DNA from: Eutreptiella sp. 'Long Island Sound 2002'
Taxonomy: Eukaryota > Euglenozoa > Euglenophyceae > Eutreptiales > Eutreptiaceae
DNA length: 64,000 nucleotides
Direction: 5' to 3'
Assembly (NCBI GenBank): GCA_964036045.1
Contig: OZ038381.1
Coordinates: forward strand, 112,394,922-112,458,921
This document shows positions 1 through 64,000 of the stretch, in pieces (position 1 is the first letter of the stretch; each line of letters begins with the position of its first letter). The translations under genes were made by a program, and so were the position numbers. The notes under the pieces were generated by a model. That model did not search any database and was not told the DNA's origin. It saw only the letters and a program-made list of their open reading frames with translations.

Positions 1-1036
1 TGACGCGACCCTATGCGTCAATTCCTAGGGGGGTCTAGACCCCCAAAATAATTGACGCGACCCTATGCGCCAATTCCTATGGGGGTCTAGACCCCCAAAA
101 TAATTGACGCGACCCTATGCGTCAATTCCTATGGGGGTCTAGACCCCCAAAATAATTGACGCGACCCTATGCGCCATTTCCTATGGGGGTCTAGACCCCC
201 AAAATAATTGACGCGACCCTACGCGCCATTTCCTATGGGGGTCTAGACCCCCAAAATAATTGACGCGACCCTATGCGCCATTTCCTATGGAGGTCTAGAC
301 CCCCAAAATAATTGACGCGACCCTATGCGTCAATTCCTATGGGGGTCTAGACCCAAAAAATAATTGACGCGACCCTATGCATCAATTCGTATGGGGGTCT
401 AGACCCCCAAAATAATTGACGCGACCCTATGCGGCAATTTCTAGGGGGGTCTATACCCCCCAAAATAATTGACGCGACCCTATGCGTCAATTCCTAGGGG
501 GGTCTAGACCCCCAAAAAAATTGACGCGACCCTATGCGCCAATTCCTATGGGGGTCTAGACCCCCAAAAAAATTGACCCACCCTATGCATCAATTCCTAT
601 GTGGGTCTAGACCCCCAAAATAATTGACGCGACCCTATGCGTCAATTCCCAGGGGGGTCTAGACCCCCGAAATAATTGACGCCACCCTATGCGGCAATTC
701 CTAGGGGGGTCTATACCCCCCAAAATAATTGACGCGACCCTATGTGTCAATTCCTATGGGGGTCTAGACCCCCAAAATAATTGACGCGACCCTATGCGTC
801 AATTCCAAGGGGGGTCTAGACCCCCAAAATAATTGACGCGACCCTATGCGCCAATTCCTATGGGGGTCTAGACCCCCAAAATAATTGACGCGACCCTATG
901 CGCCAATTCCTATGGGGGTCTAGACCCCTAAAATAATTGACGCGACCCTATGCGTCAATTCCTATGGGGGTCTAGACCCCAAAAATAATTGACGCGACCC
1001 TATGCGTCAATTCCTATGGGGGTCTAGACCCCCAAA
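1..1036. repeat. 52-bp tandem satellite
   Basis: About 20 head-to-tail copies of a 52-bp unit. Successive TGACGCGACC starts fall at 1, 53 and 105, and the spacing continues to about 1036. Each unit holds a perfect 16-bp palindrome, GGGGGTCTAGACCCCC, and a second dyad formed by TTGACGC and GCGTCAA around ACCCTAT-like sequence. Copies differ by a few substitutions and one or two base indels. No coding potential is seen. The array starts before the window, and a short CA run at 1047-1058 separates it from the next satellite. Confidence 0.95.
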
Positions 1037-1060
1037 AGAATTAACACACACACACAGGGG

Positions 1061-2316
1061 TCAAAAAATTAACGGAGGGGTCAAATAATTCACGGAGGGG
1101 GGTAAATAATTCACGGAGGGGTCAAATAATTCACGGAGGGGGGTAAACAATTCACGGAGGGGTGAAATAATTCACGGAGGGGGGTAAACAATTCACAGAG
1201 GGGTAAAATAATTCACGGAGGCGGGTAAATAATTCACGGAGGGGTGAAAGAATTCACAGAGGGGGGTAAATAATTCACGGAGGGGTGAAATAATTTACGG
1301 AGGGGGGTAAACAATTCACGGAGGGGTGAAATAATTCACAGAGGAGGGTAAACAATTCACAGAGGGGTGAAATAATTCACGGAGTGGGGTAAATAATTCA
1401 CGGAGGGGTGAAAAATTTTCACGGAGGGGGGTAAATAATTCACAGAGGGGGCAAATAATTCACGGAGGGGTCAAATAGTTCATGGAGGGGGGTAAACAAT
1501 TCACGGAGGGGGGTAAATAATTCACGGAGGGGTGTAAATAATTCACGGAGGGATGAAATAATTCACGGAGGGGGGTAAATAATTCACGGAGGGGTCAAAT
1601 AGTTCACGGAGGGGGGTAAACAATTCACGGAGGGGTGAAAAAATTCACGGAGGGGGGTAAACAATTCACGGAGGGGTGAAATGATTCACGGAGGGGGGTA
1701 AAAAAGTCACAGAGGGGTGAAAAAATTTACGGAGGGGGGTAAATAATTCACGGAGGGGTGAAATAATTCACGGAGGGGGGTAAATAATTCACAGAGGGGT
1801 CAGATAATTCACGGAGGGGGGTAAATAATTCACAGAGGGGTGAAATAATTCACGGAGGGGGGTAAATAATTCACGGAGGGGTGAAATAATTCACGGAGGG
1901 GGGTAAACAATTCACAAAGGGGTGAAAAAATTCACGGAGGGGGGTAAATAATTCACGGAGGGGTGAAATAATTCACGGAGGGGGGTAAACAATTCACACA
2001 GGGGTGAAATAATTCACGGAGGGGGGTAAATAATTCACGGAGGGGTCAAATAATTCACGGAGGGGCGTAAACAATTCACACAGGGGTGAAATAATTCACG
2101 GAGGGGGGTAAACAATTCACAGAGGGGTGAAAAAATTCACAGAGGGGTCAAATAATTCACAGAGCGGGGTAAATAATTCACGGAGGGGTCAAATAATTCA
2201 CGGAGGGGGGTAAATAATTCACAGAGGGGTGAAATGATTCACGGAGGGGGGTAAATAATTCACGGAGGAGTCAAACAGTTCACGGAGGGGGGTAAACAAT
2301 TCACAGAGGGGTGAAA
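1061..2316 (+). repeat. 20/21-bp satellite, G-rich strand on plus
   Basis: Tandem monomers alternate between a 21-bp form (GGAGGGGGGTAAATAATTCAC) and a 20-bp form with GGGGTCAAA or GGGGTGAAA, giving a dimer of about 41 bp. This block has its G-rich strand on plus. It ends at a near-perfect inverted junction centred on 2316/2317, where GGGGTGAAATTTCACCCC reads the same on both strands. Confidence 0.95.
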
Positions 2317-5300
2317 TTTCACCCCTCAGTGAAATGTATACCCCCCTCCGTGAATTATTTGACCCCTCTGTGAATTGTTTACCCCCCTCCGTGGATTATT
2401 TGACCCCTCCGTGAATTATTTACCCCCCTCCGTGAATTATTTCACCGCTCTGTGAATTATTTGACCCCTCCGTGAATTATTTACCCCCCTCCGTGAATTA
2501 TTTCACCCCTCTGTGAATTGTTTACCCCCCTCCGTGAATTATTTGACCCCTCCGTGAATTATTTACTCCCCTCCGTGAATTATTTGACCCCTCCGTGAAT
2601 TATTTACCCCCCTCCGTGAATTATTTGACCCCTCTGTGAATTGTTTACCCCCCTCCGTGAATTATTTCACCCCTCCGTGAATTGTTTACCCCCTTCCGTG
2701 AATTATTTGACCCCTCCGTGAACTATTTACCCCCCTCCGTGAATTATTTCACCCCTCTGTGAATTATTTACCCCCCTCCGTGAATTATTTGACCCCTCCG
2801 TGAATTATTTACCCCCCTCTGTGAATTATTTCACCCCTCCGTGAAGTGTTTACCCCCCTCCGTGAATTATTTGACCCCTCCGTGAATTATTTACCCCCCT
2901 CCGTGAATTTTTTGACCCCTCCGTGAATTATTTACCCCCCTCCGTGAACTATTTGACCCCTCCGTGAATTATTTACCCCCCTCTGTGAATTATTTGACCC
3001 CTCCGTGAATTATTTACCCCCCTCCGTGAATTATTTCACCCCTCTGTGAATTATTTACCCCCCTCCGTGAATTATTTGACCCCTCCGTGAATTATTTCAC
3101 CCCTCCGTGAATTATTTACCCCCCTCCGTGAATTATTTCACCCCTCTGTGAAGTATTTACCCCCCTCCGTGGATTTTATGACTCCTCCGTGAACCATTTA
3201 CCCCCCTCCGTGAATTATTTGACCCCTCCGTGAATTATTTACCCCCCTCCGTGAATTATTTCACCCCTCCGTGAATTATTTACCCCCCTCCGTGAATTAT
3301 TTGACCCCTCCGTGAATTATTTACCCCCCTCCGTGAATTATTTCACCCCTCCGTGAATTGTTTACCCCCCTCCGTGAATTATTTGACCCCTCTGTGAATT
3401 ATTTACCCCCCTCCGTGAATTATTTGACCCCTCTGTGAATTATTTACCCCCCTCCGTGAATTATTTGACCCCTCCGTGAATTGTTTACCCCCCTCCGTGA
3501 ATTATTTCACCCCTCTATGAATTATTTACCCCCCTCGTGAATTATTTCACCCCTCCGTGAATTGTTTACCCCCCTCCGTGAATTATTTGACCCCTCCGTG
3601 AACTATTTACCCCCCTCCGTGAATTATTTGACCCCTCTGTGAATTGTTTACCCCCCTCCGTGAATTATTTGACCCCTCCGTGAAATTTTTACCCCCCTCC
3701 GTGAATTATTTCACCCCTCCGTGAATTATTTACCCCCCTCCGTGAACTATTTGACCGCTCCGTGAATTATTTACCCCCCTCCGTGAACTATTTGACCCCT
3801 CCGTGAATTATTTACCCCCCTCCGTGAATTATTTCACCCCTCTGTGAATTATTTACCCCCCTCCGTGAATTATTTCACCCCTCTGTGAATTATTTACCCC
3901 CCTCCGTGAATTATTTGACCCCTCCGTGAATTATTTCACCCCTCCGTGAATTATTTACCCCCCTCCGTGATTTATTTCGCCCCTCTGTGAAGTATTTACC
4001 CCCCTCCGTGGATTTTATGACTCCTCCGTGAACCATTTACCCCCCTCCGTGAATTATTTGACCCCTCCGTGAATTATTTACCCCCCTCCGTGAATTATTT
4101 CACCCCTCCGTGAATTATTTACCGCCCTCCGTGAATTATTTGACCCCTCCGTGAATTATTTACCCCCCTCCGTGAATTATTTCACCCCTCCGTGAATTGT
4201 TTACCCCCCTCCGTGAATTATTTGCCCCTCTGTGAATTATTTACCCCCCTCCGTGAATTATTTGACCCCTCTGTGAATTATTTACCCCCCTCCGTGAATT
4301 ATTTCACCCCTCCGTGAATTGTTTACCCCCCTCCGTGAATTATTTCACCCCTCTGTGAATTGTTTACCCCCCTCCGTGAATTATTTCACCCCTCCGTGAA
4401 TTGTTTACCCCCCTCCGTGAATTATTTGACCCCTCCGTGAACTATTTACCCCCCTCCGTGAATTATTTGACCCTTCTGTGAATTGTTTACCCCCCTCCGT
4501 GAATTATTTGACCCCTCCATGAAATTTTTACCCCCCTCCGTGAATTATTTCACCCCTCCGTGAATTATTCATCCCCCTCCGTGAACTATTTGACCCCTCC
4601 GTGAACTATTTACCCCCCTCCGTGAATTATTTGACCCCTCCATGAATTATTTACCCCCCTCCGTGAATTATTTCACCCCTATGTGAATTATTTACCCCCC
4701 TCCGTGAATTATTTGACCCCTCCGTGAATTATTTACCCCCCTCCGTGAATTATTTCACCCCTCCGTGAATTGTTTACCCCCCTCCGTGAATTATTTGACC
4801 CCTCTGTGAATTATTTACCCCCCTCTGTGAATTATTTGACCCCTCCGTGAATTATTTACCCCCCTCCGTGAATTATTTGACCCCTCCGTGAATTATTTGC
4901 CCCCCTCCGTGAATTATTTGACCCCTCCGTGAATTGTTTACCCCCCTCCGTGAATTATTTGACCCCTCCGTGAATTGTTTACCCCCCTCCGTGAATTATT
5001 TCACCCCTCTGTGAATTATTTACCCCCCTCCGTGAATTATTTGACCCCTCCGTGAATTTTTTACCCCCCACCGTGAATTATTTGACCCCTGTGTGAACTA
5101 TTTACCCCCCTCCGTGAATTATTTCACCCCTCCGTGAATTGTTTACGCCCCTCCGTGAATTATTTCACCCCTCTGTGAATTGTTACCCCCCTCCGTGAAT
5201 TATTTCACCCCTCTGTGAATTATTTACCCCCCTCCGTGAATTATTTGACCCCTCCGTGAATTATTTACCCCCCTCCGTGAATTATTTCACCCCTCCGTGA

Positions 5301-8300
5301 ATGGTTTACCCCCCTCCGTGAATTATTTGACCCCTCTGTGAATTATTTACCCCCCTCCGTGAATTTTTTGACCCCTCCGTGAATTATTTGCCCCCCTCCG
5401 TGAATTATTTGACCCCTCCGTGAATTATTTGCCCCCCTCCGTGAATTATTTGACCCCTCTGTGAACTGTTTACCCCCCTCCGTGAATTTTTTGACCCCTC
5501 CGTGAATTGTTTACCCCCCTCCGTGAATTATTTCACCCCTCTGTGAATTATTTACCCCCCTCCGTGAATTATTTGACCCCTCCGTGAATTATTTACCCCC
5601 CTCCGTGAATTATTTGACCCCTCTGTGAATTATTTACCCCCTTCCGTGAATTATTTCACCCCTCCGTGAATTGTTTACCCCCCTCCGTGAATTATTTGAC
5701 CCCTCCGTGAATTGTTTACCCCCCTCCGTGAATTATTTGACCCCTCTATGAATTGTTTACCCCCCTCCGTGAATTATTTGACCACTCCGGAATTGTTTAC
5801 TCCCCTCCGTGAATTATTTGACCCCTCTGTGAATTATTTACCCCCCTCCGTGAATTATTTCACCCCTCCGTGAATTATTTACCCCCCTCCGTGAATTATT
5901 TGACCACTCCGGAATCGTTTACTCCCCTCCGTGAATTATTTGACCCCTCTGTGAATTATTTACCCCCCTCCGTGAATTATTTCACCCCTCCGTGAATTAT
6001 TTACCCCCCTCCGTGAATTATTTCACCCCTCCGTGAATTGTTCACCCCCCTCCGTGAATTATTTGACCCCTCCGTGAATTTTTTACCCCCCTCCGTGAAT
6101 TATTTCACCCCTCCGTGAATTATTTACCCCTCTGTGAATTGTTTACCCCCCTCCGTGAATTATTTGACCCCTCTATGAATTGTTTACCCCCCTCCGTGAA
6201 TTATTTGACCACTCCGGAATTGTTTACTCCCCTCCGTGAATTATTTGACCCCTCTGTGAATTATTTACCCCCCTCCGTGAATTATTTCACCCCTCCGTGA
6301 ATTATTTACCCCCCTCCGTGAATTATTTCACCCCTCCGGGAATTGTTCACCCCCCTCCGTGAATTATTTGACCCCTCCGTGAATTTTTTACCCCCCTCCG
6401 TGAATTATTTCACCCCTCCGTGAATTATTTACCCCCCTCCGTGAACTATTTGACCCCTCCGTGAATTATTTACCCCCCTCCGTGAATTATTTCACCCCTC
6501 CGTGAATTGTTCACCCCCCTCCGTGAATTATTTGACCCCTCTGTGAATTATTTACCCCCCTCCGTGAATTATTTACCCCCCTCCGTGAATTATTTGACCC
6601 CTCTGTGAATTGTTTACCCCCCTCCGTGAATTATTTGACCCCTCTATGAATTGTTTACCCCCCTCCGTGAATTATTTGACCACTCCGGAATTGTTTACTC
6701 CCCTCCGTGAATTATTTGACCCCTCTGTGAATTATTTACCCCCCTCCGTGAATTATTTCACCCCTCCGTGAATTATTTACCCCCCTCCGTGAATTATTTC
6801 ACCCCTCCGTGAATTGTTCACCCCCCTCCGTGAATTATTTGACCCCTCCGTGAATTTTTTACCCCCCTCCGTGAATTATTTCACCCCTCCGTGAATTATT
6901 TACCCCCCTCCGTGAACTATTTGACCCCTCCGTGAATTATTTACCCCCCTCCGTGAATTATTTGACCCCTCCGTGAATTATTTACCCCCCTCCGTGAATT
7001 ATTTGACCCCTCCGTGAATTATTTACCCCCCTCCGTCGATTATTTGACCCCTCCGTGAATTATTTACCCCCCTCCGTGAACTATTTGACCCCTCTGTGAA
7101 TTGTTTACCCCCCTCCGTGAATTATTTCACCCCTCTGTGAATTATTTACCCCCCTCCGTGAATTATTTGACCCCTCTGTGAATTGTTTACCCCGCTCCGT
7201 GAATTATTTGACCCCTCCGTGAATTATTTACCCCCCTCCGTGAATTATTTGACCCCTCCGTGAATTATTTACCCCCCTCCGTGAATTATTTGACCCCTCT
7301 GTGAATTGTTTACCCCCCTCCGTCAATTATTTGACCCCTCCGTGAATTATTTACCCCCCTCCGTGAACTATTTGACCCCTTTGTGAATTGTTTACCCCCC
7401 TCCGTGAATTATTTGACCCCTTTGTGAATTATTTACCCCCCTCCGTGAATTATTTGACCCCTCTGTGAATTGTTTACCCCGCTCCGTGAATTATTTGACC
7501 CCTCTGTGAATTATTTACCCCCCTCCGTGAATTATTTCACCCCTCCGTGAATTTTTTACCCCCCTCCGTGAATTATTTCACCCCTCCGTGAATTGTTCAC
7601 CCCCCTCCGTGAATTATTTGACCCCTCTGTGAATTATTTACCCCCCTCCGTGAATTATTTCACCCCTCCGTGAATTATTTACCCCCCTCCGTGAATTATT
7701 TCACCCCCCTGTGAATTATTTACCCCCCTCCGTGAATCATTTGACCCCTCCGTGAATTATTTACCCCTCTCCGTGAATTATTTGACCCCTCCGTGAATTA
7801 TTTACCCCCCTCCGTGAATCATTTCACCCCTCTGTGATTTTTTACCCCCCTATGTGGATTATTTGACCCCTCCGTGAATTATTTACCCCCCTCCATGAAT
7901 TATTTCACCCCTGTGTGAATTATTTACCCCCCTGGGTGAATTATTTCACCCCTCTGTGAATTGTTACCCCCCTCCGTGAATTATTTGACCCCTCCGTGAA
8001 TTAATTACCCCCCTCCGTGAATTATTTCACCCCTCCGTGAATTATTTACCCCCCTCCGTGAATTATTTGACCCCTCCGTGAATTATTTACCCCCCTCCGT
8101 GAATTATTTGACCCCTCTGTGAATTATTTACCCCCCTCCGTGAATTATTTGACCCCTCTGTGAATTGTTTACCCCCCTCCGTGAATTATTTGACCCCTCC
8201 GTGAATTGTTTGCCGCCCTCTGTGAATTATATGACCCCTCCGTGAATTATTTACCCCCCTCCGTGAACTATTTGACCCCTCCGTGAATTATTTACCCCCC

Positions 8301-11139
8301 TCCGTCAATTATTTGACCCCTCCGTGAATTATTTACTCCCCTCCGTGAATTATTTGACCCCTCTGTGAATTGTTTACCCCCCTCCGTGAATTATTTGACC
8401 CCTCTATGAATTATTTACCCCCCTCCGTGAATTATTTGACCCCTCTGTGAATTGTTTACCCCCCTCCGTGAATTATTTGACCCCTCTGTGAATTATTTAC
8501 CCGCCTCCGTGAATTATTTGACCCCTCCGTGAATTATTTACCCCCCTCCGTGAATTATTTCACCCCTCCGTGAGGTGTTTACCCCCCTCCGTGAATCATT
8601 TGACCCGTCTGTGAATTGTTTACCCCCCTCCGTGAATTATTTCACCTCTCTGTGAATTATATACCCCCCTCCGTGAATTATTTCACCCCTCTGTGAATTA
8701 TTTACCCCCCTCCGTGAATTATTTGACCCCTCCGTGAATTATTTACCCCCCTCCGTGAATTATTTGACCCCTCTGTGAATTATTTACCCCCCTCCGTGAA
8801 TTATTTGACCCCTCTGTGAATTGTTTACCCCCCTCCGTGAATTATTTGACCCCTCCGTGAATTGTTTACCGCCCTCCGTGAATTATTTGACCCCTCCGTG
8901 AATTATTTACCCCCCTCCGTGAACTATTTGACCCCTCCGTGAATTATTTACCCCCCTCCGTGAATTATTTGACCCCTCCGTGAATTATTTACCCCCCTCC
9001 GTGAATTATTTGACCCCTCTGTGAATTGTTTACCCCCCTCCGTGAATTATTTGACCCCTCTATGAATTATTTACCCCCCTCCGTGAATTATTTGACCCCT
9101 CTGTGAATTGTTTACCCCCCTCCGTGAATTATTTGACCCCTCTGTGAATTATTTACCCGCCTCCGTGAATTATTTGACCCCTCCGTGAATTATTTACCCC
9201 CCTCCGTGAATTATTTCACCCCTCCGTGAGGTGTTTACCCCCCTCCGTGAATCATTTGACCCCTCTGTGAATTGTTTACCCCCCTCCGTGAATTATTTCA
9301 CCCCTCCGTGAATTATTTACCCCCCTCGGTGAATTATTTCACCCCTCTGTGAATTATTTACCCCCCTCCGTGAATTATTTGACCCCTCCGTGAATTATTT
9401 ACCACCCTCCGTGAATTATTTGACCCCTCCGTGAATTGTTTACCCCCCTCCGTGAATTATTTGACCCCTCTGTGAACTATTTACCCCCCTCTGTGAATTA
9501 TTTGACCCCTCCGTGAATTATTTACCCCCCTCCGTGAATTATTTGACCCCTCTGTGAACTGTTTACCCCCCTCCGTGAATTATTTGACCCCTCCGTGAAT
9601 TGTTTACCCCCCTCCGTGAATTATTTCACCCCTCTGTGAATTATTTACCCCCCTCCGTGAATTATTTGACCCCTCCGTGAATTGTTTACCCCCCTCTGTG
9701 AATTATTTGACCCCTCTGTGAATTATTTACCCCCCTCCGTGAATTATTTGACCCCTCTGTGAATTGTTTACCCCCCTCCGTGAATTATTTCACCCCTCCG
9801 TGAATTGTTTACCCCCCTCCGTGAATTATTTCACCCCTCCGTGAATTGTTTACCCCCCTCCGTGAATTATTTCACCCCTCGGTGAATTATTTACCCCCCT
9901 CCGTGAAATATTTCACCCCTCCGTGAATTGTTTACCCCCCTCCGTGAATTATTTCACCCCTCTGTGAATTGTTTACCCCCCTCCGTGAATTATTTCACCC
10001 CTCCGTGAATTATTTACCCCCCTCCGTGAATTATTTGACCCCTCCGTGAATTATTTACCCCCCTCCGTGAATTATTTGACCCCTCTGTGAATTATTTACC
10101 CCCCTCCGTGAATTATTTGACCCCTTCGTGAATTATTTACCCCCCTCCGTGAATTATTTGACCCCTCTGTGAATTGTTTACCCCCCTCCGTGAATTATTT
10201 GACCCCTCCGTGAACTATTTACCCCCCTCCGTGAACTATTTGACCCCTCTGTGAATTATTTACCCCCCTCCGTGAATTATTTGACCCCTCCGTGAATTAT
10301 TTACCCCCCTCCGTGAATTTTTTGACCCCTCCGTGAATTATTTACCCCCCTCCGTGAATTATTTGACCCCTTCGTGAATTATTCACCCCCCTCCGTGAAT
10401 TATTTGACCCCTCTGTGAATTGTTTACCCCCCTCCGTGAATTATTTGACTCCTCTGTGAATTATTTACCCCCCTCCCTGAATTATTTGACCCCTGTGTGA
10501 ATTGTTTACCCCCCTCCGTGAATTATTTGACCCCTCTGTGAATTGTTTACCCCCCTCCGTGAATTATTTGACCCCTCCGTGAACTATTTACCCCCCTCCG
10601 TGAACTATTTGACCCCTCTGTGAATTATTTCGGCCCTCCGTGAATTGTTTACCCCCCTCCGTGAATTATTTGACCCCTCCGTGAACTATTTACCCCCCTC
10701 CGTGAACTATTTGACCCCTCTGTGAATTATTTACCCCCCTCCGTGAATTATTTGACCCCTCCGTGAATTATTTACCCCCCTCCGTGAATTTTTTGACCCC
10801 TCCGTGAATTATTTACCCCCCTCCGTGAATTATTTGACCCCTTCGTGAATTATTCACCCCCCTCCGTGAATTATTTGACCCCTCTGTGAATTGTTTACCC
10901 CCCTCCGTGAATTATTTGACTCCTCTGTGAATTATTTACCCCCCTCCCTGAATTATTTGACCCCTCTGTGAATTGTTTACCCCCCTCCGTGAATTATTTG
11001 ACCCCTCTGTGAATTGTTTACCCCCCTCCGTGAATTATTTGACCCCTCTGTGAATTATTTCGGCCCTCCGTGAATTGTTTACCCCCCTCCGTGAATTATT
11101 TGACCTCTCCGTGAATTATTTACCCCCGTCCGTGAATTA
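2317..11139 (-). repeat. Inverted 8.8-kb core of the 20/21-bp satellite
   Basis: The same satellite as the flanking blocks but in the opposite orientation (CCCCTCCGTGAATTATTTACC on plus). It runs unbroken for about 8.8 kb, roughly 430 monomers. Both ends are inverted junctions without spacer. Local higher-order duplications can be seen from rare shared variants: one near 3150 recurs near 3990, one near 8570 recurs near 9230, and a CGGCCCTCC variant at 10630 recurs near 11062. A short open frame at 6115-6300 is only in-frame satellite and is not a gene. Confidence 0.95.
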
Positions 11140-14100
11140 TAATTTACGGAGGGGGGTAAATAATTCACGGAGGGGTGAAAGAATTCACGGAGGGGGGTAA
11201 ATAATTCACGGAGGGGTGAAATAATTCACGGAGGGGGGTAAATAATTCACGGAGGGGTCAAATAATTCAAGGAGGGGGGTAAACAATTCACGGAGGGGTC
11301 AAATAATTCACGGAGGGGGGTAAATAATTCATTGAGGGGTCAAATAATTCACGGAGGGGGGTAAATAATTCACAGAGGGGTGAAATAATTCACGGAGGGG
11401 GGTAAAAAATTCACGGAGGGGTCAAATAATTCACGGAGGGGGGTAAATAGTTCACGGAGGGGTCAAATAGTTCACGGAGGGGGGTAAATAATTCACGGAG
11501 GGGGGTAAATAATTCATGGAGGGGTGAAATAATTCACGGAGGGGGGTAAACAATTCACAGAGGGCTGAAACAATTCCCGGAGGGGGGTAAACAATTCACG
11601 GAGGGGTGAAATAATTCACGGAGGGGGGTAAATAATTCACAGAGGGGTCAAATAATTCACGGAGGGGGGTAAACAATTCACGGAGGGGTGAAATAATTCA
11701 CGGAGGGGGGGTAAATAATTCACAGAGGGGTCAAATAATTCACGGAGGGGGGTAAATAATTCACAGAGGGGTGAAATAATTCACGGAGGGGGGTAAACAA
11801 TTCACGGAGGGGTGAAAGAATTCACGAAGGGGGGTAAATAATTCACGGAGGGGTGAAATAATTCACGGGGGGGGTAAATAATTCACGGAGGGATCAAACA
11901 ATTCACGGAGGGGGGTAAACAATTCACAGAGGGGTGAAATAATTCACGGAGAGGGGTAAACAATTCACGGAGGGGTGAAAAAATTCACGGAGGGGGGTAA
12001 ATAATTCACAGAGGGGTCAAATAATTCACGGAGGGGGGTAAAAAGTTCACGGAGGGGTCAAATAATTCACGGAGGGGGGTAAACAATTCACGGAGGGGTG
12101 AAATATTTCACGGAGGGGGGTAAATAATTCACAGAGGGGTCAAATAATTCACGGAGGGGGGTAAATAATTCACAGAGGGGTGAAATAATTCACGGAGGGG
12201 GGTAAATAATTCACAGAGGGGTGAAATAATTCACGGAGGGGGGTAAAGAATTCACGGAGGGGTCAAATAATTCACGGAGGGGGGTAAACAATTCACGGAG
12301 GGGTGAAATAATTCACGGAGGGGGGTAAAGGATTCACAGAGGAGTGAAATAATTCACGGAGGGGGGTAAATAATTCACGGAGGGGTCAAATAATTCACGG
12401 AGGGGAATAAAGAATGCACAGAGGGGTCAAATAATTCACGGAGGGGGGTAAATAATTCACGGAGGGGTGAAATAATTCACGGAGGGGCGTAAATAATGCA
12501 CAGAGGGGTCAAATAATTCACGGAGGGGGGTAAATAATTCAGGGAGGGGTCAAATAAATCACGGAGGGGGGTAAATAATTCACGGAAGGGTGAAATATTT
12601 CACGGAGGGGGTAAACAATTCACGGAGGGGTAAAATAATTCACGGAGGGGGGTAAATAATTCACGGAGGGGTAAAGTAATTCACGGAGGGGGGTAAATAA
12701 TTCACAGAGGGGTGAAATAATTCACGGAGGGGGGTAAATAATTCACGGAGGGGTGTTATAATTCACGGAGGGGGGTAAATAATTCACGGAGGGGTCAAAA
12801 AATTCACGGAGGGGGGTAAATAATTCACAGAGGGGTGAAATAATTCACGGAGGTGGGTAAATAATTCACGGAGGGGTCAAATAATTCACGGAGGGGGGTA
12901 AATAATTCACGGAGGGGTCAAATAGTGCACGGAGGGGGGTAAATAATTCACGGAGGGGTGAAAGAATTCACGGAGGGGTGCAAACAATTCACGGAGGGGT
13001 CAAAAAATTCACGGAGGGGGATAAACCATTCACGGAGGGGTCAAATAATTCACGGAGGGGGATAAATAATTCACGGAGGGGTCAATTAATTCACAGAGGG
13101 GGGTAAACAATTCACAGAGGGGTCAAATAATTCACGGAGGGGGGTAAATAATTCACGGAGGGGTCAAAAAATTCACGGAGGGGGATAAACAATTCACAGA
13201 GGGGTCAAAAAATTCACGGAGGGGGGTAAACAATTCACGGAGGGGTGAAATAATTCACGGAGGGGGGTAAATAATTCACAGAGGGGTCAAATGATTCACG
13301 GAGGGGGGTAAATAATTCACGGAGGGGTCAGATAATTCACGGAGGGGGGTAAATAATTCACAGAGGGGTGGAATAATTCACGGAGGGGGGTAAATAATTC
13401 ACGGAGGGGTCAAAAAATTCACGGAGGGGGGTAAAAAATTCACGGAGGGGTCAAATAACTCACGGAGGGGGGTAAATAATTCACGGAGGGGGGTAAACAA
13501 TTCACGGAGGGGTCAATTAATTCACAGAGGGGTCAAATAATTCACACATGGGTCAAATAATTCACGGGGGGGTAAATAATTCACAGAGGGGTCAAATAAT
13601 TCACGGAGGGGTCAAACACTTCACGGAGGGGTCAAATAATTCACGGAGGGGGGTAAATAATTCACAGAGGGGTCAAATGATTCACGGAGGGGTGAAATAA
13701 TTCACGGAGGGGTCAGATAATTCACGGAGGGGGGTAAATAATTCACAGAGGGGTGGAATAATTCACGGAGGGGGGTAAATAATTCACGGAGGGGTCAAAA
13801 AATTCACGGAGGGGGGTAAAAAATTCACGGAGGGGTCAAATAACTCACGGAGGGGGGTAAATAATTCACGGAGGGGGGTAAACAATTCACGGAGGGGTCA
13901 ATTAATTCACAGAGGGGTCAAATAATTCACACATGGGTCAAATAATTCACGGGGGGGTAAATAATTCACAGAGGGGTCAAATAATTCACGGAGGGGTCAA
14001 ACACTTCACGGAGGGGTCAAATAATTCACGGAGGGGGGTAAATAATTCACAGAGGGGTCAAATGATTCACGGAGGGGGGTAAATAATTCACAGAGGGGTG

Positions 14101-14385
14101 AAATAATTCACGGAGGGGGGTAAATAATTCACGGAGGGGTCAAAAAATTCACGGAGGGGGGTAAAAAATTCACGGAGGGGTCAAATAACTCACGGAGGGG
14201 GGTAAATAATTCACGGAGGGGGGTAAACAATTCACGGAGGGGTCAAAAAATTCACAGAGGGGTCAAATAATTCACAGATGGGTCGAACAATTCACGGGGG
14301 GGGTAAATAATTCACAGAGGGGTCAAATAATTCACGGAGGGGTCAAACACTTCACGGAGGGGTCAAAAAATTCACGGAGGGGAGA
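11140..14385 (+). repeat. 20/21-bp satellite, right plus-oriented arm
   Basis: Orientation returns to G-rich on plus after an inverted junction at 11139/11140 (CCGTGAATTA followed by TAATTTACGG, one mismatch to a perfect dyad). Monomers match those in 1061-2316. The array ends at about 14385, where unique GC-rich sequence begins. Confidence 0.95.
13490..14380 (+). repeat. Higher-order repeat of about 385 bp inside the satellite
   Basis: A block with rare variants (CAATTAATTCACAGAGG, CACACATGGGTC, GGGGGGGTAAATAATTC, CAAACACTTC) appears at 13490-13660, recurs almost unchanged at about 13875-14045, and appears a third time, more diverged, from about 14220. The spacing is about 385 bp then about 345 bp. 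This indicates recent segmental duplication or unequal exchange at the array edge. Confidence 0.8.
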
Positions 14386-15000
14386 CGCCCACGCGTAGCC
14401 CTTGCGGCCGCTGTGGGGGTGTCTCAGTGCCGTGGGTGGCTAGGGGGGGGAGGGTCGGTCCTAACCCCTTCCTATCTCTTAGCAGCAGCATGCAAGTAAG
14501 CAGGCAGTACCGGGGGTCATAACCCCGGGGTAACAGTAGCGGGGACTCAACGTGAGTCCTCTTAACCATCAACAACCCCAAATTCCGCCGGGGCTTAACT
14601 CCCGAACGAAACGGTATTTGGGGCCCTTGTGGGCCTTATAAGCCCGCGGAGTGTGCTGAGGCGTGGCTACCAGCACTTAAAGTCTGGCCTGCCATACCCA
14701 TTGCTGGGCTCACCTCAGCACGGCCGGTCGGGTCCGGCTCTGGGGGGTGCGCACGAAACTAGCCCCGGGAGGGGGGCCTTTTACCCGGTTAAGCATTAAT
14801 TACAGCAGTAAGCACTATTTATTACGTTAGATGTTTACTAAGCGCATGTTTTTACCCCGCAGACATGCCCCTTCCAGTGGTGCGCTCACCTTTGGGGCTG
14901 CCGTTGGGGGGTCCGGGGCTTTTACCCGGACCTCCGGCCCTCCCTGGCTGTTGGCCGGAGGCGTACATTGTTCTTTGAGTAACGTACGTACATTACTTGA
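14386..15000. other. Unique GC-rich stretch beside the satellite
   Basis: No credible gene is seen. Open frames here are short and rich in P, G, R and S on both strands. The stretch contains the hairpin repeat listed separately at 14491-14540 and a G-rich tract at 14440-14452. Confidence 0.6.
14491..14540 (-). repeat. Dispersed hairpin repeat, copy 1
   Basis: TACCGGGGGTCATAACCCCGGGGTA forms a strong stem-loop. A copy in the opposite orientation lies at 62455-62512, sharing CTACTG, the ACCCCGGGG stem and the following CTGCCTGCTTGCA-like flank. It is a dispersed repeat of unknown type. Confidence 0.7.
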
Positions 15001-15039
15001 TACATACACATCTGGGGCCTGGGGGGGATGGCGCCCCCC

Positions 15040-15430
15040 CTTGGTTCCAAACAAATTCGTCTCCGGGGGGCCTCCCCTTGATTCACTATCGTCTTGGGAC
15101 CGTTCCGAGGTCGCCCTGCATGGCAGAGGCAGGGACGGGGGGGCCACCCCTTATTTCAGAACTGCATCGGCATATCAAGGTCGTTCCACCCTGCATGGGC
15201 GGAGGACCTGGGACCGGGGGGCTGCCCCTTATTTCATTCCCGCTCTGGAATCTCAAAATTCCTCCGCCCCTTGTAGGCAGAGGTCCAGGGATCGGGGGGC
15301 CTCCGGTTATTTCTGTACAGCCATTCAGGTACGGGTCTGGGGGGTTTCCCCTTATTTCAAACCACAACTCCAAGTATCCCTTCCTCGCCCCGACGGGCAA
15401 ATGACCAGGGACGGGGGGCCTCCCGTTTTG
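15040..15430 (+). repeat. Degenerate tandem repeat of about 45-80 bp
   Basis: About five diverged units share a GGGAC(C)GGGGGGC core followed by CCCCTTATTTCA and then a variable segment. Units begin near 15133, 15211, 15288, 15335 and 15408. Overlapping open frames exist in several phases (for example 14831-15496 plus), but their P/G/R-rich composition follows from the repeat. I do not call a gene. Confidence 0.6.
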
Positions 15431-15647
15431 TCACAGCACTTCCTGGGGAGCCAGACATCGAGGCTGCAGGCAGGTGCCATTACCCCGGCGCAGTGAGCAC
15501 CGTAGCGGCAGGCACTGGCCCTTACCTCCGCCCCAGCGATGACTCCCCTTTATTCCACCGCCTCCCTATTCCGGTCCCGTCGGATAGGACGAGATCTCCA
15601 CCCCATGATGTACCTATGCAGAACACAAGGAACAGTAGGTTGGGGTA

Positions 15648-16075
15648 GGGGAGCGCACAAGAGCCCTGGAGAGGGCTGGGTCACAGGGGGACCCGGGTTA
15701 CTCCTGCATACCGCCACCCCCCGGTAGAGCCCGCCCTGTGCCATCGTGGCTCCCGGTGCTCACTGGGTAAGTGGTTGTACGGTCTGATGTCATGGTTGTC
15801 CCGCATTGCACCGCAGGGCAGGACCGGTAGCCCCCGTGACATCAGACCCCTGACCGAAGGCCATTGTTTTGTAACCCCTGACCTGGCCGGGGATTCTCGT
15901 ATGCGGCCCCCACCCAGGACGTACCTGTGCGGGGGCGCACGGTGTCGTGGGTGGGTGCATTGTGGGGGGGGACACACAAGCCCTGGAGAGGGCTGGGCCA
16001 CAGAGAGACCCGGGGCTCACTTGCTTACCGCCACCCCCCGGTGGAGCCCGCCCTGTGCCATCGTGGCTGACCCAC
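15648..16075 (+). repeat. Pair of diverged direct repeats
   Basis: The segment at about 15648-15760 (AGCCCTGGAGAGGGCTGGG, then a CCGCCACCCCCCGGT core and CCCGCCCTGTGCCATCGTGG) recurs at about 15965-16075 with substitutions. AGCCCTGGAGAGGGCT is itself a hairpin. No gene is seen in the interval. Confidence 0.75.
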
Positions 16076-16227
16076 GGTGGTCGGCGAGGGGTGAGGCGCT
16101 GAATCCCGTGACCCGGCCGCCGCGGCTGGGCCAGGTCAGCCCCCAGATTGCGTGTCAGCCCGGGGGGGAGAACCCCCCCCGGTTACACCCCCACACCACG
16201 GTGAGGTCACGCGTCCCTGGGCAGCAG

Positions 16228-16771
16228 TGGGGGTCACATCACTTCACATCACATCACATCACATCACATCACATCACATCACATCACATCACATCACATC
16301 ACATCACATCACATCACATCACATCACATCACATCACATCACATCACATCACATCACACCACACCACACCACCCCACAACACACCACACCACACCACACC
16401 AGACCACACCACACCACACCACACCACATCACACCACACCACATCACATCAAATCACATCACATCACATCACACCACACCACAATACATCACATCACATC
16501 ACATCACATCACATCACATCACATCACATCACATCACATCACATCACATCACACCACATCACATCACACCACACCACACCACACCACACCACACCACACC
16601 ACACCACACCACATCACACCACACCACATCACATCACATCACATCACATCACATCACATCACATCACATCACATCACATCACATCACATCACATCACATC
16701 ACATCACATCACATCACATCACACCACACCACACCACACCACACCACACCACACCACACCACACCACACAC
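16228..16771 (+). repeat. CACAT/CACAC pentanucleotide microsatellite
   Basis: About 540 bp of uninterrupted 5-bp repeats. Blocks of ACATC alternate with blocks of ACACC, with a few single-base variants near 16380-16500. All frames of the run stay open on plus and give His/Thr/Ser repeats, which I treat as meaningless. Confidence 0.97.
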
Positions 16772-18127
16772 AGGAGTTGCGTCGTCCACTGCCCCCAGTC
16801 AGTGAGGCGGTGCATTGCGAGAGTTGCGCCGTCCACTGCCCCAGGGCAGTGAGGCGGTGCATTACAGGAGTTGCACAGCCCACTGCCCCAGGGCAGTGAG
16901 GCAGTGCATTGCAGGAGTTGCACTGCCCACTGCCCCCGGGCAGTGAGGCAGTGGATTGCAGGAGTTGCACTGTCCACTGCCCACTGCCCCAGGGCAGTGA
17001 GGCAGTGTATTGCAGGAGTTGCGTCGTCCACTGCCTCCAGGCAGTGAGGCGGTGCATTGCGAGAGTTGCGCCGTCCACTGCCCCATGGCAGTGAGGCGGT
17101 GCATTGCAGGAGTTGCACAGCCCACTGCCCCAGGGCAGTGAGGCAGTGCATTGCAGGAGTTGCACTGCCCACTGCCCCCAGGCAGTGAGGCAGTGCATTG
17201 CAGGAGTTGCACTGCCCACCGCCCCAAGGGAGTGAGGCACTGGGTTGGGGGAGTTCCACTGCCCACTGCCCCAGGGCAGTGAGGCCGTGCATTGTAGAAG
17301 TTGCACCGCCCACTGCCCCCAGGCAGCGAGGCGGTGCAGTGCAGGAGTTGCACTGCCCACTGCCCCCAGGCAGTGAGGCAGTGCATTGCAGGAGTTGCAC
17401 TGCCCACTGCCCCCAGGCAGTGGGGCAGTGCATTGCAGAAGTTCCTCTGCCCACTGCCCCAGGGCAGTGAGGCAGTGTATTGCAGGAGTTGCGTCGTCCA
17501 CTGCCCCCAGGCGGTGAGGCGGTGCATTGCGAGAGTTGCGCCGTCCACTGCCCCTAGGGCAGTGAGGCGGTGCATTGCAGGAGTTGCACAGCCCACTGCC
17601 CCAGGGCAGTGAGGCACTGCATTGCAGGAGTTGCACTGCCCACTGCCCCCGGGCAGTGAGGCAGTGGATTGCAGGAGTTGCACTGTCCACTGCCCACTGT
17701 CCCCAGGGCAGTGAGGCAGTGTATTGCAGGAGTTGCGTCGTCCACTGCCCCCAGGCAGTGAGGCGGTGCATTGCGAGAGTTGCGCCGTCCACTGCCCCAG
17801 GGCAGTGAGGTGGTGCATTGCAGGAGTTGCACAGCCCATTGCCCCAGGGCAGTGAGGCAGTGCATTGCAGGAGTTGCACTGCCCACTGCCCCCAGGCAGT
17901 GAGGCGGTGCATTGCAGGAGTTGCACTGCCCACCGCCCCCAGGCAGTGAGGCAGTGGGTTGCAGGAGTTCCACTGCCCACTGCCCCAGGGCAGTGAGGCA
18001 GTGCATTGCAGGAGTTGCACTGTCCACTGCCCTCGGGCAGTGAGGCAGTGCATTGCACGAGTTGCACTACCCGCCGCCCCCAGGCAGTGCGGCAGTGCGT
18101 TGCAGGAGTTGCACTGTCTACTGCCTG
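16772..18127 (+). repeat. 46-bp hairpin minisatellite
   Basis: About 29 copies of a unit near 46 bp built from GCAGTGCATTGCAGGAGTTG followed by CACTGCCCACTGCC and a CAGGGCAGTG arm. Each unit can fold, because CACTGCC and GGCAGTG arms alternate. Variant units (GCGTCGTCCACTGCC, GCGAGAGTTGCGCC) recur in a block order of several hundred bp, so there is higher-order structure. Open frames of up to 633 codons exist on minus, but they reflect the repeat. Confidence 0.95.
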
Positions 18128-18543
18128 AGACACAGCCCGAGACGGCGCCCAACCTGTGGGCCTGCTCGGCTCAATCGCACGAGTGGGGGCCAGCCCGCTG
18201 GGGCCTCGCAGCGTGGCTCGACCAGAAGTTGGGGCCACGGGCGGCCCCAGTGCGTCACCAGCTGTGGGAACCGACTGTGCTGGAGCAGTGGGCGGCAGCC
18301 CTGCGGACCCCCTCCATGCAGCTAGCCCACCTGGAGTGTACGGGGCCCCACTCGCTGGGCACGGAGTTCCTCCGCCACGTCGTGGAGGAGTCCATACGGA
18401 TCTGGTACGCCCACGCCAGGGCGTGTGCCACACTGCTGAAGGCCCGCCTGGGCCCGGGCAGCACGATGGCGTGGGCGTTGCAGGAGCTGCGCCTGCACCA
18501 GCAAGCAGAAAGGGAAGGGGTGCAGCGGGAGCTCCTGGAATAA
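18128..18543 (+). CDS. Putative terminal exon, unknown protein
   Basis: An open frame that leaves the repeat at about 18128 and ends at TAA 18541-18543. The roughly 137 residues after the repeat have normal protein composition: Trp-rich at first (ARWGLAAWLDQKLG), then an amphipathic, coiled-coil-like tail ending LHQQAEREGVQRELLE. It could be the last exon of a gene whose upstream exons are hidden by the minisatellite. The frame also runs back into the repeat to 17959, so the 5' boundary is unknown. I recognise no family. A chance frame in GC-rich DNA is possible. Confidence 0.4.
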
Positions 18544-18709
18544 GCGCGGTCGCCAGAGGCGAACTCACCAGGTCTCCCCGACTCCCCCTTCCCCTGCCAA
18601 GGCCTACACACTTACGCACAGCGCGCACACAACACACACAGCCCGGCCCGTTTACCTGTACCCGTGGGTAGACATCCCGGCCTTTTGCCTTTTGGTAACA
18701 GCGCCTTCG

Positions 18710-18940
18710 GCACACCACACCACACCACACCACACCACACCACACCACACCACACCACACCACATCACATCACATCACATCACATCACATCACATCACAT
18801 CACATCACATCACATCACATCACATCACATCACATCACATCACATCACATCACATCACATCACATCACATCACATCACATCACATCACATCACATCACAT
18901 CACACCACACCACAATACATCACATCATATCACATGTGCA
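18710..18940 (+). repeat. Second CACAC/CACAT microsatellite
   Basis: About 230 bp of the same pentamer repeat as at 16228, beginning with ACACC units and passing to ACATC units. It is followed by a poly-G run at 18976-18990. Confidence 0.96.
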
Positions 18941-18969
18941 AGTTGATGACATGCACATACCAAGCAGTT

Positions 18970-19500
18970 CGAAAAGGGGGGGGGGGGGGGTTAGTATACC
19001 CAGGGTCCGTGACTTTCCCGCATGTTGAACGTTTTCCTAGGTTCCATATTTTCCCATTTTCCACTTGTTCCCAGTAGCATGGCAGTTTCTTGTCCGACCT
19101 CGCCCCCCAACAGCACTTGGTGGGTGGGTGGGGGGGGGGAGAAAAGCCTGATGGGGGGTTTCGGGTTGAGCGTTGGAGTGGCCCACCAGCAAAATTGACC
19201 CTGTTGTTATTCACATACCTAGTTCATGCCTACGGCCATGGTCAAGGAAGCAAGGTGCAGAATTGGGCAAGAGAAAAGGGGGGGGGGGGGGCAAGTCTGA
19301 TATGGGGGGCAAAGCGCATGTCTGATAATGGGGGGGGGGGCAAAGGCCTATCATGGGGGGCTTGGGGGGTTGGGGGTTGGGGGTGATGGTCCATAAAAGT
19401 CTGAAGTCTGAAGTCTGATAGCCTATTGGGTTACTATACCCATAGCTGGAAGGGAGAGTTGCTTCTCTCCATGGGTACTAAAGTAGCCATATACATGGTC
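18970..19500. other. G-run-rich intergenic stretch
   Basis: Several G homopolymers of 8-14 bases (18976, 19129, 19276, 19330) and short GT/GTC repeats (CTGAAGTCTGAAGTCTGA at 19401). No credible gene is seen on either strand. Confidence 0.6.
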
Positions 19501-20998
19501 CTATATGTCGTCAGAAACCATGTGCTGTGTGCAACTGTCAAATGAACCCACAAGGTGGGCTTTCATCCCATGAGGTTCCAACAATGACCCAGCTGCTTTG
19601 GTGCTATCATCCGCCTGTGATACTTCTTCATCACCGTGCCACGTCGTTTGTCGCCATACCGTGTGCAATTGCACAACACTGTTCAACTTGCTAAACACAA
19701 CGGTGTACACCCTTAGATTTTTGTCTTCGACGCTACGATTTGCGTACAACTGTTTCAACAACCCAACCACCTTCCTTTGGCACACCTTGTTCACAAGGAA
19801 CAATCAGGCAGACGTGAGGTCAAAAGTGTCTTTCTTTTGGGGTCGGAGGGCTACCCTGTCGGTTAGGCGCACATTCGCCGCCTCTTGCATGAGCTGAGAC
19901 TAGACCTCTCGCATGCGCCCCATGATCCCCCGGCCGTCCCCTCCTGCCACCCATGCAGAAAGGTCGCTCCCTAGTCTCTTGGCAATGGCGTTGCATAACC
20001 GTGCAACACAATGCGCATAGTCACCCACCCTTTTTGTCTTTCGCATTCCCTTCAAGAAAGCCGCCCGAGCGGGGAAGAGCAGTCACATTGTCGTTGGGCT
20101 ACAACGAGTCCATGTCTTCTCATGTCCAACACTGGAAGACAGGGCTATAGTTGCTAACCTGCATGCGTTTTCTATCCCCGGTTAGGAAGCGATCAAAACC
20201 CATTGTTTGCCCGCCAGTCAATACCACATTGCAGTTTGATTCTGGTATTTGATTTGGCCATTGAAGTCGACAGCCTGATCAACCATGCACAATGATTTGC
20301 ACCAGTCATCACCCACCACGTTGCCCACTTTTTTGGATCCCCTGCCGCTGCACGCCCACTCGGCCACACTACCACATACACATCGGCGCGGGTGGCAGAG
20401 GTTCGCCACAATAGGCAAGCGTCAACACACAGGATGATTGGTATACAGTGCCACGCTGGTGGAACAACTGGCACGCCCGCATCCTCCGCAAGTTTGACTG
20501 GGTACAACTTGCTTTGTGTCGAGGAGAGGGCCCTTTCCTCGTAAAGAAGAGGTGTCTTGCAATAGACGCCTTGTTGAATTTCCGACAAGGAGGGCTTACG
20601 ATTGGCAGACAGTAGTGAGCCTTCATCTCCTTCTCCGATGTAGCAGGAGTTGTGGGATATGTCCCCCTTTCTCTTCGGGACATATAGCTCCAATCCGGAG
20701 CGCACTTTTTCGATGTCCGTATTGTTGAAGCGCACCACCACCGCACGCAACTGTGCATTGTGATGGAACACACCAACTACGAAGTCCGATATGATTCCGG
20801 GCGTGACATCTGTGACCACTGACCGCCTTGCGAAGATCCTCCCAAAGTAGTGCCCGGTTGAAAGATCACCATTGTGGGGAGGGTGACTATCTCCGCGGCG
20901 TCTTCCTTATCCCCGTGCGCGGGCAATATGGTCCGCGTGCTGCCTCGCTCCGTGGCGGCTGAGAGCCACCGTGAAACAATGACGGGGAGAGTGGACAT
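19501..20998 (-). pseudogene. Decayed minus-strand gene, unknown family
   Basis: Reads 5' to 3' from ATG 20998 (MSTLPVIVSRWLSAATERG) to a stop at 19501. The frame slips by one base near 20850, where FQPG should continue into YFGRIFARRS, consistent with a lost G. The protein then reads DVTPGIISDFVVGVFHHNAQ and continues in protein-like composition to about 20193. A downstream stretch (ARLCNAIAKRLGSDLSAW, then MQEAANVRLTDRVALRPQKK, then RKVVGLLKQLYANRSVED) stays in one frame but is cut by TAG 19900-19902 and TGA 19804-19806. Both stops are one C-to-T step from CAG and CGA. I recognise no domain. It may be the remnant of another mobile element gene. Confidence 0.5.
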
Positions 20999-20999
20999 T

Positions 21000-21600
21000 T
21001 TGAGGAAGAAAAGAGAAGGGATGCCTCAGGGGAAAGGAAGACTGTTGTGTGTCAATGAATACCGAACAATGATTGCAAATTCCACTGCATAACTTGGTGT
21101 TCATTTGAAATGTGACGTAAAACACGATCGACCTGCACGCAGCAAAACATAATGCACATCCAAGAAATGTCATAGGAAGTGGCTTCAGCAAGTACTTTTT
21201 GATCAGGAAGTGTGGTGTGGATCTATATTCAGGATCCCCTTCCGGATCAGGAAGTGAATCAGGAAGTAGTCAGGAAGTACTCGGGAAGCGGACAGGAACC
21301 TAAATGGAAAAATGCCCATGTGGAGACTTTGGAGAAACCCTGATGCGGCCGTCCGATGATTCTATTACCTGAACAACCCCAGGTACCCGGTGCACCAATT
21401 AGAGGGCGCGGAAGAGAGGGGGCAGCACCCTATTTTTTGGGGGGGCTTCCTGCTACCCCCTTCCCGGGGACACCACATATGGCAACCATATTCAAAGGAC
21501 TATACTACCCAGCCTTCCCAAGCTTAATGGGGCATATTCTCCGAACAAAGCTCGCCATGAGAAGAAAGGATAGGAGGGGAACATGGACTAGTTAGCATCG
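21000..21600. other. Non-coding stretch with TCAGGAAGT repeats
   Basis: Between 21170 and 21300 the motif TCAGGAAGT or GGAAGTG recurs about seven times in irregular spacing. The remainder has no convincing coding frame. Confidence 0.5.
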
Positions 21601-22140
21601 TTGACCCCGAAAATTGATACACACAGGGCAATAGCGGCACTTTCCACTAGTTCTCTGAAGGTGGTGATTTTTTTTCGCAACATCCAAACCATCTGGTACA
21701 CAAATGCAATGCAACGAATAATGACACGGTACGGCCAGTGGAACAGTCTTGGAGCGTCAGACAGCCACAAGGGCAGAAGATCAAACACACGTGCCATTGA
21801 CATATGACAGATGCATTAAGGATAGGAAGACATGCTAATTGTGACCGATAGTGGCCCTGAAATCCAGTGCCAACGAAAAAGCGGGCACCGGATGTTTGAA
21901 ATGCGTAGCATCCAACATGCTCGATACGAAACCTAGCAAAGCACACAACGTGCGCGGGGTGATGACTCGCGCAAGTAGGAACGAGCACCATGCGAAGTAC
22001 CTTCCCCTGTGAAGGCAACATTCACCTGCTCAAACGGCATGGGGCCACTGAAGGCGAGCGGACCTATGGTGATGCTTTTTACATCAATTGGCCTCTGTAT
22101 TGCACAAGTATGATTGACCAATGCCAGCAGGAATCACAGA
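21588..22140 (-). CDS. Exon-like fragments of an unknown, possibly membrane gene (left of E1)
   Basis: Three minus-strand pieces look coding. About 22140-22010 reads DVKSITIGPLAFSGPMPFEQ and ends at a GT donor-like site. After a CTAG acceptor-like site at about 21937 comes RIEHVGCYAFQTSGARFF. A piece from about 21803 to 21588 (LLPLWLSDAPRLFHWPYR, then a hydrophobic stretch, then TTFRELVESAAIALC) could include one or two membrane segments. The pieces probably belong with those at 28921-30540, with E1 inserted between them. No family is recognised, and the splice sites are guesses. Confidence 0.35.
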
Positions 22141-22389
22141 TGGCAATACCCAGCTGAGCATCGTATGAAATCTGTTACAAACCAAGGAAAGCGCAATCTG
22201 TGGTCTACTGATACGCTATTGCCGAGGCCCCACAAATCGGGTAAGTGGTCCTCGCGATAGGAGCATACACACCTTTTTGCAAGGCAACTATATGTAGATG
22301 AGTGCCACATGACGTAGCTGTGGCCACGATAAGCTGCTCATAGAGCCGTAGGTCACGTTGTGGGGAGAGTACGACATGCCGAACAGCTC
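22141..22389. other. Flank of E1, no independent gene
   Basis: Sequence between the exon-like fragments and the left target duplication of E1. On minus it may contain the 3' part of an exon split by E1 (see the finding at 28916-28970). Nothing else is seen. Confidence 0.4.
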
Positions 22390-22394
22390 ATGTT
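22390..22394 (+). repeat. Target-site duplication ATGTT, left of E1
   Basis: The five bases ATGTT abut the left terminus CTTAGG of E1 and are repeated exactly at 28916-28920 after the right terminus CCTAAG. Confidence 0.9.
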
Positions 22395-22419
22395 CTTAGG
22401 CGGCTCTATACGCATGTAG
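22395..22419 (+). repeat. E1 left terminal inverted repeat
   Basis: Reads CTTAGGCGGCTCTATACGCA then TGTAG. The reverse complement of 28891-28915 is identical except C for T at position 21. Confidence 0.93.
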
Positions 22420-22600
22420 CAAAATTGCCACAGTTCCCAAATGGGTACCACCCCAAAACGGGGGCTGAAAAACCACTTTGAAAAATTGCACAATTGTGCC
22501 TTGCAGGGAACACCCCCAAAAACCTGTGAACTATCCAAAATGACTGTGTCTAGGGGGTACAACATGTGCCAGTCAAAAGTCATGTATCCCCTTCAAATTT

Positions 22601-22946
22601 GGGCACTGCAGTGTCCATCCAAAGAAAAATCCAATTCTTCGAAATCATCCGCTGCCGCATTTCAAACCACACCGTAAAATGCAACCTGAAAAATGAAGCA
22701 AGGAGGACGACAGGCAAACACATGCAAAACTCTGGTTTGCTTTTTGTTACCGCGTCTGCTGACCCAGTCACTGTAATTGTATGCAAAGCGTGACAAATAA
22801 TGCACCACCAGTGGTGCCGACAAACAACGGAGGCGCCGCCAGTGCAGCCAATGCAATAATAAATGACGGCAACAATGCCTGCAAAAGAAGTGGCGCAGCA
22901 GGGGTAAAAAAATGGCGAGTCGCTGAATTTGGGCACTGCAGCGCCC
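22601..22946. repeat. E1 palindromes 1-2 in the 3' region
   Basis: 22601-22616 GGGCACTGCAGTGTCC and 22931-22946 GGGCACTGCAGCGCCC, each one mismatch from the E1 consensus. Both follow AATTT. They lie between the end of gene B and the left terminus, where I see no further gene in about 600 bp. Confidence 0.85.
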
Positions 22947-23158
22947 GAAATTACCAAAACATGAAAAAGGGCACCAGTCTCACACCTGCATAGAACAGGA
23001 CGCGCGACAGTGTGCAAATCGAGGCGAAAAAACTACTGACATGGACACAGGCACTGCCAACCGCACAACGCAATCTACTTCTTCTTTGGTGGAGCCTTCT
23101 TACCCTTGGCCTGACCTACTTTGGCGTAAAACATATTGAGGGGAGTGCTGTCCTTGGC

Positions 23159-25802
23159 CTATTTGGCTGGCCTTTTGGGGGGATCATCAACCTCATCCCT
23201 ACTGTCGTCGGAGGACGGCTTCTTCTTGCTGGGGGTGCTCCTCTTCTTGCTGTCACCACCTCCGACCAGCACGATCTCGTCATCCTCCTCTTCCTCCACA
23301 TCGTCCCCCCCCTCCTCATCTTCCCCTTCCCGAGGCCGCTGCACCACAACTGGCATACAGTCCCTAATCCTTGGCATCCAAGCGTCCCAGTTAACCAAGT
23401 AGACACAGTCCATCTCCTGCACATACGCCGCTAGCTGTTCACAGAACTCGTTAAACAAACCCTGGCGCCCAGTGAAGCAAGCTGCCAGACAGGGGGACTC
23501 AGGAAGGCAGGACAGGAGCTGTGCTGGCAATACAGCCGATGCTGTCAAAAGCAGGAGCGAGACTTCATCCTCGGACTGTCTGTCGCGTCGGGGAACAATA
23601 CCAAGCACACGCAGGAGCCAACTAGCCGCTGCCACACCTATGGTGCTGCCGTATGCACCCTGATCGCAAATGAAAATATTCGGGACCTTCACCCTAAACT
23701 TGTCGGGCACACAGAAGCAAATAGTCCTCTCCTCGAACCGATAGGTCGGGTGACCGACTGCCTGATCAAAAAAAGAGGTCATAATATACTGCCAGCCTCC
23801 ACACTCCTCAGAGTCCCGCAATTGATTAACCAGGAACTTAACGTCGGGCGCCATTCCACCAATAGCCACAGGTACCAACTTCGCAGCAACCTTCAGCACC
23901 AGCGGATGGATATCGTCCATTTGTTCCTTCGTACACTCAATGAAGACCTGTTGTCAAAAGCACATTTCATTACAGATGGGCACTGCAGTGCCTAAAGTGA
24001 CCAGCAATGCGAAATCGATCCCATTCTTATGCCTAATGGTTGCATACCGCTTTGTACTCCCTCAATGCAATCGTATACGGGATAGCCTTGCCAGGAACCA
24101 ACGCAATTGCCTCTGCCCGAGCTCCGGTTGCTTCAGTCCCATCATGCGGCTTGTTGAGCCGAATAGTTGTTGATTTCTCCCCATCAGTCGTTGTCACTGC
24201 AGTTTCCTTGACAGGCCTCGCCAGCGCAATCCTCAGGTCAGCCCATTCCTCATCCTGCCACAGCGGTGCTTTCTGGATGGTGTCCCAGCTTGGTAAGGGA
24301 TTTTCGGCACTCTTGGTTCATTTCCCCAGTGACAATTTGGCGGCCCTCGGCGACTTTGCAAGCAGTTTGCGGACCCTTTGCATTTCATGCACGTTCACTG
24401 TTAGAACAGGAGACCACTGGTACCGCTGGGATCGAAACACCCTTACGTCGTGGGTCCGGGGGGGGGGGGGGGGGGCAACAGCGATCGCGCCAGACCCTGC
24501 CGCCCCATAAACATACGTCGAGAAGGATGGATGAGCGTGTTGTCCGGGTGAAGGTACAGCATCTCCCACAGGCGGTCCCGCTTCAACAGTCTGGCCTTGG
24601 CATGTAGTCCTGCGATCTTGGCCCCATCTCCAGCCAGGTACAGCAGTATTTCATCCATCTGGTCACCATGCAATCCCGTCAACGGCCGCAAAGTGTAGGG
24701 GTTGAGCACTGCAGTGCAAAAATTAGGGTCACATCGAATTTGGGCACTGCAGTTCCCATGATCACCAAAAGACGACGAAAACAGGTGCTCAGAGGACATA
24801 ATACCTTCACCGGCAGTCTTCTCAAAGGTGTCAATAAACTCAGCCACGCGGCCACCAGATATCTGTAGTAATGAAACCAGCGGTCTCCAATTTTTCCAGA
24901 TTGAGTCTTGGCAGGGATACAGTGCTGGACAGGCCACAATACGCAAGGGACTGACAACGGTGGTCTCATCGTGCATCTCTCATACCACAGATGTTTTCTC
25001 GCCCAGCCGGCCACACTTCCGCAGAGCCACCAGCAGCCTCTCTTTCGCTTTGCCCTTCTGCACTTCAGTCCAAATTCGAGCGGCCACTTGTCCCATACTC
25101 AGCTTGCTCACTGAGTGTTGTACCGCATTGTGATCGCCTCCAATAATCTCTCTGATGTCAACAGGACAGTCGTGTCTGATCTCCTCGCAGTAGACGTGTT
25201 GTAACCAGTCCGGCAGTGCCCGTGACTTCTCACAGTATTCTCGGTGAAGTCTTTGGAGTGCCGCCAGGATATGAGCCCCGCCCAAGCAGTAGGGAATTTC
25301 AGCTGATGGAAGACTGCACCACAGGGAGATGGGAGATGGGAGATATCAGCGAGATGGGCACTGCAGTGCCCAAACGACCAGACTGTGTGAAAATAACGAC
25401 GGGCGTGTGACAGGATGGTAGTGTACCTTCGTTTCGCCATATGAGAATGTTTGAGATAGGCCGGCAGGGTGGATTTGTCCTCAGGCTTGCGATCCGCGAT
25501 AGTACTGAGTCCTCGTCCCTCTCTCTGGTCTGCCCACGCGTGAGGTCGGTGTCAAACTTTATCTTGGTCAGCTGTATCTTGACCAGCTCCTTTTTGATCC
25601 ACGTTGTCCGGAATGTTGCCGTTGCCCGGTCTGTCGCCGTCCGCTTCACTGGAGCCTGCCCCGACTGCGCCCGTGTCTTCTCTGCTGTGTGAACGGCTTG
25701 CGATGCGGTCCGCTGCTCATCCCCTTCCGGCAGTTCGGTCTCCGAAGCATAGCTTAGCAAAGGGGCTAACAAAGGGTCACACGACGCACTACAAAAGGCC
25801 AC
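23159..25802 (-). CDS. E1 gene B: accessory protein with IHPSRRM motif (interrupted)
   Basis: Multi-exon gene downstream of gene A. Exon 1 (from about 25802; its upstream start is unclear and no ATG is obvious) contains IQLTKIKFDTDLTRGQ and ends at a GT donor at 25426. A 124-bp intron (25303-25426) joins in phase to EIPYCLGGAHILAALQRLHR. The next part holds LLKRDRLWEMLYLHP and IHPSRRM (about 24520-24545), then continues past an in-frame TGA (24318-24320) into WQDEEWADLRIALARPVK. A 100-bp intron (23948-24047) leads to FIECTKEQMDDIHPLVLKVA and an acidic then basic tail (EEEEDDEI, SKKRSTPSKKK) ending at TAG 23159. After that stop the frame reads on to GKKAPPKKK. E2 gene B matches it in order along its length. 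The function is unknown; the charged tail suggests nucleic-acid or chromatin contact. Confidence 0.65.
23948..24047 (-). other. E1 gene B intron containing a palindrome
   Basis: A 100-bp interval with donor GTATGC (24047-24042) and acceptor ACAG (23951-23948). It separates coding ending EYKA from coding starting FIECTKE. The palindrome at 23978-23993 sits inside it. Confidence 0.6.
23978..23993. repeat. E1 palindrome 3
   Basis: GGGCACTGCAGTGCCT, one mismatch from consensus, inside the intron-like interval 23948-24047. Confidence 0.85.
24704..24757. repeat. E1 palindromes 4-5, close pair
   Basis: 24704-24719 GAGCACTGCAGTGCAA and 24742-24757 GGGCACTGCAGTTCCC, 38 bp apart. They flank a possible mini-intron of gene B (GTGATC donor at about 24762). 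The CTGCAG of the first copy could supply the 3' splice AG, and splicing there would keep the frame. Splice use is inference. Confidence 0.75.
25303..25426 (-). other. E1 gene B intron containing a palindrome
   Basis: Donor GTACAC at 25426 and acceptor CATCAG at 25303, joining the coding phases on both sides (GAAG to CTGAAATT gives Glu then Ala-Glu-Ile). The perfect palindrome 25356-25371 lies inside. Confidence 0.6.
25356..25371. repeat. E1 palindrome 6
   Basis: Perfect GGGCACTGCAGTGCCC inside the intron-like interval 25303-25426. Confidence 0.9.
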
Positions 25803-25831
25803 AGGGCTGCAAATTGTTGATTTACAGGCTT

Positions 25832-28137
25832 CTAATGTTGATGACTACTGGCAGCGCTCGACGATTGAACACAGATGGCAGAAATAGCATCACAGTCGGA
25901 TGCACTTGGTAAAAATCGAGGGTCAAACTCATTCAGCTCCGAAAGGACAGCCACGGGGGCATCCGAATCATCACTGTGAACAGACACTGCTTCTGGAGGG
26001 GGGGGGTCCGGGTCCCATCCATCATCACCCACAAAATCAGCAGCCCTCAGGTCTGGATCTCTGGCTGCCCCATCAGCGGGGGGGGGGGGTCCTCATCACT
26101 GTCACCGTCGGCATCAGCATTGGGGGCGGCGGGTATCCGGGCAGGGTCCCTTTGCGCAAAAGCGCGTGCTGGCCGGCGTCGCTTGTACCGGTCTGGTGTA
26201 TTACATGCGCGTAACACGTCCTGTGCCTGTGCTACTGTTGTGTCCATATCACCTGGAGGACGTTGTGGCACGTGTCTACCCAGCTCTGTCATCACGTCAG
26301 CATCAACTTTAACAGGTTTAACAAGTGTCTGCAATGTCTTGGCACATAGATCTCGGTAATGCTCTGCAGTGAGCACCGTATCTAGTGCGCAAGGAAAATC
26401 CATCTTGGCAGGATCCCACCTGTCTTGCACGATACTCGACTTCTGACTGGACCAGACCAGGGGGGGTATAACACCAACATCAAATCGCGCCATCAATCTG
26501 GTGAAACGACGATCAACCAGTTGTGGCAATCCCTTGGGAACATTAACGTACCGCACGTCCTTTGGGGTCTGGTCTGCAACGGGAGTGAGTATAAACAGGT
26601 CATGCCCCTGTTGCAACGTACAGTTCCCACGGTGTTGTGCCATTAAGTGCACAACACGGCTTAACAGGGCCTCACACGGTTCCTCACTGTGTGCCACACC
26701 AGGTAAGCGGGCAAACCACGGGGACCACACCAGCCTAGCAACAACACTGGTGCGCACATATTCAACCTTGTCCTCATAACCTAGGGTGAGCCTCAGAAGG
26801 ATGTGTAGGCAACGGCTCAACAATGGCCCTGCAGCGTGCTGCTCTCCCTGTGCAGACCAATGACAATCCCTCACTTGCGACCCAATAATAAACAAGGTTG
26901 GAATGTAACCATATAGCAGTGTTACCAACCCTTGCACCTGTGTAAGAAGTGTGCTGTGATTAGCGTTACCCGGTTGGTGCAAACCCCTTAGAGTCTGTAA
27001 CTTCTGTTCCAAAGGTTGGCGCCACTTGTGGGCCAAGTGCAAGACAACCAGAATCATACGCTCCATATAGATGAGTTTCGGAAAGTTGGGCACTGCAGTG
27101 CCCGAATTGAGTGAACCATAGGAAAAATAGGTAAATAAAGGGAAGAATCTTCTGTAGCACAGGGTTACACAATATTTATATGGGTGCCATGTGCCATACA
27201 CTACCGGGGTACGTGTAATGAACAGGGGCACTTTGTACCGAGCATAGCTGATGCTGTAAACAAGCTTAAGGACACGGTAGTGGATATTTTCGTCGACCAA
27301 CAATGGAAGACGGTGCTGTGTGTGCTGCTGCACCTCCTGGAGCCCGTGAATAATAGAGACAAGGTCGGGGGTAGCGGACACAATTAGGTCTGTGAGAAAA
27401 AAGGGGGTCCAAGCTGGGCTGGTAACATTAGCCCGTCGTATGTCCAAGGGACAACGAACATGTTGAAGGCGGATGGGGTCGTCCATCAACCCTTGCAAGC
27501 CATCAATGAAGTTTTTATGGCTCTGCACCAACAAGTCTGCAGTGTACCCAATCCTCTGCCGCAAGACCGAGAGGCTAGGAAAAGACGGCATAACGTCAAC
27601 TGGTCGTTTCAAGAGTATGATAGCACCAGCTGTACAATTAAGGGACCGGTTCTCATTACCAGGCACAGGCCGGAAGTTACGTCTATAAAAATTATCAAAC
27701 CACAGAACAGCGGGTTTACCTTCCAAGGTCTGCCAAAGACTGGTGCACGCAGTTGCTCCTTGAACTGCAAAGGAGGGTACATTGTAAGAACATTGACCCG
27801 TGTGAGCCAAACACCTACATTGCACACGACTCTTGGGTTGAACACCTACAGCCCTCTTGGCACGTGGACGACACCTCTTGTGTAGAACAGACCATATATT
27901 AAAAATCTCTTGCTCAGCAACACGGAACCATTGGTCCGGCAGACAATTAACGGTCCGCCTGTCCCTTTGTTGGATGTATTCACCAACAGACCGCCTACTT
28001 CTCCACTCCAACCGCAGATCTAACACCCACGTACAAAACACATCGGCACCCTTATCCACACCCACAGCCTCAAACAGATCCTCCTTTGAAGCATATACCT
28101 TCGAACTAAGGAACTGCCGGAAGGGAGCCGCATCCAT
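25832..28137 (-). CDS. E1 gene A: DDE-like transposase candidate
   Basis: Starts at ATG 28137 (CCATGG context, MDAAPFRQFLSSKVYASKED). An open frame upstream to 28302 is probably leader. From the ATG one frame runs about 696 codons to TGA at 26047. Conserved blocks shared with E2 gene A are WFDNFYRRNF (Asp about 148 from the ATG), LLVDENIHYRVLK (Asp about 282), VVYGTWHPYK, RRFFPLFTY, GVAHSEEPCEALL (Glu about 485) and RHVPQRPP. The D, D and E in these blocks are my candidates for a DDE triad. The true C-terminus (PVAVLSELNEFD, matched in E2) lies in another frame after a 12-G run at 26078-26089, ending at TAG 25832. The palindrome 27088-27103 lies within the coding frame. The superfamily is not recognised. 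Confidence 0.72.
27088..27103. repeat. E1 palindrome 7, inside gene A coding sequence
   Basis: Perfect GGGCACTGCAGTGCCC, translated on minus as SGTAVPN between the FFPLFTY and PKLIY blocks. The E2 protein has the same number of residues between these blocks but no palindrome, so here the motif appears to have been accommodated in coding sequence. Confidence 0.85.
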
Positions 28138-28438
28138 GGACAAAAGTCCTGTTCGCAGGCAGCAAAGGTAAGGGGACAAAGAAAACAGAGACACTATCAC
28201 AAAACAAACCTGATGCGGCATAGACCAAAAGCAGCTAGCGAAGATCCAAACAATGTATCCCCCAATGGACGTGGAACGTTCCAAAGCCTGCGTACACTCC
28301 AAGGTGGCAGTCTGACATCCGGCAATATATTTCCAATGAGCAGAGGATGAGTACCAACGTCCGATGATTCATACGTCCTTTGTCAGGTGTTACGCAATGG
28401 GAACCAATAGGAGTGAAATACGGAGTTTTCAATTTTTT

Positions 28439-28695
28439 GGACACTGCAGTGCCCAAAAGTACTGGAAGTCCATTTTCAAGTGCACATTTGGACAGGAATG
28501 GAAGTGATTGGGCAAGGTACATTGTACGTGGCCTTCCGAGTATAACACCGCGGTGCGATGACCCATGGATAACGGGTATGCCAAGTTTTGATGCATGTTG
28601 CTGCAGTATGACATCACCTGTGGAGATGACTACAGAGGTGTACTGGATAACCCACTGAAAAAAGCCATTTCAAATTTTTGGGCACTGCAGTGCCC
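28439..28695. repeat. E1 palindromes 8-9 in the 5' leader
   Basis: 28439-28454 GGACACTGCAGTGCCC (one mismatch) and 28680-28695 GGGCACTGCAGTGCCC (perfect, within a longer dyad AATTTTTGGGC to GCCCAAAAACTTT). They lie between the right terminus and the gene A start, where promoter sequences would be expected. Confidence 0.85.
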
Positions 28696-28890
28696 AAAAA
28701 CTTTAAATGATACAATTTTCAGCCCGGAATAGGGGGTGTATACGTACACCTCTGGAAGCAACAAAAGGCGAGGTTGTTGTATCCCACGATGAAAATCCAC
28801 GTGGGGTTGGCCGAAAAAATGATATGCTTTTTTTAGGTGCAAAAAACAGATGTTGAAATCGCCATGAATCGTGCCTTTTAGCAACGAAGT

Positions 28891-28915
28891 CTACGTGCGT
28901 ATAGAGCCGCCTAAG
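28891..28915 (-). repeat. E1 right terminal inverted repeat
   Basis: CTACGTGCGTATAGAGCCGC then CTAAG, the reverse complement of the left terminus with one mismatch. Confidence 0.93.
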
Positions 28916-28920
28916 ATGTT
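28916..28920 (+). repeat. Target-site duplication ATGTT, right of E1
   Basis: Exact copy of 22390-22394. Confidence 0.9.
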
Positions 28921-30540
28921 CTCGACTAGGCACATTCTTCTCAACATATGCTTGAACATACTAATCGTGCCGACCATTGTTTGGTGAAAACTACAGCGGA
29001 GGGATGTAGGCCCTCGACCCGTCCCACCTGGGGACACTGCACTTATGTAATTTCCTTCGCGAGCTCATACCCTGCATCAAGCACGCGGCCCGGGAAGGTA
29101 CGTGTGTTGTGCGAGTATGCGTTCATCGGGGCGCTTGCCAAATGAACAAGTGCTCTGCGTACGTTCAAAAGGGGTTGCACGATAGTGGATGTCGTGGAAT
29201 TGCCATAGGTGCATTGCCAAATACATGGGGCTATGCCGCAAATCCGTGTGTCATGATTGCTCGGGTATACGGGATCAGAGACCCAAGTAGTGACACCATA
29301 ACAGCAGCAATCATGATGGCCACTGTGCGCAAGGCACATATTAAGAAAAATGTGGTGTAAGCATGGTGTACTATCATGGTATACCGTTTGGGCCTCAAGA
29401 AGGGCAAGCCATGTGGAATCCCAGAGTTGAAAATATGTGTGGTTGGGTTTGTGCAGGTACGTGGACACATAGGTTGCAACCATGTTGGGGACAGAGGTCA
29501 CAAGCGTTGTCCGTCTAGAAACGCGGGCTACAAAAACATCTTTGGCAAGTGCTGTGGAGACAATTACAGGCATTTCGCTACACAGAGGCCACAATGATTC
29601 CCCAAACGCATAGTGCCGATCCTGCCAAATGCACCCCCAAGGAATTTTCTCGAACAATTAGCTCAGTGAAGACATGCAGCGGCATGTTCGTAGCCGTGGT
29701 GAATCCTCAATCCACCCAAGCTGCCGCAAAATGCCGCCCGGACTGGATACAATGTTGACCATGTTGGCTTCATACATTGCCATGATCATCGCCATAAACT
29801 CCGTGAAAAGCTCCCAATAACCACATGGTTTGCACATGTACCAGGTGCACGCTAGTGGCAAGCAATACAAAGCGTAGAGAGTTGTGACTACCCGCATGGG
29901 GAGCAAAATATAAACCCACACACCAAGTTGCCATGACTACTAAACCCAATCATATATAATGCACAACAAGGTAGCAACCCAAAATCTTTACTGCATGGCC
30001 ATTCGGGAGGTGGGTATCCGCCCGTGATCCACCTGCCATTGTGTTAAGAATTTCGCGAAGACCATATATAAAAGTATACACGGCACAAACAAGTCAGACA
30101 AGGGCCTACCATCGGCAACGATGCCGTATAGTGCCTGTGGCGGAAGGAGCACAAAATCCGCATTATGCAAGATCTCCACTGTGTGCCTTGTACGAAGGAT
30201 ATTGTAAAACTGCAGCAAGATGTCCAAATGAGGATCATTCATCCCACAAAAGAGCTAGTACGGGATTAAATCCCGATAAGGGGTAGTGTCAAGGCATCTT
30301 GGAGAGTCACCGGAACATTATGAGGCGTGATGGAAGGCGCATGGAAAACGTCGTAACTAGGCACCAATCGAACAATCCCCCACGCTTGCTCTACAGTGAG
30401 CTGCATCAATGGTTTCAAGTGGCGTTTGTGAAGCTCGTCCGGCCGAGAGCGACAGCCGAGGGTCACCGATGTGTTGGAGCGATCGGCGGAGCCATTAAAA
30501 CCAGCGTATAAAATGGCGTACCTCTGCTCTGTTGCCTGGC
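28921..30540 (-). CDS. Exon-like fragments of an unknown, possibly membrane gene (right of E1)
   Basis: Several minus-strand pieces have protein-like composition: about 30500-30270 (HLKPLMQLTVEQAWGIVRL), 30242-29988 (HTVEILHNADFVLLPPQALY then LFVPCILLYMVFAKFL, a likely membrane segment), 29921-29658 (hydrophobic start, then GYWELFTEFMAMIMAMYEAN), and 29480-29230 (RTVAIMIAAVMVSLLGSLI, a likely membrane segment). No single frame joins them, so introns or decay must be assumed. They share a strand with the pieces left of E1. No family is identified, and some pieces may be chance frames. Confidence 0.3.
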
Positions 30541-30542
30541 AC

Positions 30543-30590
30543 CTACCCTTGGTACACGCTAGAATACCCAATCTCGTTCTAGCCTAGAAC
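30543..30590 (+). repeat. E3 left terminal inverted repeat
   Basis: CTACCCTTGGTACACGCTAG, then AATACCCAATCTCGTTCTAG and CCTAGAAC. It matches the reverse complement of 35884-35931 except for two adjacent bases at positions 22-23. Confidence 0.92.
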
Positions 30591-30850
30591 AGGCTAGAGA
30601 GGCTAGAACGGAAAAAAGAGGGGGATACCCCGCCCGCAGGGGGGGGGGGGGTATGAGGTGTCGAACCTGGACCCCCCTATCCATACTCGGGGGCCCATAC
30701 TTTTTTTTATACAATTTCACTGTTTTCACCTGATTTTGGAGGCCAAAAAATTTTCGTTCTAGCGGCGTTCTAGCGACGTTCTAGCGAGCGTTCTAGAATG
30801 CTGCTAGAACGCCGCTAGAACGGTTCGCTAGAACGCCGCTAGAACGATAT
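30563..30850. repeat. E3 CTAG-palindrome cluster near left end
   Basis: Dense GTTCTAGC, CTAGAACG and GCGGCGTTCTAGCGACG motifs at 30569-30612 and 30752-30847. The second group contains a long dyad around CTAGAATGCTGCTAGAACG. A G-run (30640-30651) and AT-rich sequence lie between the groups. No gene is seen here; it is likely the 3' side of the E3 transcription unit. Confidence 0.8.
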
Positions 30851-31137
30851 ATATCAATGCTCCGCCACTCCTCAAAGAGAAGCTGCCCCGGCTACCATGG
30901 CAAGCCGTGGCCGATCACGGGGTCCCGATGCTAGACCCGACTCACGGAGCGCCGGGTTCCCCCCCCCCACCCCCCGGTTAACCCGGTTAGCCCCCCACCG
31001 CACCCCATAGGTCACTTGGAAGGTCACTTGGCGGGCCGGCGCCGGGTCACTTGGTGGTGGGTCAGCCCGATTAGCCCGGTTAGCCCGATTGGCCCCCTGC
31101 CCCCCCAGGCCTCCAATCGCGAGTCGCGACACGCAGG

Positions 31138-31833
31138 TTACCACTCCTGCGTGGTGGGGGGTTGCCGGGGCTCATCCTTGCTCCCGGCACCACCCTTCTC
31201 ACCCCCAGCCCCCGTGTCCCCTTCCTTCTCACCCCCCTTGTCACCCCCCGCCTCACCCCCCCCCCCCTTGTCACCACCCTCGTCCCCCTCGTCATCCCCG
31301 TCATCCCCGTCGTCCCCGTCGTCCCCGGCCTCCAAGGCCTCCCGGAGGTGGGCCTCCGCCTCCTCCCGGGTGAGGAAGAGGAGGTCCCCCGCCACCCGGA
31401 GGGTGCCCCCCTCTTTCTCCCGCTTCCTCTTCTTCCCCTTCTTCCCCTTCTTCCCCCCCTCCCCCTCCCCATTGGACCCCTGCGACACCACCCACCACTC
31501 CCCCGGGTCCAACTCCCCATCCCAATCCCCCAACACCGTCACTTGGCTGACGGTCCCCCCATTGATCCCCTCCGCCCAAGGGACATACCGGGTGTCCCCC
31601 ACACCCGGCAGATTCCCATAGGGGTCCCGGCCCCTTTCTTGCATAGGGGCGGGCTAGGGTTCGGGGGGGAGGGGTGGCTTTGCCCTTGCCCTTGGCCTGC
31701 GGCTTGGCCTTGGGCTCGGGCTTGGGGGGGCGCCTCTTCTTCGTCGCTACTCTCGAAGTGGCGGGGTTTTTTCTTGGAGGCCTTGGGGGGGGGTTTGGGG
31801 GCCTTGGGGGGGGTGTCTTCACCCCGCTGCTGG

Positions 31834-31872
<39 letters not shown>

Positions 31873-33738
31873 CATCCCCCCCCCCCCCCCCTGGTCCTGC
31901 AACCTTGCCCAGCCCTTGCGCTGCGGGTCCATGCCCCCCGCACTCCTGCCCGATTCCCACCTACCCAAACCCTCCAGCACCGAGAGGGCCCAATTGGGGT
32001 TCGTCCCCAACATCCGGCTCAACTCGGTGACCCCCACGAGGCGCGTCCGCCCTCCACCATCGCGCCACTCCACGCGCACCCTGCGGGGGTCGCCTTAACA
32101 CGTCTGCACGCTGACAACCTGAAGAGACAAACAAAATGCAGAAGCGTTCTGGCGGCGTTCTAGGCAACTCTTCTAGCGGCGTTCTAGCGACGTTTTAGCG
32201 GCGGCGGTACGGTTCGCTAGATCAACGCTCAACGCAATCAACATACCGTGCCTTGGCGGTCCAGGGCGGGGGAGATGGCCCCGAGTGCCTTGGCGAAGGC
32301 GTCCGCGGGGTTGGGGGGGTGCGGCTGTGGCGGGCTTGGGCTTGGGCTTGGGCCTGGTGGCGATTCCGTGCACCGCCCCGGCATACACCCCCCGGTTCGC
32401 CGCCTCGGGGTTGAAACCCCCGAAGTCCATCAGCCCCGACGAGGTCGGCGTCCAAACGCATGCCTTCCCCACCCACTGAACCCCCCCCAAACCCAGCCCC
32501 TGCCAGCAGTGGGCGACGAATCGCCAGTGAGTGCCCCCCCCCTTTTTCCGCTCGGGGATGAATATGTTGGTTTGCGCCAACTCAAACATCTTCACCCCCC
32601 TCTCGGGGGGGGGGGGGCACCTCCCCCCACCGCTTATTCCTCTGCCCCGGCAACTCACGTTGCAATCCCCACGACCCCTCGACCACCCCCAGGCGCAGGG
32701 GCTTGTCCAGGTGGACAACCCCCCCCCCCCGTCCACCCATACCCACCGCCCCATCCCCAACAGCCGGTGGTGCACCCGCACCAATAAAAATCGGAGAGTC
32801 CATACCGGAATCTCCGGGGCGACGAGGAGGGGGGTGTCTAGGTTTGGGGGGTGGGGGCCAGCCAGGACTGCCGGGTCCCATGGCAGGTCCTGGAGGGCCC
32901 CCGCAGCCCTCGACCCCATCAAACCCCTGAGCCAGTCGCTCGCCCCCCCCCCCCCCCCCGCCGGCGCCGCCTCCACCACCTTGGTCTCCTCCTCCTCATC
33001 CTTCACGCTCGCCTCCTCCTCCATCTCGCCATGCACGTCCACCTCCACCACCTCGTCCACCTCCTCGTCCTTCACCCTAGCCACCTCGCCGCCAACTGCC
33101 TCTCGCACTGCCTCACCGCCCGATCGAACCCTCGACCGCCGCCGCCTTCTCGGCCACCTTCGCCTTCGCTTTGCGAAGGTTGGCCTCCGCCCACTCCACC
33201 CTTTCGTCCTCCGCTCCCTCCTCCACGAGGCTGCGCAATTTTACCTCCCAGGCCGAGACTTTCGTCTCCGCCCTTGTCCTGGCCGCCCTAGAGGCGGCGC
33301 GGGAATCCAAGAACCCTTTGAGCACCCCGCGCCACCTCCACCTCTGCCGGTTCCTCCAACGCCGCCGCCCCCTTCCGGGCTACCAATGAGAGGGGGTGGC
33401 GACTGTGGATGTTGGGCTTGGGGTTGGGGCTTGGGCTTGGGCTTGGGCTTGGCGAGGGGGGCTTTGGGGTGCGGGGCCTGCTCCGCCTTCGGCTCCTGGG
33501 CCGCACGCCTGTCCGCCTCCAGAATTTGCGCGATCAGCGCCTGGGTCGCTGCGTTCTGTAGCACAGGAGCGTTCTAGCGGCGTTCTAGGCAACTGTTCTA
33601 GGGGCCTTCTAGCGACAGTCTAGCAGCCGATCGTGCTCCCTACATCAAGACTAGAACGATTCCCTAGATCACCGCTAAAACGCACAGCACGAAATAGACC
33701 TGCCTCACCAGCTCGTCCAACTGCTGCCGCGTAGCCAT
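31138..33738 (-). CDS. E3 gene B: coiled-coil, low-complexity charged protein (frame-broken)
   Basis: Starts at ATG 33738 (MATRQQLDEL). A GT-AG intron (33556-33708) joins to NAATQALIAQILEADRRAAQ and a KPKPKPKP tract. Further blocks are a coiled coil (RTRAETKVSAWEVKLRSLVE, AEANLRKAKAKVAEKAA; 33325-33113), an acidic block (VKDEEVDEVVEVDVHGEMEE), a folded-looking block (THWRFVAHCWQGLGLGGVQW), a second intron (32119-32246), then TRLVGVTELSRMLGTNPNW. A polyserine stretch from a CTG repeat follows, and a tail (EWWVVSQGSNG, lysine-rich, then GDDGDDGDD) ends at 31138. Frames change repeatedly, mostly at long C/G runs, so the exact protein cannot be given. No enzyme domain is recognised. Confidence 0.45.
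31820..31872 (+). repeat. CTG trinucleotide repeat
   Basis: CTGCTGGTGCTG then an uninterrupted CTG run to about 31870, encoding Ser on minus in the frame that fits the neighbouring protein. It is followed by a C homopolymer. Confidence 0.9.
32119..32246 (-). other. E3 gene B intron with CTAG motifs
   Basis: Donor GTATGT (32246) after coding ending ALDRQGT, and acceptor CTCTTCAG (32119). It contains GCGTTCTAGGC, GTTCTAGCGACG and GGTTCGCTAGA motifs. The downstream frame is not certain. Confidence 0.5.
33556..33708 (-). other. E3 gene B intron with CTAG motifs
   Basis: Donor GTGAGG (33708) after MATRQQLDEL and acceptor GCTACAG (33556) before NAATQAL. The 153-bp interval contains GTTCTAGCGGCGTTCTAGGC, GACTAGAACGATTCCCTAG and related motifs. 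Confidence 0.65.
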
Positions 33739-33739
33739 C

Positions 33740-35698
33740 TTGGATTGAAATATTCTGGTTACGGGGAGCCTGCATGTGACCCTGGCCCCTCCTTACCTCC
33801 ATGGCATCCCTGCCCGAGCATGGCACTTGCGACCGTGGCCCCCCATGCACAACCCACGACACGTCAAAGTACGCAAACAACCATGTCATGCACTGCGCTT
33901 GCACATTGGCCTCCCTGTGGATGGCCGGCAATAGACGACCCGACACCTCGTCCACCGGCTCCACCCGACAGCCCCCCCCCCCCCCGGTTGCTGTGCTCGT
34001 TGTGACCATGTTTCAGAAAGCGGTTAATGCTTTCCGAAATGTCACCGGAGAACATAGCCAGGCCGAACGGCTTAATGTTCTGCAACATGGTATCTACATC
34101 CTGCTCAAGGCTTAGTAGATACCATGATGCTGTTCCAGCAGTGCAGTGTCGCCGGAAATCGCGCGCAACAGCAGCACAATTCAAAGGGTTAGGGCCTTGA
34201 TATGTACAATAGAGGGCCTGCAGCAGGTCCCACATGTTCGCCATGGCCTTGTACTTGGCCGTGCTTGGCCTAATGCCGAGGCACTTAGCAATATCCGGCC
34301 ATGCGTAAAAAAAAATTGGCCGTCTCCTCCCCATCTCGGGGGCTGACCCATAAACGCTCCAACCTGCACGCCTCTCCGACAAGAGAACTTGCAGGTCTCG
34401 ACGGAGCGCAGGGGTGACCAACCTAGCCTCCCGATCGACAAACTCCCCCAACAAGCGGCCCATGGCCATTGTCAAGTGCAAAATGCACAAGACTACCCGG
34501 GCACGTGGCAATTTCAAAATGGGCTGCGTACTGCAGTCGGCGGCTTGCAAAGATGGCGCCCCAAGGAGGAAGGCCGTGTAGTTGGCCTCATCACCCTCCA
34601 TGGTCCGGGGGTTAGCACTACCCTCCAAAGTCTTCGTTGCAGCATTCCATATGCCCTCATTGAACATGGAGCCCACTTGGGGGCATGTGGACACCCCGAT
34701 CACCTGTCGCGTCCACGGTTGATCCCCCCCGAGGATCACCTTTGCCTCCTCCTTGGAGGCCACCCATTGGACCAGCCCCGTGTCAATGATCTCTTGAATC
34801 ACCTGAACGTGAGACATGGGTGGTGGTTAATTTCGTTCTAGTCTAGTCCAATCTAGCGTCTAGCGAGCGGTGTTTGAGGCCGACTAGATCAAAACTAGAA
34901 CGAGTGAAAGGCACTAGGTGAGAGGACTACCTCCCAATTGCTCTTCCACAACGTCCCAAGGGTCTCCATGGCCTTGTCATCGCAATTGGCCATGCTCAAC
35001 ACCCAAAGGCCCACAGGGGAGCGGGCCAAGCGGTCGAAGTTGGCCACGGAGATGGTGAGTTGGGTCCAATTGCCCCCGGCCACGGGGTAGGCATCTCCCC
35101 GGACGATGAACGTCAACGGGAAGGTGCGGTTGATTGACCGCACCAAGCCCGGCCGGCAGAGGATGTATGTGACCCATGAGGCGAAGGGCCATGAGATCCC
35201 GGTGGCCTTGGGCAACACCGTGGCAACGGGGTTGTCCAATTGCACCGGGGCGACCAACTCCTTCCAACGGGCTTGGAAAGCCCGCTCGGTACCAATTGGC
35301 CGGGAGTAGGGGCCACTAGGGACGGTGCGGTAATACTCCAACTTACGGAGCGTGTAGAGCTCCGAGAGGGTCCTCCACGAGGACTTGGGGGCCCTCATGT
35401 GGAGCACTAGTTCACACATGGCGGTGGGGGGACGTAGGGAGGCGGCGTATGCCTAAACGGCGGCCTTGCATGCCTCACCCGTGGTTTGGGTAGAAGTGGC
35501 GGAGTTCACATGTTGGACGGCGTTGTTGAATTGCCGCCGTGCTAGGGGGCATGATAGCGCCCACGTGGCCAAGTAATGGCCCACCCGCTCATCCTTGAGG
35601 TTTGAGGCCCCACTCAACTCCCATAGTGCCTTGGACAAGAGGGAAGTATCCTTCCCGGGTGAGGAGGGAGCAAGGGGGGTAGTGGCGGGGCGTTTCAT
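33740..35698 (-). CDS. E3 gene A: transposase-like protein (interrupted)
   Basis: Starts at ATG 35698 (MKRPATTPLAPSSPGKDTSL). The frame is cut by TAG 35453-35455 (one C-to-T from CAG) and resumes as AYAASLRPPTAMCELVLHMR. Exon 1 ends LGTLWKSNWE. A 128-bp GT-AG intron (34803-34930) joins in phase to VIQEIIDTGLVQWVASKEEA. Transposase-like features follow: VILGGDQPWTRQ (Asp at about 34724), LHLTMAMGRLLGEF (His at about 34478) and FSGDISESINRFLKHGHNEH (Glu at about 34034), a pattern reminiscent of RNase H-fold DDE transposases with GDQ and late Glu-Asn motifs. A 14-C run at 33972-33985 shifts frame into EVSGRLLPAIHREANVQ and WLFAYFDVSWVVHGG. The 3' end is near 33790, where a GT donor-like site follows AMEV. 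Family assignment is tentative. Confidence 0.6.
34803..34930 (-). other. E3 gene A intron with CTAG motifs
   Basis: Donor GTAGTC at 34930 and acceptor GTTCAG at 34803. Splicing is in phase 0 and restores one reading frame from WKSNWE to VIQEII. Contains CGTTCTAGTTTTGATCTAG and CTAGACTAGAACG. Confidence 0.7.
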
Positions 35699-35829
35699 TG
35701 CAAAGAAATGTGCAATATCTAAGCGGGAAAGAAGGAAGCATGGAACAATGCACTACGGACAATAGCAAGCAACCATGCGCGCACGCACGCACGCACGGAA
35801 CAATGAAGAAATTGGGATATGTTGGTAGA

Positions 35830-35931
35830 CATTATATCGTTCTAGTATTGATCTAATCTAGGCTAGAACGTTCTAGCTAGAGCGTTCTAGGCTAGAACGA
35901 GATTGGGTTCTCTAGCGTGTACCAAGGGTAG
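35830..35931 (-). repeat. E3 right terminal inverted repeat and CTAG cluster
   Basis: The TIR proper is 35884-35931. Just inside it, 35838-35884 carries CGTTCTAGTATTGATCTAAT, GGCTAGAACGTTCTAGC and GAGCGTTCTAG. It lies upstream of the gene A start. Confidence 0.88.
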
Positions 35932-36580
35932 ACCCTAAGGATGGCATCACACTTCCTATTCCACCATAGTGCTCCATGCAGGGTTAGTGCATTAGTGTCA
36001 ATGCACTAGGCAAACCCGAGCTCCTGGCAAAGGTATGGAACGCCAGCAATGTGCTCAAGGTTGGACCAATGCCATTGGTGAGTTAATAAGAGAGGTGATA
36101 AGGTAAGGCCGCATGCATCACACCTTGGTGCAAAACATCAAAAGGGAATGGTCGCAAACATGGAGGAGCATTCAACCGGCAAATGCTCGCCTGGGGATGA
36201 ATTGTGTTGACGTGACATCACTACCGGTATCCCGGGGGGGGGGGGGATGGAATCTACAGCTGGCATGCCATGGTTTTGACGGCGGCATATTTTTACACAA
36301 AGATAAGACCACAAAAACAAGGAGGTGGTCATAAGGGAAAGAGGAGGACACATGCAAGTGTGCCCAGGGAAGGGGCGACGAGGTGTTGAACAAAATGTGA
36401 TCCAAAATGGAAATCCACCCCTAACATCCAATCTACATGAGGCCAGGTGCGTTCCAATCTACATGAGGCCACGTGCGTTTGGCATTGCCGTGAAAACCTT
36501 GGCAACTAGCTAGAACTAGTGAAATAAGTCAACAATATCGGCATGGGCACGAGGAAGACCTGGAGCCAAGCCCGGGTGTT
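35932..36580. other. Spacer between E3 and E4
   Basis: About 650 bp with no supported gene. It contains a G run at 36234-36246, a direct repeat CAATCTACATGAGGCCA/CGTGCGTT around 36430-36480, and an ACTAGCTAGAACTAGT dyad at 36508. Confidence 0.6.
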
Positions 36581-36630
36581 TATGTACCCTTTGCGAATTG
36601 CCGTTAAGGGAACTTCTGAATGAGAGAGCG
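36581..36630 (+). repeat. E4 left terminal inverted repeat (imperfect)
   Basis: TATGTACCCTTTGCGAATTG followed by CCGTTAAGGGAACTTCTGAA and TGAGAG. It pairs with 41293-41330 apart from a gap of about 10 bp. Confidence 0.6.
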
Positions 36631-36852
36631 AATATGGGTACCCAAAACAACTATTTTGTCCGAAAAAGGCCTTTTTCAATGGGTTGGAATGGAGGATATG
36701 GTTTCAAAAATTCTAAAAAAATAAAATACAGGTCCCTACGAGAAAAAACCACCCCTTTTCCATATATTGCGTGGCCATGGTAGCCGTGTAATGCCCTATT
36801 CGTACTGTGCCGTTCGCCTCTGTCTGCTGCGACCCTTGCGAATGCGAATCTT

Positions 36853-36887
36853 GGACAAATTCGCGCGAACTTCGCGCGAACTTGTCC
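36853..36887. repeat. E4 long CGCG palindrome
   Basis: A near-perfect 35-bp dyad beginning GGACAAATTCGCGCGAACTT and closing CGCGCGAACTTGTCC. It lies downstream of the last coding block of E4 and is the clearest copy of the E4 motif. Confidence 0.85.
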
Positions 36888-36913
36888 TATATTCGCGTAC
36901 AGGTATGCACATC

Positions 36914-37140
36914 TTAATTCACAATAACACGCATGTCCACTTCGCCGGCCATGAACTGTCCAAACGTACTGTGCTCGTTGTTTGCGCTGTTTGCGGCGTC
37001 CGAAACGTTGCGTAAGGGTATGTACACAGTTGAGGTCACTAAGGGCCCTCTTGCGGGCCCGTCTAGCCAATTGTTGTACGGTTGCTGGGCCTTGCCCACG
37101 CATGGACCTCTTTGTGACGTCCCACCCCTCCGCAAACACT
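36914..37140 (-). CDS. E4 3'-terminal exon candidate
   Basis: Minus-strand open frame ending TAA at about 36914 with ordinary composition: QQPYNNWLDGPARGPLVTST, then YIPLRNVSDAANSANNEHST and GQFMAGEVDMRVIVN. It lies between two clusters of E4 CGCG motifs and may be the last exon of the E4 gene upstream. The 5' boundary is unknown and no homology is recognised. Confidence 0.4.
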
Positions 37141-37294
37141 GATAATAGGCAAAAAGCAATGCATGTTGATTATGAAAGTCAAGAAAGTCGGACAAAGTCA
37201 GCCCCATTGGCATCCACCGCACGACAAAATATTTTTACAACACATTCGTACACCCCATGTGTTGGGAACCACTATTAAACACAAATACTGTATA

Positions 37295-37390
37295 AATTCG
37301 CGCGAAGTTCGCAAACAACCCAGGACGGTAGTCGGGTATTTGCAAGGAATCGCGCGAAGTTCGCACGAAGTTCGTGCGAAATTCGCAGCA
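37295..37390. repeat. E4 CGCG-motif cluster
   Basis: ATTCGCGCGAAGTTCGC, ATCGCGCGAAGTTCGCACG and AAGTTCGTGCGAAATTCGC arranged over 90 bp, between the coding blocks at 37457 and 37140. Confidence 0.85.
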
Positions 37391-37456
37391 TGTTCAGGAT
37401 AGTGGTTGGCCCCGGTGTAATTTACAATGGTTACAAGGGCCGTTCGCAGGGTGACA

Positions 37457-38889
37457 CTACGGGCTTGCGGTGCCTATGGAGCTCCCAGAGCCATGGGCCT
37501 CGGGGGGCGTGGGGGGCTTGAAGGCAGGGCTAGTGGCGGCCTCCACCAGGGCGTCCCCCGGGTAACGCTTCTCAACAGCGTCATGGCTGTCCAAGGCAGT
37601 TTTATACCCCGGCACCACCGACTCGAAGGACAGTACCCCCTCCTTCTGGCCAAGCAGCAGGCGCGCGGTGGCGGCCACTGTTCAGAGCTCCCCCTTCACC
37701 TTCCTTGCCTGGGACTTCCAGGCCTGGCTCCCCGCCATAAGGTACTTGACACCGTCGCTCACCCCCCCCCCCCCCCGCCGCCGCTGCCCCCCCCCCCCCC
37801 CCCCTTCCGCTCCCCCCACCTCCTGCTGCTGCCCCGGCTTGGGCTTGGGTTTGCGGGCCTGCGCCCTCAGCAGGTCCCGCTCCCGCTCGCCTGCCGTTGC
37901 CCGCCGCTCCGCCTCCTGCGCCCGCTGCTCTGCCTCCTGGAGCTTGCCCCGCATGAGGAGAACCTCCTCCTCAGCCGCCACCGCCCGCTTTTGCCACTCG
38001 GGCGTGGCCCCCGCCTGCGCCGCCACCCACGCCTCCACGTGCGCTGCCGGCGGGGGCTTTGCAGCCGAGGGCTAGCCCCCTGACTTGGCGGACATTTGGG
38101 GGCCTTGCGGGGCCGCCCCACATTGCCCCTGGACCCGCCGCTCGTGGAGCTCCGCATGGAGGAGGCATCGTCCCCCTCCCCCTCCCCCTCCTCCGCATCC
38201 ACGTCCACCACTCCCCCCACCTCCCCCAAATGCCGGCGCTGCTCCTCCTTTGCCCGGGTGAGCATTTGGAGCCAGGCGTAGCTCATGTGCTCCTCCACCC
38301 GGTCCCCCCATCCCCTCACCCCCGTCACCGCCAACACTGCCAACCGCCTCAGCTGCCCCTCCGGCACCCCCGCCCTACCTTGCATGCAACAATCCACCCT
38401 CCAATGCCCTCCACGCAGTCGGTATGCGTAGAGGGCAATAATCCTCTCCCCCTCCTTCCAACCTCCCCCGGGGTTGGGGTAGGTGGTGGTGCAGGGGAAG
38501 GACATTTTGAGGGGCGGCTCCCGCGCCCCATTCTGCGTCTCCACCTCGATCTCCCACGTCATCGCCACGAACTCCTCCCTTGCCCGCTTCCGTCCCGGGA
38601 GGTCCAGCTTCCATGCGAACGGCGGCTGGGACCGCAACATGGAGAGGGTGGTGATGGGGGGGAGGTCCGACGGGTAGGCCGTGGCACCGGTTCCCGCCAC
38701 CGGGTTTTTGACGACCACGGGGTCGGGGCCCGGGGCTCGAGGGGGGGGCGTGGGAACGGCCGGCCGGATGTCTGCGGGCGGGGCGCCGGCCGAACTCGAG
38801 GGCACGTCGAAGGACACGTGGCCGCCCGTGCCCGGCTGTGCACGAGCACTGGTGTGCCCCGCCGGGCGGAATCGCTTCTCGGCAGCCAC
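37457..38889 (-). CDS. E4 gene B: coiled-coil charged protein (interrupted)
   Basis: Reads from about 38889 (VAAEKRFRPAGHTSARAQPG) through a folded-looking block (PPFAWKLDLPGRKRAREEF, FVAMTWEIEVETQNG, YAYRLRGGHWRVDCCMQGRA, YAWLQMLTRAKEEQRRHLGE) and an acidic block (VDVDAEEGEGEGDDASS). After a frame change near 38080 comes a coiled coil (EEEVLLMRGKLQEAEQRAQE), KPKPKP, Gly runs encoded by C homopolymers and AWKSQARKVKGEL. TGA 37682-37684 then interrupts the same frame, which goes on with ATARLLLGQKEGVLSFESVV and ends at about 37457. The KPKPKP tract and coiled coil recall E3 gene B. The start may be spliced from the dioxygenase-like block across a motif-bearing intron (39059 to about 38900). 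The function is unknown. Confidence 0.45.
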
Positions 38890-38944
38890 GGCCGCTTGGG
38901 GGTCGGGCAGCCAGCAGTGCCATGAGATGAAATGGAAAAATGTA

Positions 38945-39059
38945 TATATTCATGTGAAATTCGCGCGAACTTCGCGAGAAATTTGTGAATGAGCATATTC
39001 GAATGCGAAGCACACGGTTGCGAACTTCGCGCGAATACGGGGTAGAAAACAATGCATAC
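38945..39059 (-). other. E4 intron-like gap with CGCG motifs
   Basis: Donor GTATGC at 39059 follows coding ending VTCPCGCE. The gap contains TATTCGCGCGAAGTTCGCAA and AAGTTCGCGCGAATTTC. The acceptor is not certain (near 38900). Confidence 0.5.
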
Positions 39060-40969
39060 CTCACATCCACACGGGCAGGTCACAGTCCACGTCCCCTTCT
39101 TGGACTTCTTCGTCCGCTTCCACTCTAGCACACCGTGGAGCAGCCGCCAGGCGGGGGCCGGGCGCGTGGGGGGCATCGTAGCCCCAAGTGCCCATGTCAC
39201 CTCTGCGTCCCCGTCCGTCGAGTCCGCCTTCACCACCTCCATCTCGTACGCCCCGTTCCACATAAGGATTTCCCCCTGGCGCACGGTGACGGGGGAGATG
39301 CCCTGCGCGGAGCGGGAGAGGAACAGGGGATGGTGTGTGCACACCGGGGGGCCTGGCTGCACCTCGGGGGGGGCTAAAGACGTCGTCCACCACCTCCCGG
39401 CTGGCCAGCCCCACCCGAGCCTCCAATCCAACACCCAACAGCAACAGTTGCCCGAACGTGGGCACGTCCTGCCCCACCCCCCTTTCCAGCAGGCCGAGGC
39501 AGTCCTTGAGCTCCAGGTGGGTGGGGGGGTCCAGATGCGTCGTATTTGGCTTAACCCCCGAATGACGCCGATCGGGGGTCCACTGCGTAAATAGTGCCCC
39601 CCGCATCTTTTGCCCGGGGGGAGAGGGGAGCCCGTGGTGCCGGGCAGTGTTGACCAGGACGAGGACCTCCCCCTGTTCGAGGAGGACCTCGTCCCACCTC
39701 TCCTCCGTGGCCTCCGCCAGCGCCGTTCCCGCCTGGATGTTGAGGCGGTACTGGGGGGACAGGGCCACGAAGGTGGAGATGTGGCAGCTGGAGGGGTGGC
39801 GGTCGGGGGGGGGGGGAGCATGTCGGGGGCGGTGGAGACATCCGTGTGCGGGAGCCCGTCCCCCGACTCAGCAGCCGACACGATGACCGAACACGGCATC
39901 TCAAACAAGTCCTCAAACGGATCGGAGACACGGTCATGCATGGAGTTGATACAGTTTTTAATAAGGGCGCCAGCTAGCCCCGCGGTTTTGGATGGCTTGG
40001 ACTGGTACCGCTGGGGGAGGGTGGGGTCCTTCCTCTGCTCCTCCACCGGTTTCACATTGAACAGCGGGTCAAAATGTTGAGGAACTTGATCCCCCCCCCC
40101 CAAATTTTCCACCTTCCCCCAGGTGGTCTTGCAGTCCTCCGCGAGAAGAATATCGCGGTAACCTATATAGCCGAGGCCGTCCACGAAGTTGCGTGCCATC
40201 GGGGGGGCTGGGCGGTAAGCCTTCACGGAGGGGTTAGCGGTGGCATACGAGGGGGGGTCCTGCAGGGGTGCCGTGCGCAAGGGGGGCTCGGGCGTAATGA
40301 GGGGGGGGGGGGGGCGCGATTCCCCGATACCAACCGAGCCCCTTCATCCTATGGAGAGTGGGCACAGTGATATCGGGGATGTGGTGGAGAGGGGGCACGG
40401 TCGGGTGGCTGGGCAAAATGCCCATATCGTCCCACCACTGGGCCTGCACTCCCTGCCATTGAAAAGGAAGGTTAGAATGGTTAGCGTGCGGCTCACCGGC
40501 AGGAAAATAGTTATTGATGGCAATCATGTCCATCCTCATGGGGCAGTGAACGAGGCCACTGGTGGGGTAGATGGCACAAAGGCTAGGCTTCGGCTTGCCC
40601 ACGGTGTGCGTGGCCATGATTCCCAAAAGGCTCTCCACCGTGTCGCGGGTGGGAATGATCCGGACGGCCCGCAACCCCAGGAGCACCACCTGCAACTCCC
40701 GGAAAAGGTGAGTGGCCCAACCTTTTTTCCCAAACCATCCCGCCCTTTCGGGGGTGCGCATGTCCACATGGATCGACTGGGGGGGGGGCGGGGTGGCCAA
40801 CCCTTTCGCCCACCCCACCACCTCCTCCACTGCCAGGCCCCCCGTGTACGTGGCCTCCTCCAACGTGCCGGCGCGAAGGGCCAGGCCCTGGTAGTGGCCC
40901 AGGGTGCCGTTGGCCGGGTCGGGGAGGGAGAGGGACCCGATCTGGGACATGCGGATCGACTGCTGGCTG
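39060..40969 (-). CDS. E4 gene A: 2OG-Fe(II) dioxygenase-like protein (frame-broken)
   Basis: Starts at ATG 40969 or a nearby ATG (MTMSSQQSIRMSQIGSLSLP). The N-terminal 220 residues include ELQVVLLGLRAVRIIPTRDT and have no known domain. After a 12-G run near 40301 the frame shifts to MARNFVDGLGYIGYRDILLA and reaches GDGLPHTDVSTAPDMLPP (HxD at about 39848-39840). After a second G run near 39809 it continues STFVALSPQYRLNIQAG, GEVLVLVNTARHHGLPSP and KMRGALFTQW. HxD, a later His and a following Arg in a beta-strand-like context match the double-stranded beta-helix dioxygenase pattern. A third shift near 39366 gives VRQGEILMWNGAYEMEVVKA, ending at VTCPCGCE before an intron donor. Substrate unknown; nucleic-acid oxidation is only a possibility. 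Confidence 0.5.
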
Positions 40970-41039
40970 GACATGGTCATGGAAAAAGCGAAAGTGAGGT
41001 CTGAACAAAAGACATACGACAAGAACAACATGCTGATGC

Positions 41040-41160
41040 GAAAAGCAAAGGATATTCGCGCGAAGTTCGCGCGAATGTGAAGGCACATATGAATGCGAAT
41101 TTAGTGGCGAATTTAGGTTGCGATGCGAACGCGAATTCGAATTTTGTTTGCGAATTTAAG
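41040..41160. repeat. E4 CGCG-motif cluster upstream of gene A
   Basis: ATATTCGCGCGAAGTTCGC, GCGAATGTGAAGG and repeated GCGAATTTAG/GCGAATTC elements. It lies in the likely promoter side of the E4 gene. Confidence 0.8.
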
Positions 41161-41292
41161 CTACATTATGACCTATTCAAGCTACAAATTGCGCGGTACA
41201 TATTTTTATGACTTTTAGGTGAAGTAAGCACCGCAAACGGGCACAAAGACAGGGCACAACAGGCAAAACGGGCTGAAAATCAGCAAAGTGAG

Positions 41293-41330
41293 CGTACTCA
41301 TTCAAAAGTTCCGTTCACAGGGGGTACATA
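41293..41330 (-). repeat. E4 right terminal inverted repeat (imperfect)
   Basis: CTCATTCAAAAGTTCC then GTTCACAGGGGGTACATA. In reverse complement it matches the left end with a few substitutions and a 10-bp gap. Confidence 0.6.
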
Positions 41331-41465
41331 GTGAGGCCGTGCAGCAGAACTCCACAGGATGACAACCATAAACGCTTGGTCCACGTGAGCAAACATTCAT
41401 GTTCCTCCTATGTGCCCACTTCATTCTCATAGTGGAAGCATATTTACCGACCGGCATACCGACCT

Positions 41466-41760
41466 ATGTCGCGGGAGGGTGACCTTTTGCACCCTCGTGC
41501 ATCGAAGTTGCTTCGCTCTGCAGAGGGTAGTTTGTGTATGCATTTCTTTACTTTGAATGTCCGGCAAACAACTAACACGAAACTCCAAGCTTTGCGCCGT
41601 TTATTGGAACTTCATTCTTTTCCGGAGATTGTGTGCTTGCAGGAGATTGGGGCGCCGGGGGCCATTTACCAGCGGCACCTCCTATATGCAACTCACCTTA
41701 TGGCAAATGCTCTCCTTCAGGGCGTGTTGCTGGTCATGTGATTTTCCATGTTGAAGTGTG
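41466..41760 (+). pseudogene. LINE-like endonuclease fragment
   Basis: A plus-strand frame reads FFTLNVRQTTNTKLQALRRL then FPEIVCLQEIGAPG. This matches the start of the AP-endonuclease (exo-endo-phosphatase) domain of non-LTR retrotransposon ORF2 proteins: an N-terminal Asn-containing strand, a Leu-rich helix, and the metal-binding Glu in LQE. The domain breaks off after about 90 residues, and I see no reverse transcriptase downstream. A short dead fragment just outside E4 is the simplest reading. A host nuclease exon is an alternative. Confidence 0.4.
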
Positions 41761-42400
41761 CCTAGATGGGGGAGGAGTGGGTGTGTGGCTCATGATGCTT
41801 TGTATAAGGTTCCCGGTCCTTGCTATGTATGCAAAAAATAGGAGAACAACTTCATTATAATCACAACATTCAATACAAAGATGAGAACACCTTGGGATGC
41901 AAGTATACATGTCTGGAAGCTCACGAGGTAAAACGACCTTTTCTCCGGTGGAGAAAGACATGAAACATGTGATTTTTAGAGATTGGGTCAACATTCCTTG
42001 GTGGGACCACAAATCTGTAGACACCACTGCTGCCGTGTCACGGACCAATTTGGGCAAAGGAACAGTTCCACGAAAGGCGCTGACATGGTATAAACCCGGA
42101 GATAGGAAAAGTGGATCCAACACCGGTTCCGGCATATTGGTGCTTCTTTTAAGAACACCATTGTCATTCATAGGCACACCCCACCAACGGGAGTGTGAGG
42201 ACGAGGGTATGGCTAAGGTGAAAATAGTTCTGATATTATTCCGCATACCCTCAGATTGCGATTACTCGGAGGCCTCAGATGTCAAGACTTGTAGAGGGGC
42301 AAAGGGTTCAAGAATTCTCCGCTCGTAAGCGCTTTGGAGGTGCCTCATGGCCCCTAGCGCGCTCTCCTCTTCTTTGGCGATGAACCTAGTGACAACTCAA
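41761..42400. other. Stretch without a supported gene
   Basis: Open frames occur on both strands (41734-42246 minus, 41897-42328 plus), and neither shows recognisable motifs or clearly better composition. Nothing else is seen. Confidence 0.4.
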
Positions 42401-42404
42401 CACC

Positions 42405-43533
42405 CTACAAACCTGATTGATTTGCTAGTCCGCAGGTCTTTTGGTGGTACAAGCGCTCCTCACTGTGCCAAAGGTTGACCACATGCAAGAGAACCCTGCA
42501 GACTTCTCCAATGTGTCTATGCCGTATGCATCGGCGTTGTATGCATCGGCTTCGAGCACGCGAGCATTGCTCCAGTTGGAGGAATATGCTACACCTCATG
42601 AGGTGAGCTCTGTGAACCTCAGCTTGGTGTGTTCGAGATGTCATTGCACTGATCGCTTCATTTTGGAGCCTAGTCACGGTGGCCGTTGTACATACTTTCA
42701 AAGATTCAAGTGTGGATTGCAGTAGTTCCCAATTGGAGGTGATAGCTTGCTTGCCCGCTTCCCGTCTCGCACTTTCTTCGCCCCATAGCAACTCTTCCTT
42801 GGATAGTTTGTTCTTTGCCTCTCTTTGCTCATGTGTCCAGAGATGTCCTCTTATGAGGTTTGGTTTCAATTCTAGGGAAGATCCTTTATTTTGCTCCCAT
42901 GCTTGCATCCTACGTATTAAGAAGGGGTGCCTGAGGTCATTTGACCAAGAACATAGTTTTTTGGAATGGTGCTGTCATTGTATGATAATGTTTTTGTGAC
43001 TCTTGCATGATGACCATTCTTAGTCTCTGCTTCAGAGATGTGGCTTCATCGAGTTGTATTGCATGTCTGCATTTTTGTTGTTGGATCATCATCATTTGAG
43101 CCGAAGCTCTTATTTTTTGGCAGGTGGGAGCAGTAGGGGTCGTAAGGGTAGTCGGCGGCTTCCCAAGTGGACCAAATTGCTGACACACACACAAGCGGCT
43201 CATATGTTCATTGAGAGGGACTCCTTGTCAGAGACACTGTTTTCCACCTCTGTGCGCAACTAGTCTTGGTTTTGGTGATGGTGTTGGTGCTAGTGGTGTT
43301 GCTGGTACTATGGCAGTGCTGGTGCTAGTGCTAGTATTGGTGCCACTGCTATTGCTGGTGTTCATGCCATTATTGGTGTCATTGTGGGCAGGTGTACTGC
43401 TGACCTGAGGTGTTATGTTGTTTGTGCGGGTGCTGACGCCGGGTGTTGAACCTGTGGTGCTGTATGGTGGTTGCAAATGATGAGATGGGAAATTTGGGTT
43501 TTGGCCTGCCGTGTTTTTGGGGTGTTTGTTCAA
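42405..43533 (-). pseudogene. Decayed coding region, coiled-coil/Gln-rich
   Basis: Minus-strand pieces in order: 43533-43228 (Ser/Thr/Asn-rich, NTSNSSGTNTSTSTSTA, from a GGTGTTGGTGCTAGT simple repeat on plus), 43203-42937 (KIRASAQMMMIQQQKCRHAI, KQRLRMVIMQESQKHY) and 42908-42405 (WTHEQREAKNKLSKEELLWG, LLQSTLESLKVCTTATVTRL, coiled-coil-like). The pieces are in different frames with stops between. It could be an ORF1-like or gag-like remnant of the neighbouring retroelement, or a host gene. No family is recognised. Confidence 0.35.
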
Positions 43534-43850
43534 CGTGGTTGGTGTTGGTTTGCTATGTGAATACTCAGCCCTGTATTTGTTTTGATGTGCTATCGAGGTT
43601 ATTATGGTTTTTGCATGGGTGACCTTTGATGTTGCTTGCAGATCATGAGATGTGAAAGTTGAGTTTTCCTTCGCTGCGTCGATTGGGTGTTTTTTCAGGG
43701 TGGTTGGTGCTGGTTTGCTGTGTGACTACTCAAGCTTGCCTCTGCTTTGTTCCACCCATGCTGGGTCACGTTTGTTAAAGCCCTAAGAGTGGGTTAGCAC
43801 AAAGGAGGAATTTTGCAAGCAGATTTGGTCGATCTTGTGCTCACCAGTCT
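43534..43850. other. Stretch without a gene
   Basis: Contains two diverged copies of a GGTTGGTGTTGGTTTGCTGTG-like segment (near 43537 and 43700). No coding frame is supported. Confidence 0.5.
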
Positions 43851-44348
43851 TCAAAGTACGCTTTTTACCATCACCTTCAGCACCCATGAGCAAGTTTTAG
43901 ACATATCAAAGCCACACATTTTATTGTAGGGGCAAGTCAGGTTCTCGACGTGGGTCACAGAGGCAGCGGTGACAGGGATGGCCAAAGCCGCCGAGGTCTC
44001 GGCAACAGCGTGAGTCTTTTTAGCACCAGTTGGCTTGTCATGGATAGCCTCATAGGTAGAAGCAGCGCGCTTCCGCTCAACATGCTCCTTAGCGGAGTAC
44101 TTAGCTTGCTCGGAGCACTCGTTCTGAGCAACAAGTTGAGAGTGCGACACCGCGGTGAACTCCACATATTCACGTCGGTTCCAGTTGTAACATTCATGAT
44201 CGTAAATTTTGTGCACTGATTCGATATAGTGATTTGCTAGTCGTTTCAGGATGTCGGCGACCCATAACATTTTGCACTTGTCGGCTTTTCTTGCAAGGGA
44301 GGCAAAAGTGTATCTTGCCCTTTGCAAAGTGTATCTTGCCCTTTGCAA
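43851..44348 (-). CDS. Hypothetical protein fragment
   Basis: An uninterrupted minus-strand frame of 165 codons ending at a stop at 43851. The middle (MLWVADILKRLANHYIESVH, NRREYVEFTAVSHSQLVAQN, AKEHVERKRAASTYEAIHD) looks like real protein with a helical, charged section and several Cys near the end (CPYNKMCGFDMSKTC). The upstream part overlaps a duplicated 21-bp sequence (44308-44350), so the start is uncertain. No family is recognised. Confidence 0.35.
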   Translation of the reverse strand: MQRARYTLQRARYTFASLARKADKCKMLWVADILKRLANHYIESVHKIYDHECYNWNRREYVEFTAVSHSQLVAQNECSEQAKYSAKEHVERKRAASTYEAIHDKPTGAKKTHAVAETSAALAIPVTAASVTHVENLTCPYNKMCGFDMSKTCSWVLKVMVKSVL

Positions 44349-44350
44349 AG
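44308..44350 (+). repeat. Two-copy 21-bp tandem repeat
   Basis: AGTGTATCTTGCCCTTTGCA occurs twice in tandem, followed by a poly-T run. Confidence 0.85.
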
Positions 44351-45069
44351 GTGTTTTTTTTTTAGCTTTTGGGGCATTCAGAAAGATATGCTACAACTCG
44401 CAACGTGGGAGAGACATGACGGCAATTAGTGTTGGTTTCTCTGCTTGCTCATGATTTCATGGGAGAGTTGTGGCAGGAATAACGCTACAAAATCGTTACT
44501 GTAGCTACAACACTACTTATCTCTAGCAGATCTCGCTGGCCTTAATCAGAATTTAGGACGTTCTGTCAGGCTTGGCTCAATCGATGGGGATTTCGAATTT
44601 AAATTTACTACAGGACGAATTTCTCATGTAAAACAATCACAACAATTTTTATCCACTTTAAGGTACAAATGTACTATATTTCGCTGGTGCGACCATCAAC
44701 GATTGGTTTTTTCGCCTTCTTCAAGATGGCTCCCAATTGCTCCAGACACATCGGGTGAAGTGTCTTAGGTTTGACAGTCCACCTCACATACAATGACTGA
44801 GAATGGACATTCGGATCTAGGCCCCGGTTTGCTGACCGTGAAGAGCGGCTGGTGCCTTGTGACCATTTGGCCTGATAGTACCGCCGAGCTTCTACCCCAA
44901 TGGGTGATGCCCCCTTGGGCGCCTGCTGGTAGCTCCTTACTAGCTAAGAAGTTTAAGATTGCTTGGTGCCAGGTCGGGTGACTTGCTTTTTTATTGGACC
45001 CGAATTCCCAACAGAAAGCAAAGAGTCCCCGGGAAAGTGTGGCGACAAATGTCTTGGGCTCAAGAAATT
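44351..45069. other. Stretch without a supported gene
   Basis: AT-richer sequence with short frames on both strands only. Nothing recognisable is seen. Confidence 0.45.
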
Positions 45070-45561
45070 TTAAAAAAAGAGATGGAACCCCCCGGCTTCA
45101 TTGCATGCCCGGTCCGCATGGATGCACTTCAACCATTGGAGAAGTGGATCTAAACCAAGTCGCAGGTATGGTGCCGCCTCCTCGGTAGCAACGGAAGGAG
45201 GAAGGCACAAGGGAAAGGGGGGCACAACCTGGGGGGAGAGGCATAGCAAGGGTGTTCCTTCGGCACATAGTCCCGTTGGAGAGGGGTGGTGGGAGGTGAG
45301 GTAAGGGGTAGGTTGGAAAGACTTTGGAACAACAAAGCTGACCACGCGAGGTGGCTCAAGCGCCCTTACTCGAGGCTTCCAATTGATGTCCGCCCGTTCG
45401 TTGATTGACATGATCGTGACTGTGATGCACACAGCCGGAAGGAAGGGGGGGTTGTCAATGAAGCTTGGTAACAACCCGTAGGCAAAACGGCGTGCAGGCA
45501 TAATTGGCTTACGTTGCAGGTCGGGATGATCATGGGCGGCTCGCAAAATGTGCATGAGCAA
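45070..45561 (-). CDS. Hypothetical open frame
   Basis: A minus-strand frame of 163 codons: LMHILRAAHDHPDLQRKPIM, SFIDNPPFLPAVCITVTIMS, NWKPRVRALEPPRVVSFVVP, then lower-complexity Pro/Ser/Leu sequence. The first half looks protein-like, and similar minus-strand coding-like sequence lies upstream (46044-45769: KLQAPASAQLGQRLMWH). It may be a decayed multi-exon gene or retroelement remnant. No motif is recognised. Confidence 0.3.
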   Translation of the reverse strand: MLMHILRAAHDHPDLQRKPIMPARRFAYGLLPSFIDNPPFLPAVCITVTIMSINERADINWKPRVRALEPPRVVSFVVPKSFQPTPYLTSHHPSPTGLCAEGTPLLCLSPQVVPPFPLCLPPSVATEEAAPYLRLGLDPLLQWLKCIHADRACNEAGGFHLFF

Positions 45562-47906
45562 GAGTAGATTGGGCTCTTGTTGTGGTTAGAGCTGAACCTG
45601 TAGAAGATGCACCTCGGCCTATGATTGGTTCCGATCCCTCACAAGACCTCCTATTCTACAGTGAATTGAGCTCCTTTCGGAGACATGTTTCTCTCACTCA
45701 AATTTTATGTCATCAACGAGTTGGGCACGTCCTTCGGGAGGGTGCCCCGTTTGCTGCAAGTTTCTTCGTTACAAGTGCCTCATGGCCGATTGCAATTTTT
45801 GCAACTCAGCTCGCGGTTCTAGACACTCCGTGTCACATCGGTCTTTGTGCCACATCAATCTTTGGCCAAGTTGAGCCGAGGCTGGAGCCTGAAGTTTGTT
45901 CATTTCTTTTCGTCGTATCTGAGCTTCATAGAATGATTGATCTGTGGTTTTTGACTTGAAGCATGCTTTTCTTCCTGGTGTTGTTTTGTGGTTATGTGAT
46001 GTTTGTTGTGCATTGATGGTTTTGCGGCAAGAAATCCTGAGCACTATGAGTTTTGAAATAATGTCTCAAACATCATGGTGCTATCTTGAGTCGTGGGGGA
46101 GGACCAACTCGTGGTTGGCTGAGCTCACACAGGAACAATTTTTGATTCACCAGATACATTTCTCCGAACGTCCACCCAAAAGGAAGTAGTTTGACCCGCG
46201 ACCCTTCTGTCCTTCCTATAAGACGTGAAAATACGAGAAAAATGAGCTATAACAGGACGTCCAGATGAACTTATGTAGACACCCACCAAGTTGGTAGACC
46301 AAGTACTTGTAGACCTGGGTGTCCTTTCAGCAGCCCCCTCCTGTCGAGTGTATGCGTTCTTACTTCTCAAAGCGAAGTTGTGGCTTGTGATTAGAGCAAA
46401 CCCTCCGCCATTTAGTGAGTTATGAGTCAACGTTTGAAGACCCCCTGTGTGGGTAGCTGACCATCCCAATACGATAGGGTCCAGGTAAACAGGTCCCGGC
46501 CACAAGTAGGAAGATCAAGGTTCCACATGGCAAGTAGATCATGGTCCCGTCCTCCCGGTTGGCGGACCGAATACTGGTACACCGAGTCGTTTCGGGGTAG
46601 CCCCCTGTCCAAAGCATGGGTTTTTCTTTTACTTCCTCGAGTGAACTTGTGGGTTATTCATAGAGCGATCTCCTTCGGCTCAATCATACCCGTTCCCTTC
46701 CGCCTTGCCCATCTAGACAGTGGGGAAGGTGAAGGCACATACCGGTTTGAGCCTGGGTGTCGAGCTTGGATCCTAACAGTATTCTCTGAGGTCTAATTGA
46801 GATGAAAACCGATGTGTCTCTTCCCAAACCTAATGTCATGTGAACTACGGGGATGTTCCGCTCGTTCGTTCAATTTTCCGGTATCGTTGCTTAAGTATAC
46901 ATTTTACCCCAAACCCACCTCGTGTTTATGGCCCCCGCCATCATATACATATGAAACCAATAGCTGCAGTGGGACATTGTAGCCCTAGCTTTGGGTAGAC
47001 AAGGGCGAGTGGCAAAAGAGGGCAGCCGGTGTACATGATTCATGCTTGACCTTGGCATGGTTGAATTGTGTACATAGGGCTAGACTTCTCGGACTTCGGC
47101 TCACCACGAACGCTACGATGCCCATGGCTAGTCCGCTATGGTGTGATTGCCTTCATCTTAAAAGAAAAAGCCATCTAGAAGGAGGCATGTGCGGCTGTCA
47201 ACTGGAGATGATAGACGAAGCCCGATTAGACGGAAGATTCATCGTGGGTATGTAAACAAATCATATGTAGACCTCGCTACATCGAACCAATCATCAAAGA
47301 ACACGACACAGGGCAGAGTGGCCAGCCGTCTTAATTCATATGGTACTAATTGACCTTTTCACAAGATTGGTCTGGCCACATCGAAGACGTTGGAACGGCA
47401 ATGTTCGATCTGGATGACACATCACACAAGATTAGTGGTCACTAATATACACAAGCGCTGCTCATAGACCGCGCAATCTCCCAAAGGGCATCCACGTACC
47501 GTGTTCTGTCAATCAAGGTACATACATAGTAACACACAAAACAGGCGCCGAGTGAGGCGTATGATTTGCATCTCCCAGGGAGTCATGCGGTTCACGCAGT
47601 CCACTTGGTCCACAAAGCTTATCATAGGTTGGTGCACCAAACAAGAGGTTTGTGTTTGAGGACGTCTTTAAGGCCTTGAAACAAGAATCCTTGCAGAACC
47701 CCATGAGACGTGAACTAGCTGGTAAAAAAAATCAGTTTTGGAGTCGTCCTGGAAACCCTTCAGTGGCAATCATGCAGATGCAGCCCTGGTCCGTTAGGCC
47801 AGTATGGCGCGGTACGTATTGGCGGCTAGCTCTGGGGCACAACTTGAAGAAGCAATTTACGAAAACACTCAAATGCTGTCGCAGCAAAGATGGGGCGGAC
47901 TCGGGG
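45562..47906. other. Poorly coding spacer before E2
   Basis: Short frames on both strands, none with recognisable domains. The longest (46125-46505 minus; 45582-45959 plus) overlap each other's antisense sequence or have shuffled composition. No RNA gene is recognised. Confidence 0.4.
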
Positions 47907-47911
47907 TTGTA
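47907..47911 (+). repeat. Target-site duplication TTGTA, left of E2
   Basis: TTGTA abuts the left terminus CTTAGG and is repeated exactly at 59126-59130. Confidence 0.9.
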
Positions 47912-47953
47912 CTTAGGAGGCCCATAGTGCCCCTTATCGTTTTTTCAAAAAAA
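47912..47953 (+). repeat. E2 left terminal inverted repeat
   Basis: CTTAGGAGGCCCATAGT, then GCCCCTTATCGTTTTTTC and an A run. The first 17 bases are identical to the right end in reverse complement. Confidence 0.92.
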
Positions 47954-48370
47954 AATTCATGTCCTGCACAGACCCTAGCCTCTCTGCTGCATAGCCAAGC
48001 GTAACGGAGGGGTGGTTCCCAGCCTGGGTGTATGGGGAGGAGGAACGACACGCAATTTAGGGCTGCGAAGCAGCCAAAAGGCACCATTTTGGGCCCCCAC
48101 AGCATGCAAGCGCAGCCACTGTTTTTTCCAATTTTGGAGGTCTGAAATACCGAAAATGGACCAGTCGCACCATAAAACTATGTTTCACAGTCTGATATCA
48201 CAAATGGAGCACGTAGGTGGCAACGGCATGTGCTGCGGTTCTTCTAGCACCCGTGGTATTGTAACGGCAATCATGACCTTACATGCACCGCCTGTGAAGA
48301 AGGTGTCCCCTATCACAACAGAGAACAGCACCTGTACAAAAGGAGGGTGCAGGGCAGCATTTCTGAAAGG

Positions 48371-48520
48371 CTGGGCTCTGCAGAGCCCAGATACATGAAA
48401 TTCACTAAAAACAGGGGTAATAGTACAGGGTGGTACACCAACACAACAGTGTACAGGCAAACAGGTAGTAACAGGGCGTTAAATAGGGAATTCCTACTGG
48501 CTGGGCTCTGCAGAGCCCAG
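48371..48520. repeat. E2 palindrome pair near the left end
   Basis: Perfect CTGGGCTCTGCAGAGCCCAG at 48371-48390 and 48501-48520, 130 bp apart. They lie downstream of gene B. Confidence 0.92.
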
Positions 48521-49857
48521 CTCAATACAAACATCACAAAGCACCCATGAATTACGCTATTGATAAACAAGCCAGACCACCAGTGTAGTAATGGCTACAA
48601 TAGGCATCGGACTATACCCCCCCCCCCGCCCCCCCCGGCGAAAAAAATCTCAGCGCAATAAGCGATAGACCACTAGAGCACCAGTCATACACAAGGCATG
48701 GAAGCTGTACACACTAGTTGACGAGTCTAAGGCACGATAACACACAAAACAAGGCACAGAAGTTGTAAAAACCGTTATGTGCGCTGTAGGAGGTCCGCCA
48801 AAACAACAAAATTGGATGGTGTATTGACTACAGAGTGATGTGTCCCCAGATGTGGTTCACAAGCACCTACTAACACCTGGCCACACAAAGACTGTTCCCC
48901 CTTCTAAGTTCCGAGCAAATGTTGAACTATCGATAAATGGTTGACACCAACAAAAACCTGCCACAAATCGCATCAAAAAATTAAGCATCGCAAAGTAGAC
49001 AGTGTGAGGCCACTATCCAACATACGCACTGTCAACCGCTGGAGAAATGAAAAGACACGGGCCCAACAGATCAATGCAATTGAGCATACATGACAGCGAG
49101 GAATAAAACGTGGCTCAGCGATAAAAAGCAAACCTGTGCCCAAACTACTGACTTGAAATTGGACTCAGGGCATACCTGGTAAACTCGAAACGACAGACAC
49201 GTTCAGCTGAGCTCTGCAGGGCCCAGGCACGGGCAACAAAACATGTCAGGACCAAATCAGGGTTACAAAAGGCATCTGGACTTTGCAGGGCATGGACTGA
49301 CAAAAAAATAGCAAGAATTAAATGATCTGGGGCTCATACACACAAACGTGGCACCGTATATGGACCACAATTGTGAGAAAACTCGACAGTTGGCACACTG
49401 TGTCAACGAGGGACGTACCAAAAGAAATGCCACAGCACAATGTTGTGCTGATACAACCAAATTCACACAGGGACACAGGGACACTGTTGAGATGAAAGCA
49501 GCACTGCGTACCACCAGGAGGCATGCAAATTGGCCTCAAACAACCTGCTAGGCTCTGTAGAGCCCAGCAGTATAAAATTGTTCATATTCGGGGGCAAATC
49601 AAGCAAATCTGGCAAGCTGGGCTCTGCAGAGCCCAGCTCAGTGCAAATTAAAAAAATGAGCGTCAAATTCAGCCACGAACACGTACAGCGTCAAACAGGC
49701 ACATCATTCACTGTCCCACAACCATTTGGGACTGCACAGGACAGGCCCAGTCACATCAGGCGCTCACAAAACCAGCACAGTAACACGGACGCGTCTGTGG
49801 TTGTATGTCCGGTATGGTCCAGCGACAGTCATGATCCAGCGGTATGTGGGGCCTCTA
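48521..49857. other. E2 3' non-coding region
   Basis: About 1.3 kb downstream of gene B without a supported gene. It holds palindromes at 49207-49226 (two mismatches), 49548-49567 (CTAGGCTCTGTAGAGCCCAG) and 49617-49636 (perfect). The last two are spaced 69 bp. Confidence 0.7.
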
Positions 49858-49858
49858 G

Positions 49859-52800
49859 TCACTTGCCGTTGCTCTTGCCGTTGCTCTTGGACAAGCCAAC
49901 CCGGACACCACGTTGCAGGGTGGTCTGCAGGCCCTCAACTGCCCTTTTTTTCTGCGATGGGGACGCCCCAGCGGCTGCCGTTGCCAACTTATCCTCCTCT
50001 TCTTTCCTCTTGCGATTTGCTCGTTCGTCCTCTCTTGCCTTTTTCTCCTTCTCCTTCTCCTCCTTCTTGAGTTGCTTCTCCCGTGCCTCCTCTTGCTTCC
50101 GCGACTCGCGCTCCGCCTTCCCATGATCTTTCTGCCGCTGCTTTTCGGTGTTTCTCCCCTTCGGCTTGGGAGTTTGCGGATCCGGCACCTCCTCGACTTT
50201 TGACTCACTCGTGTCCGCGTCTGCTGCCTGGTCAGGGGACTCCTGCCGGAACAGCGGCTGCCCGGTGCTTGCCCAATGTGTGACACTCCGCCATTCAACA
50301 TCCTCCTCCGTGTCCCCTTTCCGGACGCTCGTCTTCAGCAGGTTCACCACATCAGCTGCATTGTAGGGACCATCGAATAGTACACCCCATGCGCAATTCA
50401 ACGGGACAGGCAAGTGAATACAGCCCAGACTGATCAGGTCGGGGCGGCGGCCATAGTACAGTGCCCACAGGCAGCGCGATGCATCACCATTCATGTGCGT
50501 GTCGTCCGAGTCTTCGTTGGGGTCCTCCGGCGAATTCACCAACCACCACAAAATAGCCAGACCCAGCCACAGACCTTCAGTGAACGACTTTTGTGTGAGG
50601 AAGTCCGGCACTGCAGGGCCCAGCCCATGGGTCTTCACCAGCAACAAGGTTGACTGCTCAAACAAATATGGCTCTTCTCGGCGCCCAAGGTGGTACACAG
50701 CCATGCGGAAAGCCGTTGGGTACAAATCTTCCAATTGCGACCGCAAGTGTTGTTCCACAGCGACCAAATCCCCATGGTGTCCATGAAAGGCGCCAAATAC
50801 CCCTTGAGACAGCACACGCACGATCTGCGCGCCAGGGATCCACCCTCCACGCCGCGGGACTTCAACAATGACGAGATTGTACTTCAGCATTTTGATCTTA
50901 TTTGGGACTGCGGTCACCGATCCATCGTACGCCCAAATTTCTCCAGATTCTGACCCCTTGCCAACATTGACCTTTGCCACCTTGCCACCAGATACCTCAA
51001 CAGCTGGGTTCAACACTGGTGTCACAAGCAGTCTGCGATGGGCTTCGACATCTTCTCAATCGCTGACCCACAGACCTGCCTTCAACAGCGCCTGGAGCGG
51101 TGGCCAGGGCGTGCTCTCGCTGTGCTCCCAGCCCCCCTGCCATGCACCAAAATTCGCCAGACGGTGACTAAACTTCTTTGAGATGCGAGCCACTTCAGTC
51201 TTTGTGCCTGTGTGTACAAGAGCCATAGAGAAGGGCAGGAGGGCAGCGATCCACCAAGTCACAGCGATCCAGCAAAGCGTAAATTTGCATTTTGTTGGAT
51301 CCTGGGCTCTGCAGAGCCCAGTACTGTCAAATTGGTAACATGAAGGCTGAAATTGGTCACTGTGGTTCATCTGGGCTCTGCAGAGCCCAGCATGACTACA
51401 TTGGCAATTTAAGGGATGGCCCGGGGGGGGGGGGGGGGGTTGTGGGACATCAATAGGCCAGGCCGCAGTGGTCAACAGGTCCAGCGTCAAGAAAGCTTCA
51501 ACAAGTCCAGCGTCTCTGTACATGCAGTCGATTGGCATCCCAAGGGATCCTGGGCTCTGCAGAGCCCAGAACTCTCTAAATGGTAATATGGCGTCTGAAA
51601 TTTGGTCAACTCCCTCCATCTGGGCTCTGCAGAGCCTAGCATGACGAAAATGGTGAATTAGGGGGTGTCCCGGGGGGGGGGGGGGCTTGGACATCATTAG
51701 GGCAAGAGTGCACCGGTAATCGGGAGTGAAGTTGCGGAAGTTCGGACAATCCAACAGATCCAGCGTCTCTGTACATGCAGTCAATTAGCATCCCAGGGGA
51801 TCCTGGGCTTTGCAGAGCCCAGAACTCTCCAGATGGTAATATGGCGTCTGAAATTGGTCAACTCCCTCCATCTGGGCTCTGCAGAGCCTAGCATGACCAA
51901 AATGGTGAATTAGGGGGTGTCCCGGGGGGGGGGGGGGGGCTTGGGCATCATTAGGCAACAGTGCACCGGTAATCGGGAGTGAAGTTGCGGAAGTTCGGAC
52001 AATCCAACAGATCAAGCATCTCTGTACATGCAGTCGATTGGCATCCCAAGGGATCCTGGGCTCTGCAGAGCCCAGAACTCTCCAGATGGTAATATGGCGT
52101 CTGAAATTGGTCAACTCCCTCCATCTGGGCTCTGCAGAGCCTAGCATGACCAAAATGGTGAATCAGGGGTTCTCCCGGGGGGGGGGGGGGGGGCTTGGAC
52201 ATCATTAGGCAAGAGTGCACCGGTCATCATGAGTGAAGTTGCGGAAGTTCGAACAATCCAACAGATCCAGCGTCTCTTTGCAAGCTTGCATGCAGTCAAT
52301 TGGCAACCCAGGGGATCCTGGGCTCTGCAGAGCCCAGCAGACCCAAACTATCACACTGAAATCGGTCATTACACTTAATCCAGGCTCCCTGTCGCAGCGG
52401 CCCAATCACAACAAAAGGCAGGGGCTTACAAAGCAACAGCATACGTCGTGAAGGGTGGATGCGCTCAACTGGCATGTCGGGATGACCAAAGTGATACCAC
52501 CACGATTCCCCAGCGCGGAGCTCCTTTGCCAGCTTCTGGAAGCCCGGTACCGTACTCTTCGGCGAGGCCAGGTAGTTGCATACGCGCCACAAATTGTCGG
52601 GTTGCATTCCAGCAAAGCATCGCATTGTGTAAAGGGCAATCACCTGCTTGCGTTCCACCATCTTGCCGAGTGCGTCCGTGAAGGTGGCACCACAGGTCAG
52701 GGCCATATGGCCAGCTGGCCTCATTTGCTTGACGATTGTCTCCGTGTTGCCGGATTTTGCAGTCAGCCCCGCCTCCACGATTGCCTCACACATCAAGGTG

Positions 52801-53552
52801 ACAGCTGTCTTCTTGCATTGTGTGTCCTCAGCCGCCAGTTGGAGGAAATTGTTCAACAAGTGGGGTACACTGCTCTCACGCCCACTGTGCTGCGCCCTAT
52901 TGTGTTGTCCGGCCAACTTTCGCCTGATCTCGACGGATGTATCAAACTTGATGATGCGCACGTCAAAGTTAGTCATCCAGTCCTCGACCTCGCCCATCCT
53001 TGCTGTCACATCCTTGCAAATTTCATCACACGCCGCAACGCCGTGTTGGCCTCCAATCACCCACAGGGCTCCCACTGAATACAGCAACATGGCAGGTCAC
53101 ACAGGGCAGGCCGCGAAACCAATTACGTTGATCGAGTTGCGTCGCAACAATCCCATACCTTTGTCGTCCCAAACCAGAAGCTGCAGTCCGCCATCGGGGG
53201 GGTTTGCCAGTAGGTCCTCCTTCACCTCCGCCACGTGGTCCCAATCAATGATCCTGGATTGGCCATACTCAATGCACCTGTCAATCTTAAGTTCCTTGCG
53301 CGGCACCTTCGCTCTCCGCGCCTCCACGTAGTTTTGAATGGCCAGTACGGTTGAGGAGTCCTTGATACTGCCCATCTTCCTTGCGACACAACCCTTGTTC
53401 ACCACTTGCGAGGGAGATTGACTGGCCTGGCTGGCCCCAGCAACAGTGCTGCCCTGTACAGCATCCTCTATGGAGGGCTCTCACTGCAGTGCGTCCACTT
53501 TCTCGGCTTCCAGTGTGTCCATCGCTGGTGTCTCAGCGGTGTTGCCATCCAT
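49859..53552 (-). CDS. E2 gene B: accessory protein with IHPSRRM motif (interrupted)
   Basis: ATG at 53552 in GCCATGG context (MDGNTAETPAMDTLEAEKVD). TGA 53481-53483 interrupts the frame, which continues EPSIEDAVQGSTVAG, KVPRKELKIDRCIEYGQSRI and VKEDLLANPPDGGLQLLVWD. A short intron (about 53075-53119) leads to VGALWVIGGQHGVAACDEIC, DVRIIKFDTSVEI, ALGKMVERKQVIALYTMRCF, GESWWYHFGHPDMPVER and IHPSRRM. A repeat-filled gap (52340-51060) follows. The last block (51060-49859) has NPAVEVSGGKVAKVNVGKGS, EPYLFEQSTLLLVKTHG and WALYYGRRPDLISLGC, then a lysine/glutamate-rich coiled coil (EKQLKKEEKEKEKKARED) and a basic end. The KFDT, IHPSRRM and PYxFE blocks align in order with E1 gene B. Function unknown. 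Confidence 0.66.
51295..52340 (+). repeat. 253-bp tandem repeat with paired palindromes
   Basis: Four units of about 247, 253, 254 and 261 bp begin at GGATCCTGGGCTCTGC near 51298, 51545, 51798 and 52052, with a partial copy at 52313. Each has two palindromes 69-70 bp apart, a G homopolymer of 13-18 and TTGCGGAAGTTCGGACAATC-like sequence. The array lies between two coding blocks of gene B, in a probable intron. The first unit is the most diverged. Confidence 0.93.
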
Positions 53553-54139
53553 GGCAACTTCGTTTGGTATGTCACACATGGTCCAAAAACACACGGACTT
53601 TACAGGACAAATCAAGTCACCAAAAACGGCACAACAATCACACAGTTCAAAGCATCAATGGTGGCAAATGGCGGATTTGGACAGCAAATTAGTCGGATCA
53701 AAGCATTCAAATTGGCACCCACGTGGGTTGAAATAGCCAAAACTGTCTTCAAAACAGCAAATCACTGCAGAGGCATCTCAAGTACAATGTCCAGGGCACA
53801 TTGATGGTCACAGCATCAAACAGGCCCACTAAAACGTCCCTCGTTGACACATGTATGAACCAGCTGGAAATTGGGCCTGTGCAAATGGCCTGCAACACCA
53901 CAGCCAAACCTGCTTGTGGCAATTTAACTCAAATAATCGTAACAGTGAGTACAGCAGTGCCAGGCACACCTCTTCGAGGGTCACACAGGCTGACGCAGCG
54001 GGTGCACACTACAATACGAAAGAATGGAGATGTGTGCACAGATCAAAGCACGAAGATGGCATGGTCCAGGACTGGCCCAGCCCTAAGAAAGGAACAGCAA
54101 ATGACCAGATGGGAGTACATATCGGGCAGTGGTGACAGG

Positions 54140-54472
54140 CTGGGCTCTGCAGAGCCCAGAGTAACAACAACTAGTAATACGACCCCTTAAAAATCAGTGT
54201 CAGGCAAAGCTGGGCTCTGCAGAGCCCAGAGACTTGGGGTACAGTGATAGCAGGGGTGTAAACATCAAATTTGCCTGTCTGGGGGGGGGTTGCATTGCTA
54301 CCCCCCTCGATGATCGATGAAAGCAACAAGAAACCAACTGAAAATGACCAGATACGGGTACATATCAGACAGTGGGGATCGGCTGGGCTCTGCAGAGCCT
54401 ACAGTGTCAAAAACCAGTATTACAACCCCTGAAAACTCAGTGGCGGAGAAAGCTAGGCTCTGCAGAGCCCAG
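54140..54472. repeat. E2 palindrome pairs downstream of gene A
   Basis: 54140-54159 and 54210-54229 (both perfect, 70 bp apart), then 54383-54402 and 54453-54472 (one or two mismatches, 70 bp apart). The two pairs share related 50-bp spacers, so the pair is a duplicated unit. Confidence 0.9.
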
Positions 54473-54559
54473 ACTCTGGGGTACAGCAATAAGTGGCCTG
54501 TACACACCAGATTGGCCTGTCTTGGGGGGGGGGGGTCTGCATTGCCACCCCCCCCGTGA

Positions 54560-57500
54560 TTAGTCCGAGTCTATCAGGTCAAATTCACGCAACTCCTCAC
54601 TGAGCACAACAGGTACAGGGCCATGAGACAGGGCATCAACATCTACAGCATCCCTCGCCCGCATCACAGGTACGCCATCCTCAGGGGGGGCACGCACATG
54701 ATCAATGAACATTGCATTTGGCACTGGGGGAACAATGTGCTCCATTGCAATTGGTATGAACCCAATTGCTTCTACAGCTGCCCGGGCCTCGCGGCGGTTC
54801 ACAGGTGGCCTAAGTGGGATATGTTGACGTATGTAAGCCATGGCATCATCGCGAAGCCCTTGTCCACCTACTAGGGTGCGCAGAAAGCGCTTTAGAATAG
54901 ATTTCATGAACACAAATGTTAGGGTACCCCCGGTTCCCTTTTCGGGGAACACGTACGTTGTGTCTCTTTCTGCCTCAACCACACTAACTGGACCCGAGGA
55001 CCATCGCACAGTTGGATGCTCCTCCCGTCCTGCACCACGCATGCGTGCCCATACCCTGTCGCGCACCTCAACACACACACTTTCGGAGAATGACTCCGTT
55101 GCACGTGCCTCCTGACGGGGGGGCATGGTGCGGAATAGGTCACCAGCCTCATCCGCCGTGTGCTTGTCGGGGTGTTGCTTGCACCGTGCCCGCAATTTTG
55201 CAAGCAGGGCCTCACAACATTCCTCCACATGGGCAGCACCAGGCGCGTCGTCGTGCCATTGTGTATTGTACAGAAGTGCACAGCATATGGTACGGACATA
55301 GTCCATTTTTGCTGCAGATGGCCCGGCTAGGTCAACAAGCAGACCCACGCAGCGCTGAAGTACACACGTGGCCACTATACCAGTCCCGTCGGCGCGCCCA
55401 GCCCAAGTGCAATTGCGCACTAAGTGTCCTACTACAAAGATGGCTGGGAGGTAATAATTCAGGAGGCATTCAAGGCCCCGAAAAATGCGCAACCCATCCT
55501 GTGTGTTTAGGGCTGCTTGGTTGGCGCGTCCCTCAAACAGGGTAATTTTCTGCCGAAGTTGTGCCCGTATCTCCGGGGCTGAGAGAAGGAGGGCAGCGAT
55601 GGTTTTCTCTATTACAATGAGTTTGGGATGGTTATATATGCGCGCACCGGCCCCAAACACGGGAGCGGTGATGTACGAAAACAGAGGAAAGAATTTACGC
55701 CAAATGATATTGCAAACATGTTTGTAGGGGTGCCAGACGCCGTAAATCAACGAGATACCCCGCAACCAATCCGGAAAATTCCAGTCAATGGTTGCTCTAG
55801 AGTACAAAAATTTGAGCACCTGGTAGTGGATGTTGCAATCAACGAGCAATGCCATAGGTTTTTGACAATGCCGTTGGGTAGTGCGTAGCATATCGAGGAG
55901 ATCCAAGAGCTCTTGGTTCTGACCTGTACGGGACTCATATATGCCGAATGGCTTCCAAAAGAGTTGCTGTCTACCAGCCTCCCGGGCAACATCGAGGGGG
56001 GCACGGATGGTTCTCCGAGAAATGGGTGTATTGCACATATCAGTGCACACCTTCAACATTTCTTTGTGCTGTTGAACAACTGCCATGGCCACTGTGTCCA
56101 CCCGGTCCACTAGGTCACGCAGACTCGGGTGGCCAAGAAAATGAGGAAGGGGGGTTGTGTGCAACACCGCTATGGCAGTCGCATCTAGACAGACAGTGGG
56201 TTTCACCGGATTGGCCCGAAACTGGGCATGCCACCAGTTGTCCACCCACGCACAATATCACGGCGAACAATGCTACGCCACAGTTTCCCGAACTGTAATG
56301 CCCCCTGGTCTGCAATAGACAACCGGGATGGCTTGGTGATACCAGCGTGCACCAGCTTGCGGCTGTCTGCCCGCATTACAGCAATGGTGCTCTCACCACT
56401 GGGGACGGCCGCTTGTGGCAAGGCCATGCGACGCATCCCCAGCCATACATAATAGGCCTCCTTGGAAAAATTAGTTAGCCAACGCGGCCATTGTTTTCGT
56501 GCCAACACCTTGCGAATGCGGTCGATCGTAATGCGGGTCCGCTTGTTGACACGTAGACCCGCACAGAATCTTATGAATTCCTTTGCCACACCATGGCGCA
56601 CAGCCGACAATATCATTTGGCGACCAGTGCGCCATTCTGTCTTACAAAGAGACCGCATGTAGCTGACATGCAACGACATAGAAACCGGTGCCATAGTTAT
56701 AAGACAGCCTGGGTGGCACAACAGGAAAAGGTGGTGACCAGAACAGGTAACTAGAGGCGTAGACTAGCACACAAAAGGGGGCAAAATGGGAAGTGGTGAA
56801 GGTCTGGGCTCTGCAGAGCCCAGCCAACAGAGAAACCCCAATAAGCACCCCTCAAGTACCAAGGTTATGAGTGCTGGGCTCTGCAGAGCCCAGCGTCCCG
56901 TAATCAGTAATGGCGGGCCGTGTAATAGACAGAGGAAAAAGAGGGAGGGACGTGCCACAAGCAAAGAATTGAGAAGGGGTAAAAGTAGCATTTGGCGCAA
57001 GCTGGGCTCTGCAGAGCCCAGGGTCCCAAGAAATGATAGTTGGGGGTGCAAACCACCCATTTGGGGAGTAGACCAACCACTTAATGCATCACAGAGTTTT
57101 CCGGTATTTGGCCGGGGGCATATCAGGGAGTAATGACCACCGTGACCGATACCGACCATCCTTCTTTACCGGGATAGTAGATGGTTGTGGGGGGGCAGAT
57201 GGAGCCACATCCGGCGACAATCCTACATGCGCATGTGGCAAAAGTGAGTACCTGGGGGTATGTCGGTTGTCCGCATAAGCGGCAGTGGGCAACACAGAAG
57301 TGCGCGGGGGGGGATGCAGGAGGGAACTCCTTGGGGGTAGTGCATTATCAGACAGGGGCAGCGGGGCGCTAACTGACCGCCTACCACTGGAGGTGACTGA
57401 ACTGTGACTCAGGGCAGGGGGGGTGCCTCGATGTGGTACAATCACTGGTGGCAACAGGCTGTATTTTGACTGCCCACCGGTGCGGTCTGCTTCCACAGGT

Positions 57501-58123
57501 AATGGAAGGGACCTTACGTGCTGGCGATCGGAGGGGTGCCGATCAATCTGTGTAAGTGTGGGTTGGTCGGCATCCGGGGGAGGAAGTGGCCGAGGAGGTG
57601 GGATACGGGGATGGGGAGACAACTCAACAGGGGGACGTGATTCTGGATTCAGTGTATCCAGGATCAATGCAGCCCGCTCCTCGCTGCGTGACAGAAAATT
57701 AGATCGGCATATCCGATCCCCTTGTTGCCATGTGACGGGGGGGTTGCGCATTGGGTTCCGCAATGCAAAACGGAACCGTGCACGAAGCCCCCAAATGTAC
57801 TGCACGAACCATGGTGCCTGGTCACCACTGTTGTCCCTCAGCAACTCCATTGTCTTTGGAGTCAATGGGTCATTGAGGGAGGCCTTTGGTGGGGTTGGCT
57901 GGTCCTTGGGGACAAGCTTTGGTGGCCGCGGTGGGGATGGGGGTGTTGACCCCGTAAACATAATCGCCTCTTGCAAGGCGAGCGTAGCTGCAGCACGCGC
58001 TGCTGTTCCACTGGTTGATGGGACCGGTAAGGGTACAGGTCCTACAACCTCATCTCCTTCATCATCCTGGCCGGAACCCCGTACATCCACCTCCGTACGT
58101 CTAGCATGTGGGAAATCAGCCAT
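54560..58123 (-). CDS. E2 gene A: DDE-like transposase candidate (frameshifted, multi-block)
   Basis: Block 1 starts at ATG 58123 (AGCCATGGC context, MADFPHARRTEVDV) and runs 344 codons. It has WFVQYIWGLRARFRFALRNP, which aligns with the E1 gene A N-terminus, then a Pro-rich part with KYSLLP, RYSLLP and RWSLLP at residues about 220, 291 and 328. A gap of about 360 bp with three palindromes follows (57088-56722). Block 2 (56721 to about 56250) reads KRTRITIDRIRKVLARKQW and TNFSKEAYYVWLGMRRMAL. A one-base frameshift at about 56255 leads to block 3: CAWVDNWWHAQFRANP, LLVDCNIHYQVLKFLY, YGVWHPYK, RKFFPLFSY, AAHVEECCEALLAKL, IRQHIPLRPP and VVLSEELREFDLIDSD, ending at 54560. Asp of VDN, Asp of LLVD and a Glu of HVEE are the candidate DDE residues. 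Confidence 0.72.
56804..57021. repeat. E2 palindromes between gene A blocks 1 and 2
   Basis: Perfect copies at 56804-56823, 56874-56893 and 57002-57021. The first two are 70 bp apart and share a 50-bp spacer (AATAAGCACCCCTCAAGTAC) with the pair at 58551. They lie in a probable intron (GTGATG donor at about 57091, CCACCCAG acceptor at about 56722). Confidence 0.9.
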
Positions 58124-59080
58124 GGCTGTTGTAAAAGGAAGATAGCATGTTACATGTACTTAATATACGGGACGTATGACCAGATAGTAAATGTACGAGC
58201 ACTGCACAGTATGCATAAAAACCAACTGCAATAGATTAGGGTATATTGCAAACAATGTGTCCTAAAACTCCCATAGTATCGGACGCGCCACAACAATAGA
58301 AACACTACCCCACTGGACCCTGTTGGACTACACTGCGTGCAAACAGTCCAAGGCTTGTTGCAACGTACTCCTGAATGGCGACTGTCATACTTACACAATG
58401 CCATGGGTGCACCATTGTAATACACGATACAACAGCAACGCGGCAGAAAGGCAAAAAAAAATACTACCAGACCACATGTTGAATAAGTTTCGAAGTGTCA
58501 TAGCGCTATTATGTCACACAAAAGGGGGCAAAATGGGAAGTTGTGAAGATCTGGGCTCTGCACAGCCCAGCAAATAGGGAGACCCTAATAAGCACCCCTC
58601 AAGCACCAAGTTTATGAACTCTGGGCTCTGCAGAGCCCAGGTTGTTGAAAAATCCTAATATAAGCCTTGTTTAGGTAGTTCCATCTAGAATATGTGATGC
58701 CTGGTGTGGTAAGCGTCTTGGATCATTGCCCACTGGTAATGTATGTAGGAGTTGTATCCTTGAATACTGTTACTGCTGACCTGTCCGGGGACAATGTTTA
58801 GGTTGAATGTGTTACAATGTCAACGAGGGTATACCACTTAACCCAGCGCCATGTAGCGTGGCCACTTGACCACTGTATACAGGTGCCGAGTGTTGTACCG
58901 GGGGTAGGTACAGAGGGTATAACTTGTAACCTGGGCTTTGAAGAGCCCAGAGATCTAAGATGTGTAATATTGGGGCCAGAAATGGCTTACACGGCTGGTC
59001 TGGGCTCTGCAGAGCCCAGCCTGATGAAAAAATGCAAATTTGAACCCCCATTTTACCATACGCAAAACACCAGCCATCAC
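58124..59080. other. E2 5' leader with palindrome pairs
   Basis: About 950 bp between the gene A start and the right terminus. Palindromes: 58551-58570 (CACAG variant) with 58621-58640 (perfect), and 58931-58950 (two mismatches) with 59000-59019 (perfect), spaced 70 and 69 bp. No further gene is seen. Confidence 0.75.
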
Positions 59081-59083
59081 CCC

Positions 59084-59125
59084 TTTTTTCGCTAAAACGA
59101 TAGGGGGGACTATGGGCCTCCTAAG
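59084..59125 (-). repeat. E2 right terminal inverted repeat
   Basis: Ends ACTATGGGCCTCCTAAG. In reverse complement it matches the left terminus over 42 bp with five mismatches. Confidence 0.92.
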
Positions 59126-59130
59126 TTGTA
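59126..59130 (+). repeat. Target-site duplication TTGTA, right of E2
   Basis: Exact copy of 47907-47911. Confidence 0.9.
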
Positions 59131-60050
59131 GCCCATCCATGTATCTATCGGTTGGGGTGAAGAACAAATAATGCCGTCTGGAAGGGGCAAGTTGATCATC
59201 AATATGGGCCACAAGGCCTGCAACACGACGCCCCTGCTGGTTGGCATAGAGGTCAAAGGACCACACCAGCACATGCAAAAACAAGATACAAGGTCTACGG
59301 GAAGGAGATGCACACACGTTCAAGGTATCTGAAAGGTGGGCGGGACATGGGAGTGAGAAACAGGGGAGCAAGACGCGCACAGGATAAAGGAAACAGAGTT
59401 ATACCAAGTCTAATTATCGCACGGAGCAAGAAGACATTTAGATGCGCAGACCAAAGCCGCTGTAATGTTCAAACACAAAGTCGGCAAAGGAGCAGCATGT
59501 GCATGTTGATGAATGCCAGAAGACATGCACCCACATTGTTCAATATGCTGGAAATATTGCTTCATGATATGCCCTTTGAAGGCTCATTTGAAGGGACGTT
59601 CACAATCATTGTGACGATCAATGTGTGGTAAGAGAAAGATGGCTCATGCACATTGACCACCGAAGATACCTATTTTAGCCGTTGTCGCTTATGGCGACTA
59701 ATGAGGAGTCCGTTGTTCCGAGGAATGGAAAGAGCCACTAACGGTTCTTAGGAGCACATGGTTGCTTCATCCAAGGGTATCCTTGGCATGAGTGTGATGT
59801 TCTCGTGTGTCTGCAGGGTACTAATCTAAGGCAAACAGACAGCGAGCATGTCTAGACAAGGCCAGTGCATAGTACGTAGGAATTTGTGTCGGCGTGTAGT
59901 GAAGAAGGCATTGTTCCCAAAGCAGCTACACTCCCAACCGACGCAGGTAGCCAGTCATCGACACCAGCCAGAGGAGACTCCCCTGTTGCTCCACTGTTGA
60001 TGACTGCCTCGCATGCCCGATGCATCAGCAAGGGGGCATTTTGGACCACA
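59131..60050. other. Stretch right of E2 without a supported gene
   Basis: A minus-strand frame (59380 towards 59131) reads FDLYANQQGRRVAGLVAH and HYLFFTPTDRYMDGLQ and could be part of an exon hit by E2. Weak Thr/Ala/Ser-rich frames occur on both strands near 59880-60040. Nothing is recognisable. Confidence 0.4.
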
Positions 60051-60059
60051 ACACTAACT

Positions 60060-60180
60060 GTAACCCTAGCCTAGGGTTAGAGCGAGGGCTAGGGTTAGGG
60101 GTAGGGGTAGGGGTAGGGATAGGAGTAGAGGTAGGCTTAGGGGTGGGGTGGGTGTTAGGGTCAGGGTTAGGGTTAAGAAT
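60060..60180 (+). repeat. Degenerate telomere-like TTAGGG tract
   Basis: About 120 bp of GGTTAGGG, GGGGTAGG, GCTTAGGGG and GGGTCAGGGTTAGGGTTAAG variants, opening with an inverted start (TAACCCTAGCCTAGGGTTAG). It is interstitial because unique sequence continues on both sides within the window. Confidence 0.8.
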
Positions 60181-60542
60181 AGTGTTGGGGTGCAAAGCGG
60201 ACAAAATCTTCCTTCGGGCGCCTTTGGTGCTCGTGGAGCGTCGTGGACTCCTGAGGCCGGCACCTTTGGCGATTAAGTGTTGGCAGAAGGATCCCTGCAG
60301 GGGGAGCGGGGGTCTCTGTCCTATGACCCGCGGAGTTGGCCCCCCAGGCAACACCACCTGCAAGCTCAGTGTTCTCTGCCGGACACGACTGCAGCAGATG
60401 CGCAGTTGGTCTGGCAACACAACTGCAGGCAACACATCTAGAGATTCGAATACCGGTGGTCGCCGGTAGCCCCTCCGTAAAGCCACAAGGACCACACCGC
60501 CCTATCTCTGGGGGAGCCCTGGTCAGGTCAAGACAATCATAC

Positions 60543-61221
60543 CTTCGCTATGTTGTGGTACGTGAACATGGCTCGGACCCATGTGCACAATCCCGCAACG
60601 TTGCCACTCGCCTGACGGGCCCTTTGCACTGTGAAGTCCTCCATGTTGAGATACGGCAGCAGCAGTTCACAAGTCTCCTCGTTGATGTTGTCTTTGCTCT
60701 CGCTGGCGAAGTCCGTCAGCATCTTCAAGAAATCAATCCGCGCCACAAGTCCTGCACCCGAGACACGCCACGAATCCCCAATCATGGGTCGCCCATGAAC
60801 GGACTGGGTAGACACGGGGGCCAGCGGCAGCTGCAGCAGAATACAAACACCATCCAGTATTTGCTTCACAATGTCGGGCGGCTTGGGCATCGCTTTGATG
60901 GTCTTCATGTCTTGCGGTGTTATGGCATCTAAAGCATTGCGCGCCTCCTCCAGTGCCGGCTGCGCCTTGGCTAAGTCGGCCTTTGCTTCCTCTGTACCAC
61001 GGGCCACCTTTGCCTGTTCTTCTGACAGGATGTCCTTCACGCTCATGACCTCGGCCTTCTTTCGCTCCGCATCAGCGGTGCTGTCTGCAATTTCTATCAG
61101 CAGCCGGTCTGTCTCCCTTGCTGCTTCGTGCAGCTTGGCTTCTTTGGTGTTCAGGTCCTTGGTCATGTACCGCACATCTTTGCTGGCCTGTGTCATTTGA
61201 TCAATTGGGACCCATAAAGCC
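60543..61221 (-). CDS. Dynein heavy chain, stalk/linker-to-AAA5 exon (axonemal type)
   Basis: One 679-bp internal exon of a dynein heavy chain, a microtubule motor ATPase of flagellar axonemes. The 5' boundary follows a GTGTCAG acceptor, and the 3' boundary precedes donor GTATGA. The coding starts ALWVPIDQMTQASKDVRYMT and forms the first stalk coiled coil (LLIEIADSTADAERKKAEVM, QAKVARGTEEAKADLAKAQP). It then shows the family signatures ALEEARNALDAITPQDMKTI, AMPKPPDIVKQILDGVCILL, NINEETCELLLPYLNMEDF and ASGNVAGLCTWVRAM. These lie at the base and first strand of the microtubule-binding stalk between AAA4 and AAA5. No stop or frameshift is present. The NVAGL and MED wording is closest, from memory, to outer-arm gamma/DNAH5-8-type chains, but the class is not certain. 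Neighbouring exons are not found, and upstream DNA is a CACAC microsatellite in the presumed intron. Confidence 0.93.
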
Positions 61222-62040
61222 CTGACACCACACCACACCACACCATCCCACACCACACCAGGCCACGCCCTGAGTACTCACCAGCTCTACCCATGGGCTG
61301 GGTGCCGGCTGTGAAGCCCCGCACGATAGGGCCCGGGCGCCACCCTACGGGTGGTGTACTAACAGTGTCGGGTGTGCGCACGCCCCAGTGCCACACACCA
61401 ACCCCAGGGATCCCGCAGCCCCCTAGTACCGGCCGCCGCAGCATCGGGAACAGCCAGCAACCCCTAGCGAGGACAGTTGGCATGGCCTCCCCCTCCTATC
61501 CCCCACATGCGCCCACCCCACACACGCCCCCCCCCCGTTGCACCCAAGCACGCCCCCCCCCCCCGGTGCTAGTGATGTTGTGCCCCCCCCCCCCCCCCCC
61601 CCCCGCCGCCCCTGCGAGCCGGCTGCTGCCCCTGCGAGCCGGCCGCCGCCCCCTCTGGTGCCCACCGTCGAACCCCCCTTTCCGGCCCGACTGCCGGCGG
61701 CGACCCGCGCCCCGGTGCCCCCTGTCGCCCCCCCTTCCTAGGCCCCAGTGCCATGCCCCACGCCTCAAGTGTGGCCGCCGGCGATGTAGAGGCCCCTAGA
61801 CTAGGGCTCCAGCGGCGCAAAGGGACCAGGACGGGTATGCGGGGTGTGTGAGAGGGTGTTGAGAGTGTGGGGCCCCAAGGAGTCGGCCTGCACCGGGGCC
61901 GGCAATCTTTTGGTTTGTTCTGGTTCTGTTTTTGGTTCTCGATGGATTTTTGCGCAACTGCCTGTAGGGGCGCAAGCCTCAAGCAGGAGCCTTCAGGCCT
62001 GTCAGCGCTTTTCCTCGGGTTCTCTCTCTTTTCCTTGTTT
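61222..62040. repeat. Microsatellite and C-run-rich intronic/intergenic DNA
   Basis: ACACC pentamers at 61228-61262, then GC-rich sequence with C homopolymers of 8-19 bases (61528-61606) and CCGGCTGCTGCCCCTGCGAG repeats (61616-61645). Open frames here are Pro/Arg/Gly low complexity and are not called. Confidence 0.75.
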
Positions 62041-62145
62041 TCAGAGTGAGGGAGCAGATTGGCACCACAACACCTGAGAGGCTTGTGGCCCAGATCCGCG
62101 CGCACGGCCAAGAGATGACCCCCTGTGCAACTCCAACCCGGTATG
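62041..62145 (+). CDS. Possible small exon, unknown
   Basis: After a pyrimidine-rich tract ending TTGTTTTCAG there is a short plus-strand stretch reading REQIGTTTPERLVAQIRAHG then QEMTPC. The acceptor and composition are suggestive only. No homology is recognised, and a chance frame is as likely. Confidence 0.25.
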
Positions 62146-62454
62146 CCATCCGACCACTACCAACATTGAACCAATGGGAAGGGGGCCAAGGACCCCACGG
62201 AATGGGCGGCGTGGCTCCGCGAGAGAGGCGGTTCGAAGCCGCGTCGCCCTTGCGCCACCGGAGTGGAGTCCTAGATTGCGTAGTGTCGTTTACTGGCCGT
62301 ATGGTAGACCATTCTTTCCTGTATGCTCATCCCACGCAAGCAACCGTAGATGGGAGACCCTGGTATTGGTATTTCTAAAGGTACGTCTAAAGGTACTTCT
62401 CAAGGGCTAAAGGGACTTGCACCCTTGACATGTTGGACCGGTTGCATAGGACCT
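62146..62454. other. Stretch without a gene
   Basis: GC-rich sequence with a TCTAAAGGTACGTCTAAAGG-type short repeat at 62376-62400. No coding support. Confidence 0.5.
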
Positions 62455-62512
62455 GCTACTGCTACCCCGGGGTTATGACCCCCGGTTTCACCTGCCTACT
62501 ATGCCTGCTTGC
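62455..62512 (+). repeat. Dispersed hairpin repeat, copy 2
   Basis: GCTACTGCTACCCCGGGGTT followed by ATGACCCCCGGT. Inverted relative to the copy at 14491-14540. Confidence 0.7.
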
Positions 62513-62744
62513 AACCCCCCGAGGCGAGGCGCAATCGGCGCTAGGGGTAGACGGGAAGGTAGGTTAGGTGCAGAGGGGAACCACATCTCATAGTAGCAGC
62601 GGCGGGTAATTAGTAGGGTCTCCGAACTTGAGGACCCAACCCAGAGCTCCACCGACGGGGGGACCCAACGCCACGCATAAGGGTCGCATGAGTAGGGACC
62701 CTTGAAAGCTGGAACCCCCGCGGGCAGCGGCTCTTTAGGCTACG

Positions 62745-64000
62745 ACCAGGGGCTGGAAAGGACTCCCTGCCCCCCCAGCCGGTGGGCCCGTGCCGTTGGG
62801 GGCGGCTATCCCCCGCAGGCGCTCCATAGGCCGCAACCACTGTCTAGACGAGACTCCGCGTCCCCCCAGCCCGTGGGCCTGCGCCGTTGGGAGCTGCTAT
62901 CCCCCGTAGGCCCTGCATAGGCAGCGACCACCAACTGTGCAGGGCTCCCCGTCCCCCTAGCCGGTGGGCCTGCGCCGTTGGGAGCTGCTATCCCCCGTAG
63001 GCACTCCGTAGGCAGCGACCACCACTTGGGCATGACTCTCTGTCCCCCCAACAGGTGGGCCCACGCCGTTGCGGGCTGCCTGCTATTCCCGGTAAGCACT
63101 CCGTAGGCCACGGCCATCGCCTGGGCAGGACTAGCTGTCCCCCCCACCGGTGGGCCCGCGCCGTTGGGGGCTGCCATACCCCACAGGCGCTCCATAGGCC
63201 GCGACTGCCGGCTGGACGAGACTCCCCATCCCCCGAGCCCAAGGGCCCTCGCCGTTGGGGGCTACCATCCCCTGCAGGCGCTCCGTAGGCAACGACGACC
63301 GCCTGGGCAAGATCCCCCCCCCCCAAGTAGCTAGGCCCGCGCCGTTGGGGGCCCTCATCTCCCTGAAGGCGCTCCATAGGCCGCAACCACCGGCCGGACG
63401 AGAATCCCCGTCCCCGGAGCCCAAGGGCCCGCTCCGTTGGGGGTTGCTATCCCTTGTAGGCGCTCCGTAGGCAGCGACCACCACCTGGGCAGGATTCCTT
63501 GTTGCCCGAGCCCGTGGGCCCCCAACGTTGGGGGCCACTATCCCCCGTAGGCGCTCCGTAGGCAACGACCACCGGCTGGACGAGATTTCCCGTCCCCCCA
63601 ACCCAAGGGCCCGCTCCGTTGGGGGCTGCTATCACCTGTAGGCACTCCGTAGGCAACGCCCATCACAGCCTGTGGGTCCGCGCCATTGCGGCCTGCTATC
63701 CCCCGCAGGCGCTCCGTAGGCAACGACCACCGCCTGTGCTGGACTCCTCATCCCCCCCCCTGGCCGTTGGGCGCGCGCCCCTGGGGGCTGCCATCCCCTC
63801 CGGGTGCGCCATAAGCCACGACCACCGGACGGACGAGACTCCCCGTCCCCTCAACCCAAGGGCCCGCTCCGTTGAGGGGTACTATCCCTTGTAGGCGCTC
63901 CGTAGGCAACGACCACCGCCTGGGAAGGATTCCCCGTCCCCCGAGCCCGTGGGTCCGCACCGTTGCGGGCTGCTATCACCTGTAGGCGCTCCATAGGCTA
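62745..64000 (+). repeat. 90-bp minisatellite running off the window
   Basis: About 14 units of 88-94 bp with core CCGTTGGGGGCTGCTATCCC then CCGTAGGCGCTCCGTAGGC and AACGACCACCGCCTGG. Units alternate between two variants (TAGGCAACGACCACC and TAGGCCGCAACCACC). Overlapping long frames on both strands are repeat artefacts. The array continues past the window end. Confidence 0.93.

Follow-up and report, generated by a model that had tools for sequence, protein, structure and literature searches.

Family-specific palindromic tags suggest that two related transposon families of Eutreptiella each make a protein recognising their own DNA

Elements and genes in the window

We analysed a window of 64,000 nucleotides from Eutreptiella sp. 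'Long Island Sound 2002', described in an earlier note as holding four tandem elements with terminal inverted repeats (TIR) and genes on the minus strand. The strand is as given there. E1 (22395..28915, minus strand; TIR CTTAGGCGGCTCTATACGC, TSD ATGTT) and E2 (47912..59125, minus strand; TIR CTTAGGAGGCCCATAGT, TSD TTGTA) are genuine TIR transposons, with CTTAGG ends and 5-bp target duplications. E3 (30543..35931, minus strand) also carries a TIR (CTACCCTTGGTACACGC; 55 bp, 91%) and, by eye, a possible 2-bp TSD (AC). The description failed for E4 (36844..41079, minus strand), a region whose ends are not established: the sole inverted ends found there were the motif itself, with no TIR accompanied by a TSD, and we rejected it as a proven TIR element. 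Several ORFs are broken in the window copies of the elements. A dynein heavy-chain exon was also detected, which marks the host as a flagellate; tRNA and Rfam scans found nothing.

Gene A of E1 (26050..28134, minus strand) encodes a transposase of 695 aa in one exon, 96% identical to its relative P0001, whose cluster comprises 288 sequences. Its predicted structure is RNase-H-like (mean pLDDT 85.8), and the top structural matches were the P element, Hermes, Transib and RAG1, a list with modest Z that does not exclude other transposase types. The transposase of E2 (gene A, 54563..56710, minus strand), delimited from ORFs and by comparison with E1, has frame shifts around 56210-56260 in the window copy. 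With 31% identity, the two transposases are distant relatives. P0001, P0004, P0007 and P0008 had no MULE match in Pfam, no C(2)C or H(3-4)H was seen by eye between the second D and the last E of the transposase sequences, and the E1 transposase loci in viral and bacterial/archaeal collections yielded nothing useful. The termini of E1 and E2 are CT..AG and not the CA..TG of the CMCT group (EnSpm, Transib, Plavaka, ESTA), despite the 5-bp TSD; in the available part of its description, that group has mostly 5'-CA..TG-3' termini and TSDs of 2-5 bp (PMC12730594).

Both transposons keep a further gene, B, which has a charged tail (by eye) and no recognised domain in profile searches. Its E1 and E2 versions are 27-33% identical across pieces of 59-70 residues. 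The E1 gene (23162..25844, minus strand) has several exons, delimited by homology to E2 gene B, ORFs and P0003, and at about 24319 a W of P0003 is replaced by an in-frame stop in the window copy. By eye, splice-like signals and frame indicate a putative 57-nt intron (24709..24765, minus strand, GTGATC...CTGCAG), which is open in frame and encodes residues absent from E2, and a putative 100-nt intron (23948..24047, minus strand, GTATGC...AACAG). The E2 gene (49862..53480, minus strand) consists of exons at ~53480-52345 and ~51240-49862 around an intron at ~52345-51240; its window copy has in-frame stops at 53097-53099 and 51056-51058, through which P0067 and P0099 read. The ORF list of E2 also includes gene C (57092..58123, minus strand), of unknown kind and with no match in Pfam. 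The proposed dioxygenase-like protein of E4 was rejected as unsupported: profiles of TET/JBP and other 2OG dioxygenases matched neither the E4 ORFs nor one joined piece, taken from an uncertain gene model.

Palindromes and their placement

A repeated dyad motif was reported for each of the four elements, and search counts place all four far above chance. Allowing up to two mismatches, we found 24 matches to the E1 motif (0.03 expected) and 29 to that of E2 (0.05 expected), each search also catching copies of the other. An unbiased k-mer count ranked the same words top or near top within each element. Each word is rare within the other elements as well as elsewhere in the window, satellites apart; the note had not noticed the motifs outside their own elements. 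The E2 core is 20 bp long (CTGGGCTCTGCAGAGCCCAG), which corrects the motif given previously. What did not stand is the independence of the four motifs. The E1 and E2 motifs are not independent because their 16-bp palindromes are one palindrome with a single symmetric base-pair change and the elements are homologous.

The eight E1 sites lie mostly outside coding DNA. Two are in the leader (28678..28697, identical in 10 of 11 covered copies described below; 28437..28456, in 9 of 11), three in putative gene-B introns (25354..25373, a short intron in an open ORF, 11 of 11; 24740-24759, in the 57-nt intron, 13 of 13; 23976-23995, in the 100-nt intron, 10 of 12), and two in the 3' region (22599-22618 and 22929-22948, covered in 2 and 4 of 13 copies). 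The coding exception noticed earlier is real: site 27086-27105 lies within the transposase, reads TTGGGCACTGCAGTGCCCAA in 13 of 13 other copies, and has flanks that also match the module described below (rank 61 of 49,470). A further E1 site at 24702-24721, with three mismatches and overlapping its neighbour's flank, was omitted from most counts.

E2 has 25 sites, including ten pairs spaced by 69 or 70 bp in five groups. Reading from the right end, there are pairs at 58931..59019 (69 bp) and 58551..58640 (70 bp), a 70-bp pair and a single site between genes C and A (56804..57021), and two 70-bp pairs in a 243-bp duplication between genes A and B (54140..54472). The gene-B intron holds four pairs (69-70 bp) and a single site, partly within a 253-bp tandem repeat (51302..52337). 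A 69-bp pair lies 3' of gene B (49548..49636), followed by three sites at 48371-48390, 48501-48520 and 49207-49226 (48371..49226). Comparison of spacers from different pair groups gave identities of 0.28-0.57, while shuffled ones averaged 0.42. The elements are mildly depleted in CpG, no more so than their surroundings.

The non-coding placement agrees with the earlier description when sites are scored on our own gene models, which were made without transcripts and trimmed at motif sites in places. None of the 25 E2 sites is coding, with 5,695 of 11,214 bp being coding (p = 2e-8; p = 4.9e-5 with 14 representatives only), and for E1 the count is one of eight (p = 0.003). Three sites inside open ORFs were treated here as introns (E2 52318-52337; E1 25354-25373 and 24740-24759). 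Scoring them as coding leaves E2 at 1/25 (p = 4e-7), and the E1 bias fades (3/8, p = 0.075).

E3 and E4 carry other motifs. The E3 half-site CTAGAACG occurs 22 times (0.6 expected), at spacings of ~11 bp, with none of the 22 in coding DNA and three touching ORF ends. An inverted array at 30755..30846 consists of four CGTTCTAG followed by four CTAGAACG and one mismatched copy, mostly 11-13 bp apart; clusters lie in ORF gaps at 32145..32198, 33570..33682 and 34834..34902, and the motif also occurs within the TIRs. The E4 region has seven copies of TTCGCGCGAA (0.02 expected) among dyads that are in some cases mismatched. These stand 11 bp apart at 36860/36871, 37349/37360/37371, 38960/38971 and 41055/41066, and singly at 37297 and 39026.

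For E1 we could ask whether the palindrome is equally common outside the elements, and it is not: the 2.28-Gb genome holds 866 exact copies, where 0.53 were expected and the reversed control gave 0. Among 50 places listed, 39 were within 8 kb of another, and 20 of the 25 gaps between neighbouring places reproduced E1's own spacings. Four loci fetched by the motif, from two places, all matched E1. Thirteen other copies (L007-L019, of which L015-L019 are less regular), chosen by clustered matches in the listed first part of one contig, did not have unrelated motifs; they share the E1 sites where covered. No E2, E3 or E4 core occurred in any of these 13 stretches. Motif scans of viral and bacterial/archaeal collections gave two hits, neither matching E1 or E2. 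The core is family-specific, at genome scale for E1.

Sites 28680, 27088 and 25356 (in the leader, the transposase and the short intron) served to find the copies and were kept out of constraint counts. At the five other sites, 839 aligned bases contained 13 changes where 35 were expected (P = 1e-5); at three of these sites there were 4 changes among 720 bases (P = 2e-9). Both P values treat bases and copies as independent and ignore shared descent. The two leftmost sites, with short coverage in the fetched stretches, were counted by hand and added to the five-site figure; variation there is higher (2 changes in 40 bases at 22599-22618, 7 in 79 at 22929-22948). The flanks were 95.6% identical among the 13 copies, compared with 95.8% for other non-coding DNA, so recent E1 copies show no extra flank constraint.

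The module around the palindromes

Each palindrome of E1 and E2 is the centre of a module of ~100 bp. AT and GC alternate in its flanks about once per helical turn, with W peaks at 12.5, 19.5, 28.5 and 40.5 bp from the dyad and S in between. These distances led us to reject a strict 10-bp periodicity and to speak more cautiously of an extended site whose AT and GC alternate roughly with the helix. Power near 10.3 bp was compared with shifted flanks (0/3000 for E2, p = 0.0007 for E1) and the outer flanks alone with random non-coding positions (0/2000). Several flank and module tests used 14 of the 25 E2 sites, as representatives of duplicated groups, and the coding site ending at 27105 was omitted in marked tests. 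We also looked in the outer flanks for decayed palindromes that might have been partners at 70 bp and, seeing no clear excess, rejected the idea.

The flanks are alike between the two families. A matrix of E2 flanks that ignores the palindrome detected E1 sites (z = 7.6), and the reverse test detected E2 sites (z = 9.4), both peaking at offset 0. When positions were ranked without the core, the best 313 of 49,470 included 5 of 8 E1 sites; in the reverse test, 11 of 25 E2 sites came among the best 95. Some sites fit poorly (E1 22618, rank 7672; E2 49226, rank 12445). Modules are mostly oriented one way relative to the genes (8/8 in E1; 10 or 12 of 14 in E2, under two scorings), which could also come from an RNA role or from strand composition. 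Cross-family flank prediction, phasing and the 69/70-bp pairs speak for a module that acts at the DNA level, by binding or bending, and has a core specific to each family.

Candidate binders and known systems

The family-specific palindromic tags suggest that each family makes a protein recognising its own DNA. In the reading we favour, with confidence slightly short of even, the E1 and E2 palindromes are module centres bound by an element-encoded protein that marks its own copies against silencing. The product of gene B would be the most likely binder of the ~100-bp modules. What identifies a family is the core, through a single symmetric base-pair difference in the 16-mer, and the common flanks, with AT and GC roughly in helical phase, would favour bending or wrapping of DNA around a dimer. 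Modules across most non-coding stretches would allow the protein to label or cover all copies of its family, and so the element's genes would stay accessible to expression or transposition, in the way VANC serves VANDAL. The motifs of E3 and E4 are unrelated to this palindrome; their partly similar arrangement, non-coding and helix-spaced, would be a case of convergence. If self-recognition by a gene-B product is correct, the modules would be natural and highly specific addresses for targeting chromatin factors. E1 and E2, homologous, with like flanks and cores one symmetric base pair apart, offer a natural specificity-swap experiment.

The transposase could instead be the binder, using the modules for end recognition, synapsis or enhancement of transposition, as with subterminal repeats. 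We hold this possible, if on balance doubtful. In E1 and in E2, sites lie ~110-600 bp inward of either terminus, the E3 motif lies inside its own TIRs, and the transposase is conserved together with the motif. However, the majority of sites are internal, in introns and intergenic DNA, and the E1 and E2 TIRs lack the palindrome. Subterminal repeats of this kind are known from Spm/En, whose TnpA also influences methylation of its own element, and from Ac/Ds. Like the modules, they are repeated sites for an element protein, but they do not extend beyond the terminal few hundred bases.

A bolder form of the favoured reading, which we consider rather unlikely, makes the binder a new kind of transposon protein, possibly ParB-like. 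It would load on 16-20 bp palindromes in phased ~100-bp modules, bend or wrap the DNA and coat the element against silencing; related families would have changed their specificity through a single symmetric base pair and retained the flanks that wrap, and E3, perhaps E4, though unrelated, would use a similar layout with other motifs. ParB dimers bind the 16-bp palindromes of parS and can spread from them. A stretch of gene B (GGQH...A) is reminiscent of ParB/Srx or DGQHR proteins; no such match was found in Pfam, NCBIfam, PADLOC, PHROGs or PDB sequences, and we take the likeness as a lead only.

RNA hairpins in leaders, introns and 3' regions, acting on splicing, stability or silencing, would suit sites that are in probably transcribed non-coding DNA and mostly co-oriented with the genes. 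RNA folding is strong (z -2.9 to -6.5) for seven stretches that contain one palindrome or a pair, and does not discriminate between the readings. Fixed-distance AT/GC phasing on both sides of the dyad would be needless in RNA, W/S symmetry combined with A/T asymmetry fits DNA shape readout, and some sites are close to element ends; we judge an RNA role improbable. A host architectural or insulator-like protein, comparable to Su(Hw) on gypsy, appears equally improbable. The accessible text on gypsy describes repeated, clustered cores in non-coding transposon DNA with AT-rich flanks, and bending that aids binding (PMC2374998); the flanks here are AT-phased. In gypsy, though, the binder is host-encoded, the sites form one 340-bp cluster and the core is non-palindromic (PMC2374998). 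Moreover, the core is not the same in E1 and E2, and the E1 core was in E1 DNA at the loci examined, whereas a host factor should have other sites. Passive leftovers of local duplication, functionless and never removed, would fit the 253- and 243-bp tandem duplications and the absence of extra flank conservation among E1 copies, but are very improbable given near-perfect palindromes, about random identity of spacers between independent pairs, cores that change less than the remainder, recurrent 69/70-bp spacing, and flanks alike between families with transposases 31% alike.

VANC-like anti-silencing by a gene-B product would be the best analogy, and the parallel with VANDAL drawn earlier holds for the anatomy (non-coding motifs, tandem repeats, one-letter subfamily differences), not for VANC domains or a MULE transposase. 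VANDALs are MULEs, whereas E1 and E2 have 5-bp TSDs and a predicted P/hAT/Transib-like transposase fold. At E values up to 10, DUF1985 and DUF287 matched none of P0033, P0046, P0067, P0094, P0098, P0099, P0100 and the window exon. In open-licence literature, mostly titles and abstract openings, we recognised no description of the present elements. Two other systems are comparable in part, as far as the available text on each describes them: fungal DNA transposons with TET/JBP genes also carry an extra gene thought to counter silencing (PMC12730594), but the E4 protein pieces had no TET/JBP or other dioxygenase match; the Muta1 MULE of Aedes has a palindromic terminal motif and subterminal repeats, but its motifs are described as TIR parts (PMC5225508).

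The VANDAL likeness goes further. Like E1 and E2, VANDALs have an extra non-transposase gene and a family-specific motif piled up in non-coding parts, here followed genome-wide for E1 (PMC5735166, PMC10398659, in the text available). In the accessible part of its description, VANDAL21 has motifs in introns, intergenic and terminal non-coding DNA, which arise through tandem repeats of intronic and upstream sequence, and its subfamilies differ by one letter (PMC5735166); E2 has its 253-bp (intronic) and 243-bp repeats. VANC21 recognises a 9-base non-palindromic word (PMC5735166), in contrast to the 16-20 bp palindrome in a ~100-bp module, with 69/70-bp pairs, described here. The 'new class' of self-recognition claimed earlier is unsupported because VANC is a precedent. 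If the favoured reading is true, self-recognition via dispersed non-coding motifs is not limited to one plant transposon lineage, and arose elsewhere too, with a different transposase and a different accessory protein.

Palindromes of the tandem elements

We found the four short dyad motifs of E1, E3, E4 and E2 where the earlier note had placed them, far above chance in the window. When 8- and 10-mers were counted without bias, the same words came out at or near the top for each element and were rare in the other elements and, satellites excepted, in the rest of the window. The motifs are not four private ones: E1 and E2 share one, their cores GGGCACTGCAGTGCCC (E1) and GGGCTCTGCAGAGCCC (E2) differing at one symmetric position pair. 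The next bases outward tend to differ too (TT..AA against CT..AG).

E1 (22395-28915, 5-bp target duplication ATGTT) and E2 (47912-59125, TTGTA) both start with CTTAGG and end with CCTAAG. Identity is 31% over 486 residues between their transposases (gene A), and 27-33% between pieces of gene B, the accessory second gene. Given these termini, duplications and protein identities, E1 and E2 are, by sequence, distantly related members of a single lineage. For the E1 transposase, a cluster of 288 sequences matched at 96% identity and 31 other clusters matched as well (29 with 27-39% identity), while two pieces of E2 gene B matched 66 and 50 clusters, the largest with 99 and 118 members, respectively. 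These cluster numbers and sizes suggest that both families are abundant. The window copies are damaged, with two in-frame stops in E2 gene B, a frame change in E2 gene A and one stop in E1 gene B. Modelled with a mean pLDDT of 85.8, the transposase shows structural likeness, at modest Z-scores (9.5 to 6.8), to P element, Hermes, Transib and RAG1; from this likeness of the predicted fold, the enzyme is probably RNase-H-type, with its superfamily unassigned. E2 has a third gene of unknown kind (gene C, 57092-58123), for which BLAST of all ORFs of at least 40 aa gave no counterpart in E1. P0003, a protein record matching E1, joins the transposase to a gene-B stretch, and is for this reason probably an internal-deletion derivative.

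A separate TIR element, E3 (30543-35931), has its motif in the TIRs, in one array near the left end and in three inter-ORF gaps. Most half-sites stand 11-13 bp from the next, and some of them form inverted arrays. One such array (30755-30846, 92 bp) is similar in span to an E2 palindrome pair (89-90 bp). The E4 dyads are spaced by 11 bp. All four elements had been described as TIR elements, which holds for E1, E2 and E3; the inverted ends of E4 are the motif itself, and we found no TIR with a target duplication for it. Its left "TIR" (36844-36896) belongs to a 53-bp palindrome (arms of 26 nt, 88%). The dioxygenase-like protein proposed for E4 found no support in profile searches, its pieces having no match.

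Long satellite arrays occupy 1-14382 of the window, where a 52-bp unit is followed by 41-bp units with strand switches near 2,300 and 11,140. At 16234-18935 there are TCACA/CACAT pentamer arrays (16234-16772, 18711-18935) flanking a 47-bp repeat whose GGGCAGTG-like words loosely resemble the E1 core. Beyond E2 lie a degenerate, telomere-like TAGGGT array internal to the contig (60072-60175), an axonemal dynein heavy chain exon of the stalk region (60540-61277), whose closest matches are chains of 9e5c and 9y6s and which marks the host as a flagellate, and a GC-rich tandem array with a 91/182-bp unit (62761-63662).

Placement, genomic distribution and conservation

Coding intervals for all site counts came from our own gene models, made without transcripts. 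None of the 25 E2 sites (at most two mismatches in 20) is coding, with 5,695 of 11,214 bp coding (p 2e-8; 4.9e-5 with 14 representatives), and one of the eight E1 sites is (p 0.003). Short putative gene B introns of 57 and 100 nt hold two E1 sites, and one more site falls in a further gap with splice-like signals. ORFs open by chance contain one E2 and two E1 sites; counting these as coding gives 1/25 (p 4e-7) and 3/8 (p 0.075). The one coding exception in E1 named in the earlier note is real, and the non-coding bias of E1 fades under this second count. No E3 site fell in putative ORFs, with edges trimmed by hand (0/22 sites, 0/6 clusters).

We searched the 2.28-Gb genome for the exact E1 core and found 866 occurrences, against none for the reversed core and about 0.5 expected with even base use. 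Among the 50 places listed, 39 have another within 8 kb, and the spacings of E1 itself, about 1.59 and 1.73 kb, recur in 20 of their 25 gaps. All four loci fetched with this search, from two places, matched E1, one by its end only, which argues against a motif equally common outside its family. The locus L003 aligns to only 239 bp of one E1 end, and its window counterpart contains a palindrome site.

Thirteen further E1 copies (92-97% identity in the aligned part) contained no E2, E3 or E4 core. Identity across them was 98.2% for palindrome bases, 95.6% for flanks, 95.8% for other non-coding DNA and 96.3% for coding sequence. Because the copies had been found by exact cores, we counted constraint only at sites not used for choosing them. 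Three well-covered sites showed four changes in 720 bases (about 30 expected); with the two leftmost sites, covered in four and two copies only, there were 13 in 839 (35 expected; P 1e-5, shared descent ignored). In E2, read-through proteins of other copies carry the palindrome at matching intron places: the site preceding the last exon is intact in four of seven and altered in three, and the first intron site is intact in one and altered in one.

An extended module

A new result is that the palindrome lies at the middle of an extended module of about 100 bp. Ten of the 24 gaps between neighbouring E2 sites, in five groups, are 69 or 70 bp; the palindromes are nearly perfect, while spacer identity from one group to another is 0.28-0.57, against a mean of 0.42 and a 95th percentile of 0.52 after shuffling. 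In E1 and E2, on both sides, A+T peaks about 12.5, 19.5, 28.5 and 40.5 bp outward from the dyad alternate with G+C. Power near 10.3 bp exceeded that of all 3000 cyclically shifted flank sets in E2, and had p 0.0007 in E1 with the coding site left out. The two flank profiles are correlated (r 0.46, p 0.0004), and flanks of partnerless E2 sites are also periodic compared with 2000 random non-coding sets.

Matrices built from flanks alone, ignoring the central 20 bp, predicted across families. The E2 matrix scored E1 flanks at z 7.6, dropping within 2-3 bp off the true register, and the E1 matrix scored E2 flanks at z 9.4. In window scans, E1 sites ranked 17, 44, 61, 136, 313, 784, 947 and 7672 of 49,470 positions; in reverse, 11 of 25 E2 sites were in the top 95 and the others ranked 210 to 12,445. 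Leaving one group out, 22 of 28 E2 flanks exceeded the 95th percentile. Against the module, flanks among the 13 E1 copies were conserved no better than other non-coding DNA.

Across the two families, same-side flanks were predicted better (median percentile 0.97) than opposite ones (0.80-0.89), and sites share an orientation relative to the genes (8/8 in E1, 10 or 12 of 14 in E2). The module is therefore symmetric for A/T versus G/C and asymmetric for A versus T, a pattern that fits recognition through DNA shape or the minor groove, although sense strands rich in T may add to it.

Candidate binders and known systems

As the best reading, the two-fold core and its phased flanks would form a DNA-binding module for an element-encoded dimer that bends or wraps DNA, with modules spread over most non-coding stretches of the element. 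Binding by the transposase or by a host factor and an RNA role of the palindromes are rival explanations. The transposase already has its own sites in the TIRs, and those of E1 and E2 contain no palindrome. For this reason, and from the precedent of VANDAL, in which silencing is lifted by an accessory protein that recognises motifs repeated in non-coding DNA, the putative gene B product would be the better candidate. By eye, it contains two stretches, GGQH...A and further on AGQHNRAQH, which we take to be reminiscent of ParB/Srx or DGQHR proteins; no such profile matched in Pfam, NCBIfam, PADLOC, PHROGs or PDB sequences.

For E1 and E2 the analysis confirms the observation and makes it stronger, and for E4 less of it is left. 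The interpretation given in the earlier note is partly supported: E1 and E2 resemble the Arabidopsis VANDAL/VANC system in layout, but fall by sequence outside that family, and their unusual extended module is the new feature.
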